This document shows positions 1 through 64,000 of a stretch of 64,000 bases of DNA, piece after piece. The DNA is from Utricularia gibba (lineage: Eukaryota > Streptophyta > Magnoliopsida > Lamiales > Lentibulariaceae), in assembly GCA_002189035.1 (NCBI GenBank), contig NEEC01000019.1:496001-560000 (forward strand), given 5' to 3'. Within the stretch, counting starts at the first letter, position 1; every line of letters starts with the position of its first letter. The notes under the pieces were generated by a model. It was given only the letters and a program-made list of their open reading frames with translations, was not told the origin of the DNA and made no database searches. A program made the translations under genes and the position numbers.

Positions 1-8
1 TTTTTTTT

Positions 9-119
9 GTAAAGTAGGCCTCTATGAAAAATAAATTAGTAAAATAGTTCCATTTTGTAATTTTTATTAAAAAAATCATCTTTTATGTATTAATTTGTCA
101 AATAACTTTACTTTTTACT
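9..119. repeat. Direct repeat copy 1 (flanks Copia RT fragment)
   Basis: A ~110-bp AT-rich sequence containing GTAAAGTAGGCCTCTATG recurs almost unchanged at 575-684 in the same orientation. The two copies bracket a decayed Copia reverse-transcriptase fragment. The window edge may truncate this copy. It may be a short LTR or a duplicated insertion site; the family is not recognised. Confidence 0.7.
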
Positions 120-122
120 TCT

Positions 123-560
123 TTGCACCTTGGTAGCACCCAAATATCTAATCTCTTTGAACATGTTACTTATGCATATGCTAAAGGTATAGTAGGATGG
201 GAGGTTGCTATGAAAGAGGAATTGGATGCACAAGACAAAAATGGTACCTGGATCCTCACTACTCTCCCTCCTGGAAACACATGTGATAGGTTCAAAATGA
301 GAGTTTAAGATTTAGTTGAAGGCTGATAGCTCTTTGGAGTGCCGCAAGGTCCGTCTAATGGCTAAGTGATATAGACGGATTGAGGGGGTTGATTTTTCTG
401 ATCTATTTGCTCTAGTGGCAAAGCTTGTCACAATCCGATTGACATTGACAATGGCTACACAATTGAACCATCAATATCAATAATGCATTTCTACATGGCC
501 ACTTAGATGAGAAAATTTACATGGCATTGCCTGAGGGATACAAAGTTGGCTTCAATTTGG
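123..560 (+). pseudogene. Decayed Ty1/Copia reverse transcriptase fragment
   Basis: The translation starts with the block that precedes and opens the Copia RT domain (GWEVAMKEELDAQDKNGTW, then LPPG). After a stop and frame changes it continues with KLKADSSLE, then GVDFSDLFALVAKLVTIRL, and a DNA-level match to the FLHGHLDEEIYM region. Several stops and frameshifts break it, so it cannot be active. No integrase or RNase H lies next to it. The direct repeats at 9-119 and 575-684 flank it closely. Confidence 0.75.
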
Positions 561-574
561 TATGTTTTCTGCAA

Positions 575-684
575 TGTAAAGTAGGCCTCTATGAAAAATC
601 AATTAGTAAAATAGTTCCATTTTGTAATTTTTAGCAAACAATCATCTTTTATGCATTAATTTTTCAAATAACTTTACTTTTTAT
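575..684. repeat. Direct repeat copy 2 (flanks Copia RT fragment)
   Basis: Near-identical to 9-119, with scattered substitutions and small gaps. It ends in the same CTTTACTTTTTA stretch. 685-1000 is AT-rich sequence between this repeat and the 3' end of the NPF gene, with no gene seen. Confidence 0.7.
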
Positions 685-1001
685 TTATATTATATAATAT
701 AACATTCTGCATAACAAAAAAATTAATTAGATTCACAATATTATACAAGAGTATCCCGCATCGGTGCAATCTCCATCTTTGTATTGTATTTGTGGTTACT
801 TGGCAGAAAAGAATTGATAATGAAATCAAAAGAGATATTGATAATGAATTTGTTCAATAAAAAATGAAAAAGGCACAAAGGATCACAACAGAAAAGTATA
901 ATAATGAGTAAAAGAAGGGAAAATTGATGAAGTCTTCGATTGTTTTGGAGCGTCTCATATTCCATTACAACCACACACTTTATTACTCCTCCTGACTCTT
1001 T

Positions 1002-2927
1002 TCAACAGTTGTCGGCGTCGGTGTCGTCTGGAGAGGCTTCCGCTTCTGTTAATGTCGGATTCTTGTAGGTGTAGGTGGAGGCGACGATGGCAAAAACGAT
1101 GAGATTCACAGAGCTTAAAACAGCTAGCACCCAGAAGTAGAGGTCCAAGCGGCTTCTGTTCAATGTGTATTGAAACCAGCTATTCTTTCTACCGAACTTT
1201 TTGCTAACTTCGCTTGCAACGTACACAGCAAGCACACTGAACATGAATCCCAGACCAGACACAAACTTGGCGAAGTATTCCAAGTAGTTGATCATGGAGT
1301 TTGGGGATTGATGACGATAGAACGCAGAAATGCTGCTTTCCAGGAATGAATCAAGCCCTGCAAGGAGAATGAACTGGAAAGACAGCCAGAATATGGTCAT
1401 GGGAATGGTTTTATCGGGCTGATCCCGCAGATGGTGTCTTCTGATAGCATTCAGTCTCATTTTCTCGATTCCAGCTGCGGCTATACAACATAAAATGCTG
1501 AAGATCATGGCGATTGCAATTCCGACGGATGATGCATATGCTTTCTTCTTGGATGAATCCTTAACGGAGAACTCAGCTTTTTCACTGGATGAAGCATCAT
1601 CCATTTCGGACCCGTTCAAGTAATTTTGTGCGACACCGCTGAAGAAAGCTTTTGAAGATTTGAAGATCAATAGAAAGATATGCTGCGGCACCCTTAGCTT
1701 TCCTACCTTATGATCCATGTTCTTCGCTTGCTCCAGGAAATAAGTATTCCCAGTTGAAGATACAATTCCGCAGACAATGAATGTGAGCCACATTGGGATC
1801 ATTCGAACCGCAATCTTGGCTTCCTCAACCTCTGAGACTGAGCATTGTTTCCATTCGTTGGCCTCTGGTGATTTAATGGCAGCCTTTTCCAGGCATCTGA
1901 GTTGAAGAAGAAACAATGTCATAAGCTCGTCTGGTACTTGAAAAATGGTCACCAAAGAAAGCACAACAAGGAAAGCAACAAGAAACAGAGAAATCGGCAC
2001 TACAGACCTGAGGCAACGAGTACTAGTGAACGTCTGAGAGCTGGTAGCATCGTGCCCAGTATAAAGATCAGCATCGAGCGGAAAGGGCTTGCAGATATTG
2101 CAGATGGAGGCGATAAAAACTTTGATGATGCTCATGATGGGGCTGCCATTGAGGGAAGCCTTGTAGTATGTACAGCAGCCTGTTAAAAAGAGAATGGTAG
2201 CCAGAAGGGTAAAGATTGCAGGAATACCGAACCTGAGAGACCATGGTTTTATGTATGGAATCCCAATGCCTCCGGCTAACGCAATGATCACTACCAGAGT
2301 GTATAGAATCAGTTTCGAAAGCTTTTTCTCAGTGCTTCTTTCTGGCGGCTCCCCGTTATTTTGTTCGGTTAGAAATGGCTGTACCGCGACCATATTTCCA
2401 GCCATTCCGATGGCCACGAATACCAATCCTGAGTAGAATAGAGATTTTTGGGTGTGCCCAATGCATTGTGGCCCGAAACGATTGCATGTTTTCGTAGCTC
2501 CGGCAAGGATCGCCGGTGTCGACAGAGCAATAAATCCAATTCCCTGTAAAAAAATGCAGAAAAAACAGCTGAAAAAGAGGGGAATAATTGGAAAGCTGAA
2601 GAATAAGAACTCACAAGGCTGTAAGCTACGCTAGATATCACAAGCGCCCCAAAGTTCCCGAGAACAATATCAATGAAAAAGAGGAAGAAAACCGGCAACA
2701 CTTTGGAAATTCCCCCCAGAAGTTGACGATAGCAGCGGAGCGTGTGAAGCTTAGCTTCCAAACATCAGTCAAGTAGTCCTGCAACACGAACAGAGCGAAC
2801 TCCACGAATATGTCTGCCCAAAGAAGAGCTGCAAGGAAAAGAAAGCAAAGTAAATGAGCCGAAGTTGGGAGCAAGGCAGCGATTGCGAATCTGTGGGATT
2901 ACCAGAAATCCGAACGAAGCCCTTCAT
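1002..2927 (-). CDS. NRT1/PTR family (NPF) transporter, NPF5-like; single-base frameshift in exon 2
   Basis: Proton-coupled MFS transporter family moving nitrate, peptides or hormones across membranes; substrate unknown here. Inferred exons: 2903-2927, 2615-2828 and 1002-2543, joined by 74- and 71-bp GT-AG introns, coding ~593 aa if corrected. Family blocks seen include YLTDVWKLSF, NFGALVISSVAYSLGIGF, STPAIL, GMAGNMVAVQPFLTEQ and the C-terminal NSWFQYTLNRSRLDLYFW; multiple hydrophobic membrane segments are obvious. The start ATG at 2927 was chosen because its short exon joins in frame to ALLWADIFVEF. The protein lacks the usual ~30-residue cytosolic N-terminus, and the ExxER proton-coupling motif of TM1 is degenerate. 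At 2712-2717 a run of six C (G6 on the coding strand) should be seven for the frame to continue from NFWG to ISKVLPVFF; exons 1 and 2 sum to 239 nt, one short of a codon multiple. The closest subgroup is probably NPF5.5-like, from memory only. Confidence 0.88.
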
Positions 2928-4535
2928 TCCAGCAAAGCTCTAAGCTCCTCTTCCGCCCCAAAAACCGAAGACTGGACTGGAAAAGTGATTGACTTGGATG
3001 TGGACCCAGAGCCATTCCTCCTCGTCTAGAATTCATCCTTGGTGATGGAGAGATGAGCAAATGGTTAAGAATATCACTGTTCATAGTTTTGATTGTGTCG
3101 AACCTTTGAATTTTTTTTTATATATATATAATTGAGGTTAATATTTAGAAATGATTGCACATATTCTTATTTAATAAACAAAAACTTGAGCGAAATACTC
3201 ATAATTTACACCATAGGAGCACGAACTGCAAGCAAACTCAATATAAATCTTATTTCTCGTCTTTTTTTTAATTTTCCAAACAGAAGAAATTTGGAAAATT
3301 GTAACATATCTTATATTCGTTAAAATCTCAATATCTTCTTTATTTTTGTAGTTTACGAGATAACTCATGATAACAAATTCATTATATAAAACTCTGAAAA
3401 GTTTAAAAGTAAAATACCCATCAATTTTCTTCATTTTTTAAAGTTTGATATTTTATAGTAAATTTGTATTTAAATGGGTATTTACAATTTTTAGTATTTT
3501 TATTAAAATTCTCTAACTCATTATAATGCAGTTTTTTGTTAACTTATTCACAAAGAGAAAAAAAAATTCATTTAACTTATTGGGTTAATATTTCATGCCT
3601 TTAATAAAAACAATACTCTTAAAAATTCTGTAAATATTTGATTATAATTTAGAGTTTAAAATTTGAATTTTACATTAAGCATCAATTGAAATTTTTTAAA
3701 ATCATTTACAATATAAAAAAAATGAAATTTAAAGATCATTAGATCAAATTGATGAATAAATAAATGATAAAAATAATGGCAATTTCAAGATTTTTTTAAA
3801 AAAATATACAAAATGTTAAGATAATAAGTTCAACTACAAAAAAAATAGTCCCAATTCAAATAAAATTTAAGTATGTAAAAATATGGTTTTGTATTTTTTT
3901 ACTATTTTATTCTTTGAAATTACATTTTTGACTAATATTAAAGTATATTAATTATAACTTAAAATTATAGATATAATTCTAATAAAAAAATACAAATATA
4001 TATAAAAAATTCTTAATTAAATATACATTGCAAAGCACCAATACATATGTTTTATTATTTGGACGTATTGCATACGCACCCGCGATAGATGATTGTGTCC
4101 TGATATGCCCGATTGTGGATTGAAATTGGAGTTGTGGATCGATCAGATTGTTTGGATATGAGTCCGAGTTATATAAGCGATTTTTGAGTTTTGATCTCAT
4201 TTTCGGTAATTGCATAAAGCGATGAAGAAGATTAAGGATTTTAACATGAAAATCATTGGAACGAAAAAGCTGTGAACTAAAAAGGCTCACCGAAGAAATA
4301 ATTTCACCAAGGGATGTAAGGAAGAGGATACAAGTAGTGTGTAAAATGTAGAATGCTTTGTCCCTCAAACTTTCTGTTATTTATAGGAAAAGCTTTCCCG
4401 ATTGATTTATGTGTATGTAAGCTATTTTCAGCATTTGGCAGTTATGTCTGCCGCATAGGTGGTCCTGTTGACGTATAATTGTCGTCTACCTTGAGGGTCT
4501 TGCTAGTCAGTTGCTTTTCAAATTATGTTGCAATG
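2928..4535. other. AT-rich intergenic, NPF promoter side
   Basis: Upstream region of the NPF gene. It holds a short AT repeat near 3120 and long AT-rich runs. The longest open frame (3979-4368, minus) has no family similarity I recognise. No gene is supported. Confidence 0.6.
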
Positions 4536-4540
4536 GTTGA

Positions 4541-5968
4541 TGATGAACGAAAATTTTCTAATATCGTTGCAAAAATAGAAAATTCGTTATCAAATAAATT
4601 TATAATCTCTAATCTATACAAAATATAAATTTAGAAAACTTGTATAAGAGATATCTGGGTTGATCACAAAGAGCTTGTGCTTGCTAAGTGTTTTAGTACA
4701 TGCATGATTTCGGATAACAGTAGATCTTAGTCTAAGCTCGGACTAACAGTAGTAAACAAGTTCAGTAAACAAGGTAGGTAAGCAATATCAAGTTTCAACA
4801 CTAAAGTGACAGATACTGATTCTAACTTAGAATAATACGAGGACGCCTTAAGGATCTGTAGGTGGTGTTATGCTAAAGTTCCTAACTTAATTTACCATCT
4901 TCCTACACTCACAAATTCAAATATCCTATGTCTACCCAAATCATTCATCATATTTTCGGCTAAGCTAGTCCCCAATATCATAACCAACATTGCAATTAGG
5001 TCTACCCGCATGAAAAACATATAGAATTAGGTCTACCCGATTCTACTGGTTCTACCCTGAACTAACACTGATTGCTCCCGTCTTGGTTTATTAGTCTACT
5101 TCTAAACTAAACATCTAAGTTGTGAAACTACATGTTTCCCTCCTTAGGTCTACCCATGGTTTGTTAGAAACAACAGTTAAGGAATACACATAAATTTCAT
5201 CATCAAACCTAAGCGCACACCATCCCACTTCACCTTAAGGCATCCTTAAGACTCTAGCCACTCATACTTGAAAAATAAAACACGATTTCATTCATATAAG
5301 CTGGCGAAAATAACAGAAACATTGTAAACAGGTCAAATGCAAAAACTCAAAATGTTCAGAAAACGGAAAGCAAATAAAGATTGTTCTGTCATCCGGTTGC
5401 TACTGTTCACATCCTGGAACAGTAGCGCTAGACTGGACTCCAGTGCTGCTCTTGACGATGAAGGCTTTCTTCCCCCTTCTAGTTGGTGTTTTTCGCGTTG
5501 GGGAAGAAGCTCCCTTGCGTGCATTCTGCCTCGCTGTTACTGTCTCCCCCCTCGGCTATTCCCGGTCTCTCTCATTTTCGAAATAAATTTCCCCTTTCCT
5601 TCACTCCATTGCACTGTTCCTGACCGCCAGTACTATTCCCAACCGCCAGCACTGTTCCTGGCCTAAACTTGTAGACTGCAGGTGGTGGCAGAACAGTGAT
5701 CTTTGTCCTTCTCCGGATTTTGCGCCCTTTTTCACTTGTTCCACACGTTTGCAAGTCTGATTTTCTGCTGATCTCCTTGTTGAACTTACTGAAATATTAG
5801 TAACAAAAGTTATGGACTAAATCAAAGGATTTAGTCCACTTTTTAACATAATCACATAAGATTAACATAAACACCACTTAAAGATGAAAAATCACATTTA
5901 TCAAGCCTATACCATAATAAAATATAACCATTTTGTATTATGAAATTCAGGAAAAATATGTGTCATCA
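4541..5968 (-). mobile_element. Solo LTR (copy A), Gypsy-associated family
   Basis: A 1428-bp sequence starting TGATGAACGA and ending TGTCATCA, flanked by a perfect 5-bp duplication GTTGA (4536-4540 and 5969-5973). No internal retrotransposon sequence lies inside, so this is a solo LTR left by LTR-LTR recombination. Sense strand is set by homology to the LTR next to the minus-strand gag at 57-59.7 kb, whose primer-binding side adjoins the same end. Related copies lie at 25.1-29.1 kb, 29.6-31.6 kb, 54.1-56.7 kb and 59.75-60.18 kb. It contains the family hairpin at 5813-5838 and several GTCTACCC motifs between 4930 and 5160. Confidence 0.9.
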
Positions 5969-5973
5969 GTTGA

Positions 5974-7522
5974 GGTCTGACATTGTCCCATTCCAATTTA
6001 TGTAGGCCTATGTCCGCATATTGAGAGTTAGAATCCGACTCTTGTCCTTAACCAATATGGTTATACTCATCAATTAGGTATTCTCTTTCTACAACCGATT
6101 TACGCTCCATCTTATGTTCCGCTCTGATTCCCGATTTGAGGATGATGGTAACCACTTATTTGTATTTCGTATTGCACATTTTTCTTTATCCGGATAGTGC
6201 ATAAGCTTTCTTACTCTTTCCCTCATGTTCTATGCATCAATTTCTGACTCCATCACATCCATATTATTAAAAACTTTAAAAATATTAAATTATTTATATC
6301 GTTTCTTGACTTTACCGATCACCATCTATGGTTTGGTTTTACCTCTTAATTATTGAATTGCTACTCTATTTTCCAATAATACTTTTTGGATTATTAAATG
6401 ATAGTAAATGTAGAACTATTTGATGTCATTATTAGTACAATGTTTACTTAGGTCTTTCATTTCATTTTATAATGTATTTGACAATTTTAAGATTATCTTT
6501 TCATTAAATATGTTTTATCTAATTTATTAGTGATTGATTTTTAATAAGATTTAATATTTTATATTAATAAAATAGTAAAAATAATAAATTTTAAATAAAC
6601 ATATGTTAACCATATATTAATATGATATTTTAAATTTATCGTATTCATATATATATATATTATGCATTCATACGTGTGCTTTGCAGAATATAAAAATATA
6701 AAAAATAATGTATACTATTATTGTACATTTTTTATAATCATTATTTGTAAAGTAACTTTGTTTAGTGCTTAGTTTTGTAAAAATATGATGTAGGTTTAAC
6801 TTGACAACAATGATGGTGAATAATCTAGTTAAAGATGCAATAAAAATATTAGAATGATTACTTTAGGAGTAAAAAGAAGTATAACAATAAAGGGTGGGAG
6901 CAAATATAAGCGAGAATATAATATGTAAATAATACACAAAAATTATATAAGATAAAATTTTTGATAAATATAATTGAAGCAATTATACAAGTAGTTTACA
7001 AATTGCATTTGTATGAAAAATCATGTGTATTAAACAGACCATATTCTCAAAACATAGTCCAAGAAGTTCCAAATTCCTTCTCATGCTTATTTTAATGATT
7101 GAATCAAGTGAAATTTGAACAGTACTGTAAGTTTTATTATTATCGTCATTCAAGCTCACGTGGATCTTTGCAACTTTTTCAATTATATGTCCGGGGAACA
7201 GGACTAAGCGCACTTCCTCAAGTTCCTCTGTTCGTTCCAATCCTGAGATGATCTCCAGAAACGACATAACGGAAGCCCTTTACTGTAGATTCGCATTTCA
7301 CTTGGGAAAAGGAGAATGTGAAGACTATGGTGTGTCGAGACTCAACTGGTTTCTTCTTCCACATGTAAAGCTTAAAAACAGATTCAAGATCGAACCTTTT
7401 TTGTTATGTGTTCGGGGATTGAAGCTATTTTAACCTGAACACAGTGTGAAGATTGAAGCTTTCTTGAATTGAAACACTGCAATTTCAAGTTACAGAGGAA
7501 AACGGATATTACTTTCTTGAAA
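5974..7522. other. AT-rich intergenic
   Basis: No convincing gene. A minus-strand open frame at 6983-7267 begins with an EELEEVRLVLF stretch that could be an old gene fragment, but I recognise no domain. A short AT dinucleotide run is near 6650. The 3' UTR of the BTB gene probably occupies its right edge. Confidence 0.5.
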
Positions 7523-8959
7523 CTAAACCAGAGTAACACCAGAATGGTATGAGGTTTGCCAAATCTCGATTCCTTCAGCAGCTTCTCGAGTCAGAAAAAG
7601 CCTGTCTCCAGCACCCTGTATTTTCTTGATCATTCCACGTTCAGAATCCTCTACCTTATCCATGTAATTCCTTCTGTACATCTCTTCTCTGGACAACACC
7701 CCACCAAATTCATGACCTTCAACTCTGGACCAGACCTCAAGTTCTCTATTTCTTCCCACGAAAACTTGCTTCCTGTAACCGTTGATTACCATATTCCCAC
7801 CATCAATGCTTCCAGCCTTGGACATGCTCGGGTTTTTTTCTGTCAGATAAATCCAAGGATCATCACTCAGCTTGCGTACATCCGCCATGGCTAAATCACC
7901 TGACTTTGAGCAAATCTTGAACAATAAACACTGATCCAAATCAACGTCAATATCAGCGAATGAGTCCCCAAAACGGCTGCTTCGGCCGGATCCTGGCTCG
8001 TTCGTCTCCCAGACTACTTTGCCGGATCTCACGTCCCACAGCCGTATATAGCCGGAAAAACCAAATGCGCCAGCGGAAATGGAGCTTCCGATCAAAATCC
8101 CCAATTCAGATGAGTATGCAAGCTTTGAAGGGACCATACTTTTCGAAGAATTCCCCAACATTCTCCCGATTTCCGACGACACCCCCATAGTCGATTTGTC
8201 GATTGTCAGGATGCAATTCTCGCCGTGTTGACAATCGTAGGAGGCGAAAATGGAATTCTCCCAGTGAGCAATCGCGTGGACTCGCGCCTTGTATATCCTC
8301 ACGTCTTTTGGGTCAACCCATTCTGTTGAGTGGATACGCCGGCCGTTGGCCGTGTCATACAAATGCAAGCCGGGAGCGAACAAGGACCCGACTGCAACTA
8401 CCGTGGGTCTGATTCTCTTCACGGAGCTGATGAAATCCAAGTGCGTCCTCACCGTCCCCGTGCGGTCGAGATTCCCATCGTACAACGAAATCTGGCCGCC
8501 ATGTGCCAACGCCACCGAACCATCGACATCGTCGGCGTCGAAATCGGACACAATGCCATCCGAGGAAGCACTGACGGTGGTCAACAACGACGCGTCAACA
8601 CCGTTAAGCCGACTGGGAGCAAGCGCTGATCGGAGGAGGCAATCGATGCCGAAATACACGGCCTCGTCAACCAGCTCCTGCTCAGAGAAGCGTTTCGCCG
8701 CGGACGGAAGGCGACTGGATCGCAGAAGCGAGAGGAGAACAGAGAATATCTCCGGGTCACGATCGATGAACACTGGGTCCTTAGCACCACGCCTCGAGAG
8801 GGCCTGCAGTAGGGAGTCCCGTCCCCCGGAGCACAGAGTGGAGACAGATGTCTCAAAGAGCTTACCGCCGACGTTGAATTTGACGCGATCGCCTCCGGCG
8901 ACTCCACTGGGATTAGCATCCCCCATTGGGACAAGCGGATCCGGGTCCGGATTCTTCAA
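7523..8959 (-). CDS. BTB/POZ (T1-type) protein with WD40/YVTN-like C-terminus
   Basis: Single-exon gene, 478 aa, intact. Residues ~24-109 form a potassium-channel-tetramerisation-type BTB domain (VKFNVGGKLFETSVSTL, then FIDRDPEIFSVLLSLLR, then EAVYFGID). The rest is a beta-propeller-like region with repeated W/D-rich strands, for example SGYIRLWDVRSGKVVWET and the terminal GIEIWQTSYHSGV. The architecture and length match plant BTB/POZ proteins of the At2g24240/At4g30940 type, thought to be substrate adaptors of CUL3 ubiquitin ligases; that role is family inference. An in-frame ATG 11 codons downstream (8926) is an alternative start; both precede the domain. The coding region is much more GC-rich than its surroundings. 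Confidence 0.93.
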   Translation of the reverse strand: MKNPDPDPLVPMGDANPSGVAGGDRVKFNVGGKLFETSVSTLCSGGRDSLLQALSRRGAKDPVFIDRDPEIFSVLLSLLRSSRLPSAAKRFSEQELVDEAVYFGIDCLLRSALAPSRLNGVDASLLTTVSASSDGIVSDFDADDVDGSVALAHGGQISLYDGNLDRTGTVRTHLDFISSVKRIRPTVVAVGSLFAPGLHLYDTANGRRIHSTEWVDPKDVRIYKARVHAIAHWENSIFASYDCQHGENCILTIDKSTMGVSSEIGRMLGNSSKSMVPSKLAYSSELGILIGSSISAGAFGFSGYIRLWDVRSGKVVWETNEPGSGRSSRFGDSFADIDVDLDQCLLFKICSKSGDLAMADVRKLSDDPWIYLTEKNPSMSKAGSIDGGNMVINGYRKQVFVGRNRELEVWSRVEGHEFGGVLSREEMYRRNYMDKVEDSERGMIKKIQGAGDRLFLTREAAEGIEIWQTSYHSGVTLV

Positions 8960-9524
8960 GCAGCAACACCATCAATTGGAAAAAAAAAATGACCCAATAC
9001 CAATATTTGATAGTGACGGCCCATGCCCAAGTCCTTTAACAGTAAAAATGGGCCATCGCAGGCCCAATACCAATAGCCAGCTCAGCTTACTTTTTTTTTG
9101 CTATTTTCAAACCATTCAATTATAATATTTAATTAAAACCCAAAATTGAATTTTGAAGACTTAAATTTGAATTGAAACTAAAAACAAATTTTGATTGTAT
9201 TTTACACTATGTTTGGTTGTAGTGTCGACAACAGCTATTTTTGAAAAGTAGCCATTTTAGTTTTTCTCTCACGTATTATGACAATGCGCACTTATAATTC
9301 TTGAAAATTTTTATTATTTTTTGACAATAGCCATCATATACGCATTTATGATGTTATAAATTGTTTATTATCTTTAACTACGTGTTCATTTATTAAGTGA
9401 TAATAAGTAATAATAATTATTTCCATAAACAAAACATCTGTATTAATTACAAGAGAGTGTATTTCCTACTTGGGTGAAAATAATCATGTTAATCCCGATT
9501 TATTGAAACCAGAACACAAAACTC
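8960..9524. promoter_or_regulatory. Upstream region of BTB gene
   Basis: 5' flank of the minus-strand BTB gene. A G/C-mixed stretch to ~9120 repeats GGCCCAATACCAATA twice (8991-9004 partly, and 9061-9076). Beyond that the DNA is AT-rich. No clear TATA element was assigned. Confidence 0.4.
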
Positions 9525-10037
9525 GTGTGTTTATGTGGAATTGGTTGGGAGTGGTTAAGGACTTTTGGTTTGTCGGCCACGTTGGGACTTTGTGGAGTGA
9601 GGATCGTGCAAAATCATCCTCTGTCCCCTAAACAACACAACAACACGATCAAAAGAAATACCAAACCTTACTCCTTTGTTGCATTCATATACGAAACTTG
9701 TACACAATGCTCCTCCAGCCCCCTTGACCTTAAATGCAAACACAAACTCATGAACTTATTTTGGGTACCGGGTTCGGATCCGGGTGGGTCCGAAGCGGAT
9801 GAGTACCCGGAGGGGTGGGGCAGGGCACCGGCACCAGCACCACTTTGAGAGACGATGATTGTTATGGAACTGGGAAGTGACAGTTTGGAAGTGGCACTGG
9901 GGATGCACGGGGGATTTGACGTTTTCCTACCCCACTTTTCCAGCTGCTGCGATGCGATACAGCTTGCTCCTTTTCCTCATCATTCTTCTTCTTTATTTTC
10001 CAACCCTCCGCTTCTGCTCATAATTCATATTAAATAG
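9525..10037. other. GC-rich island with unassigned open frames
   Basis: This ~500-bp stretch stands out from AT-rich flanks; 9770-9850 is strongly GC-rich. Both strands are open: plus 9525-9848 ends in a Pro/Gly/Ala-rich tail, and a minus frame reads a Gly-Ala, Ser and Pro-rich segment (GAGAGALPHPSGYSSASD). I recognise no domain or peptide-hormone motif. It could be a small unannotated gene, a gene fragment carried by a transposon, or noncoding. Confidence 0.3.
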
Positions 10038-11600
10038 AAAATATAATCAGCATTTCACATTTACTATATTCATGGAGATACGTGTTAATATCATGTGTAA
10101 GAGCTCGTTTGCTAGTAGGGTATTAGTATGTTTAAGTATAATGTAATTGAATATGTATAAATTAAATAACTTTCATCATATTCATATCTTTCTATGCTAT
10201 ACACATATCTTTATTAAAATATTTTTCATTGTATTTAAATAAGGGAACCAAACACATCCACAATATATCAAACTTCAACAAATTGAATTAAAAAACTGGT
10301 CATCGTGTAACTAGAAAATTCACATTAAATCATACTAAAAATGATTATATTTACCTACCCAATTATGCCACCTTTTATATTTAAATAGGATTAAATATTT
10401 TTTAATTCCATCCATAATTAATTAGTTGAAAATCCCATTAAAAGACGTGACCTGTCATACATTACCGTACCGAGACAAGGAATCATGGAGCATCACAGGA
10501 GACCGAATTTAAGACGGAGAGGATACCCTACGGTAGCTTGGGATGTAAATTAAGTGTTATCTGTATTAATTTATGTTAAATTAATAATTGAACCATAAAA
10601 AAGTCCCTATGCAAAATTACAAAGAGCGTGCTTGGTTTTCGAATTTAGATGAGATATATATTTTTCCATCAATTTCAATCATTTAATCTATTCACGATGA
10701 TATATATACACATATTTTAATATCCCATCAAGCACATCTTAATTTGTTATGTACATATTACTACAAACAATGATGGTTAATGGAAAACATATATATTTTG
10801 AAATAGTAGATTTTCACTTTTAAAAATTCACATGGATTAATCAATTATACTTGGGGAAAAAAACTGTGTATAAAAATAAAATAATCAATTATATATATAT
10901 ATATATAATTGATTTGCCTATAGAATTAGAATATACATATTTTAGTTTCTTTGGTATGAAGTAAATAGATCAACTTCTGATATGATATTCAATTAATTAG
11001 TAAAAATCTGAGATTAATTAAAAAAGAATGTAGATTTACATAACCTTATCTTTATTAGCTAACCAGTGTTTGATTTAATTGCGGTTCAACCGTTTTGAAC
11101 TGTGAATCGATCAACTTAATAGTTTGATTAAATTTGAGTGGTTTTAAAATATAAAATATGAATCACAATAGAATGATGATTTAATCACAATTCTATTATA
11201 GTTCAACCAACATTGAATCATAATTTGATGTTTCTTATAATAAAAATATATATTTTTAACAACGAACACATTTTAAATTTTTGGAGTAAAAATGATATTA
11301 TTAAAAATCATAATCTACCATGACGGAATTTACTAGTACACAGACAGACATTGTGAATTTTATTGCAACAAGACAGTTACATGTGTGACAAAATTGGACA
11401 CGTTTAATATAAATTTTTTAAATTAATGCGAGAAAGAATATAGGTTTGATTATTTATATAAATGAGTTGTATAAATTAAATTAATGAATATGGAATGTGA
11501 ATGTATGTATGAGGAGAGGGAGTGGCATGCAATTGCATTCACATGGAGCAAGCACCCCTTTTATTGGGAGAGGACAGAGGACTCGCATACTGCGACGCTA
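10038..11600. other. AT-rich intergenic, LAX promoter side
   Basis: Mostly low-complexity A/T, including an AT dinucleotide run at ~10884-10908. No gene or transposon protein fragment was seen. Confidence 0.5.
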
Positions 11601-12138
11601 CACACTTCTCCACAAGACAAGTTAGTTAATGCGACTGCAAATATCCACCGGCTTTAAATTCCTGCAGAAAGATCCTCTTTTTTGCTCTGCCCCTCCCCCT
11701 CCCTCCTCTGTAGCTCCCTCCCCCCTTTCTCCAATTCCACCTATTGTTATCTGCTTTTCAGACCTTGCCACGCCGTCTTCTTCCTTTCCCGCATTTACTT
11801 TTGCTAAAGCGGCTACCCGATTCATTTCATTTGATGCTGCTGCTTCTTCTTCACACTTCTTTTCATATTTAACTGCGCTGGCTACTGCTTTATTGTAGGG
11901 CAATCATTGATTACAATTTCGATCTGCCTCCTTTAATTCCTGTTTTTTAAGTTTCGTCTTTGTGCATCTTCTGTGTATATTCATTGAGAGGCTTGAGCGT
12001 CGTCTGTATACAGAGTCCTTGGTTGTTTGCTGTCAGATTTTGGATCTGGGTGTGTTTGTATTGGCCTTGGAATCACAAGTGTTTATTGGTTTGTCTCACT
12101 GACTGTCGCTCTTTTTTCTTTTTGAAGATCTGGTAACG
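11601..12138 (+). promoter_or_regulatory. Probable 5' UTR/leader of the LAX gene
   Basis: A pyrimidine-rich block (11680-11780, runs of CCCTCC, TTCTTCC) followed by GC-moderate sequence runs up to the ATG at 12139. This CT-rich composition is typical of plant leaders. A leader intron is possible but was not resolved. Confidence 0.4.
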
Positions 12139-14353
12139 ATGATGAGTCAGAAACAAGCAGAGGAAGCTATTGTTCCGCTTCCCACCTTCAATGAAACCGA
12201 TAACGACGGGACCGGTGCCGGAAAGGATGAGGAAATGGACGCCGGCGGTTTTAGCGTTAAGAGCTTCCTCTGGCACGGCGGCTCTGCCTGGGATGCCTGG
12301 TTTAGCTGCGCTTCAAATCAAGTAAGATACTCAACTCTGTCTTTCCGGCATACATTTCCGTTTTCTCAACACCTTTGGAACTGATTTCAGGTTGCGCAAG
12401 TTCTGCTAACGCTGCCTTACTCCTTCTCTCAACTGGGTATGCTCTCTGGGATCATATTTCAAATATTCTACGGCCTAATCGGCAGCTGGACTGCGTATCT
12501 CATAAGCGTCCTCTACATCGAGTACCGAACCAGGAAGGAAAAAGAAGGCGTCAGCTTCAAGAACCACGTTATTCAGGTACCCGAATTCTCTGAACCAAAC
12601 CCCTCTACTTCCTCCGAAGAACACAATAGAATTTTGATTTCTCGGATTTTCAGTGGTTTGAAGTATTGGATGGATTACTGGGTCCTTACTGGAAAGCTGC
12701 GGGATTAGCATTCAACTGCACATTTCTCCTCTTCGGATCAGTCATCCAGCTTATAGCCTGCGCCAGGTATTCAATCCTTCGTCTCCTCCGAGCTCTTCCC
12801 AAAAACTCTAACTCTCTTCTTGGCAGTAACATCTACTACATCAACGATAATCTGGACAAGCGGACATGGACATACATCTTCGGAGCTTGCTGCGCGACGA
12901 CGGTGTTCATTCCTTCGTTCCATAACTACAGAATTTGGTCTTTCCTTGGCCTTGGAATGACCACTTATACTGCCTGGTATCTCACCATCGGCGCCCTTGT
13001 TCATGGCCAGGTCATCTTCCCCCTTCATCTTGAAGAATCCGCAGTACCTTTTTCGTCAAAGTTTAATGCTTTTTTTTACCTTTAGCAGGTAGAAAACGTC
13101 CAACACACCGGCCCCAGAACCCTTGTTCTTTACTTCACCGGCGCCACCAACATTCTCTACACCTTCGGTGGCCATGCCGTTACTGTGTAAGATACCCTCC
13201 CGTGTCCGTGTCCGTGTCCATTTAGGGTTTACGCGCTGATGGACTTTTGAATTTGTCTTATTATTTAAATGACAAAAACTAAATGCATATCCTTTTTCTA
13301 ATTCTGCTGCGTAATCAGGCAAGAAGAAAACAATTTTAATTATTTAAAATTTGTATATTAGCCGTTGGCTTTTGTGGCCGGCGTTTGCAGCTTTTGCCGG
13401 TGGCCCTCCCCGGCGAGTAAACATCGACAGAATCATAAAAGTCTTTTACTTTTCATCTGCTTTTGTTACCGCAGGTTCAGTGAAAAGGGGAAACTGATTC
13501 ATTGTTTATGTAATAATAGAAAAAATATTTATTGTTTTGCAGGGAAATAATGCACGCAATGTGGAAGCCTCGGAAGTTCAAGTGCATATACTTGATTGCC
13601 ACTGCGTATGTCTTCACGTTGACAATCCCGTCGGCCTCCGCCGTGTACTGGGCCTTCGGCGACCAGCTTTTGACGCATTCCAACGCCTTGGCGCTTCTAC
13701 CACGGACCGGTTGGCGCGACGCCGCCGTCATTCTTATGCTCATCCATCAGGTCCTTTCTTCCCCCATCATCTCCCTTTTTTCCCGGTTTCGTACTGATGA
13801 TTGACTGATGGTTCGTGTTCAGTTCATCACATTCGGATTCGCTTGCACGCCTCTGTATTTCGTGTGGGAGAAGGTGATCGGCGTCCACGACACCCGGAGC
13901 ATCTGTTTGCGGGCGGTGGCACGTCTCCCGGTCGTGATTCCGATTTGGTTCCTGGCCATCATCTTCCCCTTCTTCGGCCCGATCAATTCCGCCGTGGGAG
14001 CCCTTCTCGTTAGCTTCACAGTCTACATCATCCCATCAGTTGCCCACATGCTCACTTACCGCAAAGCCGTCGCTCGTCAGGTGAGACGTTCGATCCCCAC
14101 AGCATAATTATCACTTTGATCAAGCTGACCCTCGTTAACGTTTTCTGATCAGAACGCTGCCGAGAAGCCGCCCTTCTTCATGCCGAGCTGGGCTGCAATG
14201 TACGTGATAAACACGTTCATCGTGATCTGGGTGTTCGTCGTAGGGTTCGGGTTCGGGGGGTGGGCGAGCGTGACGAACTTCGTGAAGCAGATCGACACAT
14301 TCGGGCTGTTCGCCAAATGCTACCAGTGTAAATCTCCGCCTCCTCGCCATTGA
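12139..14353 (+). CDS. AUX1/LAX-family auxin influx carrier
   Basis: Proton symporter that imports auxin (IAA) at the plasma membrane; amino acid/auxin permease family. Eight exons read through in frame to 476 aa: 12139-12321, 12391-12576, 12654-12766, 12827-13010, 13089-13186, 13543-13750, 13823-14080 and 14153-14353, all introns GT-AG. Near-invariant family blocks are present: WHGGSAWDAWFSCASNQ, VAQVLLTLPYSFSQLGML, HNYRIWSFLGLGMTTYTAW, YFTGATNILYTFGGHAVTVE, PLYFVWEKVIG and FFGPINSAVGALLVSF, ending DTFGLFAKCYQCK. The C-terminal section (NAAEKPPFFMPSW) looks closer to the AUX1/LAX1 side than to LAX2/LAX3, by memory comparison only. The start has two adjacent ATGs (12139 and 12142). No defects seen. 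Confidence 0.96.
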
Positions 14354-15622
14354 TCTCCTTCACAACGACGGAAGGGAAGCATATTCTGCAGCTGCTGCAA
14401 GGCATTTTTCTATTTTTGTTGCCCAGTATCCATTTTTACATCATATTTGTATCCCGTTTCTCCTATTTTCTATGTAACACAAAGCAACGAACAAAAAAAA
14501 TTATTTTACTGCCAAATTAATTATATGATGAATTAATGCGACACATATTAATAACTAGTGGGGAAGATGATGATGGCGTTTCATGTGGGAATGAAAGCTG
14601 GCCAGCTTGTATTCCCTTCATTGAACGTTGACGGGGTTGCTTTATTTTTAGTTTCGTTAATCGGAATTAAAAATGGAATAAAACTTAAAATAAAGGGAGG
14701 CAATGGGCCTCTTCACATGGGATGTACGTTTGGTTGCCAGATTGAAACGTGTCCTTTTTAATTCATATCTTAAAAGTCGATTTTTTTTTTATTATCTTTT
14801 TGACCGGTCTGTGATTAGGATATGCTATCCTCTAATCAACTTAAAAAATATATATATTAAAAATAATTCGACTAAGCAAATTGATAAATATAAAACAAGT
14901 TCAAGAAGACAATTTTACTAATGATCGATTTTTATGATTTCATATTTTTAAGCAATATTTAAAAATAATTTGATTGGGTGGATTGGGTTTGGTAGTTTGA
15001 AGTGCCGTTGTTAAAGTTTAAGTTATCTATTTGGGATGAAAATTTGATTGGTTTAAGATCCTATTATTTATATTTAATTAGAAGAGTTTGTTTACTAATT
15101 TTTTTATTATTGTTTATGAAATGATTAAATTACTCTCATTTATTAAAAAAAGATAAATTGTTTTCAAATTCTGCTGTCAAGACTCGTGGGGGTTTGGAAG
15201 TAATATATTCTACAAAATGGAGATTTTTTTAAATATTGCCAGCATCCCGTTTTTGAAAATAATGTGTTTAAAGTAGGTGTTATCTTGTTGTAAGATTAAA
15301 TTGCTAGACCTATTTTCTTTTTTACATAATATTATCCATTTCGAATATTTAATTCTTATGGTTTTAAGCTCTTATCTTTCAAAAAAAAAAATCTAATGTA
15401 AGATTATAAGAGTTTCTTTATTTAAATACATTTTCTTTTCATATTCATAATAAATGAAATACCGTCACATGACCGCTAGCCTTATATTCGACCTCTTTAT
15501 GCGTTTTTAAAATCAGGAGTGTTGCACATAAAATTTGATAGATATCCATTTATGTTGACTTAAATTTGATAGATGACCATCCTCCAAAAACCATTTGGAG
15601 TCTAGTCATCGTTAATTTAGGT
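14354..15622. other. LAX 3' flank and AT-rich intergenic
   Basis: Contains the presumed LAX 3' UTR, then low-complexity sequence. A short open frame at 14558-14761 has no recognisable domain. Confidence 0.5.
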
Positions 15623-15690
15623 ATTTAAAGAAAGTCAGTATTTATCAAAATACACTGACATCATTTTGATAAATACTGACTTTTTTAAAT
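15623..15690. repeat. Long near-perfect inverted repeat (foldback)
   Basis: Arms 15631-15651 and 15663-15683 are exact reverse complements (arm AAAGTCAGTATTTATCAAAA plus T) around an 11-nt loop, and complementarity continues with one bulge to 15623 and 15690. It lies ~400 bp past the PHF5A stop codon. It may be a tiny foldback element or hairpin locus. Confidence 0.8.
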
Positions 15691-16088
15691 ATTCTTTTTC
15701 GATATCAAATTAATTTTATTATTTTGTGTAACTATACATTATTACATTGAATGCTATGATGAATATTGTCTCTTTGGGTGCTGCTTATCACATATAAGCA
15801 ACTCACAAACCATCTTTGGCGTCAATTTGGACGTTGTTTGTGACAAACATTTTCATGTTTACCTAAATACCCCTTTTCCGTGTATTTAGGTCGAGTGGGT
15901 TTGTTTCCGAGGAAAATATATCGCGGAAAAATTAATGCTACCAAGCGTCATGGACAGAAGAGAGGAGTTGAAGAAATTTTCAGACCAGTTAGAGATATCT
16001 CAAAAGCAGTAGGATTCAAGCATGAAGAAGCAGTGCGATGACGCTACAATGGGTGCGGTTGCGTCAGAAGGAGATGAACCTGGAGCCT

Positions 16089-16420
16089 TCATCTCTTCTT
16101 AAACCCGTACTTCTTCCGTTCGTAAAAGAGATCAGTTTTAGCACTTCCCAAATTCACAATCTTGGGGCAGCCATCCCTGTCTTTTTCCAGCTGAGTGCAC
16201 TCTTTGCAGTAGTAGGCATCTGAGATCCCCACGCCCCCGCAGATGACGCAGCGCCCCTGGAAGGACCCGTAGTTGCATTCATCACATACCCTGACGAGAG
16301 TGCAGGGGCGGACATATGAATCACATATCACACATTTGCCATCGTCCTTCTCGCACAGCCTGCCAATGGCGATTCCAGGTTGCTTCCGGCACATGATCAA
16401 GTCGGGTGATGCTTCGCCAT
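16089..16420 (-). CDS. PHF5A: PHF5A/SF3b14b splicing factor (PHD finger-like domain protein 5A); frameshift near N-terminus
   Basis: Small zinc-binding subunit of the SF3b complex of the U2 snRNP, needed for branch-point recognition in the nucleus. From [12 protein letters not shown] to the C-terminal [11 protein letters not shown] the sequence matches the extremely conserved ~110-aa family, with CxxC pairs CVICDSY, CDEC, CVICGG and YYCKEC that bind three zinc ions. The expected start ATG at 16420 encodes MAKHHP, but the next codons read ACT TGA; one G is missing after CCC (at ~16403), where CCGGAC would give P-D and restore the frame. As written only a start at 16394 gives an open frame, losing nine residues. 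Possibilities are an assembly deletion (favoured) or a recently broken copy. The intronless CDS agrees with Arabidopsis homologues. Confidence 0.93.
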
Positions 16421-16447
16421 TCTTACAGCAGCTGTTGCTCGATCCTA

Positions 16448-17388
16448 CTGCAACACATCAGAAATCTTCAAATTATTGCTCTATATGACAACATGGAGCA
16501 CCTTAAACTGAGGAAACAATGGCATCTATTAATAACGTAGATGCCATATCCCTACAACATAAACACCATCATATAATATAAACCAAAACAGAAAAACTCA
16601 AAAGAGGTTACTAGCAATCAAAAGTCAGCAAATTATCATTGGAACTGAATAGACCCTGAAATACATCTCTTTAGAATAACCAATACAGGTAACGGTAAAC
16701 TCTTTCAGGAGTGGGCATAGAAATCTTCAAGAGCAATCACAGCCCAAGGAATAGTGAGCACGTTCTCTGTCAGCTTATATCAAGTTGAGTTAACTAAACA
16801 AACTGTGATCTTTCCTCTTATAATGCAGTCTTAATATGTGAAGCTACAAAATAAGAGAACCCCAACAAAAACATTCGCAATATAAACTGAGGAATCAATG
16901 GAATCCAGAAACCACTTTACGGAAGTTGTTCAACACTTTGGTATCATTTTCAATAGCATAGCTAAATTACATAGCACAGAACAGTTATAGGAAACGAAAA
17001 GTAAACATAAAATAAAAAATTCGGAGAAAATTCTTAAAAAAAATTGCCGTTAAATCGCCAGAAGTAAATCCTAGGAAATGCTATACAAAGTTAAACAAAG
17101 GTGCAGACAGGGAGGCTCAGGCTCAATCAGAGAACATTCATCATGCTGACTAATATACCCAAAAAAATTTAGCAAAACTGGAAAGAAGAAGATTTAAGCA
17201 CAAAACAGTAACCACGAGTACAGCGGCGCCACAATCACACCTCAAAAAGTGAGAGGCGAAGAGGAAGGCTACGTTAGGAATAAGAAAACGACAAGTGGAG
17301 AGCAAATGTGATGACCGCAACCCCCCAAACTCTACGCAAACATCTAAACCCTAGACCCAAGAAAACGCAGAGAACAGCGAACACGAAC
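16448..17388 (-). other. Probable 5' UTR intron of PHF5A
   Basis: On the minus strand a good acceptor (TGTTGCAG, cut before 16447) lies 26 bp upstream of the ATG and a candidate donor (GCAG, then GTTCGTG) at 17389/17388. The ~940 bp between is AT-rich with no coding potential. A 5' UTR intron is usual for plant PHF5A. First exon and start site would be at ~17390-17470. A telo-box-like AAACCCTAG occurs at 17346-17354. Confidence 0.5.
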
Positions 17389-17479
17389 CTGCTAGTGCGC
17401 CACAAGAAACCCAATCACGTGCCCTAATTCCTAATCGATTTCACATCTCCGTTTAACTTACCCGGCCCGGCGCCAGTAA

Positions 17480-17782
17480 AGGGACTCCAAAACATGGTAA
17501 CTTAAAATAAGTTAAAATTAGCTATCTAATTGTCTCAGAATAATGTATTTTTCGAAAGTAATTTTGAAATTTAGTCATACTCATGCTTGTACATTTGTAA
17601 ATTAATTTTTAAGCTACATTTAATATTTTCAGTTATTATGTTTACTAATATTAAACCATATTATATTTTATTAATTAAAAATATTTATTTTCAACTATTA
17701 TTATAAAGTTCAACTATTTTTTAAAAATATTATATTTTTTTAAAAAATTATGATAAAAATTTATAATTGAACTTTCGAAATA

Positions 17783-17829
<47 letters not shown>

Positions 17830-19440
17830 TTTCAAAAATTATATAAGTAAAGTTCACAATGTTTAAAATTTTGATAATGGTATAAGAATAAAATTGAATT
17901 TTTCAATATTTTTATAATATCAAAGTACTAAATGAATATTATAAATATTTTTAATAAAATATTATAAATCATTATTACAGATAATTCAAATTTAAAAATC
18001 ATGAAACAATAATACTAAAAAGTTGATTGATGGTCTTAATGTGAGTTGGGAACTTGGGATGGATGTAAACTAAGTGTCAACTAAATTTTGATGATTATGA
18101 AGCATTTGATAAGAAATATCTACTAATGTGAATCATAAGAATAAGAAGAGGTGATAATGTTTTCATATATGATAAATGTCTAAAGGTTGATGCAAGTTGA
18201 GGATGACATCTTCTTTTTGATTAAGTATCATCATGAATATGTATAGATACACTATTTACATTGGTATAATGATGGAGTTGATACGCATTTACATGAATTA
18301 GTTGAGATATTTCTGGATCTTATACATACATGATTTTTAAGATTGCATACATGTATTTGATGATCACATTTTTGTGAATGTTGAAAGTCAACTATACCCT
18401 TATATCTTGTAATCGTATTTAAATCAACTTGGTTTATAAATGAGATGAATCAGCTAAAATAATAAATAATATATCTCAATTTTTTTTATCTCATAAAGAT
18501 TAAACTTATATTGCATATGTATCAATCAATGTATAACTTTTTAAATACATGAATATCTTATCCTACATATACTTATATATTTAAATATTATATAATAAAA
18601 TCAATTATCTATAATTAAAAATATAAAATTACCCTTTATGTATAACAATATATATACATATGAAGTTTCTAAAGGGCAACTTACAACTAGAACTAAAAAA
18701 CAGGTCACCATATATACAGATTGAGAATGCGAAGCACTACAACTGAAACTCTTGGGCTTCGCCTTATTACATTACATGATATGCGGAGTATTCCCTCAGG
18801 TGTCGAATTCTACATTTTCATTTGTTATTTGTGATATCAAATATGAATGTGAAAATTGAATATATTCTTATTGCCATAATGTACACATTAAGATTCATAG
18901 AATCATACATTGTACAATAAATGAGAATGAGTTCTATATTTACATATTTGCCATAATGTTTTATTATACAAAATCATTCACCTGTTATCTCTATACCATT
19001 CATCATACATATTTTTTACATATGATTTTTCTATATTGTTCTAAGTATTCGTGTTGTTTTTTAAAAATAAACTACACATAAATATGTATTTAGTAATTGT
19101 TTTCACTATTTGTATTGGAACGTAATAACAGATATTACATAAAACATGATACATTCTATATGGCTAAACGAGTGACAAGATTTATAGCTGAAAAAATGAA
19201 CTACGTATAAATATTGATATGAAATTATATAAAAGTATAGTAAGAAGGTTACTTTACCTATCTCATACGTGATTAGATATCGATGATGTTATAAAGAAAA
19301 CTCATACATTGGGAACATTTTTCTTTGCAGACCTGGATCTAAACAATAAACTAGTGTTGTACACCTATTTAAGCATTGATTATGTCATATCTAAAAATGC
19401 TTAGAGTACATCTAGATTCATATGCTACTTGCATTCCTCT
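17480..19440. other. AT-rich intergenic with AAT/ATT microsatellite
   Basis: Contains an (AAT)n run turning into (ATT)n at ~17788-17830, so the tract is self-complementary. 18000-18450 is slightly less AT-rich but shows no coding frame. No gene supported. Confidence 0.5.
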
Positions 19441-19800
19441 CCATTCTCTTGGTGCAACAAAAACAAAGTATCATTGTTCATTCTACCACAGAGGCCGAGT
19501 TCATTACATCAAATTTTGCTTTTAACCACACAATATGGTTGAGCAAACTTTTTAGATTTAAACCTTGAACAAAAAGGCTATACCCTTCTGATTATTGATA
19601 ACAAGACTGTTATTGCTGTGGCAAAGGACCCTACACACCTCGAGAAGCAAAACATATAAAAATGAGATTGTACGCTCTCATAAATATTGTGAAAAAGAAG
19701 ATATTATAGTTGAAATATGTGAGTTTAGAAAATTAGCTCGTTGATATTCTTACTAAGGCATAGGAGAGAAATTAGTATGAAAAGAACAAATATAATATTA
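19441..19800 (+). pseudogene. Decayed Ty1/Copia RNase H fragment
   Basis: Translation in shifting frames gives SWCNKKQSIIVHSTTEAEFI (the RNase H SxKQxxVxxSTxEAEY block), then NHTIWLSKLF, then DNA reading as the DNKTVIAVAKDP, TKHIKMR and LVDILTKA blocks, in correct order. At least three stops or frameshifts break it. No RT or integrase is adjacent, so this is a truncated 3' pol end, plus sense. Confidence 0.8.
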
Positions 19801-20544
19801 GAATGAAAAATCTAGTAGATTTTAAAGCACTCACCAGATCTAGTGTTGAAAGGGATGAGAAATAAGAGATAATAGAAGATGAAGTGATGTGTAAGAAGAA
19901 AGTTTGTAGCATGTGAACGGACATGGATTGCTTAAAAGAGAGAGAAATTTTAAAATATCAGTATTAATAAGTACAAAGAAAAATTTGGGTTTTGGACTCT
20001 CGTGTTAAATTAACTTAAGTTTTAAGTCTCTTCTATTGGTTTTATATGTGGTGTCATTTTATTGAGTTTCTTATCTTTTTTTACAGTTATTTTTCATCAA
20101 TCACGAGTATTTTTGTAATGATATGCTATGATATTTGATAATAACTATGATGTTTTGCTTCGTAGAAGAGCTGAAGGGTATTAGGAGATTCCCATATCAA
20201 TTATGAATGAGAGAATATGATGAGATTGAGTAGAATAATCATACAAATCTCATTTATCTCATCACATTGGAAGGAAAGAAAGTAAAATAATGAGGATTGA
20301 TTATCTGAACCAAACAATATTGTGCAATATGAGTATGAATCCATTATACTATTTTTCTGCAAAAGTTGCACATATCTCATTTATCTCATCACACTATGTC
20401 GAATCAAATGTGAATGTGTGTGTGTGTGTGTGCTTTTTTTTTTTTTTTACTTTTGATTAAACCAATGAAAATTGTATCATGTTTATTTAGAATATTTTTA
20501 TCACATGTGTTATACTTCATTATGATATATATTATTCATTCTCG
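19801..20544. other. AT-rich intergenic with TG microsatellite
   Basis: Probably the Copia 3' flank. A TG run at ~20415-20433 is followed by a T run. No gene supported; the short open frame at 20414-20653 is microsatellite plus transposon end. Confidence 0.5.
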
Positions 20545-20569
20545 AATTTTTAATTTCAATTATAAGGTA

Positions 20570-20835
20570 ATATTAATGGTATTGCAAATAATTGAATTAG
20601 ATACTATTGATAAAAAATTATATTATATTATTAATAATATACAAGATCATTAGTGCCGCCTTGCATATCAGAGGTGACCCGCACCATTGTTGATGGTGCT
20701 TCGGGTGTGCACCATGAGGTGGTGCAAGGTACCATTGATGATGGTGTCGTATTGCTTGTGTCCATACTCTTTCTCCTATATATAAGTTCTATCTTCATAA
20801 ATTTTGACAGCCAAATTTTTTGATTGCAAGGGTGC
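20570..20835 (+). repeat. MULE left terminal inverted repeat
   Basis: Matches the reverse complement of 32030-32345. In the best core (20616-20669 against 32301-32248) I count about 48 of 54 identical bases. It includes near-palindromic modules CACCATTGTTGATGGTG (~20682) and ACCATTGATGATGGT (~20731), shared in kind with the right end. Confidence 0.75.
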
Positions 20836-21419
20836 GTTTGACTAAATTGGTTGAGTAGAGTTTAATTTGGAGAAAAAATTAGTAATTTTTTTTTTCTGTA
20901 AATTTTTTTGGTTATTTAAATTTTTTGTACTATTGTTAAGACCTTTAATTATAATGCGTCATAAATAATAACGTGTGAAAAATAAACACTATCACTAAAT
21001 TCAATTATATTTAAGACATTATTATTAATGAAATATCATGTTAGTTTTTCAACTTTTTTTATTGTTTGATTAATTATTTTGTTTATTAATTTGTTATATT
21101 TTTTTCTTGTTTCATATATGATACTTACAAATTTATTTTTAGCTTTTCTATATATTGACATAACATTTTTTGTATCAATAATATATTTTTATTATTTTTT
21201 TGTGTTGACTAATATATTTTATTTATTAATTTATTATATTCTTTTTTAGATATGTAATATTTATTAATTTATTGATAATTTTTCTGTAGATTGACATGTA
21301 CTCACGTCTAAGAATTCATGATCTTAAGGATCTGCGTCTATTGGATGTGTAACTGTAGAATATTACTTATGGCCTGTTATAGAGATCACACTATAAAATG
21401 ATGTAGTTCAAACACATCT

Positions 21420-23170
21420 ACAAATTATTAGCATGTAGATCGTGGGAGTAAAGTATTGCAAGACATCTTGATCATTGGGATTTTTATAGGATTATGAAGA
21501 TATTACAAATGGAACCAAACCCGAATCTACTTACAGCTCTTGCAGAGAGATGACGTCCAAAGATACATACTTTATTCTACCATGCGGAGAGGCCATCATC
21601 ACCCTTCAAGATATTTCCATACTATGGGGTCATCATATTGATGGTACATCGATAGTTCGTGCTTGCACATAACCCACAACTTAGCAATAGCGTGAGCTAT
21701 GTGTCGAACAATTTGGATAGGAGCCCAAGGAGACCTTCATTTATTGTTAGTTTTTATGAAGTATTTTTTTTTCTAAGATGCTACCAGTAACCATGGCAAG
21801 TTGAGTATCCTAGATTGGATGGTAGATCAAGATTGTTGGATGACCACTAGTTGGGGGATAGGTGTTCTAGCGAATTTGTATCTCGAGCTTGATTTATGTG
21901 CACTTTGGCGCATTACAATGGATGGTGCTCATCGTCTTTTTCAAGTTACTTTATGTGCTTCCTTTGCTAGTATTATATACATTAAAATTTATTATGTTAC
22001 AATGTTTTTTATGTAGCTTTGAGCATATATTCGGATATCATCTTTACGTCATACACTGAAGTGTAATTTCCAACACGATGTATACTGGGAGGGCGAGGGG
22101 TTTAAACCGTTCGTGTATGGTTAGAGGTTCAAAGGTTGACTTAACCACTCAAATGTGGTCTCCAACAAGTTAGAACCAATCTGTGTCATACTTTATTTGG
22201 TTTATGAAGATGAAAAGGTACATTGTTATCATATAAATATATTTTCATTTGAATCGTACATATTGACATCATACATATTTTATTATTTGTTGGACAGTTT
22301 AAGTGGACTCCTTACAAAGATATACATTTATTGTGTGTTCCTGAATGTGATCATGCTTTGGTAGTACGCCGGTCCGATGATATATGCATCTCGGGTGGAG
22401 CCTCATTGCCCTGATCAAGTTTCTCGACAGTTTGGATGTAGTCGTATTGTTCCATCCCTTCCATATTGATATCCTTCAAAACATAAGTTCACCAGAGACT
22501 TTTACGATACTGATTAGACATTGGAGAATGCTGCATGTATAGTTTTGTGGGCATCTAGGCACATTCACATTCTCCAGCTACATGAGATCCCTATAGTGTC
22601 TGAGGCATCGTACATGGCATCGTATATGCCGCATGCGCCGTTGTATTTTGGAAGAAGATATTGAGAGAAGGGTGATAGATATTGAGGTGGAGATGCAGAG
22701 CCAATAGCTTATACGATTAAATGACTCTTTATGTAAATATGGGTCAGATCGTCTAAATTAACTTTTGATATCTTGTTTTTTCTCATGTCCCATAGCTAGA
22801 CAAATTTCGTGGTGGGAATAAAAAAGCAACGTGGGCATATGAGGGTCTGAACTAGAAGCTTTGATGGAGCCAGTTGCTCGTGCTGCAGCAATCACCGCTA
22901 CCTAGTGAGACTTATCCATATTTGGGAACTGATGATGACCCTGCACAAGTTCACATGGACCAAACATATGAGGATTTCAATTTAGAGATATTTCAACAGG
23001 ATATGACCCTAACGAGCCAACCATCAATATGCGAGACTCATTCTTCCTATGTGCGACTGCCACTCTTGACTATTACTTTATCATATCCTTGTTGCCTTCC
23101 TTACCCAGAGTTCATGATGCCCCACATAGGATTGAGCCAGTATAGTGTTGAGAGGGGACATGCATATTGA
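21420..23170 (+). pseudogene. Plant mobile domain (PMD) protein gene, decayed, carried by MULE
   Basis: Frames in order give FILPCGEAIITLQDISILWG (the PMD hallmark FHLPxGExTITLxDVxxLxG), a middle segment around WMVDQDCWMTTSWGIGVL, then FKWTPYKD (PMD FxWxPY), a DNA-level match to the VRQFG region, and an acidic tail (22874-23170). Stops and frameshifts occur throughout. PMD proteins include MAIN and phosphatase-7 long-form homologues; transposon-borne copies are common. Confidence 0.65.
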
Positions 23171-25194
23171 AGATTCCCATTTCCATCACCATATAATGGT
23201 CCACATGATGCGATCCATCTGTTATCATGACGACAATGTAGGCATGGGTAAATGAAACCACCATTCCAATGATTATATGTAGATGTGTTTTATCGTAGTA
23301 AAATGTGATGTAAATCATTATTTAGTAAGCTACTTTTACGAAAACAGTTTGAAAACAATTATATACAAAATATCAAAAATAAATAAGTTCTATAGCAATT
23401 AATCAAAGTTGTTCAAATTAGAAAATATTGAATTCATCAGACTATTCTATTGGTGATGGATATACTCTCCAATCCATCTCCTTGTGTATTCTTGTGCGAT
23501 GCTATCGACCAACAATAGTCCGACTGTGTGCAAGATTATGGTATAGGGTCCAGCCTAGGTAGAGGACATAAGTATCAGAATCAAGAGGTCTGAAAATCTC
23601 TTCACTCTATGTTTATAGCAGAGCATGCAATATATCGAGACTAATCATGAGATCGTCAGCACTTATCTTTACATTTTTACAAGTAGAATATCATGAGAGC
23701 ACGGAACATCATACTTAGTCCACCTTCCACAACTACAAGTTTGATCACAAAGCATCACTTTGTAGAGATAAGATCTCTCTTTCCCATGGTTGATGACTTC
23801 AATCTTAAATGACATATTCGCAATCTTGAATTGATACACCTTGTGTGTCTTGACTCATTCTCGTGTTCTATCCCAAAAATGTTTTTCCTCCTCTGAGAGA
23901 GCCTGTGTATACATAAAGTAAAATAATGAAACATTAAAAACATCCAAGATTAGGTAACATCAATATTGTACCTGATGGTTTTATGTCATTGAGGTGATCT
24001 CTTATTTACTCTCATGGAGGATGATAGCCAACATGTACAACATAGTCTCAACAATTGTATCTGAGGTAAGTTGACGACAAACCTTGAAAATATTGTTCAT
24101 GATTTCCATTGCATTAGAAGTAATATTCTCATAACGTATACTTAAATCATATGAGAGTGTCTGTTTATCAAATGGACCATTTTTCGGCTCAAAGAGCCAT
24201 GCATAAGCCATCAAATTTTTCTTTTGAATCCTTTCGAGGTACATCATCAACTTTTTTGGATCATAGTTCGATCCAACATTGTAAGTCATTTGCTTAAGTA
24301 TTTTTTTTCCAAACTTCTTGTTGAAGTTGGAAACATATTGACGCAAATACCAAAAGTGGGCTAGACGACCTTCTTGAAATCTGGCATAATTCCTCACAAC
24401 TACAAGCATGCCTCTAGCTCTGTCTGAGATTATGCTAGCCTGACCTTGACAAAAAAAAGTGCTCGGGTAGCAAATCTATAAACCAGAGGTATTCATCCCT
24501 ACTCTCCTCATTGAAAACTGCATGGGTTAGTGGTAGGATGTGACCACCTCGATCCTTGATAGTGGCCACAGCCAATTTCTGGTCATAACATCCATATAAA
24601 AAGGTGGCATCAACCGTAACAACAGACCTCCAAAACTTGAATGCTCAAATAAAGGGATTATAGGGTCAAAAAACATAATGCATGATTTTAAGGTCATCTC
24701 CTACAATAGTGAGAAAACAATCCCATGAGACCACTATCCTGGTATTGGCCTACATGATTGCCACAAATAATGTAGGTAGCTTTTGCATCAATGATTCCCA
24801 TGTTCTATAAATCAACTCAAAAACAAGTTGAGCACTGTATCATACACGTTCATAAATAATCTTTTCATGATATTTTTCAAAAATATATTTTCAAGCATCT
24901 ACAACTCTAATTTAGACAACAAAGAAAAGTTATTAAAAATGTAAACTATATAAAGAAATTTAAGAAATATTTAAACTACACCTCCTCTTCTATGTGCAGT
25001 ATACATAAGCTCATATCCAATGAATAAATCATAAAGGTTGCGATGTTGCGCTCCATCCATGTATGTCTTATAGGTATGTGGAAAGTCACAGATTGATACT
25101 TGACAAACTCCATCACGTGTAGATTGCATAATGATGAACGGAAATTCCTATTATCGTTGCAATAAAAATAGAATTCTGTATCAAATAAATTTGT

Positions 25195-26602
25195 GATGAC
25201 ACACATTTTTCCTGAAATTTATAATGCAAAATAGTTATATTTTATTATGGTTTAGGTTAGATAAATGTGGTTTTTCATGTTTTAGTGGTATTCATGTTAA
25301 TCTCATGTGATTATGTAAAAAGTGGACTAAATGAGGATTTAGTCCACAACTCTTGTTACTGATGTTTTAGTAAGTTCAGCAGGGAGATGGGCCGAAAATC
25401 AGACTTGCAAGCGTGTAAAACAAGCGAAAAAGGGCGCAAAATCTGGAGAAGGACAAAGAGCATTGTTCTGCTGCCACCGCAGTCTACAAGTTCAGGCCAG
25501 GAGCAGTACTGGCGGTCAGAAACAGTACTGGCAGTCAGGAATAGTGCAATGGAGTGAAGCAAAAGGGAAAATTATTTCGAAAATGAAAGAGAGCGCGAAT
25601 TGAAGCGGACAGCAGGGGGCACAATGGGTCTTCTTCCCCAACGAGAAAAACACCAACCAAAAGGGGAAAGGAAGGCCTCCATCATCAAGAACAGCTCCAG
25701 AGCCCAGTCCAGCACTACTGTTTCGGGCTGTGAACAGTAGCTAACGGGCGGAAGAACAATCTTTATCTACTTTCCATTTTTTGAATATTTAGAGTTTCTG
25801 CATTTGACTTGTTTACAATGTTTTTGCCATTTTGGTCAACTTACATGAATGAAATCGTGTTTTATTTCCCAAGCATGAGTGGCTAGAGTCTTAGGGATGC
25901 CTTAAGGTGAAGTGGGGTGGTATGTGCTTAGATTGATGATGAAATTTAGTTGTCTTCCTTAACTCTTGTTTCTAACAAACCATAGGTAGAACTAAAGAGG
26001 GAAACAAGTAGTTTAACAACTTAGATGCTTGGTTTAGAGGTAGACCAACAAACCAAGACGTGAGCAGTCGGTGTTAGTCCAGGGTAGAACCAGTAGAACC
26101 GGGTAGACCTAGTTCTATATGCTCTGCATGCGGGTAGACCTAATTGCAATGTTGGTTATGATATTGGGGACTAGCTTAGCCGAAAATATGATGAATGACC
26201 TTGGTAGACTTAGTTATTTGAAGTTGTGAGTGTGGGAAGATAATAAAATTGAGTTAGGAAGCTTAGCATAACACCACCTACAAATCCTTAAGGCATCCTT
26301 ATATTATTCTAAGTTAGAACCAGCATCTGTCACTTTAGTGTTGAAACTTGATATTGCTTACCTACCTTGTTTACTGAACTTGTTTACCACTGTTAGTCCG
26401 AGCTTAGACCAAGACTTCCTACTATCCCAAATTATGCACTCACTAAAACACTTGACAAGCACCATCTCCTTGTGATCGACCCCGATATCCACTATACAAG
26501 TTTTCCAAATTTGTATTTTGTGTAGATTAGGGATTATAAATTTATTTGATATAGATTTTCTATTTTTTTTTTGCAACAATATTAGGAAATTTCCGTTTAT
26601 CA
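25195..26602 (+). mobile_element. Solo LTR (copy B) inserted into LTR C
   Basis: 1408 bp, TGATGACACACA to CCGTTTATCA, in reverse orientation to C and flanked by a perfect ATTTG duplication (25190-25194 and 26603-26607). No internal region. Family hairpin at 25322-25347. The perfect TSD and its position inside C make it younger than C. Confidence 0.88.
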
Positions 26603-26862
26603 ATTTGTAATCCCTAATCCTTACAAAATACAAATTAAACACATAATATAAAGTGGAATTCGAGGTCGATCACAAGGAGGTTTTTACTTTCTAAGTGTTT
26701 CAGCAGATGCAGAATTCTGAATAATAGTGGTTTTTAGTCTAAACTCAAATTAACAGTAGTAGACAAGTTCAATAAACAAAATCAAGTCTCAACACTGAAA
26801 ATAATAGATATTGGTTTTAATACGGAGTAATATTAATATGCCTTAAGGGTCTGGAGGTGGTG

Positions 26863-28036
26863 TGATTGATTACACATATTTTTGAGTTATTAATTATATG
26901 GAAAAGATTCATATTGTGCTACGAAAATTAAGTTTTACTACATAGTTCTATATTTTTGTGCATAAGTACCGTAGTTGTGTTATTTTAGTCTTATTTGGGA
27001 CTAAATTTACGATTTAGTTCCAACTTTCTAATAGTTTCCTCCGAGCAATGCAGCACATGTCGACAGCACAAATCGTAAGGAGTCGAATATGAACAATGTA
27101 GTGGCAGAGGATGAGACATAAGTCTGAAAAGGAGTACACCCAAAATCCAAGAAGGAGAAAAAGGGAGATTTTGGACAAAAAGGGGGACAAGATGGAGAGA
27201 GAAGACAGATCTCCCCATTGGAGACTCTCAACACGCTTTCCAGAGAAGGTTTTCTGGTGAGGAAGAAGAGTAAAAACAAACAGGAACTAAGCTGATGCTT
27301 GAAGATTATTTTCTGTTTTCCAAAGATCATTACTCTTAGCTAGGAATAGCTAGCGACATTTCCAGCTTTCTGTTGAACTTTTAAATTTCCTGCTTGTTTA
27401 TTTTTTGGTCGTCGACTGAAGGATGAGTATATTATGGATGATGTTTTATTTTCAACTTTCATTTATCTTAAGCATGAGTGGCTAAGTACTTAGGGGGTGC
27501 CTTGGGTTGAAAGGGGGAAAAATGTGCTAATCAATCTTTAGACCTAATCAGCTATAAGTCACGTCACTTCCTTAACAAACCAGGATAGATCCAGGAGAGG
27601 GAAGTAGTTAAACCCAACTTAACAACCCTAATTTGAGTTAGACCAAAGATTAAGGGAAAAACAAGAATCCGGGTAGACCTAGATTTTTGTGTGTTAGTTG
27701 TATGATTTATGGTTTGTAGGAGCTTGTTTAGTGATAAGCATACATTCTCTAGGAGTCCCAAGGCATCACCCATTTCATTCCAAAAATAACCGAACTCCAA
27801 AACTTATTACTTTTCTTTACTATATTCTGTTGTAATTCTGCCTTACTCCTAGTTAAGACCAATTCTATCAACGTGACACTTTAACTTTCACATAGCAAGC
27901 ACCTAGCTCCTTGTGTTCGACCCTATTCCACTATGGTCATATTTTCCATATGATTTGAGGTGAATTAGGTTTATAAATTTTATTTAATTGGAGAAATTTG
28001 TAATTTTATTGACATTGCTAAATTTTCATTTATCAG
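26863..28036 (+). mobile_element. Solo LTR (copy E), divergent subfamily, inserted into LTR C
   Basis: ~1174 bp, TGATTGATTACACA to TTTATCA, flanked by GTGGTG (26857-26862 and 28037-28042; 5- or 6-bp TSD). It shares the LTR end, the CATGAGTGGCTAAG region and the hairpin position with A/B/C/F, but differs elsewhere. Closest relatives are the LTR at 46475-47037 and the partial copy at 56823. Confidence 0.82.
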
Positions 28037-29614
28037 TGGTGCTAAAATGACTAATTTAATTCACCATGTTTCTATATTTACAACTTTAAACAACTTAAGT
28101 TTACTCAGGTTATTCATCATGTTTTTGGCTAAAATAATCCTCAATATCATCACTAACATCACAATTAGGTCTACTCACATGCAAAGTGTATAGAACTAGG
28201 TATACCCGGTTTTACTAGTTCTATCATGAACTAATACCTACTGTCCCCATTTTGATTTATTGGTTGACCTCTAAATCAAGTGTCTAAGTTGCGAAGCTGT
28301 TCATTTCCCTCCTTAGGTCTACCACCCATGGAATGCTAAAAATAAAAGTTGAGAAACAATGATAAATTGTGTTATGAACCCTAAACCCACACCACCATGC
28401 TTCACCTTAAAGCATTCCTAAGATTCTAGATATTCGTACTTGGAAGACAAAACATAATGTCATTAAGATTAAATAGCCAAAGTAACAGAAACATTGTGAG
28501 GAAGTCTATCATAGAAACTAAAACATTAAGCAAACGAAATAAAGTAAAAAATTATTCTAGTTCCGTTCTGCTACTATTCACTACCCGGAATAGTAGACAG
28601 AACTGAGCTTTGGTGGTTTTCTTGAGGATGAAACTCTTCTTCTCCTCTTTTGGTCAGTGTTCATAGTGTTGGAGTAGAAGCCTATGTTGTGTCACTGCTG
28701 GTCCTGCTCTCCCCGCTCGGGTCTCTCTTTTGAAAAATATCTCCCTCCTTTACTCCATTGCACTGGACACCAGCACTGTTCTCGGCCTAAATTTGCAAAC
28801 TACAGGCGGCAGAACAATGCTCTTTGTCCCTCTTCGGATGTTGTGCCCTTTTAACTTGATCTAACGTCTTTGAGTTTGATTGGATGCTAATCCTCCTGAT
28901 GAACTTAATTAAACATTAGTAATAAAGGTGGTAGACTAAATCAAAGGATTTAGTCTACTTTTCAACATAAATACAAAAAATCAACGTAAACAACACATAA
29001 ATCATGCAAAACCACATATAAACACTTGATCCCTAAACCAGTGTAAAACATAAACACTTTTGTATTATAAAATGCAAAGAAAACATATGTCATCATATAA
29101 TCCTTATGCATCAATGACACTTGATCCATGTTAGCATGAGCATATTTGCCCTCCCAGAATGTGGGCTGACTAACCGAAACAATGAATTCATATCTTCATT
29201 TTATATGACAGTGGGCAACACAATATTGGGAATGAATTTTACTAGCAAATACAATTCCTTTGTTCAATATATATACCTTCTCATTGTAGTGTCTATACTT
29301 GTCACCATATTTAAATTCTTCGAACACGAAAAGTGTTTATCGGATTGTTTTAAAAAAGGGGTATTGCATCCTCATGGAACACCCTAAAGAATTGTCAAGA
29401 GCGAGATCATGGCAATTGTAGTGCACAAGGTGCCTCAATTTCAATCTCTGGTGCTTTGTCGTCGCAAACATTCTTTGAAGAGGCTTCAGAATCCTCTCTC
29501 AAGTTAGTATCTCCACTGTCATCATCAAAATCGACCATATCTTCAAAAAAAATCATTGACAATAACTTCATAGATTTAGACTTAACATAGCTAAAATTAC
29601 TTTATGAGGGGAAT

Positions 29615-31570
29615 TGTTAGCACACAAATTTTCATATTTTAGGATATGAAAAAATCAATGACAATAACTTGTTTGGTAGCGGTAAACTGTTTCTGATAGC
29701 TATGTGATTAAACATTACAGCTGCGAGATGAATTCTGTTGCATGAGCTTTGTAAACCTTTTTGATACCCGTGAGCATGTTTTTATCTTTTTATTTCATGA
29801 GAGCATGTGTATTACCCGAGGAATCTAAGGAGTGTGCTCCAAATTATTTTTATATGAATTGTTGAACTTCATAGTCACTGTGGAACAGGTTACCAACCAC
29901 GGAAAAAAGAGAGGTGAATAAAGGGTCGTGAAGGAAAAAAAAAGAAAAAAAGTTGAGACCCAAGTCCTAAAAAGCAGCACATATTAAAAGAGCATGTGCG
30001 GACTAAATAAGTAGTGGAAGGGTGAGCAGGGAAAGACTAATCCGGAGGAGTACGGAAGAGTCTGGTGTTATAAGGTGTGAGTGCCTGCCCAACACTCATA
30101 AAAAGAAAAGGTTTTCTGTTAGTCTTAGGTAGGACTTGGGGACAAGTCTAGTGTCGTTGTAGCATAGTGTGATAGCACACAAAGTTTCATGTTTTAGGAT
30201 ATGAAAAATCATAAGTTTTTAATTACGTTTAAGTATTTATTTTCTATTTTTAAGTATTTTTATGTAATTTAGGAAAATATAATTTTGGTGTGATTAGTGG
30301 GCTAAATCCTTTGATTTAGCCCACCCCATGTCTAACCCAATTTTGGAGTCTAGCAGCAACCCAACAATCAAGGAAAAATTTGGATTTCGTGCAAGTCACC
30401 AGGGTGCAGGGGCAATGAGTACACTGTCACGATGGCAGTCTGCAAGTCAGGGCCAGGAGCAGCTGATTTATCAGAGAATGTACTTGCCTTGGGCAGTGGG
30501 AGGCAAGAGAAACAGGAGAAGGAGAGAGAGTTGCAAAAAGGGGGGTTCGACCAGAATTTTAAGAACACACACGAGAGGGTTTCTCCCTCAACTTGAATAG
30601 GAAGAATGCTGAAGGAGGAGGAAGAGATTTTTTTTCTGGAGAAGAACATCCTCCGTGAAGGAAGAAGATTAAGACTCAGTTCAGCGTTACTGTTCCGGGG
30701 CCGGAACAGTAGCAGATGGAAACCAGAACTCTTACTGCTTTATTTTAATTTGTTGATGTTTTTAGCTTTTGCACCCAACTTCTGCATGATGTTCTTGACA
30801 TTTTCGTTGTTTTATGTTAATGCCATCACTTTTTATCTTCAAAGCATGAGTCGCTAAACCCTAGGAGTGCCTTAAGGTGAAGCATGGTGGTGTGGGTCTA
30901 GGAGTCTTAATAAATATCACTATTGTTCCTTAGTTCTTGTTTCTACCAAGCTATGGGTAGACCTAAGGAGGAGAACAAGTAACTTCACAACTTAGATGTT
31001 TGATTTAGAGGTAGACCAACAAATCAGGACGGGAGCAGTAGGTGTTAGTTCGGGGTAGAACGAGTAGAACCGGGTAGACCTAGTTCTATATACTTTGCAT
31101 GCAGATAGACCTAATTGTAAGGTTGGTGATGACATGAGAGACTAGCTTAGCCGAAAATATGATGAATGACCTAAGTAGACTAAGGTTATGTGAAGTTGTG
31201 AGTGTAGGAATATGGTAGATTAAATTAAGGATTTTGGCACCATACTACCTGCAAACCCTTAAGGTACCTTAGTATTATTTTGAGTTAGAACCAGTATCTG
31301 TTACCTTAGCGTTAAGACCTGATATTATTCACTGATCTTGTTTACCGAACTTGTTTACCACTGTTGGTCCGAGTTTAGACTAAGACTACCATTACTTTGA
31401 ATTCTATATCTGCTGAAATACATGACAAGTACAAGCTCCTTGTGATCTACCCCGAATTCCACTATACACTTTGTGTTTAAATTGTATTTTGTGAGGATTA
31501 GTGACTATAAATGTATTTGATACGGAAATTTGCTTTTATTGCAATGATATGCTAAAATTTCCGTTTATCA
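29615..31570 (+). mobile_element. Internally deleted LTR retrotransposon (copy F)
   Basis: Flanked by a perfect GGAAT duplication (29610-29614 and 31571-31575). Left: only the first ~41 bp of an LTR (TGTTAGCACACAAA). Middle (~29656-30168): noncoding sequence ending with a GACTTGGGGACAAG motif often seen near the 3' end of plant Gypsy internal regions. Right: full LTR at 30169-31570 beginning TGATAGCACACAAAG. This suits one element whose 5' LTR and most internal sequence were deleted. Hairpin at 30297-30324. It interrupts the MULE transposase. Confidence 0.78.
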
Positions 31571-32029
31571 GGAATCCTTCAATCACGTTCACAGTTGGGT
31601 TATAATGGTTTAAAGATAATGACAATTGAAAACTCGAATATACATCTATAATACAATTAATTATTACAAATATAAAAAATGGATAGTATACATATCCAAG
31701 AAAACAAATATCTCCATATTTGATATCCGGCATACTGGTACAAGGCCATGAAGGAGTATGTGAACTTTCACCCTCACTATAGGACAAATTGACATTTTTG
31801 ATGTTAAATGTCATGTTAATCAAATATTGAAAATTGAATGATATTTCCAAAAAATCAAAAAAATTACTAGTATATTTATCCATTCTAAAATGATAAAACA
31901 AATATAAATTTAAATAAATATAATTTATTGATAATAATAACAATATGATTAATAATTATATGATTATTATAATGTATCAAAATTTTAAATAAAAAAATTA
32001 TCAGTGAAAAAAACGATGTGTCCAAATTT

Positions 32030-32345
32030 TTCTTCGACTCCAACTCTCTACTCAACGTTGAATATAAATGAAAAAAATTATGAAAGTGTAAGATATATAT
32101 TGAAAAGAAGTTATGAAGTTAGTAGTAAGACACCATCATTGATGGTGTGCTGTAGTAAGGCAATGTCGTTGATGGCAGCTTATCTAAAATGCTATCAATG
32201 ATGACGCCTTATTTAAAGCACCATCAATGATGACGTAGACTATCCCAGATATGCAAGACGTCACAAATGATGGTGTATAGTATTAATAATATAATATAAT
32301 TGTTAACTAGCATTATCTAATTTAGTTTTTCAATGGTATTGCAAT
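32030..32345 (-). repeat. MULE right terminal inverted repeat
   Basis: Reverse complement of the left end. Contains CACCATCATTGATGGTG at ~32131-32147 and related modules near 32170-32280; these almost self-complementary 17-mers are the most regular feature of both ends. Confidence 0.72.
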
Positions 32346-32365
32346 TATATAAATTTAAAATACCT

Positions 32366-34980
32366 CCCATAGCTTGAAGAGATGATGAGGGTGTTGAGAA
32401 TTGTATTTCGAAAGCAAATCTATTCCATAAATTGATGTATTTGGATTCAGTTTATATCGTAGAGAGTCGGGATTGAAAATACTGAATTATTCCATTTTTT
32501 CTAATGGTTATTATAGAATTTTTTTTCCAATCAATTCAACATGAGATACATTTAAAAAAAGCTATAGTTCAATACATTCAACAAACTTTAGAAATGTTAT
32601 TTTATGACTAATCTCAATAACATGAATTGGATTTATGTTATATGAAATATAACTTATATATTGAAAAGGTATGTATTATACCTTTATTAACACCTTAGTC
32701 ATGTTCTCAATACTTATAATATAACACTAATGAAGTTACCTTCAATTTATAGAGAATGACAATACAATTATTAATAATTATTTGAATAATTGACTTTTTT
32801 TTATTTTAAACCGTATATTTATAGAACAAGAAATCTTAATTTTAAAATTCAGTGATATGAGATATATTATTTAAAGATATAATTATTAATTAATTTATAA
32901 TAATATAATTATGAATTCAATAAGTATTATTTAAATAAGTGATTTAACTGATGTGATGATAACAAATGCTGAGAAATGAAAATTTTTATTTGGTGTCGCT
33001 CAAAATTGGCAAGTGCCACATGGAAGCAGGTAAAGAGGAGGCTTACAAATCTGTGGGTAGAGAAATAACAAAATCGACTCATTACAAACCAAATCGGTTG
33101 ATACAAGGGCTTTTATGGTGTACTAAAAAGCTGCTACAGGTCGATAGACTGCTATATGTCAGAACTAGGCAGCGGTGGCCATTATTGGGCAGTCTGAAAA
33201 GTAGCCGAATTACAGGTATGCCAGAGCAATCAGTCTTTATCTTTCAGTAGGATCGGAGTACGGTTAACAAGCGCAGAAATTAGCCAACGCCTGTAGAATT
33301 TAGAATTTAGTTGGATCGGTCTCTTTTATAAATATAAGGAAGTTTGAAAGAGAAATGGTTGAATTCTCTGCATTTCTTAAGTTTGTATTCCGTTGTTTCT
33401 TTGTTAAAAAAACCACTCTTCCAACACGCTTCGACAACTCCGTGGTTTTTCCGTATTCCAGTAGTTTCCACGTAAAAATCCTTATTCATTTTCACTTCAT
33501 GCAACCGCATTAGGCATCCCAAACCCTTAATACCTAAATTGGATCTAACCAATTTGGCTCTAGCGGTAACCCGAAACCGATTTTCATCGCTATACCGATT
33601 TGCGACCACAACATTATTTTTAAAATTTAATTACGAATTTCAATTAATAAAACACTATGTTATTAAGATACAAATCTATATCTTTTTCAAATGTGGTGAT
33701 GCCTGAAATCAATAAAACAAATTATGTAAATGATAGGAATGTATGTCTATATCACCCTTTTCGTTAAAAAATATTTGATAGCATGTATCATCATCTATAA
33801 TTGTTATAATGTGCAGAAATATTGAATAGAATATGTTTCTAACCATAGATAATCATCTATCAGTATCTATAATTGTAGGTAATATTGTATAGAACATATC
33901 ATTATCATAGAAATATATTTCAATTGCATAAATAAAATAATTATGATATCAATATCATGGGTGCTTTTATCAATGTGTCTGTCTTAGTAATTTTTTTTAA
34001 CAAAATGCCTTTCAATTCTTGATGATTAGTAAAATAACTAACTGAAAATTTTTTAATTTGAATTATTTATCACTAAATAAAGTTTTATTTCAAATATGAA
34101 TATATTTAAATTTTATAAATTTATATATTCACTTACACATCATAGATAATTATTTTATGATTTTTATATTATTGGATAATTAGATGTTCGAGAAAAGAAA
34201 ATAATTTATTAAACTAAAGCAAATTTAAAAGAAAAAAAATATTCTGATTGTTTTGTACTTTGATGATTTAAGAAAAAATTAAAATAAAATTATACTGGAT
34301 TTCTTCAATAGTTAAGGATTACAATTCATTGTATAAATTGATTTATTTTTTTCACTTAATTTCATTATTAGATAAATTTAAAAAATAAAATGGTATTATA
34401 TAAACATAATCATTTAAAGGTATTTTTGGTTTATAATGAAAAATAAGATGAATTTTTATTTAATTCATATAATTAAAAACATGAAGGAAATATTTTAAAA
34501 TAAAATAAATATTAAAACAACAATTTCAATAAAAATAAAAATAAGGAATATATATTTCCATAAAATATAAATAAAAGAAAATAGATATTTTTAAAATAAA
34601 AAAATGGAATCAAAGTCATTTACATAAAAAAAATTCACAGTTATTTTGGCAAAAAAAAAAAAATCTGACACAAGTATTTCATTAAATTCCTACAATATCA
34701 TGTTGATAACATTTTAAATAAAATTAAAATCAATATCATCTTTTCATCTCACTTTAAAGTGCTCGATTGAATTTAGTCTAATTATGATATTTTTTAGACT
34801 GAAATTAAAAAAAAAAATTACTTAAACTAGTTTTTATGTGTTATAAAAAGTTAAACATAAATACATCATAAATTGATCCACACAAAATCTGTATAATCAC
34901 TCAATACTTAAAAGCAATTGAATTATATGCTCTGTAGCATTTTTTTATTTCTTTATTTTGTACGTGCATGTATTATGATT
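32366..34980. other. AT-rich intergenic, two unassigned open frames
   Basis: Mostly A/T-rich. A less AT-rich island at 32960-33620 holds open frames on both strands (32966-33250 plus; 33307-33609 minus, beginning ANRYSDENRFRVTARAKL) with no family I recognise; transposon debris is possible. 33620-34980 shows nothing coding. Confidence 0.45.
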
Positions 34981-34981
34981 T

Positions 34982-35168
34982 TATAAAGAATGTCCTAAAT
35001 GGATAATAGTGGAAATATTTACATTAAACTATCTTTTGTATGATAGACATCTGCCGCCACAATGCCGCCTCGCCACCGCCTCGATGGCGCTAAGTCTTTG
35101 TTGCCGCCACGTTTGATAGATATTTATCGTTTTTCCTCGAGCTTCAGCGACGCCGATCACAGTTGTTC
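34982..35168 (+). promoter_or_regulatory. PDC core promoter and leader
   Basis: TATAAAG at 34982-34988 is the best TATA candidate, putting transcription start near 35010 and giving a ~150-nt leader. The leader contains an upstream ATG at 35062 out of frame with the main start at 35169. Start site is inferred. Confidence 0.45.
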
Positions 35169-35349
35169 ATGGAGAGCACCGGAGACAATAACAGCACGGT
35201 TTCTACCGTTAAGTTTTCGGAGGCGACGGTTGGCCGTCACCTTGCCCGCCGTCTGGTCCAGACTGGCGTACGTGACGTATTCTCTGTGGCTGGGGACTTC
35301 AATCTTGCGTTGCTGGATCATTTCGTTGCCGAGCCTGAGATTAACCTAA
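35062..35349 (+). other. Upstream ORF overlapping the PDC start
   Basis: An ATG at 35062 opens a 95-codon frame in another phase that runs past the PDC ATG and stops at 35349. If the leader starts near 35010, scanning ribosomes meet this ATG first. Context around it (acaATGc) is weak. It may be chance or may dampen PDC translation. Confidence 0.35.
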
Positions 35350-37470
35350 TCAGCTGCTGCAACGAGCTTAACGCCGGCTACGCGGCAGAGGGTTATGCTA
35401 GGGCGCGAGGAGTCGGCGCGTGCGCCGTGACGTTCACCGTGGGAGGATTGAGTGTGATAAACGCGATTGCCGGTGCCTACAGCGAGAATTTGCCGGTGAT
35501 TTGTATTGTAGGAGGTCCTAATACGAATGATTACGGCACTAACAGGATCCTGCATCACACAATTGGGTTACCGGATTTCTCACAGGAGCTCCGTTGTTTC
35601 CAGACAGTCACTTGCTTTCAGGCACAAGTCTATATGTTTCTGCGAGCACTTGATTATTATCGGTGTTTTGCTTCTCTCATATTCGTGCTTTTTCTTCCTT
35701 TTTATTTTAGGCGGTGGTGAATCACTTGGACGATGCTCATGAATTGATAGATACTGCCATTTCAACAGCTTTGTCAGAAAGCAAGCCTGTTTACATTAGC
35801 ATCAGCTGCAATCTGTCTACAATTCCGCATCCAACATTTAGCCATGACCCTGTTCCTTTTCTACTTTCCCCAAGGTTCGTAAAACCTCGAATCGTTTGAC
35901 CCATTATGTCCTAGATAATGTTGTAGTTTCATTTGAAATTTGAGAATGATATGTTGGACTGCCTGCTAGTTAAATTCTAGTGCTGGTTTTGATGATTAAC
36001 CATCCCAACTGGAGTGATTCTGGTAGTAACCGAATGAATCTTTGTATGCTTATTTTTGTAGGTTAAGCAACCCGATGGATTTGGAAGCGGCAGTTGAAGC
36101 TGCAGCGGAGTTCTTGAATAAGGCTGTGAAACCAGTTATGGTAGCAGGACCAAATCTACGTGTAGCTAAAGCTGGTGATGCTTTTGTGGAGTTGGCAGAT
36201 TCAAGTGGTTATGCCGTTGCTATTATGCCATCTGCCAAAGGATTAGTTCCTGAGAACCACCCCCACTTCATTGGTACCTACTGGGGTGCAGTAAGCACAC
36301 CATTCTGTGCAGAAATCGTGGAATCATCTGATGCCTACGTGTTTGCTGGTCCAGTGTTCAACGACTATAGCTCTGTAGGGTACTCTTTACTTCTCAGGAG
36401 AGAAAAGTCCATCATTGTACAGCCTGATCGCGTGCTTGTTGGCAATGGACCAGCCTATGGATGCGTTTTAATGAAAGATTTCTTAGGTGCTTTGGTCAAA
36501 AAGCTCAAGCGTAATACAACTGCATTCGAGAACTACGCAAGGATCTATGTTCCTCCAGGGCATCCTATTAAATGTGAACCTCATGAACCGTTGAGGGTGA
36601 ATGTTCTGTTTCAGCATATTCAAAAGATGCTGTCGAAGGATACTGCTGTTATTGCTGAGACAGGGGACTCATGGTTTAACTGTCAGAAACTGAAACTACC
36701 TCCTGGATGCGGGTGAGAGATCACACTGATGCACCTTCTATCTTGTTTCTTGTTATATTTCTCAATTTTGTCGCACTACAGCTACGAGTTCCAAATGCAA
36801 TATGGATCCATTGGTTGGTCTGTTGGTGCAACTTTGGGTTATGCACAGGCCTTGCCAGAGAAACGAGTCATATCCTGCATTGGAGATGGTAGCTTTCAGG
36901 TTCGTTCTTGTCTTGCCGGTTCTCACAAATTTTGCTTGTTCTTGTGTTAAGTCATCAGGTTTCTCTTGTGTGGGACCATCCCTTCACCTGCTGGACCAAA
37001 CATTGGTAATGGCTGCAGGTAACAGCACAGGATGTCTCAACGATGCTGCGGGCTGGCCAGAAGAACATCATCTTCCTGATAAACAACGGTGGTTACACAA
37101 TTGAGGTTGAGATTCACGATGGACCTTATAATGTGATCAAGAACTGGGATTACACTGGCGTTGTTGATGCAATCCACAACGGTGAAGGCCGCTGCTGGAC
37201 AGCCAAGGTGAATCTAACTCCTGCTCAAGTTTCCCAACTCCCTCCTTTTTCGCAGATTTTCCTTTCGACTGTTGGCGCTAAAGTCTCTTCGATGCATAGG
37301 TCCGCTGTGAGGAAGAGCTCGTTGAAGTCATTTCTATGGCTAAAGAAGAGAAGAACAACTGCTTATGCTTCATTGAAGTCATAGTCCACAAAGATGACAC
37401 CAGCAAGGAGCTTCTGGAATGGGGTTCGCGGGTCTCAGCTGCCAACAGCCGCCCTCCAAATCCACAGTAG
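35169..37470 (+). CDS. PDC: Pyruvate decarboxylase
   Basis: Cytosolic thiamine-diphosphate enzyme converting pyruvate to acetaldehyde and CO2, the first step of ethanol fermentation under low oxygen. Six exons encode 581 aa: 35169-35621, 35711-35874, 36062-36712, 36782-36899, 37019-37207 and 37300-37470. Catalytic Glu at ~66 ([17 protein letters not shown]), the His pair at ~129-130 (LHHTIG), and the ThDP motif GDGSFQ (~457-462) to LINNGG (~485) are all present; the C-terminus [11 protein letters not shown] is the family ending. Length is near the plant norm of ~590-605 aa. Intron 1 seems to use a GC donor (CAG then GCACAA). The start was chosen as the first ATG in frame with [11 protein letters not shown]. 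No frame breaks. Confidence 0.97.
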
Positions 37471-37640
37471 GCTCCCGATCACCACACTCCCAGGTTATTA
37501 CCATCTGCAGCTTTGATGGAATGTGGTACCTTGAGACGAGTCTACCAGGCGTACATAATGAATAAAATTTACATGTAGTGGGAAAGCTTCAAGACCAAAG
37601 TGCATAATTACAAGAGTTAATTGAGTTTATATATGTACTC

Positions 37641-38395
37641 TTTGCAAATGGTTTGTAAAATACATGATGTTTTACAAACCATTTGCAAAATAAAGATACA
37701 TTTATTTTACAAACCAAAATAATTTTAAAAATTAATATTAATATTTTTAATGAAATTTCACATATTAATATGAATTTCATATTTATATATAATAAATAAA
37801 GAATGTATTATTTTGATTATTATTATAATACAATTGTTGATATTTTATTCACTTGTGAAAAATAGACTATTCTTTTATTATAAATATATAATTATAAGAT
37901 TATAATTTTTAAAATATTCTAATTTTACATGATGCAGAGCATTCACATTTCTTTTTAAATAAATTTGAATAATTATGGTTATATAAAAAAGATATGAATT
38001 CTTAATCTTACTTACATCTCATACATCTCATTTCTTCCTATTTGCATGCTTGCATTATACCAAATAATGATGGTTAAAATCGTAATTAAAATTTTCTATA
38101 AAGTAAATATCATAAAAGATGTCATAACTACGTAGTATATGATAAAGATGCTATTAAAATAATAAAACAAAAACATAATACTACATGTATTTTGTAAATA
38201 ATCACACTTGACAAATTTTACGAAAATTATATAAATTAAAAATACGTAAAATAAAAATATTATTTCTTATAATTTCTCATAAAAATACATATATTTTAAA
38301 ACATTTTTAATTTACAAATTACCTATATTTTACTAACTCTTTGCAACATAATATGTATTTTGCAAATGGGTAAATCCATTTGCAGAAACCCACCG
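37641..38395. repeat. Foldback/MITE-like repeat between PDC and the bHLH140-like gene
   Basis: 37641-37660 and 37670-37689 are exact 20-bp inverted repeats (TTTGCAAATGGTTTGTAAAA) around a 9-nt loop. Related CTCTTTGCAA and CATTTGCAAAATA words reappear at 38335-38395, some inverted, with very AT-rich sequence between. A small foldback element is plausible; its borders are uncertain. Confidence 0.5.
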
Positions 38396-38483
38396 GAGTC
38401 TACATACGCATATGATCAACACCCTGACATTCAGCTATTACTAAACCCTAGATACAAAAAGTGGACAGCCACAGTGCCATCAT

Positions 38484-41122
38484 CTATCCACAAAAGCTTC
38501 CTACTGAAACAAGACGTGAATTCTGGGTTAGAGCAGCAGGGAATGGGTCCTTGCATTTGGTGAGGTGCGATTTCAGGTGAGGTATGGTTGGATGCACACT
38601 TCCGCACCGATGGCATCGCAGTTCTTTGTTCAGTAACTTCTCACAGTCCTCTGCCACGGACACACATCCACCTTCTTCAACCTCCTTCATCACATCAACC
38701 GAATCGAGGAAAAATGGCGTGGTGAAGGAGTTCCAATGCTTCTTATTCTTCAAATGGGGTGAGTTGAAGTCCTGGCTGATCACATGAAGGTGCAATTGCC
38801 TCATTGAAGGTGACTGCAGCAGTGCAAGATGTATAAAATGCAATGTCTTTCAAGGTTGGCTGTGCAAAGACTTCATTCATGGAGGACAAGCTAACAGAAC
38901 TTACTGAGTGGTATCCCAACCGGAACGAGGCCGAGTTGTCTCCCTCAAGGTACTTCTTAACCCATCGCAGACCAACGTCATGAATCTTTCTTAGCAAGGG
39001 TAGGTGTTCTCTGCGGACATCTTTGATAGAGTCTAGACCATCAGCTCTTGCTAAAACCAAGAGATGCCTTTGTGCCTGCACAGCATTGAACAATGTTGCA
39101 CTAAGTTTCATTCCCTGTTCTTAAGAACTGATGGAGAAGGGAGTAGAGAGAGACCTTAGGATATGCATCATTCATCACTACGAAATCATCCGACATTTCG
39201 AGTATAATGCTTTGATTCTCCTCCGGGTGCATAGCAATTTTGTACAGAGATAAAGCCCACGAGCCCCATGTCTTAGTATGCTTCTTCTCATCACTCCGGC
39301 ATTTCTTACTGGTATCAGAATCACAAAGGGCTTTCCGTTTCACCATCTGATTATCAGGTGTAGTTGGATTCGTTTCTGACTTGGAAGATCTGGGAGTCGC
39401 TTCACCGGTCTCCAGTACAGAGATGAATCCCTCGAACAGTGATGTGTATGCTCTCCGAAGCACCTTGCATCCTTCGATGTAATCGCCCTTGAGAGAGTCT
39501 GGTCTCATGGGATTCATATTAGGGCCGAGAACATGTATCACATGAGCTATCCCTTCCCTATAGAACAATGGAGATGATGCAGAAAGTGGTACAACCAGTG
39601 CTTCTCCAGGAGTAAGACTTGTTGCTCTCTCCTTCGTTGCAAGTTCGAACTCAGAGCCGGCAGCGTTGAAGATTGCAGCGTTCACGCCTCCCCCTCCTCG
39701 GCTCAGTCGCCTGCATGAATTCGCAAAGACTGAGTATAAAGGAAACATGGCATCAAGAATCATGTGATCAAGAACTTGCCAGTTGGTAGTGTTACCGATC
39801 ACATCACACCTCAAACCTCCACGGGAGTGGAGTCGGGTTATATCCTCAACAAAAGTGAAGAACTTAGAGGGGTCGATGCTCTTCCCAGCAGCCTTCTGCT
39901 TTACAAGGGATAATATTTTGGATTCATGAGATTTATCCACCAAAACAAGCCTTGCATTTCCAATGCGACTGACAAACTCTTCAACCTTTTCAACAATGAT
40001 ATCAGATGCCTTCTCAAGACTGAACTGAAAATCTGCTGTTGAAATAGACGGGAAGGCCAGAGTTGGGATATTTTCGGAGGATACAGGGGTATCTACCCTT
40101 TTGAAGAACTTCATAATCCCTGGTTGAACCTTCTCATGGTGATTCTCCTGTCCGTAACAGCCCCCGGGAAGAGAATCCTTCACCCCCAACAAACCATATG
40201 TTTGAAGCACCTTTTCGACGTCACTTTCATTTCGACATACTGTAATTCTGTGGAAGCCTTCACTCAGTCTAGGAACCTCTTTATCCTGCACCATCCGATT
40301 CACGACCGCAGCGGCTTTCCCACCTTGTAAATTCCCTTCATGTCCAGTACGGTTCACTGATCTAGAAACACAAATCTTGACTGGAAGATCAAGAAAAACT
40401 GCATGCTTTTCTGTATCATGAGTCCCGAGCTTCAGAAACTCAGCTCTTTGATCTCGGTTAATGTTACATCTGTCGATCAGCACATTCTTACCCTCATTCA
40501 ATGCACTAGCAGCGACTGATAAACACTGGTTCTTCGTCCCAGATTTACCATTACCAATGGTATCCTGAAACAGACCACACAACCATAATACCTTAACATA
40601 GAATGAACCATCTGTAGAAAACACCACCAGAAATTCTCAGCTATGCTCCTCAACATCAAGAATAAGCTTGAAACTTGATATACTACCCTATAAAGCAACA
40701 GTATCAATCGGGCCACCACGCAGCTTTGTTCTAGCATCTGTTAGGTTACCAGTACTCTCAGTTTTAGTATAATATGATTCTATAAATAAAACATTTTACC
40801 CCTTTTCAAATTACTGCTGAAAAACATACAGTCTTTTCAATAAACATATGGTGTGCAATGCAAACCTGACAAACACGGACCCAGGGGCGAGCTGAGAGTT
40901 TCATGATTTCATCACAAAAGGTAGATTTACCACTCCCTGGGAGACCAACCAATACCGCAATTATAGGCTTGTGCGGTGTGCTTTCTTCGCCTTCGGGAAC
41001 TGAACAAATTTCGAAAATTTAGATTCCTAACAATCACTTCTCAAAGGAATCCAAAAAATTGAAACATTCTTGCCTGCATCTTCAAGTGTGGCCTTTTCTC
41101 CATCTTTCTCCACGCACTCCAT
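38484..41122 (-). CDS. bHLH140/aprataxin-like protein: P-loop kinase, macro-like domain, HIT domain, zinc finger
   Basis: Putative nuclear DNA-end repair protein; plant homologues are annotated transcription factor bHLH140 (At5g01310) and resemble aprataxin. Five exons encode 697 aa: 41074-41122, 40866-40999, 39155-40564, 38905-39075 and 38484-38813. N-terminus: Walker A GLPGSGKS (~35-42) with a polynucleotide-kinase-like region (VLIDRCN, then FLDLPVKICVSR). Middle: macro-like domain (RCDVIGNTTNW, then GGGGVNAAIFNAAG). C-terminus: HIT domain with QLHLHVISQDF and a C2H-type finger LRCHRCGSVHP to SHLTKC, as in aprataxin. No basic helix-loop-helix stretch is visible. Intron 1 (75 bp) uses a GC donor (GCAG then GCAAGA). 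Enzymatic activity is family inference. Confidence 0.92.
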
Positions 41123-41149
41123 CACTTTCTCAATCGGACGGGCAGCACA

Positions 41150-41361
41150 CAATTTATGTTATGCATATACCTTTCAGAAAATCAAAATTTTCTTGTTTAA
41201 GTCCAATGCATCAAGGGCCTTCAAATTCTTGGCCCACTTACATCCATTAACCGGACACGTGGAAATTGTTATAAATCTGATGAAATACTTAATGGATTTT
41301 ATTTTTGAAATTTCTTTTTTAGAAAAAGCTTTGGCCTATATTTTTTTCATTTGTTTTAAAG

Positions 41362-41393
<32 letters not shown>

Positions 41394-44060
41394 TTATATT
41401 TAATTAGGTATTTTACATGTTTTAAACATGTGGCTTTGTTTGATATTCGATATATTTGACATTGTGTTATGCCAAATAATAATATATTAGATTTATCAAT
41501 ACTTTATTTTATAATTTCTTTTTCTTTTTTTTAGAGGAATTTAATATTTAAAACATTACTATGATTTTATATTTAATGTTCAAATTTATTGTATTATGCT
41601 GTATCTGTATGAAATGCATATTTTTATTTTAACATTTTGTATTCAATTGTGATTGATTTAATTTTTCTATCTTAAATCCAAAAATATAAAATCATATTTC
41701 CAAAATTTATGTATGTTGTAATTGTATATATATTTTTTTCAAGAACAAATGCAAAAAAAAAATTAAACGAAAATAAATAAAAATAAGCAATCAATCGAGA
41801 GTTTTACATCTAAAAGATAAGTGAATGGAAAGAGGACAATCATAAATTAAAGGATATATTATTCATATATGTGATTTATGAGGCATATGGCCATATATTT
41901 TCAATTGTACTCTATAATAACATTATAATACCCGTGAGTACTAAAATTGATAATTGAAAATTTTGGTCACAATAGCACAAAAGAAAAATAAAAGAACCAA
42001 CAAATGTTTTTTTGAATCTTTAACAAACATGAAATAATGTGAGGTATATTAATTAACTATCTACATAACTCCACCCTCACAACTAAATTTTGACATTCCC
42101 TTTGTGTATGAGGATGATAACAAGTTGAGGAAATTCATGATAAAGGTGAACATGGAAAAACAAGAGAGAGATATACTATTCAAGAAATTAGTAAAACAAA
42201 ATTACCATTGACAATGTGTAATGCAAGTGTATCTCGATCATTCAACTTAGAGGTTTATCATATTTGATATAATACTTACATGTTCTTGATATTCTTTATT
42301 GTTAATTATTTCATTTTTGTTAATGGACTATGCTATATTTGATTTAATTACCTAAATTTTCTTGTTTGACTATATTATTCATTCTTTCATTTTTTTTTAC
42401 TAATAGGCTTTAATCATATCTATGTCAACCTCAAATGATAATGGAGGGATTTGGTTAAAGTAAATAAAACAAGTTTTCTTTCCATTTCAATCTTCATATT
42501 CACATTTTGGATCTCTATTAGTTACTGCTTTCACTTTTTTCTAGTAATGAAGTAACTTAGTTAGTGTTTATTTTTAAACTATTGCTAATAAAACATGTTT
42601 TACTAGGTTGAGTGACTTGATAAGTTACTCTCAACAATGAAAGAACTAATGGAGAGATGTTGTACAAAAAAAGAACCTAAAATTGTGAAGAAGACTTCTA
42701 AACTCATCAAAGCCACAAAAGCAATAGGTTAAAATCATCTTCTGTTGGGACTTATGTACTAAGGTGCAGAGTAGTTTAATAACAAGTTAAGTTGACAAAA
42801 AACAATCACCTAAAAATCATCTTTGTAAGAACATTATCTTATATATGTTAAAGATTTTAAATAAACATTTGTTGATTCTTTAATCTTTCTTTTTTACAAA
42901 TATTACCAAAATCATTAATTATCAACTTTAGTAGTCACGGTATTACAATATTGCTGCTTGGGAATGCTCGAAGTGATTAGCGATGCAGTACTTGATTTGA
43001 TATAAGAAGTAAGAAAACTAAAATAGAGAGTGAATGACTTCTCTTTGTGTAAGTAACATGCTACTATCATTATTTCATTTTGTTTTATGTTCTTTAATAT
43101 TACGTTTATTAGTATTATAAACGTAATATCTACTGGTCCATGGTAAGACCTATTTGTCTGTTTCATATGCTGTGTTTTATGTAATATTTCAAAACCCGTT
43201 TCAAATAGTTTAATGAATGAATACAATAACTTTGACATGATTAGAATACATGAGCTTTGTCTAAGATCTTTTGAGACTTTGTAAACATGATCCATAATCT
43301 TTTTTTATGAGAGTGCGCATATTTAGATGAAGCTAAAGAGTGCAATTTAGATTTTTGTACATCTGTTGATATATTTCATTGCAGCAATGATTCTAATTGA
43401 TAAAAAAAAAAAACAGTCGATAAAATCATCATTTACATAAAAACAATAAAACCCAAATACTAAAAAACCGGCAAAATTGAAAAAAGTGTGCATTGAGAAG
43501 TGAATGAGTGATAGATCAACTGCAAAATAATAATGTGAGAATGATTGAGCAATACTCATTAACAATATACCTAGATACACACAAATACCAAAGAGAAAAA
43601 TGAAAAAAGTACAAAAGTGACATATTTTACATATATTTCAAAAGAATTTTAAAAAAAGAATAAAAGAAAGAATTTCTAAACCCCCGATACATGAGTCACA
43701 AGATGAGAAGGGGAAGAACACACAAAGACACAAATAATTGTAAAAGCAAATGTTCAATCCAATAATTCAATTATGATTTTTAAAAAAACTACTTGAGTTC
43801 AATTATTTGAGTACAAGTAGGCAGGTAGATGATTGGGAACATATCACGTGCGTAAAAAAATATGCCCAATTTGTCAGGAGGTTGTCTTCTTCATTGATTG
43901 CCTTAAACACTAACACCCAGATTTTTATTGCACGATGACAGGAAAAAGTCACAACGTCTTCTGAGCACACTACTCCACTCCATCACCGATTCAAGGATCA
44001 TTACAGACTCAACAAAAAGCAGCAGCACATACTCGTGATACATGTAGCCGAAGAAGCCCA
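41150..44060. other. AT-rich intergenic
   Basis: Contains the bHLH140-like gene promoter (right of 41122), a (TA)n run at ~41357-41373, and a small inverted repeat around TATTACGTTTAT at ~43098-43129. No transposase or host gene frame was recognised across 41.5-43.9 kb. The ferritin 3' UTR probably starts near 44065 and runs left. Confidence 0.5.
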
Positions 44061-44065
44061 AGGCC

Positions 44066-45717
44066 TCAGGGATGAACATCTCCATTGAGAAGCAACTGAT
44101 CGAAGTGCCAAACACCTGCCAATGCAATGGAAAGGAATGGCTCAGTTGTTGATTTAACTTCGTCATAGGTGGTGCTCAAGCAGGAAGTGGGATCTTACCG
44201 TGCCCCTTTCCAACCCTCCTCAGTTGAGAAACAAACTCTGAAATCTTCTGGATTGCGTGAACCTGAAAGAATTACAGTGGAAGCGTTAGATGAACTTCGA
44301 CTGAAACAAAAGCTGGTCTCTGTCATGATGTTTAGTAACCTGTTCACCCAAGAATTCACTCTCTATGAACTCAGTAAGCTGGGGGTCGTTGTTATTGGAT
44401 GCAACCTGATCCATACCAAGACAAGTCAAGGGAAGGAGCGTGTACAGGTACAGGAATATGATAAAAAGGAGCATTCGTTTGGCTCGAGAAAACAATGAAG
44501 GTGAGAAGAGGAGGAAGGCTTACAGCATGGAGTTTCAGAAGCTTTTCATTGACCAACTTCTCCATGGAGAGTGCAAGTTCCATAGCTGAATGATGAGAAG
44601 ATCATATTATAGAATACTACCGAAACATGAAAAAGGAAAATAAAAGAATGCCTTACCATACAAAGCATCGCCCTTTTCAGGATGATCAAATTCCGCGGGT
44701 GGAAGCATGATGCTGTACAGCTTTACTCTCCCACCACGCTTATTCTGAGAAACAAACAAGCACACAAAAGAAGAATGCCATGAGGCTGACAGGAAATAGA
44801 GGGAACTCTGCTACATCTACAAACATAGGAAAGATAAAGCAAAGGCATCTGCAGGAACAGGACACAAAAGGTGAAGAGACCACATCAAATGCACATGCAC
44901 AAGCAAATTACAAATCACACCCTTCACTCCTCTCAACAATACTGCATTGAAATGGATAATATCACATCAAGATTGAAGATCCTGTTAAATCACGTAACCC
45001 TTTTCACAGAGAAATAGAGGACAAGCAACATCATAATGAAAACCAAGAAACGTTCGCCATGATACCTGATATTCCATCAATTTCTCAGCATGCTCCCTTT
45101 CTTCTTTGCTGGATTCTTTGAAGAATCTGTAAAAGAATAATCATAATTAGAATCTAAGAGCAAACGAAGAAGGATACAATCCGTATCTAAGCGAAATGCT
45201 CACTTTGCGAATCCTTTCAGGGCAACATTATCCCTGTCAAAGTAAGCGTACAGAGAGTGGTACGCATAGGAAACACTGTACTCCACGCTGAATCGAAATA
45301 AGAACGTTAGTTTTCCATACTAAAATACCCAGATCTACATATGAATCGCGAATCATACACTAATCTTCAGCCGGATGAAACAAAAATATAACAGAAAACT
45401 CACTTGATCTGCTCGTTTATGGCAGCCTCACTCTCCTCGGCATACCGCTGCCGGGCGAGTGAGACACTGAGAGTTTGAGGAACAGTAAGCTCATCCTTCT
45501 GAACCTCTTCAAATGGTTGAAACAGCACACCGCTAAGCGTCAAACCAGCAGATTCACTCGTCGCACGTGGGACGAAAAACCCATTTCCCTTGTTAACAAA
45601 TCCAGTTGCAGAATGCGGAAACACGGCAAAATTAGGCAGGTTTGGCGATTGGACGCTGAGATTTGAACCTTGAGCCGAATACGGCATGGAAACGGGGGAA
45701 ATCGCCTTCAAAAACAT
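44066..45717 (-). CDS. FER: Plastid ferritin
   Basis: Iron-storage protein forming 24-subunit shells in the plastid; oxidises Fe(II) and stores Fe(III). Eight exons encode 262 aa: 45404-45717, 45204-45287, 45066-45126, 44657-44744, 44524-44585, 44340-44405, 44199-44262 and 44066-44115, all GT-AG. The order of blocks is typical: N-terminal transit peptide ([19 protein letters not shown]), extension peptide ([20 protein letters not shown]), [40 protein letters not shown] (ferroxidase Glu/His), NKRGGRVKL, and the terminal [16 protein letters not shown]. The seven-intron layout matches plant ferritins. The start at 45717 is preferred; an in-frame ATG at 45861 lies upstream of the apparent TATA box. 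Intact. Confidence 0.96.
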
Positions 45718-45827
45718 GGTTACTCGGCAGGCAAAGCAAGGTTTGGCCGAAATCTGAAACGCCAACAACACGGGAACTGTAGAAAATATCTTTGAGGGGG
45801 CTGAGCGGATAAGGAAGCGGTGAAACG

Positions 45828-45904
45828 GTTTATATGGAACTAGGGAAAGCACAGCAGCCAATCACACATCGGCACGTACAGCGTACAGCGTGTGGCAGGC
45901 TCGA
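45828..45904 (-). promoter_or_regulatory. Ferritin promoter: TATA element and IDRS-like sequence
   Basis: On the minus strand ATATAAAC (45828-45835) serves as TATA ~110 bp before the ATG. About 60 bp further upstream, TCGAGCCTGCCAC (45892-45904) matches ~10 of 13 positions of the iron-dependent regulatory sequence CACGAGGCCGCCAC known from Arabidopsis FER1 and maize FER1, which keeps ferritin silent at low iron. Functional role is inference. Confidence 0.5.
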
Positions 45905-45917
45905 TCCCCAATCCCAA

Positions 45918-46474
45918 ATTCTGTGGTCGTTATTCAATCTAAATATCCAAAAATATCCAAAGCATCTCCTTCACAAGAAGCGTTCACACTTGACTCAAAC
46001 ATTATTATTATTATTATTAATTATTACTATAAGTATTATTATTATTCAACAAAAAAATAGTTGGATATTGAATAACGAATTTCGTTGCGTTTTTTTAATT
46101 CTTAATATTAAAGAAATGGTTGGGCCGGTCATCCAGCTTGTTGGGCCTGTCTGAATAGTGTGTACACAGATTGGGCCTTTGAATATTAAACCCATTAATA
46201 AGTTAAAAAGGTAATTTATCAATTATGTATTTTAATTCTTTATATATACACGAATCATGTTATGTGATTAAATTAAATATATATTGAATAAATGTATTTA
46301 GAAAATATGAAAAAAAACTAAGCTGCTTCATAGGGAAAATTTACGTGGAAAAATATAATTGGAGGAATTATATAATTATTTTATAAATCAAGCATATATT
46401 TGAAAAATATGTACATCAAATAAACATAAATTATTATCATATTGTATTTAAAAGTATAAATACATATATCAAAT
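45918..46474. other. AT-rich ferritin upstream region
   Basis: Includes an imperfect (ATT)n tract at ~45998-46030. No gene seen. Confidence 0.5.
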
Positions 46475-47037
46475 TGATAACACACAGTTTTGATTACTTC
46501 AAGATAAGGAATTGATTAGTATTATGCTACAAAGCTTGAATTTTATCTTATAATTTTACGTTTTTGTGATCAGCGATAATATTTGCATTTTTTTTACTCT
46601 TAATTGAGACTAAATAAACCTTAGTTCTAATTATGTTTTGGAGCAATGTAGCATATGTCGGCAATCCAAATCTTGAGGAGCCGAAGGAGAACAGTAAAAT
46701 TGTAGAAAATATGGACAAAAGTTAAATGAAGTATAACTAAATCCCAAGAAAAAGAAAAAGAAAATTTTTGGAATGATGATAAAAATGAAATATCTTCCCC
46801 ACCTTGAACATATGCATTTTATCATAAACCTTACTTAATTTTAATTTAAATTTAATCTCTTATCTGTGACACAAACTAAATGCATTGACTTTACATAGTA
46901 AATACATAGGTTTTTGTGTTAGACTCTAATCCCCTATATTTATATTTTTTGTATGATTTTTTGTGAATTAAAATTATAAATTTTATTTGATAAAATAATT
47001 TACAATTTAATGATATTGTATAATTTTTTTATTATCA
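46475..47037 (+). mobile_element. Short solo LTR (copy L), E subfamily
   Basis: 563 bp, TGATAACACACAG to TTTATTATCA, with a perfect CAAAT duplication (46470-46474 and 47038-47042). It aligns to the first and last thirds of LTR E, including GGAGCAATGTAGCATATGTCG, and lacks ~600 bp of the centre. A degraded form of the family hairpin is at ~46603-46630. It lies ~750 bp upstream of the ferritin ATG. Confidence 0.82.
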
Positions 47038-47042
47038 CAAAT

Positions 47043-49045
47043 AAATCCATGTTTCAAGATCGTGATTCATAGATTAAAGAGACAATTAGTCATGGTAAAA
47101 GAAAGTTAGTATAATACCCTTTTTTCGACTATTTTAGCCCTATCTTTAACTATTAATCTACAAGTGTGATAATTGACTTATATTTATGAATTATCTAAAG
47201 AAAGAATTAAATTGAATATCGTTGTTGAGCTATTTCTGACATAAACTCTCTATGAGTATATTTATTATAAGATTTATAATCAAATGTAATAAAAATATAG
47301 ATTATCATGAAAGATAAAATAGTTATGATAATGTACTCGATTCTATAATTTCATTAAATAAAAAACAATGTAATAACGATTATTGACTAGTACATATAAA
47401 ATTTGTGCAAACGACTCAATTCTTGAGATTTGTGCATATATAAAAGAACAAGATCTTGCAGTGATAGAAATTTGATCCAAAACTATTTTATTAATTCTAT
47501 AATTTTTATATACTTATAGAATTACTATCACATACACAGTACAAGCGGAAGTCTGTTAACTACTCAACAATGTCCAAAATTGATATATCAACATTAAACA
47601 ACATGAATTACGTCTGTTTCCTAATCTGCATTTTAATCAAATCCACCGAATAATAAATTAGAAATATCAAAAGCAACATTGTTTTCATGGCACCACTATC
47701 ACATGTCTTGCCACCCCCTCACTCTCATTAATTTATACACCTTTAAAAAAAATTGTACATTTATTAATTATTATTATTTTTGAAAATCTCGTTGTGCCCA
47801 CCTCGTATTCTAAGGTATTTACATGTTTATAGTCATAACATATTGCATTAAATTCAAACGAAGTTTGATTTACGAGAAACGAAACGTGTCATGTCGCTGT
47901 TTGTTCATATGCTTGTGGCAACATATTAAATGCGACGGTTGACGAGACAGACCAAAAAAAAGTACCTTTTGAAAGATAAATTCTGCAGTCGCGACAGGGC
48001 CTATGCTTATTGATACCCATCCATATGGACTTGTGAAGCCTTGACGATTTGTCAATTAAGTTGGATCGTTTGTAACTCCGAGCACCAACCATTCACATGT
48101 TTGGTACTCCTCTAAAAACATTAATCATGATACCCTCTTTATACCCATGTTTTTAGATTTTTTAAATACGTTTGATAATTAGATATGTTTGATAGATGCG
48201 TTTTTTAGTATATTGCATCTCATATAATATATTGTTATAGTAATGTTAAGGTCAAAATTTTAGTAATACAAAGAGTAAAATATGTAATTTCATAAATGTG
48301 AAGTAAACTGTTGAAAAAAACAAATTGAGAGGTTTATAACATAATTTTAAAATTTGAATGTTAAACTATTTATATTGATGACAAAGTTGAGGGTTAAATC
48401 AATTTATTAGATTTTATGATAAAAAAGAATGGCGTGGGGCGGGGGGCGAACCCCTACCCTAGTAACGGGAGGGAGGTGCCACTCCCCACTTGCCAGAAAT
48501 CCAAAATAAATTGGTGAAATGGACCTAAATTATAAATAATAAAAATCCAAATAAATTGGTGAAAACGGACCCAAATTATAATAATAATAAAAAATACAAA
48601 CCAGTTGACCCAGTGGCCACATTGTACGCCTCTTTTTTATATCAAAATAAAAGAAAATGACTGGGAACTTGGGATTAAAAATTTAAATATCAAACCTCAA
48701 TGCGGTTTGGTGCACATGGCATATATTATAATATTCCTTTGGGGGTAAATTTCAAGTGCAGGGAATTTGGAGGCATCAATTAGAAAATTAGGTATATATC
48801 TGGAAAATTAACATTTTTTATATTAATTTTAATCAATTTTGTAAATAAATACAGCAGTTTTCATCAGAAACAACTACATGGTGCATAGAGTAGAAGATAA
48901 ACCGTCGATCAACTTGAGTAACATAACGAACTTCGAGGGTATCCGGTTTAGGCTTTAACAATTCCAGCTTGTTAATGAATAGAAGGCGTGGAGGGTAGTT
49001 TTGTCATTTCACAGAATTCAAGTTGATTTTCGCTTTAATCGCGAT
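47043..49045. other. AT-rich intergenic, PYL promoter side
   Basis: No gene supported. Overlapping minus-strand frames at 47870-48092 have no recognisable domain. A G/C-rich patch at 48430-48490 and a duplicated ~50-bp stretch containing AAATCCAAATAAATTGGTGAAA (48500-48595, two close copies) stand out from the AT-rich background. Confidence 0.5.
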
Positions 49046-49074
49046 CACGTGGATATCGTCCATCTCTTATATAG
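49046..49074 (+). promoter_or_regulatory. ABRE-like G-box and TATA box of the PYL gene
   Basis: CACGTGG at 49046-49052 contains the ABA-response core ACGTGG, and TATATAG at 49068-49074 sits ~50 bp before the ATG at 49123. Spacing suits a core promoter. Response to ABA is inference. Confidence 0.45.
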
Positions 49075-49122
49075 AGCGAGGGCTTTCCTTCCAAAAATAT
49101 AATTCTTCCGAAGACAGAAGAA

Positions 49123-49751
49123 ATGATTTCAGATCTTGCCGAATCAACGGTGCCGCTCCACTGGGTGAGCGAACCTCCGGCTGTCGCCGCCGCTGTCCAT
49201 AAGAAAACCCACGGCGCTTCAACGGGGAGCCGGTTCCGGACCACGTCGTCCGATACCACACTCACGCCGTCGGCCCTAACCAGTGCTGCTCCGCCGTGAC
49301 CCAACGCATCTCCGCCCCCATCTCCGCCGTGTGGTCCGTCGTCCGCCGCTTCGAAAACCCGCAAGCCTACAAAAGCTTCGTCAAAAGTTGCCACCTGGTC
49401 ATCGGAGACGGCGGCGTCGGCACTGTGCGCGAGGTCCATGTCATCTCCGGCTTGCCTGCTGTCAGCAGCAGGGAGCGTTTGGAGATCCTCGACGAGGAGC
49501 GCCACGTGATCAGCTTCCGTGTCGTCGGCGGCGACCATCGACTCGCCAACTACCGATCGGTTACGACACTCCACAAGGCCGCGGACAGGGACTCCCACAC
49601 GGTGGTCGTAGAATCCTATGTCGTGGATGTCCCCACGGGGAACACCAAAGAAGAAACCTGCGTCTTCGTTGACACCATCGTCAAATGTAACCTGCACTCA
49701 CTGTCCCGGATCGCCGAGAACATCGCCTCCCGGTACCCTTATTCCGATTAA
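49123..49751 (+). CDS. PYR/PYL/RCAR abscisic acid receptor, PYL4/5/6 type; frameshift near N-terminus
   Basis: START-fold receptor that binds ABA and then inhibits PP2C phosphatases, releasing SnRK2 kinases. Intronless, ~209 aa once one base is restored. Conserved blocks: HTHAVGPNQCCSAV, SAPISAVWSVVRRFENPQAY, the lysine of KSFVKSCH that pairs with ABA carboxylate, gate loop SGLPA, ERLEILDEERHVISF, latch GGDHRL, VESYVVDVPTGNTKEET and FVDTIVKCNL. The frame from the ATG at 49123 (MISDLAESTV) is open to AVHKKTHGASTG but then reads out of phase; G4 at 49224-49227 should be G5 to pass into EPVPDHVVRYH. Without that base the longest intact frame starts at 49296 and lacks the N-terminal helix. Clade choice rests on the HAVGPNQCCSAV and gate region. 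Confidence 0.93.
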
Positions 49752-51470
49752 CTCACCGGAGTTCCGAAGCACCGAATACACTTTTTCTTTCTCCTTGAAT
49801 TAAATTTCTCTTCTTTCTTTTTTCCTCGCTTGTTATGTTGTCCAGTTTGCATCTTGTCCCCCATAGGCTTCTATCTTCACACATTTAATTCCACAACTTA
49901 ATCATATAATTTGTCCATATCAAAGTTAATAAAGCATGTCACCTGAATTTGTATTTTAGTACTTGGAAATACATGTTTTGATTTTAGTACATTGAAGTTG
50001 ATTTATGGAAACAATCTTCCAAAAAACCATATTTAGCAATTAAAAGATACTAGCTACAAGGATTAAAGGTATGTTGGGAACAATTTTTTATTTTAGAAAA
50101 AAATCAAAATATGAAATTATTTCTTATTTTTTAAAAAATTATAAAATATAAATTTCTATTTTATTAAGAAGACTTCTAAAAAATAACCTAAAAATTCTGC
50201 ATGTGAATCATGCAATATATATCATGCTAACAGGTAAAATATTGATTTTGAGACAGAAAAATCATTTTTTTTTATCTGGGCATCAATTATATGAATATTT
50301 ATAATTTTGGAATGTCAGCATGGTGTACGTCCTGGACTCGATAACATCAAGTCATTGTCAGCATTATTAGGTTGAATCGGACAGGCTATCCGTATAATTT
50401 AATGTCGGGACATATTGTATGATCACCTTTCAAGATTGTCCTGAATTCACTTTCCCAATTTCCCTAAATCAATCGAGATCCCAACAAGGGCCAAATTGTA
50501 AATCAAGGCGTGTGTGTGTGTGTGTGTGTGTTTTTTTTTTTTATGCTGATTCATCTTCTATAAAAATATTTTTATTTTTTATACTATAATTTACTCGTAT
50601 TTGACAGTAAAATTATTTTTAAAAAACATAATCTATTCCAAATAAACTTTTAATATTCTATGTAAAATATAAAACATCTGACTTTCACCTGCAACGCGAT
50701 TGGTTCATTAATATTCATACTAATGATTAAAGAATGCTAATCATGGTTTATCGTACGTTAAATACATATATAATACGAAATTAAGATAGAATTGAATGGC
50801 GATTTTCATTTTTTTTCAGTTTATAATTGATGTGGGCTTTTCTAGGTGTAAATGAAGCCCAAAATAGGCCCAAGAAAAAAACAGTGGGCCTAATTCGAAA
50901 TTGCCCATTTACAACCCTAGCTTTTGATTCCAAAACATGCGAGTGCTTTTACAACCCTATCTCTACACATGGGCATGGTTACGGTTCAACCCATCAACCC
51001 GGCCGGACAACCCACAACCAACCTGTGACTCGGCTCGTTCCTGTCTCCCACAGGCATGAATCCGGTCGAACTTCGATGGGTACCAATTGATTCATCGACT
51101 TGAGATCATAAACGACTTTCATAAGCAACTCACAGGGGCTGGTGAAATCCTAGAAACCCATGGAAGCAATAGTCTTCCAGAGTTTCAAAATCAACCTTCC
51201 CAATTGCAAACCGTTGAAGGTTTCGCTTGGTGTGGGCGATGGATATTTAAATGCATCTACCCACGTATGTAAATGCATTAGACGATGGCATCACCTTATG
51301 ATATTTAAATGCATCATCCAACGTATTTGATGTTTCGTACCAGAAAAAGGTAGTATTTTTATGGAATCCTTGGCTCAAAGGCAGCATGCTTAATCCAAAA
51401 GTCAAAAAAGACCAGATCATCTTCCCCAAATGACATGAAAGGAGTTGGCTGCGACCATTGAGGATTGGAA
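49752..51470. other. Intergenic with TG microsatellite
   Basis: PYL 3' flank, then AT-rich sequence with a (TG)n run at ~50511-50531 followed by T's. 50820-51240 is less AT-rich and has an open frame without known domains; it may be leader sequence of the Copia relic that follows. Confidence 0.45.
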
Positions 51471-51479
51471 TTAGGCATG

Positions 51480-53130
51480 ATAATTCTCAATGAACATTTC
51501 TTCACATTAGTGGTGTTTCCATTTCTGCGGCCGCTTGTATTTTCCCAACCATTTTCAATGGAAAAGACCATCATGTTTGGGCTATTTGGATGCAAGCATA
51601 TTTGATGGGTCAATTACTATGGGGAGCTATTAAAGAAGACACTCCTCCAACACCACCCAAAGATCCCACATCAAACCAATTGAAATGGTATGAAGACTCT
51701 CCTTCCAAACATTGTTGCACTTTAAATGTGCTCTTTTTCTTTGTTGATGAGTCAGTGTTCTCTCCTATTATGACCTTTAAATCTGCCAAGCAAGTGTGAA
51801 AAAAGTTGCAAGTTGATTATGAAAGAACATATAGTACCTGAAATATGAGTCTTCTAAATTTCAGAAAAAAGTTTGAGGCTTTGTGTATGAATGAGTCTAA
51901 AAAGGTGAAGCAATATATTGATAGATTAATATTGATTGCAAATCAAATAAGGTTACGTGTGGATATTATTGACAATGCAAATAAAAATTTGATGCTATGA
52001 TCACCTCACTTGAAGCGCTATCTGATTTATTTGATATGACCGTTTTTGACTTTGATAGTGTTACCATAACCCATTGAAGTCAGAGGAGCTCTTTGTGATG
52101 AAGGCTCAATTCAAGTACACAAAAATGTTTTATCTGTTCATCAAAAACAATTTTCTATAGATAGTAACCATTAAAAGGAGAACAATAAACATGAAAAGGG
52201 AAATCATACAAAAAAGAAGGACAAGTTTCCACCATGTCCTCATTATTTTAAAACTAAACATTCTGAATCTTATTACTTTCAAAGACCAATTGCACAAAAA
52301 TTTGGACAAGTATCTAGGATTGTAAAGGTTAAGCCTGAAAAGAAGATAGAGAAAAACACATTAGAATGTATTGCGTTAGTTTCATTTCATGAGGAAATTT
52401 CTACTAAGAATAATGTTTGTTCAGCCTCCAAACAGTTGATTAATTGACAATGGATGTTCACATAATATGACAAATTCTGAGAATGACTTCATTTTTTCTT
52501 GATAAATTTTATATGTCAAGAGTTAGAATTGGAAATGGAAACTATTTTTCTGTAGTTGGTCATGAAACTATGTTATTAATTGGATCTATAACCATTTATG
52601 ATGTACTCTATGTTATGTAGTTATCTTTAAATTTATTGAGTGTACCTCAATTATTTGATAAAGATTACAATGGTTTTTACCAAAAACTTATGTGCAAATT
52701 TGAATAAGGAAAAACAATCATTGGTTAAAATTATTGTAAAAAATTATTGTTTTACATTGAATCCTAATACCTGTTGGGCACATCTTAGTAGCATAGATGA
52801 TGGGTTTTCTCTATGCCATCAGTATCTTGATCATTTGAATTTTTCATATATTCAAATAATAATGAAAAGGTACATTGTTGAAAATTTATCAAAATGTGTG
52901 ACTACTATTGATGTTTGCAAAGTTTGTGAATTTGGAAAAATTTAAAAATTAACTTTTCCTGTGTCGTCATCATTGAGAACTAAAAAAACTGCATTTGATT
53001 TATAGTCATGTTTGTGAACCGTTGACATTTCATCTTTAAGTGAGAAGAAATATTTTGTGATGTTTATCAATGATTTTTTTCGTTATTGTGGAGTATATTT
53101 TTTTGAAACATAAGTCGAAAACAATCAATT
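51480..53130 (+). pseudogene. Decayed Ty1/Copia gag-protease-integrase start
   Basis: Broken frames follow the Copia polyprotein order: gag (MTFKSAKQV, then RKKFEALCMNESKKVKQYID), a degenerate CCHC knuckle region (PCPHYFKTKHSESYYF), a protease-site remnant read from DNA as DNGCSHNMTNSE, the pre-integrase block (CHQYLDHLNFSYIQ), and the integrase start (KKYFVMFINDFFRYCGVYFF). More than ten stops or shifts. It ends near 53130 without RT. No LTRs were identified. Confidence 0.8.
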
Positions 53131-54080
53131 TTTTTGCTCACTCCTCTATTTGAATTTTAATGCAAAGTAAGAATCTCTACAAAGTAGACACATAAATTTA
53201 CAACTTTCATGTTAAGTACATATTTAAAATCACAATGACAGGAAAACCCTAAATTTAGTCATACAAATCTCCTTTTACTACTCATTCTTATCGTGTATGT
53301 AATATAAATATGTGAAATCACATGATTACATTTGGACACATCTGATTGGCTAGTATTTAAAACATAAATATTTCATAATCTTTTACTTTCTTCACATTAT
53401 GAGCACTAACATCCAAAATTTGAATATAATATGCTACATATCCCTAATAATACGAATATAGTGTAATACCTTCCTCCTAATTTATCAACCCAGTACATTA
53501 ATATTTAGTTAGTATGAAATAGAACAAGTTAAATAACTAAAAAGTAAAGTCTATAAAACTTGAATATTCACACGAATTTGAGAAATTATAATTTTTAAAA
53601 ACATCAATTACTAAAAAATATTCAAATATCTAATAAGTTTCTATAACTTTTCATCTTAGTATTTTTTTAATAAAATTTGATAAATTATTTCTAAAATATT
53701 AATTTGAATATATTTGTTATTAAAAATATAAATAATTAACAAATTCATACAATGGTTACTTACACACAAGTGAGATAGTGATCATTTATCTAAAAGATCA
53801 TGTTCTTAATATCTAGAATTTATACAATCTACTTATGTAATAATTAGAAATGATATTTTTAGCCAATCATAGTAAGATATAAAATAATATTGTAATTGAA
53901 TTATATGAGCAGTGCAACATAGTTTTAAGCATGAGCTGATTCTCAAAAACATTGATCTTAGAATTTTTTCAATCCCTCACATTATCGGAAGAAGCAACTC
54001 TTAGAAATACCTATATGATTTTAGGTCAAGCATACTCTTCATGCCTTGTTCATTATTCATGATAGTGAATCTAGAGGAAT
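53131..54080. other. AT-rich intergenic
   Basis: Low-complexity DNA between the Copia relic and LTR H. Nothing recognised. Confidence 0.5.
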
Positions 54081-56670
54081 TGATAAACTAAAATTTTGAA
54101 TATTGTTGCAATAGAATCAAATTTTTCTATCCAATAAATTTATAAATCTTAATTTTCATAAAATACAAATTAAACACAAGATGTACAGTAGAATTTCAGG
54201 GTTGATCATGGAGCAAGTGGTGGATGTATGTTGTTAGATGCAACATTTCAGAATAAATGTCACTGCTAGTTTAAACTTAAATTAATAGTGGTACGTAGAT
54301 TCAATAAATAAAATTAAATTACAATAAAGAATATAACAAGTACAGATTTTGTGCACAATATGATACTATGATGCCTCAAGGTGATTTTGATGATGTGACT
54401 AAAATTTTCAAGTTAATCTATAAGGTTTCTATAGACACAACTCCAAATGACCTAAGTTTATCAAGGTCATTTCTTATATTTTCGATTAGGATAGCCCCCA
54501 ATGTCATCATTCATTCTACACTTAGATTTATCCATGTGCGAAACATGTAGAACTAGATTTATCCGTTTTTATTGGTTCCACCTAAGATTAATACCTACTA
54601 TTCTCGTCTTGATTCATTGATCTACCTCTAAATAAAACATATGAGATGTAAAATTGTTCATTCTCCCCCCCCCCTCTAGATCTATTTGAGAAATAATAGA
54701 AATGAAAGCTAATCATACTATGATCGATTATCTCATAAACTCTAACCATATCACCTTCACACACCTTAAAGCATCCCTAATCTTAGCTACTCATGTACGA
54801 TAAGGAAAACATGATTTCATAAATGTAAACTAATGAAAACATCATAAACATCGTGAGAAAATCAATCACAGAAACTAAATATCTAAGAAAATCAGTCACA
54901 GAAAGAAAAATAGTTATGTTCTCCATTTGCTACTATTCACAACTCGAAACAGTAGCATTGAACTAGGTTGTTGATGCTGTTTTTTAATTTTTTGTTCCTT
55001 CTTTTGGAAAATTCGCATTCTTCACCCCAGTTGCTCGTTCTGAAGCTTCTTCAACGAGCTATCTTTGTGTTATTTAACGAAGCTCTTTTTTTTTCATTCT
55101 CTCTCCTTTCCAAAAATATGCCATATCCTTTTTTCTTAAACACTGTTCTTGACACTAGTACCATTTTTGGCATGAACCTATAGACTACATGCGGCAAAAT
55201 AGTGCATCCATCCCTCTTTGGATATTGTGCCTTTCTTAACTTAATCTACACCTCTTTCAGTTCATTTTTTGGTGCTAATCCTCCTGCTAGACTGTTAAGT
55301 GTCATTTTCTAGTTATTTATTAGGTATTATTATGTGTTAATTATGCATTAAGTCACCCAATTAAGAATTATATTGATAAGTAATTGATTTTTCTTAGAAA
55401 ATCCTATTTTCCTATTTTGTATATATTTTCTGTCTTTTTTCATGCTCTTTAATCGAGACATGTTAGTAGACTGTCGTGGAGTGTTGCAGGAGTATTATAG
55501 GTTGTCAGAGTCTGACTTTTCATGTCTTGCACGCGACTTGGAACAATTGTGAGCGGAAGACTAACACTGGTCAAAGCCTCTGACTTACGGCATGTCAGAG
55601 TCTGCAGCAATGATTGAGCGCTAGCTTGCACGCAAAGGAAAGCTGCTGGCACACACAAAATAGAAGGAATGATGGGAAGGGGACCCAAAGGAGTTTATGC
55701 ACGTGGGGAGTGATATAAAAGCCACTTGGAGCACTTAGTTTTCAACTTTTGAACTTTTTTCGCACATTAGCTTTGTATTTAGAATTTTTGAGTTCTCTCC
55801 CCCCTCAAGGAGGAAGAACACTTAGTTTCCAATTTCATTTTTGTTTTGATGGCTCTTTGTGGCTAAAACCCTTTAATTTCTAGGAGAAGATGAAATTTCC
55901 TTCCAATTTTTGAGCAATACACTCAGTTCTTCGCTATATTCTTTTTGGATTCTGCATACTTCCACGCATCTTGTTGCAATCATTTTGTAATGACTCCTAG
56001 TCAAGGTTCATGAGTAGCAGGCCACTCCTCGCGGATTTTGGTGAAGATCAAGGTGAAGAGCACCAACTCTAACCCTACCGGTTTGAGGGAAGTAATAGAT
56101 TGTTTGTGGCCTAGGTACCGCGACAGTGGATAGGTTGTGACCTTGGACCTGCCACTTGCCATTGGCAACAGCTGGGCACACGTGCGCAATTTGGTTTTGA
56201 AGGCAATCGAATGCAATCCTCTTGTCTTCCTAATCGTACAAGGGGGAATCACATGAGGCTATTTCCGTGCCTCCTTGTCAATCAGAGTATAAGGAAGAGT
56301 AGGTTATTTCTTACTACTATAACCAGCTATTCAGAAGAAACCAGTGAAAACCAAGGGAAGGATGGACAAAGAAAGGAGACAGAATCTTATTTCCAGGAAC
56401 TACGTCCCATAGTCAAGGCCCATCACTTAGGTTGTAACTTTTATTCTTGTGTCTTAAAAACCCCTTTTTACAAAACCGTGACATTTTGTAGAAGTTTCTG
56501 GTAAAACGCTTTTCACGAAAAACAATTCCTGAGATCGATACTCTCAGACATAAAATACAAAATTAACCTAAACAACACTAAAATATGAAAAATGACATAA
56601 ATATAACCTAAAATCACAACAAAACATCATAATTTTGTATTATAAAATGCTTAGAAAATATGCGTCATTA
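54081..56670 (-). mobile_element. LTR (copy H), A-family, interrupted by LTR I; possible 3' LTR of the Gypsy relic
   Basis: Starts TGATAAACTAAAATTTTG and ends ATATGCGTCATTA, aligning to LTR A along its length apart from LTR I and a missing ~65-bp block that includes the family hairpin. No TSD was found (GGAAT on the left against GAAAC on the right). Its position downstream of the minus-strand gag/protease relic, in the same orientation as the LTR remnant at 59752, suggests it was that element's 3' LTR. Confidence 0.65.
55293..56545 (+). mobile_element. LTR (copy I) of a second Gypsy LTR family, inserted in H
   Basis: Begins TGTTAAGTGTCATTTTCTAG and ends near CGATACTCTCA. It shares ordered blocks with 60481-61775: the GACATGT/TCAGA-rich region, TGGCTCTTTGTGGCTA, CAAGGTTCATG, CGCGGATTTT, CACGTGCGCAATT-like and GGCTATTTCCGTGCC. 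Flanking TAGAC (55288-55292) and CAGAC (56545-56549) may be a mutated TSD. A solo LTR is the simplest reading. Confidence 0.65.
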
Positions 56671-56822
56671 GAAACCCATTATCATCAAAATTTAACAAGT
56701 ATTTGCTAATAAATCTATGAATAGTTCTGAAGAATTTGTGAAAAATATGTCTGTTAAAATCGAGAAATATTTTACACCTCGCAATGATGTAGTTCTGCAC
56801 ATCGCAATTTTTGTGGAATTAC

Positions 56823-57160
56823 TGATAACACATAGTTTTGAATGTTTAAGATTAGAAAATAACTAATATTACGATATAAAATTAAGATTTTATTAATTAT
56901 TTTTGTATTTTCACAATTAGTAGTGTTGTATTAGTCTCAATCTTTATTTTAATCATTCTGCTTTGAGCAATGCAGCACGTTTTCAGCAGTCTAGATCCAA
57001 GGAGCCGAAAGTAAATAGTGGAAGTGTAGAGAAATGGAGAAAAAAGTTTCAATGGGAGACACCAAATCCAGGGTAACAAAATGAAAGATTTTTTGAAAAA
57101 AAAAGAGGGAGGAATTGAGAGAGAAAAAATATATCTCCTTGGTAGAACTTTGAACTCAAC
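56823..57160 (+). mobile_element. Partial LTR (copy M), E subfamily
   Basis: Begins TGATAACACATAGTTTTGA and matches LTRs E and L through TGAGCAATGCAGCACG and GGAGCCGAAAG, then loses similarity at ~57160. No 3' end and no TSD found. It lies within the internal region of the minus-strand Gypsy relic. Confidence 0.6.
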
Positions 57161-57479
57161 ATCATATGAAAAAGGACATCTTGGAAAAAATTTATTGCTT
57201 TACTGCATCTGATGCGTGTCATTTCTATAACAAATTTTAAAGATTTTGAACTCGTAAAACAAAAAATATATAGCATGGATTACTGCATCTGATACATGGC
57301 GGCTAACCTCTCTTCTTGAGTTTTAGCTTGCACCATATTTAATTGCTTGAATTTGTCTTCAATTTCAACTTTTTCAAGTAGAGATTCTTCATGAGCCTCT
57401 TCTTTTTCCTGAATTTTTTTATTCAAGTACACTTCAATGAGTACATCCATCCACAGCACAAATACTCTCAAAATCACTG

Positions 57480-59695
57480 GGATACTTCTTCACGTCCTTC
57501 ATATCCAGTGTGGTCTTCATCAAAAGAGAGCTCAATGGTTCCCAATTTCACGTTGATAATAGCATTTGAAGTACTCAAAAATGGTCTGCCCAAGATAATT
57601 TTCGTGTCCTTTGATTCTCCAGTGGGCATGTTAACCACTTAAAAATCAGCTGGAAACACAAGATGCTTAATTTTCATCAGAACATCCTCAACAAAATCAT
57701 TGAGAGAGATCACTCTCCTATCTGCTAACTCAATTTGCACACCCGATGCTTGCAAAGATCCTAACTTGAGTACCTCATAAACAAAATTCGACATAACATT
57801 TATAGAAGCTCCCAGGTTTGCCATTACTCTCTTGATGCACAAATCTCCTATTTTACATGGGATAAAAAACGTACCTGTTTCCATACGCTTCTCGAGTAGT
57901 TTCCATGTTAAAAGTGATGAGCAGCTTTCACTCAATTTCACCTTCCCCATTTTTTTCAGCTTTTGTTTAGACATATATAGCTGCTTCAAATATTTGACAC
58001 TCTTCATTACAAGATCAATATACTCCAAGAGGGTTAAATTTAATTGAGTATTTCTCAATGCTTTCAACATTTTTTCCTTCTCAGTTTGCTCCTCCTTCAG
58101 CTTCAACCCTCCTGGAAAAGGAGGCTAGGCTACCTTCAGCGTGACAGGTTCTGGTAGTACTTCAATTTCATCCTCACTTTACACAACAACTTCATACTCC
58201 TCTGTTTCGTTCTCCTTAATCTCATTCTGGACCAGTTCTCGTCTAGGCTTCTCTCTTCCACTTCTAAGTGTCATGGCGCTGATGTTCGGCCCTCTACTAG
58301 AATTTGGGTTTGGCTTGGGTTGAGATGGCAAGCTCACTTTTTGTTTAAAGTCTCCATGCTCTGTTGCCAACTGACTCACTTGAACCTCCAAATTTCGGAT
58401 TGCTTGTTGATTTTCAACTTGATTGCACCATGAATGTCTTCAACATTGCTTCCAATGAATTTTTAAAATTCACTCCAGAATTGCCTTGATTTGAGGCTTG
58501 AAATGGCTGCTGGTTCTGTTAATTTTGCCTTTGAAATGGAGGTGCTTGATAAGATCTTTGCTCTTGAAAATTTTGCTGCCATCATGGTTGAGCTCTCCCC
58601 TTTAGAAGAATTTTCATTGTTGCTCTAACGAAAATTTGGATGATCCCTCCAATCTGGGTTGTAAGTATTTGAATATGAATCATATTTCTTCCTCTGTTGG
58701 GGCTCCAAATATCCCATAGCTTTGGCATGCTCCTCTTCAAATAAATTTGAGCACTTGTCCGCAACATGCCTTGTTATGTGACAGTTCCCGCACGGCATGT
58801 TCTTAGCTTGGAATAAGAATAGCTTCTTCATCATTTCAGACATAGCAGCAACATTTTTTATGAGTTCAGTCTCTGAAACCCTGAGCTTGCTCTCCACTTT
58901 ATACACTCTCTTGTTTGAGGCTTGCTTCTTGATAATATGTCTCGAATGCTCAGCCAACTCCTCCAGCAAGGAAAGAGCTTTGGTTGGTGTCTTTTTTCTT
59001 AAAAATCCTCCCGCCGCCGAATCCACCATGGCTCTATCGGTGCACAACAATCCATCATAGAAGTATTTGACCAAGGCATTGGTTTGAAAACCATGGTGTG
59101 GGCAGGAGCCCAAAAGATGGTAAATCTCTCCCAATATTCGCAATGATTCTCCACTCATTTGTTCAACATCACTAATTTCTTTTCTTATTCCTTCAGCCTT
59201 GAAAGCTGGAAAATATTTGCTCAAAAACACCTTCATTCCAGCTCAATCGGTGATGTTTCCAGGCCTTAGTGAGTTGAACCACATTTTGGCTCCTCCTTCC
59301 AAAGTAAATTGGAAGTCTCTCAAACAAATTGAATCTTCATTCATTCCAGTTCTCTTTAATGAAGTGCATACCGCTGTCACATTATCTATATGCTCATGAG
59401 GGTTTTCTCCAATTTTTCCATAGAATTTGGGCAAAAAATTTATCATCGCCAGTTTCAGCTTGTTTGCTCCATCATCTGGAAATCTGATGCAAAGAACCCT
59501 ATAAGTATGATCAATAGCATCTAATTCATTCAAGGTTTTCTTAGGTTCAGTCATTCTGAAATTGTTGTTGGTCTCAGATGGGAGCAGCTTCAATTTGCTT
59601 GCCTCCCTCATTTTTACCCTGTTCTTTCTTATAGCTCTCTCGATTTTTGAGTACAAAACAAGATTACCCGCACTAAAAGAACGTAAATGCATCAA
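57480..59695 (-). pseudogene. Ty3/Gypsy gag and protease remnant
   Basis: Minus-strand gag: KMWFNSLRPGN, then KVFLSKYFPAFKAEGIRKEI, GESLRILGEIYHLLGSCPHH, ALVKYFYDGL and DSAAGGFLRKKTPTKAL, the plant Gypsy retrotransposon-gag signature. A single-knuckle zinc region follows (CGNCHITRHVADKC). Further along is the retropepsin-like domain (FIPCKIGDLCIKRVMANLGASINVM, stated here in two pieces: FIPCKIGDLCI and NLGASINVM) with Asn where the catalytic Asp of DLGAS is expected, then a GRPFLSTSNAIINV-type block near 57.55 kb. Stops separate the pieces; RT, RNase H and integrase are missing. 57160-57480 continues the relic in an unassigned Lys/Glu-rich frame. Confidence 0.8.
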
Positions 59696-59724
59696 CTAAC
59701 AACACAAAACAGTTAAACACCGCT

Positions 59725-60178
59725 CCCCGACAACAATGCCTATTTGATAAATGGAAATTTCCTAATTTCGTTGCAAAAATAGAAATTCGTATCAAATAAA
59801 TTTATAAGCCTTAATCTACACAAAATACAAATTTACAAAACTTGTATAGTGGATTTCGGGGTCGAACACAAGGATCTTGTGCTTGCAATGCGTTTTTCGT
59901 GATGCAAAATTCGGGATAACAGTGGTTCTTAGTCTAAGCTTGGACTAAGAACAACGAGTAAATTCAGTAAACAAAATCAGGTCTCAATGCTAAAAGTAAC
60001 AAGTATTGTTTCTAACTCAGAGTAATACAAAGATGCCACAAGGGTCTGCAGATGGTGTGGTGATAAAATACCTAATTTAATTTACCATATTTCTACACTA
60101 ACAACTTCAAATAATTTAAGTCTACCCAGGTCATTCATCATATTTTCGGTTAGGCTAGTCCTCAATATCATCACCAAA
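59725..60178 (-). mobile_element. 5' LTR remnant and primer-binding region of the Gypsy relic
   Basis: 59752-60178 aligns to the start of LTR A (TGATAAATGGAAATTTCC) and stops abruptly at ~60178. Just inside it, 59725-59751 read on the minus strand resembles a mutated form of the tRNA-primer region usual in plant Gypsy elements (GTTGTCGGGGAGCGG against GTTGCCGGGGAACGG). This fixes the sense strand of the whole LTR family. Confidence 0.7.
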
Positions 60179-60480
60179 ATGCAAAGTGAAGTGGGATTTG
60201 GACAAGTTCCCTTGTTATTCTCGTGCGTCGCAGCCTTGCTGTTGTTCCCTTTTGTGTAATTTTGGGTTCACGCTGGTGAAACACAATATTACTCACCATT
60301 TGTCGGCAAATCCCTCCCCCTCACTGACGCGGGTTGAGGAGGACGGGGTACAGGAAACCCACAAATGATACACGAGTTCTATATAGATCGGAGATTTGAA
60401 GCAATTGAGCAGAGGTTGGAGCAACTAATGATAGTGGTTGAAAATTTGACGGTGAGATTTAGGTTGTTTTTGTGTCTAAA
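60179..60480 (+). other. Unassigned Gypsy-like internal fragment
   Basis: Short coding-like stretch ending FEAIEQRLEQLM, reminiscent of gag leader coiled coils. It sits between the LTR remnant and LTR J and is too short to place. Confidence 0.35.
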
Positions 60481-61788
60481 TGTGATTAGAAGTGTCTAAT
60501 TAGGAGTCTATAATATGAGATTTAGGTTTTTATCTAGTTTAGGGTAATTATCCTAAATCTTGTATTTTATCTATTAATTTTACTAGTTTTAATTGAGTTT
60601 TTCTAGAGGCGCATACGTGAAAGGAAGTGAGAGAAAGAGGGCATCAGATGGCGACAAATTGGATCTTCCCGAGCTGACATTCCCTTTCCGGAAGACTGTA
60701 GACGCCTAATCATGAGCCTTGACGTGCAGAACACGGGAGTCTCTAACAGACGGCATCATTAGCGTACCAGTGTCAGACGTTTGCTTGCAAGTCATCCCAA
60801 GTTCAGCAGAATCACAAGGACACGAAATCTCAGACTCTAATTGAAGTCTAGTTTTGTTCAGACGTGAGAGTAGTTAGTTTATTTTTCTCTTTTGTTTTTT
60901 TCTCTCTCTAGAGGATTTTTCCTCTAATTTCTCTCTAGAACCTTGTTTGCATTTCCGTTAGTTTTTATGGCCGTTCGTGGCTAGAAACTTCCATTTCTAG
61001 GTTGGAACACCACCAAATCTATGTTTCGTTAGCTTATCTTCACATTTTCTTTGAATCCGAACGGGTTTCGTATGTTTTCGCGCGACTATGTTGCAGTCTT
61101 TCTGTAACAATCCTCTTATTCAAGGTTCATGGTTAGCTGATCACTACCCGCGGATTTTAGAGAGGAGCAAGGTGGAAAGCACCAACTCGAGCCTTTTTGG
61201 CAGGAGGAAGACAACGTTTTGTCTGTGGCCGTACCTCAGGATCAATGGACAGGTAGTGACCTCGTATCTGAACTCATTGGGTCATTGGCATCACTCGGGC
61301 ACACGCACGCAATTCGGCCGTGAGGGTACGCTGGTAGGACCTCTTATTCTCACATTCATCCAAGGAAGAGCAACATCGGGCTATTTCCGTGCCTTTTTGC
61401 AAGAGAGTGTAAGGGAAGGTAGGCAATTCCTTACTCCTATAACCCAGTACTCAAGAAGACCAGAGAAGAGTGAAAACGTAATGAACATAGCTGGACAGGA
61501 TTCCAAACCCAGGAACATTTACTTTATTTAAGGTTCATCGCTTACGTTTATTTCAGTTGTTTATTCAAACTCCCTCTTATTCCCTTACTCAAGCTTCATC
61601 ACCAATGTTTCTCGCATCTTTTACTTTCAAAACCGTTTACAAATCGTGACAGTTGTATTCGGGGTATCTCACCTTTCACTTAAAAAAAACTCCCTGTGTT
61701 CAACACCCGTACTACGCTTTGGTGTTTTACGTATTTTAAAAGTATTAAAATTTGTTGTGGAAACGACACGCATCATATCTTTGGCGCC
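60481..61788 (+). mobile_element. 5' LTR (copy J) and primer-binding site of a second Gypsy element
   Basis: Related to LTR I. It begins near TGTGATTAGAAGTGTC, contains CTCCCTGTGTTCAACACCCG near the end, and closes at ACGCATCA (61775). TTTGGCGCC at 61780-61788 is the truncated primer-binding core of plant Gypsy elements. No matching 3' LTR is visible before the window end. Confidence 0.6.
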
Positions 61789-61899
61789 TTTTTGTTTTAT
61801 TTTTCCTTTTTCGTTTTTCTTTCTGTTTTTCTTTCTGTTTTTCTTCCCTTTCCTTGTTGTTTCTTTTCCTTGTTTCCGTTTCTGCTCTGTTTTTCTCTT

Positions 61900-62300
61900 T
61901 TTATGCAGCCAGGTCCACCAAGGGCTCATCCAAGTCTGAGATCTTACCGAGAAGTTCTATATCCTTTGGACCAAGAGGTGGAACGAAACTTTCTTGCCAA
62001 AAAGAGAGAGCAGACGTCTTGTTCAACCACTGGAGACATCATGACAACACATGTACCCGTTTGAGTACCAATAGTGCTTGAGACCCAGGGAGAACAACCT
62101 CATGGAAACTTTCCAGTATTACTTCCCGCTAACCGTGGACTAGCATTACGAACCATCAAGGAGGAAATCACTGCAAATCACTCAGATCGTCTCTTATGCA
62201 TCATCTTTGATGGAGAAGAAGACTATTTTGCAAATCAAGGGAGTGTCATTTCAAGAAGATCTATTTTTTCACCATATGATGTTTCCTTTCTTATATTTTC
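61900..62300 (+). pseudogene. Gypsy gag N-terminal remnant
   Basis: Follows LTR J. Frames read PGPPRAHPSLRSYREV, YPLDQEVERNFLAKKR and HVPV, resembling gag leaders of plant Gypsy elements, then break. Preceded by a T/C-rich TTTTTCTTTCTG repeat at 61807-61850. The element is interrupted at 62301 by LTR-like sequence. Confidence 0.45.
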
Positions 62301-62734
62301 TGATACGTGTTCGCCTCTAATAATACTTAAAAAAAATTACACTAAAATATCCAATAATACACATAAATTAAGATAATTGTCTTAATGTAGAAAAACCTAA
62401 AACTTATATTATAAACTCACAATTTGACAATTCTAATTACATTTAGATATGGAAAATGACCTAAAAGGTAGTTATAAAATAGAACTGCCTAAAACTTATA
62501 TTATAAACTTAACAACATATCATTGAACTACCTTAATTTTAGATTAGTCTTAATCTTTCATCGTAAGAAAAATAGAATGCATCAATTTTTGCACAACAAA
62601 CACAAAGCTCCTCGTATTCAATTTCAATCTATTGTGCTCGTATTTGTTGTATAATTGGTTGTGAATTAAACTTATAAATTTTTTTGATAGGAAAATTTGT
62701 ATTTATACAACGACTTGCAAATTTTCGCTTATCA
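62301..62734 (+). mobile_element. LTR-like fragment (copy K), E subfamily
   Basis: The last ~200 bp (AAGCTCCTCGTATTC to TTTTCGCTTATCA) match the ends of LTRs E and L. The left border (TGATACGTGTT) is uncertain, and flanking bases do not form a TSD. Confidence 0.5.
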
Positions 62735-62756
62735 AGTACCAATTATTTTCAGGATA

Positions 62757-63300
62757 TCAATTATGGCAATCATAGTAGTGTTGAGTGATGTTGAAATAGG
62801 GAAGCTGATTTTCAAATTTGAAGAGAAGGAATTGGAGTTCAATGTAGAACATGTCATGAAGAGATTCAATTACGACAAGCTTGCACAAGATCAAGCAAAG
62901 AATGAATTTGTTCAAGTGAATTTGTGGGTAATTTTTCTCCATGAAATTCAACAGATAAATCATGCACATAATGAAAAGGATGACATCTAGGGTGACATAC
63001 CAATGATGGCTCGACTAAGAAATGTCGAGCTAAACACTAAAGTGGAAATTGAACTAAATAAGTCTACATCATCGTTGAAATATGAGTTTTTACAGGATAA
63101 CTGCACTTACCCGTGCGAAACCTTTGAATGTTAATGCTTTGCTAGTAGATCTAATGCAAAGTAAAGTGGACAGAGAGAAAGCAATCGCACTGCGTTTTAG
63201 ACATCTCTGTTGCTATTCAACTGTCCAGAGATACTACGTTAGCAAGGATGAACTTGAAGTGTGGAAAGATTGTCTCCCAATAAATATTCCATTCTTTAAA
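62757..63300 (+). pseudogene. Gypsy protease C-terminal/pre-RT remnant
   Basis: Frames read VEIGKLIFKFEEKELEFNVE, the strand-rich segment after the Gypsy protease, and then LKYEFLQDNCTYP, the block just before RT (usually LPSHLKYAFL). Out-of-frame and stop-broken afterwards. Probably the continuation of the element begun by LTR J. Confidence 0.6.
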
Positions 63301-64000
63301 AATATATGAATTATTAAAAAAAAAGAGAGATAATTGACCTCTTAATAGAAGAAAGAAGGATACAAGGATTATGCATGTCAATTGAAGGAGAGGTTGTAGC
63401 TGGATATTTTATTGCCACGAGAAACGATTAAAGAACATAATAGGGATGTTATATATTACTTTTATTATGATTGACTTTTACTGTAATAAAATTTATAAGT
63501 CACTTCTAGATAAATAATATTTGATTAATATTTATTAAAAATTAAAAAAATGAAGTTGACATAGTTTAATTTTCTCTACTTTTATAATAAAGACAATATT
63601 ACCCTTCATTATTAAATAATATTGAATATGAATGTTTTTATTTAACAAATACGTACTAAAATAAGTGAATGAATTCAAACAAAACGACTTATTTTAGTGA
63701 TGTTGAAAGCCAGGAGAAGATAATACCCTCATATAAGCACAAGTAATTTTTTGAATTCGAAAATAGTGTATAATAAATATGCTGGTGATTATAAGAATTC
63801 ATTTGGTTCGAAAATGAAAATAAATACTTTTTTCTCCTTTTAAAATCAAATTATAAGTGACTTAAAAGTAGAAAATTAAATTAATTATAAGTATCACACA
63901 AAACACTTATATAAGTTTTATTTTACTTTGATTTAGTTTAATTAACGTTGGAGTAGTGTGTTTGTGTTGAATATGCATGTTTGCTATGAAATCCCGTGTT
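63301..64000. other. AT-rich window end
   Basis: Low-complexity A/T DNA. No gene or repeat recognised. Confidence 0.5.

What the first reader, a model, noticed from the sequence alone, without database searches (positions are those of the whole stretch)
5813..30324. Covarying hairpin at a fixed position inside an LTR family
LTR copies A (5813-5838), B (25322-25347), C (28931-28958) and F (30297-30324) each carry a perfect 11-12-bp inverted repeat with a 4-nt loop, always ~127-137 bp from the sense 5' end of the LTR. Arms: TGGACTAAATC in A, GTGGACTAAAT in B, GTAGACTAAATC in C, GTGGGCTAAATC in F. At two stem positions both partners changed together (G-C to A-T in C; A-T to G-C in F), so pairing was kept while sequence changed. 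Divergent LTR E has the same stem with one G-T pair (~26995-27022). This suggests selection on a folded RNA or DNA cruciform in U3, possibly regulatory or packaging-related.
Basis: partly seen in the sequence, partly recalled or inferred. Interest (0 to 1): 0.62.

Follow-up and report, generated by a model that had tools for sequence, protein, structure and literature searches.

The report
Flipping palindrome in plant retrotransposon LTRs
A 28-base palindrome sits at a fixed place near the start of the long terminal repeats of several families of Athila retrotransposons in a plant genome; it is conserved while its surroundings are not, but its matched changes and repeatedly inverted centre point to copying between the two DNA arms plus sequence-specific selection, rather than to selection on an RNA fold.

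Summary
Five Athila-clade LTRs in the window carry an inverted repeat about 128-138 bp from the LTR 5' end (U3). I collected 160 LTR starts using queries that exclude the hairpin.

Between four LTR lineages the arms are the least-diverged of 16 segments tested, in all six comparisons. The core CTAAATC starts at median position 133-134 in every lineage although flanks are about 35-60% identical. A fifth lineage keeps the core too. Paired changes between lineages are real.

The RNA-fold interpretation is not supported. Among 134 intact hairpins, 100 changes are one-sided and 2 cells double-compensatory. G-U and A-C mismatches are equal (29:30). An element whose two LTRs share three one-sided arm mismatches still transposed.

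The 3-4 nt loop is inverted in 16 copies, all inferred as separate events. In one element with matching target-site duplications the two LTRs carry AAGG and CCTT. This matches published template switching between inverted-repeat arms, which homogenises arms and inverts spacers, so covariation here is not diagnostic of RNA structure.

Best reading: a palindromic U3 DNA element under sequence selection, with symmetry partly maintained by arm-to-arm copying. Also noticed: 17 nt matching the 5' end of tRNA-Asp stand where a polypurine tract is expected.

The parts
4541..5968 (-). LTR A, complete solo LTR (5' end at 5968), target-site duplication GTTGA at 4536-4540 and 5969-5973
   Evidence: TG..CA ends, 5-bp duplication; 40 copies scored in the genome
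5813..5838 (-). H1 palindrome of LTR A: TGGACTAAATC CTTT GATTTAGTCCA in sense, 11-bp perfect arms, 12th pair G-U
   Evidence: z -4.9
5399..5426 (-). H2, second palindrome of LTR A: GCTACTGTTC..GAACAGTAGC, 10-bp arms, 8-nt loop, about 543 bases into the LTR, at the edge of the part alignable with LTR F
   Evidence: z -4.2
25194..26602 (+). LTR B, complete solo LTR, target-site duplication ATTTG
25322..25347 (+). H1 palindrome of LTR B: GTGGACTAAAT GAGG ATTTAGTCCAC (inner C-G pair lost)
   Evidence: z -3.4
26867..28035 (+). LTR E, inserted inside LTR C (flanks GTGAT / GTGGT)
26995..27023 (+). H1 palindrome of LTR E: TTGGGACTAAATT TAC GATTTAGTTCCAA, 13 pairs including two G-U
   Evidence: z -2.6
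26599..29095 (-). LTR C (26599-26866 and 28036-29095), split by LTR E
28931..28958 (-). H1 palindrome of LTR C: GTAGACTAAATC CTTT GATTTAGTCTAC
   Evidence: z -3.8
28571..28596 (-). H2 palindrome of LTR C: CTACTATTC..GAATAGTAG (G-C to A-T on both sides relative to A)
30170..31570 (+). LTR F; preceded by internal-domain sequence, so a 3' LTR
30297..30324 (+). H1 palindrome of LTR F: GTGGGCTAAATC CTTT GATTTAGCCCAC
   Evidence: z -6.0
30688..30711 (+). H2 palindrome of LTR F: TACTGTTCCG GGGC CGGAACAGTA

Best explanation
H1 is an old palindromic cis-element in U3 of a group of Athila (Ty3/Gypsy) retrotransposons. SHOWN: its core GACTAAATC-(3-5 nt)-GATTTAGTC and its distance from the LTR 5' end were kept in the lineages that went on transposing, while neighbouring U3 sequence diverged; dead copies lose it at an ordinary rate; the centre is repeatedly inverted, at least once after the two LTRs of one element had been copied. 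INFERRED: what is selected is the double-stranded, sequence-specific palindrome, most likely a site where a dimeric host factor reads both half-sites (U3 enhancer-type element), not a fold of the RNA. INFERRED: exact matching of the arms, including part of the paired substitutions, is produced or restored by template switching between the arms (or cruciform resolution) during DNA synthesis, which also inverts the loop. Function and the recognising factor are not shown.
For: Conservation: net divergence of the arms is lower than in all 15 flanking 24-column windows in each of six lineage comparisons (e.g. AB-F 0.08 against a median of 0.33; AB-E 0.05 against 0.37). Position: CTAAATC starts at median 134, 133, 133 and 134 in AB, C, F and E, interquartile range at most 1. 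A fifth lineage (L180/L181, target-site duplication ACCAC) keeps TAGACTAAAT..ATTTAGTCTA near position 130. Within lineages the arms vary about as much as flanks. Against an RNA fold: GU 29, AC 30; H2 GU 57, AC 46, p 0.32. Template switching: loops CTTT/AAAG, TAC/GTA, TGT/ACA, TAT/ATA, TGC/GCA; 16 inverted copies = 16 minimum changes on flank trees; TSD-verified pair L174 (AAGG) and L175 (CCTT), duplication GTTTT on both sides. Published mechanism: arm homogenisation plus spacer inversion, spacer inversion only with arms >9 bp (PMC8604942). Inversions in F are commoner in perfect than one-mismatch hairpins (18/51 against 7/49, p 0.02). Outer-arm asymmetries stay in place in inverted copies such as L078, so only the centre flips.
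Against: No binding factor or motif family was identified, and 12-bp half-sites are long for a dimer site. Template switching alone may make inverted repeats more conserved than their surroundings, as PMC8604942 says of bacteria, so conservation is not pure proof of function. The inversion-perfection association is absent in E (7/39 against 11/56). Only five lineages from one genome were compared, and U3 flanks align poorly. The element is not strictly needed: L178/L179 transposed with three outer mismatches, and L072 and L083 (one clade, different flanks) look as if they share a deletion of it.
Confidence: 0.55

Rival explanations
1. Selection on an RNA stem-loop in the 3' part of the genomic RNA (3' LTR U3) or on another transcript.
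For: Stable fold (z -2.6 to -6.0); between-lineage paired changes: A-T to G-C (F), G-C to A-T (C and L180 lineage), one extra G-C pair on both sides (E); H2 also shows double changes (T-A to C-G in 11 F copies).
Against: GU = AC among one-sided changes; A-C variants inherited by transposing lineages (L178/L179); loop inversion with arm homogenisation explains paired change; the inner seven pairs hardly change between lineages, which an RNA structure does not require; no Rfam match.
Confidence: 0.15
2. No function: an ancestral palindrome kept perfect by template switching alone.
For: Repeated loop inversion; PMC8604942 reports homogenisation and higher conservation of short inverted repeats; dead copies show no extra constraint.
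Against: Homogenisation keeps the arms equal to each other but does not by itself hold the same sequence and the same 133-134 position in lineages whose flanks are nearly saturated; on dead copies only 2 double changes accompany 100 single ones, so correction is slow compared with mutation.
Confidence: 0.17
3. A DNA cruciform or single-stranded DNA hairpin is the functional form (nucleosome exclusion, integrase or reverse-transcription intermediate) at a fixed distance from the LTR end.
For: Loop inversion is what cruciform resolution or template switching gives; fixed distance from the LTR terminus; equal tolerance of GU and AC suits DNA.
Against: Arms of 11-13 bp are short for cruciform extrusion in vivo (general knowledge); strong sequence conservation of the core is not needed for a cruciform; an element with a broken outer stem transposed.
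Confidence: 0.1
4. The palindrome is a tiny mobile or repeatedly acquired unit that inserted into different LTR families.
For: A and F share only these 28 bp in the 5' part of U3 by BLAST.
Against: Same position to within a base or so in four lineages and shared LTR ends and 3' parts indicate inheritance; many pattern matches keep LTR-specific flanks.
Confidence: 0.03

Closest known systems
Palindromic repeated-motif (RM) boxes and the junction inverted repeat of Sirevirus (Ty1/copia) LTRs (PMC2829016)
   Same: Plant LTR retrotransposons; palindromic, strongly conserved motifs in otherwise divergent LTRs, proposed by the authors as cis-acting transcription elements; one inverted repeat precisely positioned at the 3' LTR junction.
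   Different: Sirevirus RMs are repeated many times, have a CGG-CCG core and lie just upstream of the TATA box; H1 is a single AT-rich element about 128 bp from the LTR start in Athila (Ty3/Gypsy) and shows loop inversion.
Template switching between short inverted-repeat arms in yeast (PMC8604942)
   Different: Described in coding genes of S. cerevisiae; here in retrotransposon LTRs, with LTR pairs serving as internal controls.
Small flip-flop inversions of hairpin loops in plant chloroplast DNA (PMC6342102, citing Kim and Lee 2005)
   Same: Loop of a perfect hairpin found in both orientations, homoplastic.
   Different: Organelle DNA, longer stems (18-19 bp); here nuclear repeats with 11-13 bp stems.
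Athila / Calypso / Diaspora elements (PMC1142308, PMC6317226)
   Different: Diaspora has a polypurine tract abutting the 3' LTR; none was seen here. No palindrome or hairpin is mentioned in that paper (term search).

Membership tests
Athila clade of Ty3/Gypsy LTR retrotransposons | Pol with RT, RNase H and integrase domains of Ty3/Gypsy type | tested here: met
   L166 ORFs match RVT_1 (5.7e-27), RT_RNaseH (1.2e-28), Integrase_H2C2 (3e-13)
Athila clade of Ty3/Gypsy LTR retrotransposons | ATHILA ORF-1 type protein downstream of pol | tested here: met
   L168 ORF: PF03078 4.3e-6, above its cut-off
Athila clade of Ty3/Gypsy LTR retrotransposons | Primer-binding site complementary to tRNA-Asp (reported for Calypso/Diaspora) | tested here: met
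   14 exact TATCA-AAT-TGGCGCCGTTGCC junctions; tRNA-Asp genes end CCCCGGCAACGGCG
Athila clade of Ty3/Gypsy LTR retrotransposons | Polypurine tract abutting the 3' LTR | tested here: not met
   No purine run >=8 in the sequence examined (54-160 nt) upstream of twelve 3' LTRs; only window F has runs, not adjacent to the LTR. This is a general LTR-retrotransposon feature, not one that defines Athila, so the Athila assignment rests on the rows above
Athila clade of Ty3/Gypsy LTR retrotransposons | Placement in the RT phylogeny | not tested
   No RT tree was built
Structured RNA element conserved by compensatory change | Excess of double compensatory over one-sided changes | tested here: not met
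   Within lineages 2 double against 100 single; between lineages double changes do occur
Structured RNA element conserved by compensatory change | G-U tolerated better than A-C on the RNA strand | tested here: not met
   29:30 for H1, 57:46 for H2
Template switching between inverted-repeat arms | Exact spacer inversion with arms retained | tested here: met
   16 independent cases, one in a TSD-verified LTR pair
Template switching between inverted-repeat arms | Arm homogenisation of a former mismatch | tested here: inconclusive
   Double changes exist (L086, L104, F and E lineages), but intermediates were not resolved on a tree
Sirevirus-type palindromic RM box | Many copies per LTR with CGG-CCG core upstream of TATA | tested here: not met
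   One H1 and one H2 per LTR; core CTAAATC

The most novel reading that the evidence does not exclude
The palindrome acts as a structured DNA element at a fixed distance from the retrotransposon end. A cruciform or single-stranded hairpin of the cDNA or chromosome would be used by the element, and arm-to-arm copying during reverse transcription or replication would actively keep it symmetric, so that selection and a self-correcting mutational process cooperate.
Probability: 0.1. Interest if true: 0.7.

Novelty: new variant of a known kind. Interest (0 to 1): 0.47.

Why it matters
Covariation in a hairpin is widely read as evidence for a functional RNA. This case shows, with LTR pairs as a built-in control, that a DNA-level process acts on the same palindrome and can mimic that signal in repeats. 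It also gives a conserved, positionally fixed U3 element in an abundant plant retrotransposon clade that can be tested in a reporter.

Tried and rejected
2) Mobile palindromic insert: rejected on constant position and shared LTR ends. 3) Double-sided cells in L030, L031, L084, L096, L102 and L107 were discarded as alignment of deleted or decayed hairpins; copies with gaps or more than five changes were excluded. 4) The L184/L097 pair (AAAA against CTTT) is the closest pair by LTR identity and forms a 99% clade, but its flanking 5-mers do not match, so it is only supporting. 5) L172/L173 (CTTT against AAAG) both follow internal sequence and are not a simple LTR pair. 6) 5' LTR partners of flipped copies L012, L188, L190 and L038 were not found in the upstream stretches fetched. 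7) Rfam: no match. 8) R-scape is not available; pairs were counted directly. 9) The plant species was not identified.

Full report
WHAT IS THERE. They belong to complete LTRs of about 1.17-1.43 kb. A (4541-5968, minus) and B (25194-26602, plus) are solo LTRs with 5-bp target-site duplications GTTGA and ATTTG. E (26867-28035, plus) sits inside C (minus), and F (30170-31570, plus) is a 3' LTR because the bases before it recur in front of many other copies. The window is C142:496001-560000 of a 100-Mb assembly; plant-type genes and Athila elements indicate a plant.

WHICH ELEMENT. Ten-kilobase stretches next to two copies gave ORFs with RT, RNase H and integrase zinc-binding domains (L166), and gag and ATHILA ORF-1 (L168), all on the strand that makes TGATGACACA the 5' end of the LTR. 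The 5' LTR is followed, after AAT, by TGGCGCCGTTGCC, the complement of the tRNA-Asp 3' end.

SAMPLE. I searched the genome with the first ~125-135 bp of LTRs F, E, C and B, which exclude the hairpin, and fetched 40 copies for each. The sample is therefore not selected for having a hairpin.

CONSERVATION. Between lineages the hairpin arms have the lowest net divergence of 16 segments in all six comparisons: AB-F 0.08 against a flank median of 0.33 (lowest flank 0.27), AB-E 0.05 against 0.37, F-E 0.12 against 0.37. The core CTAAATC starts at median position 134, 133, 133 and 134 in AB, C, F and E. A fifth lineage (L180/L181) has TAGACTAAAT..ATTTAGTCTA near position 130. Within lineages the arms decay about like flanks, as expected of dead copies. 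Constraint therefore acted in the lineages that kept transposing.

COVARIATION. Between lineages the arms differ by paired changes: A-T to G-C in F, G-C to A-T in window C and in L180/L181, and an extra G-C pair on both sides in E. Within lineages, in 134 hairpins without gaps and with at most five changes, 100 changes are one-sided and two cells (L086, L104) are double and pairing. One-sided changes that leave G-U number 29 and those that leave A-C number 30; an RNA fold would favour G-U. In E, a G-U variant (14 copies) and an A-C variant (5 copies) are both shared by several copies, so both were transmitted. L178/L179, two LTRs of one element (duplication GTGGG, LTRs 96-97% identical), share three one-sided arm mismatches, so that element transposed with a broken outer stem.

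INVERTED LOOPS. The loop is CTTT in most AB, C and F copies and AAAG in some; in E it is TAC, TGT, TAT or TGC and, in others, the exact reverse complement. On trees built without the hairpin, 16 inverted copies need 16 changes (6 F, 7 E, 2 AB, 1 C). Among F copies with perfect arms 18 of 51 are inverted, with one mismatch 7 of 49 (p 0.02); E shows no such difference. The element at C460:285-302 kb has GTTTT on both sides, the primer-binding site after its 5' LTR, loop AAGG in the 5' LTR and CCTT in the 3' LTR. Since the LTRs are normally identical when made, this inversion happened after LTR duplication, in the last DNA synthesis steps or on the chromosome.

MECHANISM. Template switching between inverted-repeat arms is known to homogenise arms and invert spacers, with arms over 9 bp, and its authors link it to inverted repeats being more conserved than their surroundings (PMC8604942). 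Loop flip-flop is known in chloroplast hairpins (PMC6342102). The same process can turn a one-sided change into a two-sided one, so paired changes in H1 do not by themselves show selection on pairing. It does not hold a fixed sequence at a fixed position over lineages whose flanks are nearly saturated. I therefore combine the two: sequence selection on a palindromic DNA element, with symmetry helped by arm-to-arm copying. The selected function, most likely transcriptional by analogy with Sirevirus palindromic boxes (PMC2829016), is inferred.

SECOND PALINDROME. H2 (GCTACTGTTC..GAACAGTAGC) lies about 520-545 bp into the LTR in AB, C and F, where the part alignable between A and F begins. It shows double changes (T-A to C-G in 11 F copies, G-C to A-T in 3 C copies) and no significant G-U preference (57:46).

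LIMITS. One genome, five lineages, weakly alignable flanks; few primer-binding-site junctions (14 exact) limited the number of LTR pairs; trees have many weak branches; no expression or binding data. Counts from pattern searches are lower bounds.

Noticed in passing
window 30153-30169, and before 3' LTRs genome-wide: The 17 nt directly before the 3' LTR, GTCGTTGTAGCATARTG, match nt 1-17 of tRNA-Asp (GTCGTTGTAGTATAGTG) at 14-16 of 17, with 42 exact pattern matches, and no polypurine tract abuts the 3' LTR, while the primer-binding site is complementary to the 3' end of the same tRNA. A 5' fragment of tRNA-Asp would have the right polarity to prime plus-strand synthesis exactly at U3.. Possibly more novel than the hairpin.
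   Followed up: partly
window 5399-5426, 28571-28596, 30688-30711: A second LTR palindrome (H2, CTACTGTTC..GAACAGTAG) with paired changes, lying at the edge where LTRs A and F become alignable again.
   Followed up: partly
last ~50 nt of the internal domain, e.g. window 30118-30150; E-type LTR start in L064: A conserved block TTAGTCTTAGTTAGGACTTGAGGACAAGTCTAG with a small hairpin GACTTG..CAAGTC; 17 of 18 bases (TTAGTCTTAGTTRGGACT) recur in the E LTR at its H1 hairpin (shuffle maximum 15).
   Followed up: partly
G000 C3:5154146-5155563 and C460:626-636 kb: LTRs with internal 3' sequence on one side and a primer-binding site or another such LTR on the other, suggesting tandem LTR-internal-LTR arrays.
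   Followed up: no
L176/L177 (C1:5871-5879 kb), L054, L070, L138: Deletions ending inside the palindrome are common in dead copies; in L176/L177 only one of the two LTRs lost the 5' arm.
   Followed up: no
window 46475-46633 and 56559-56671: Further decayed relatives: an E-like LTR start at 46475 with an imperfect hairpin, and an LTR 5' end at 56671(-) without one.
   Followed up: no
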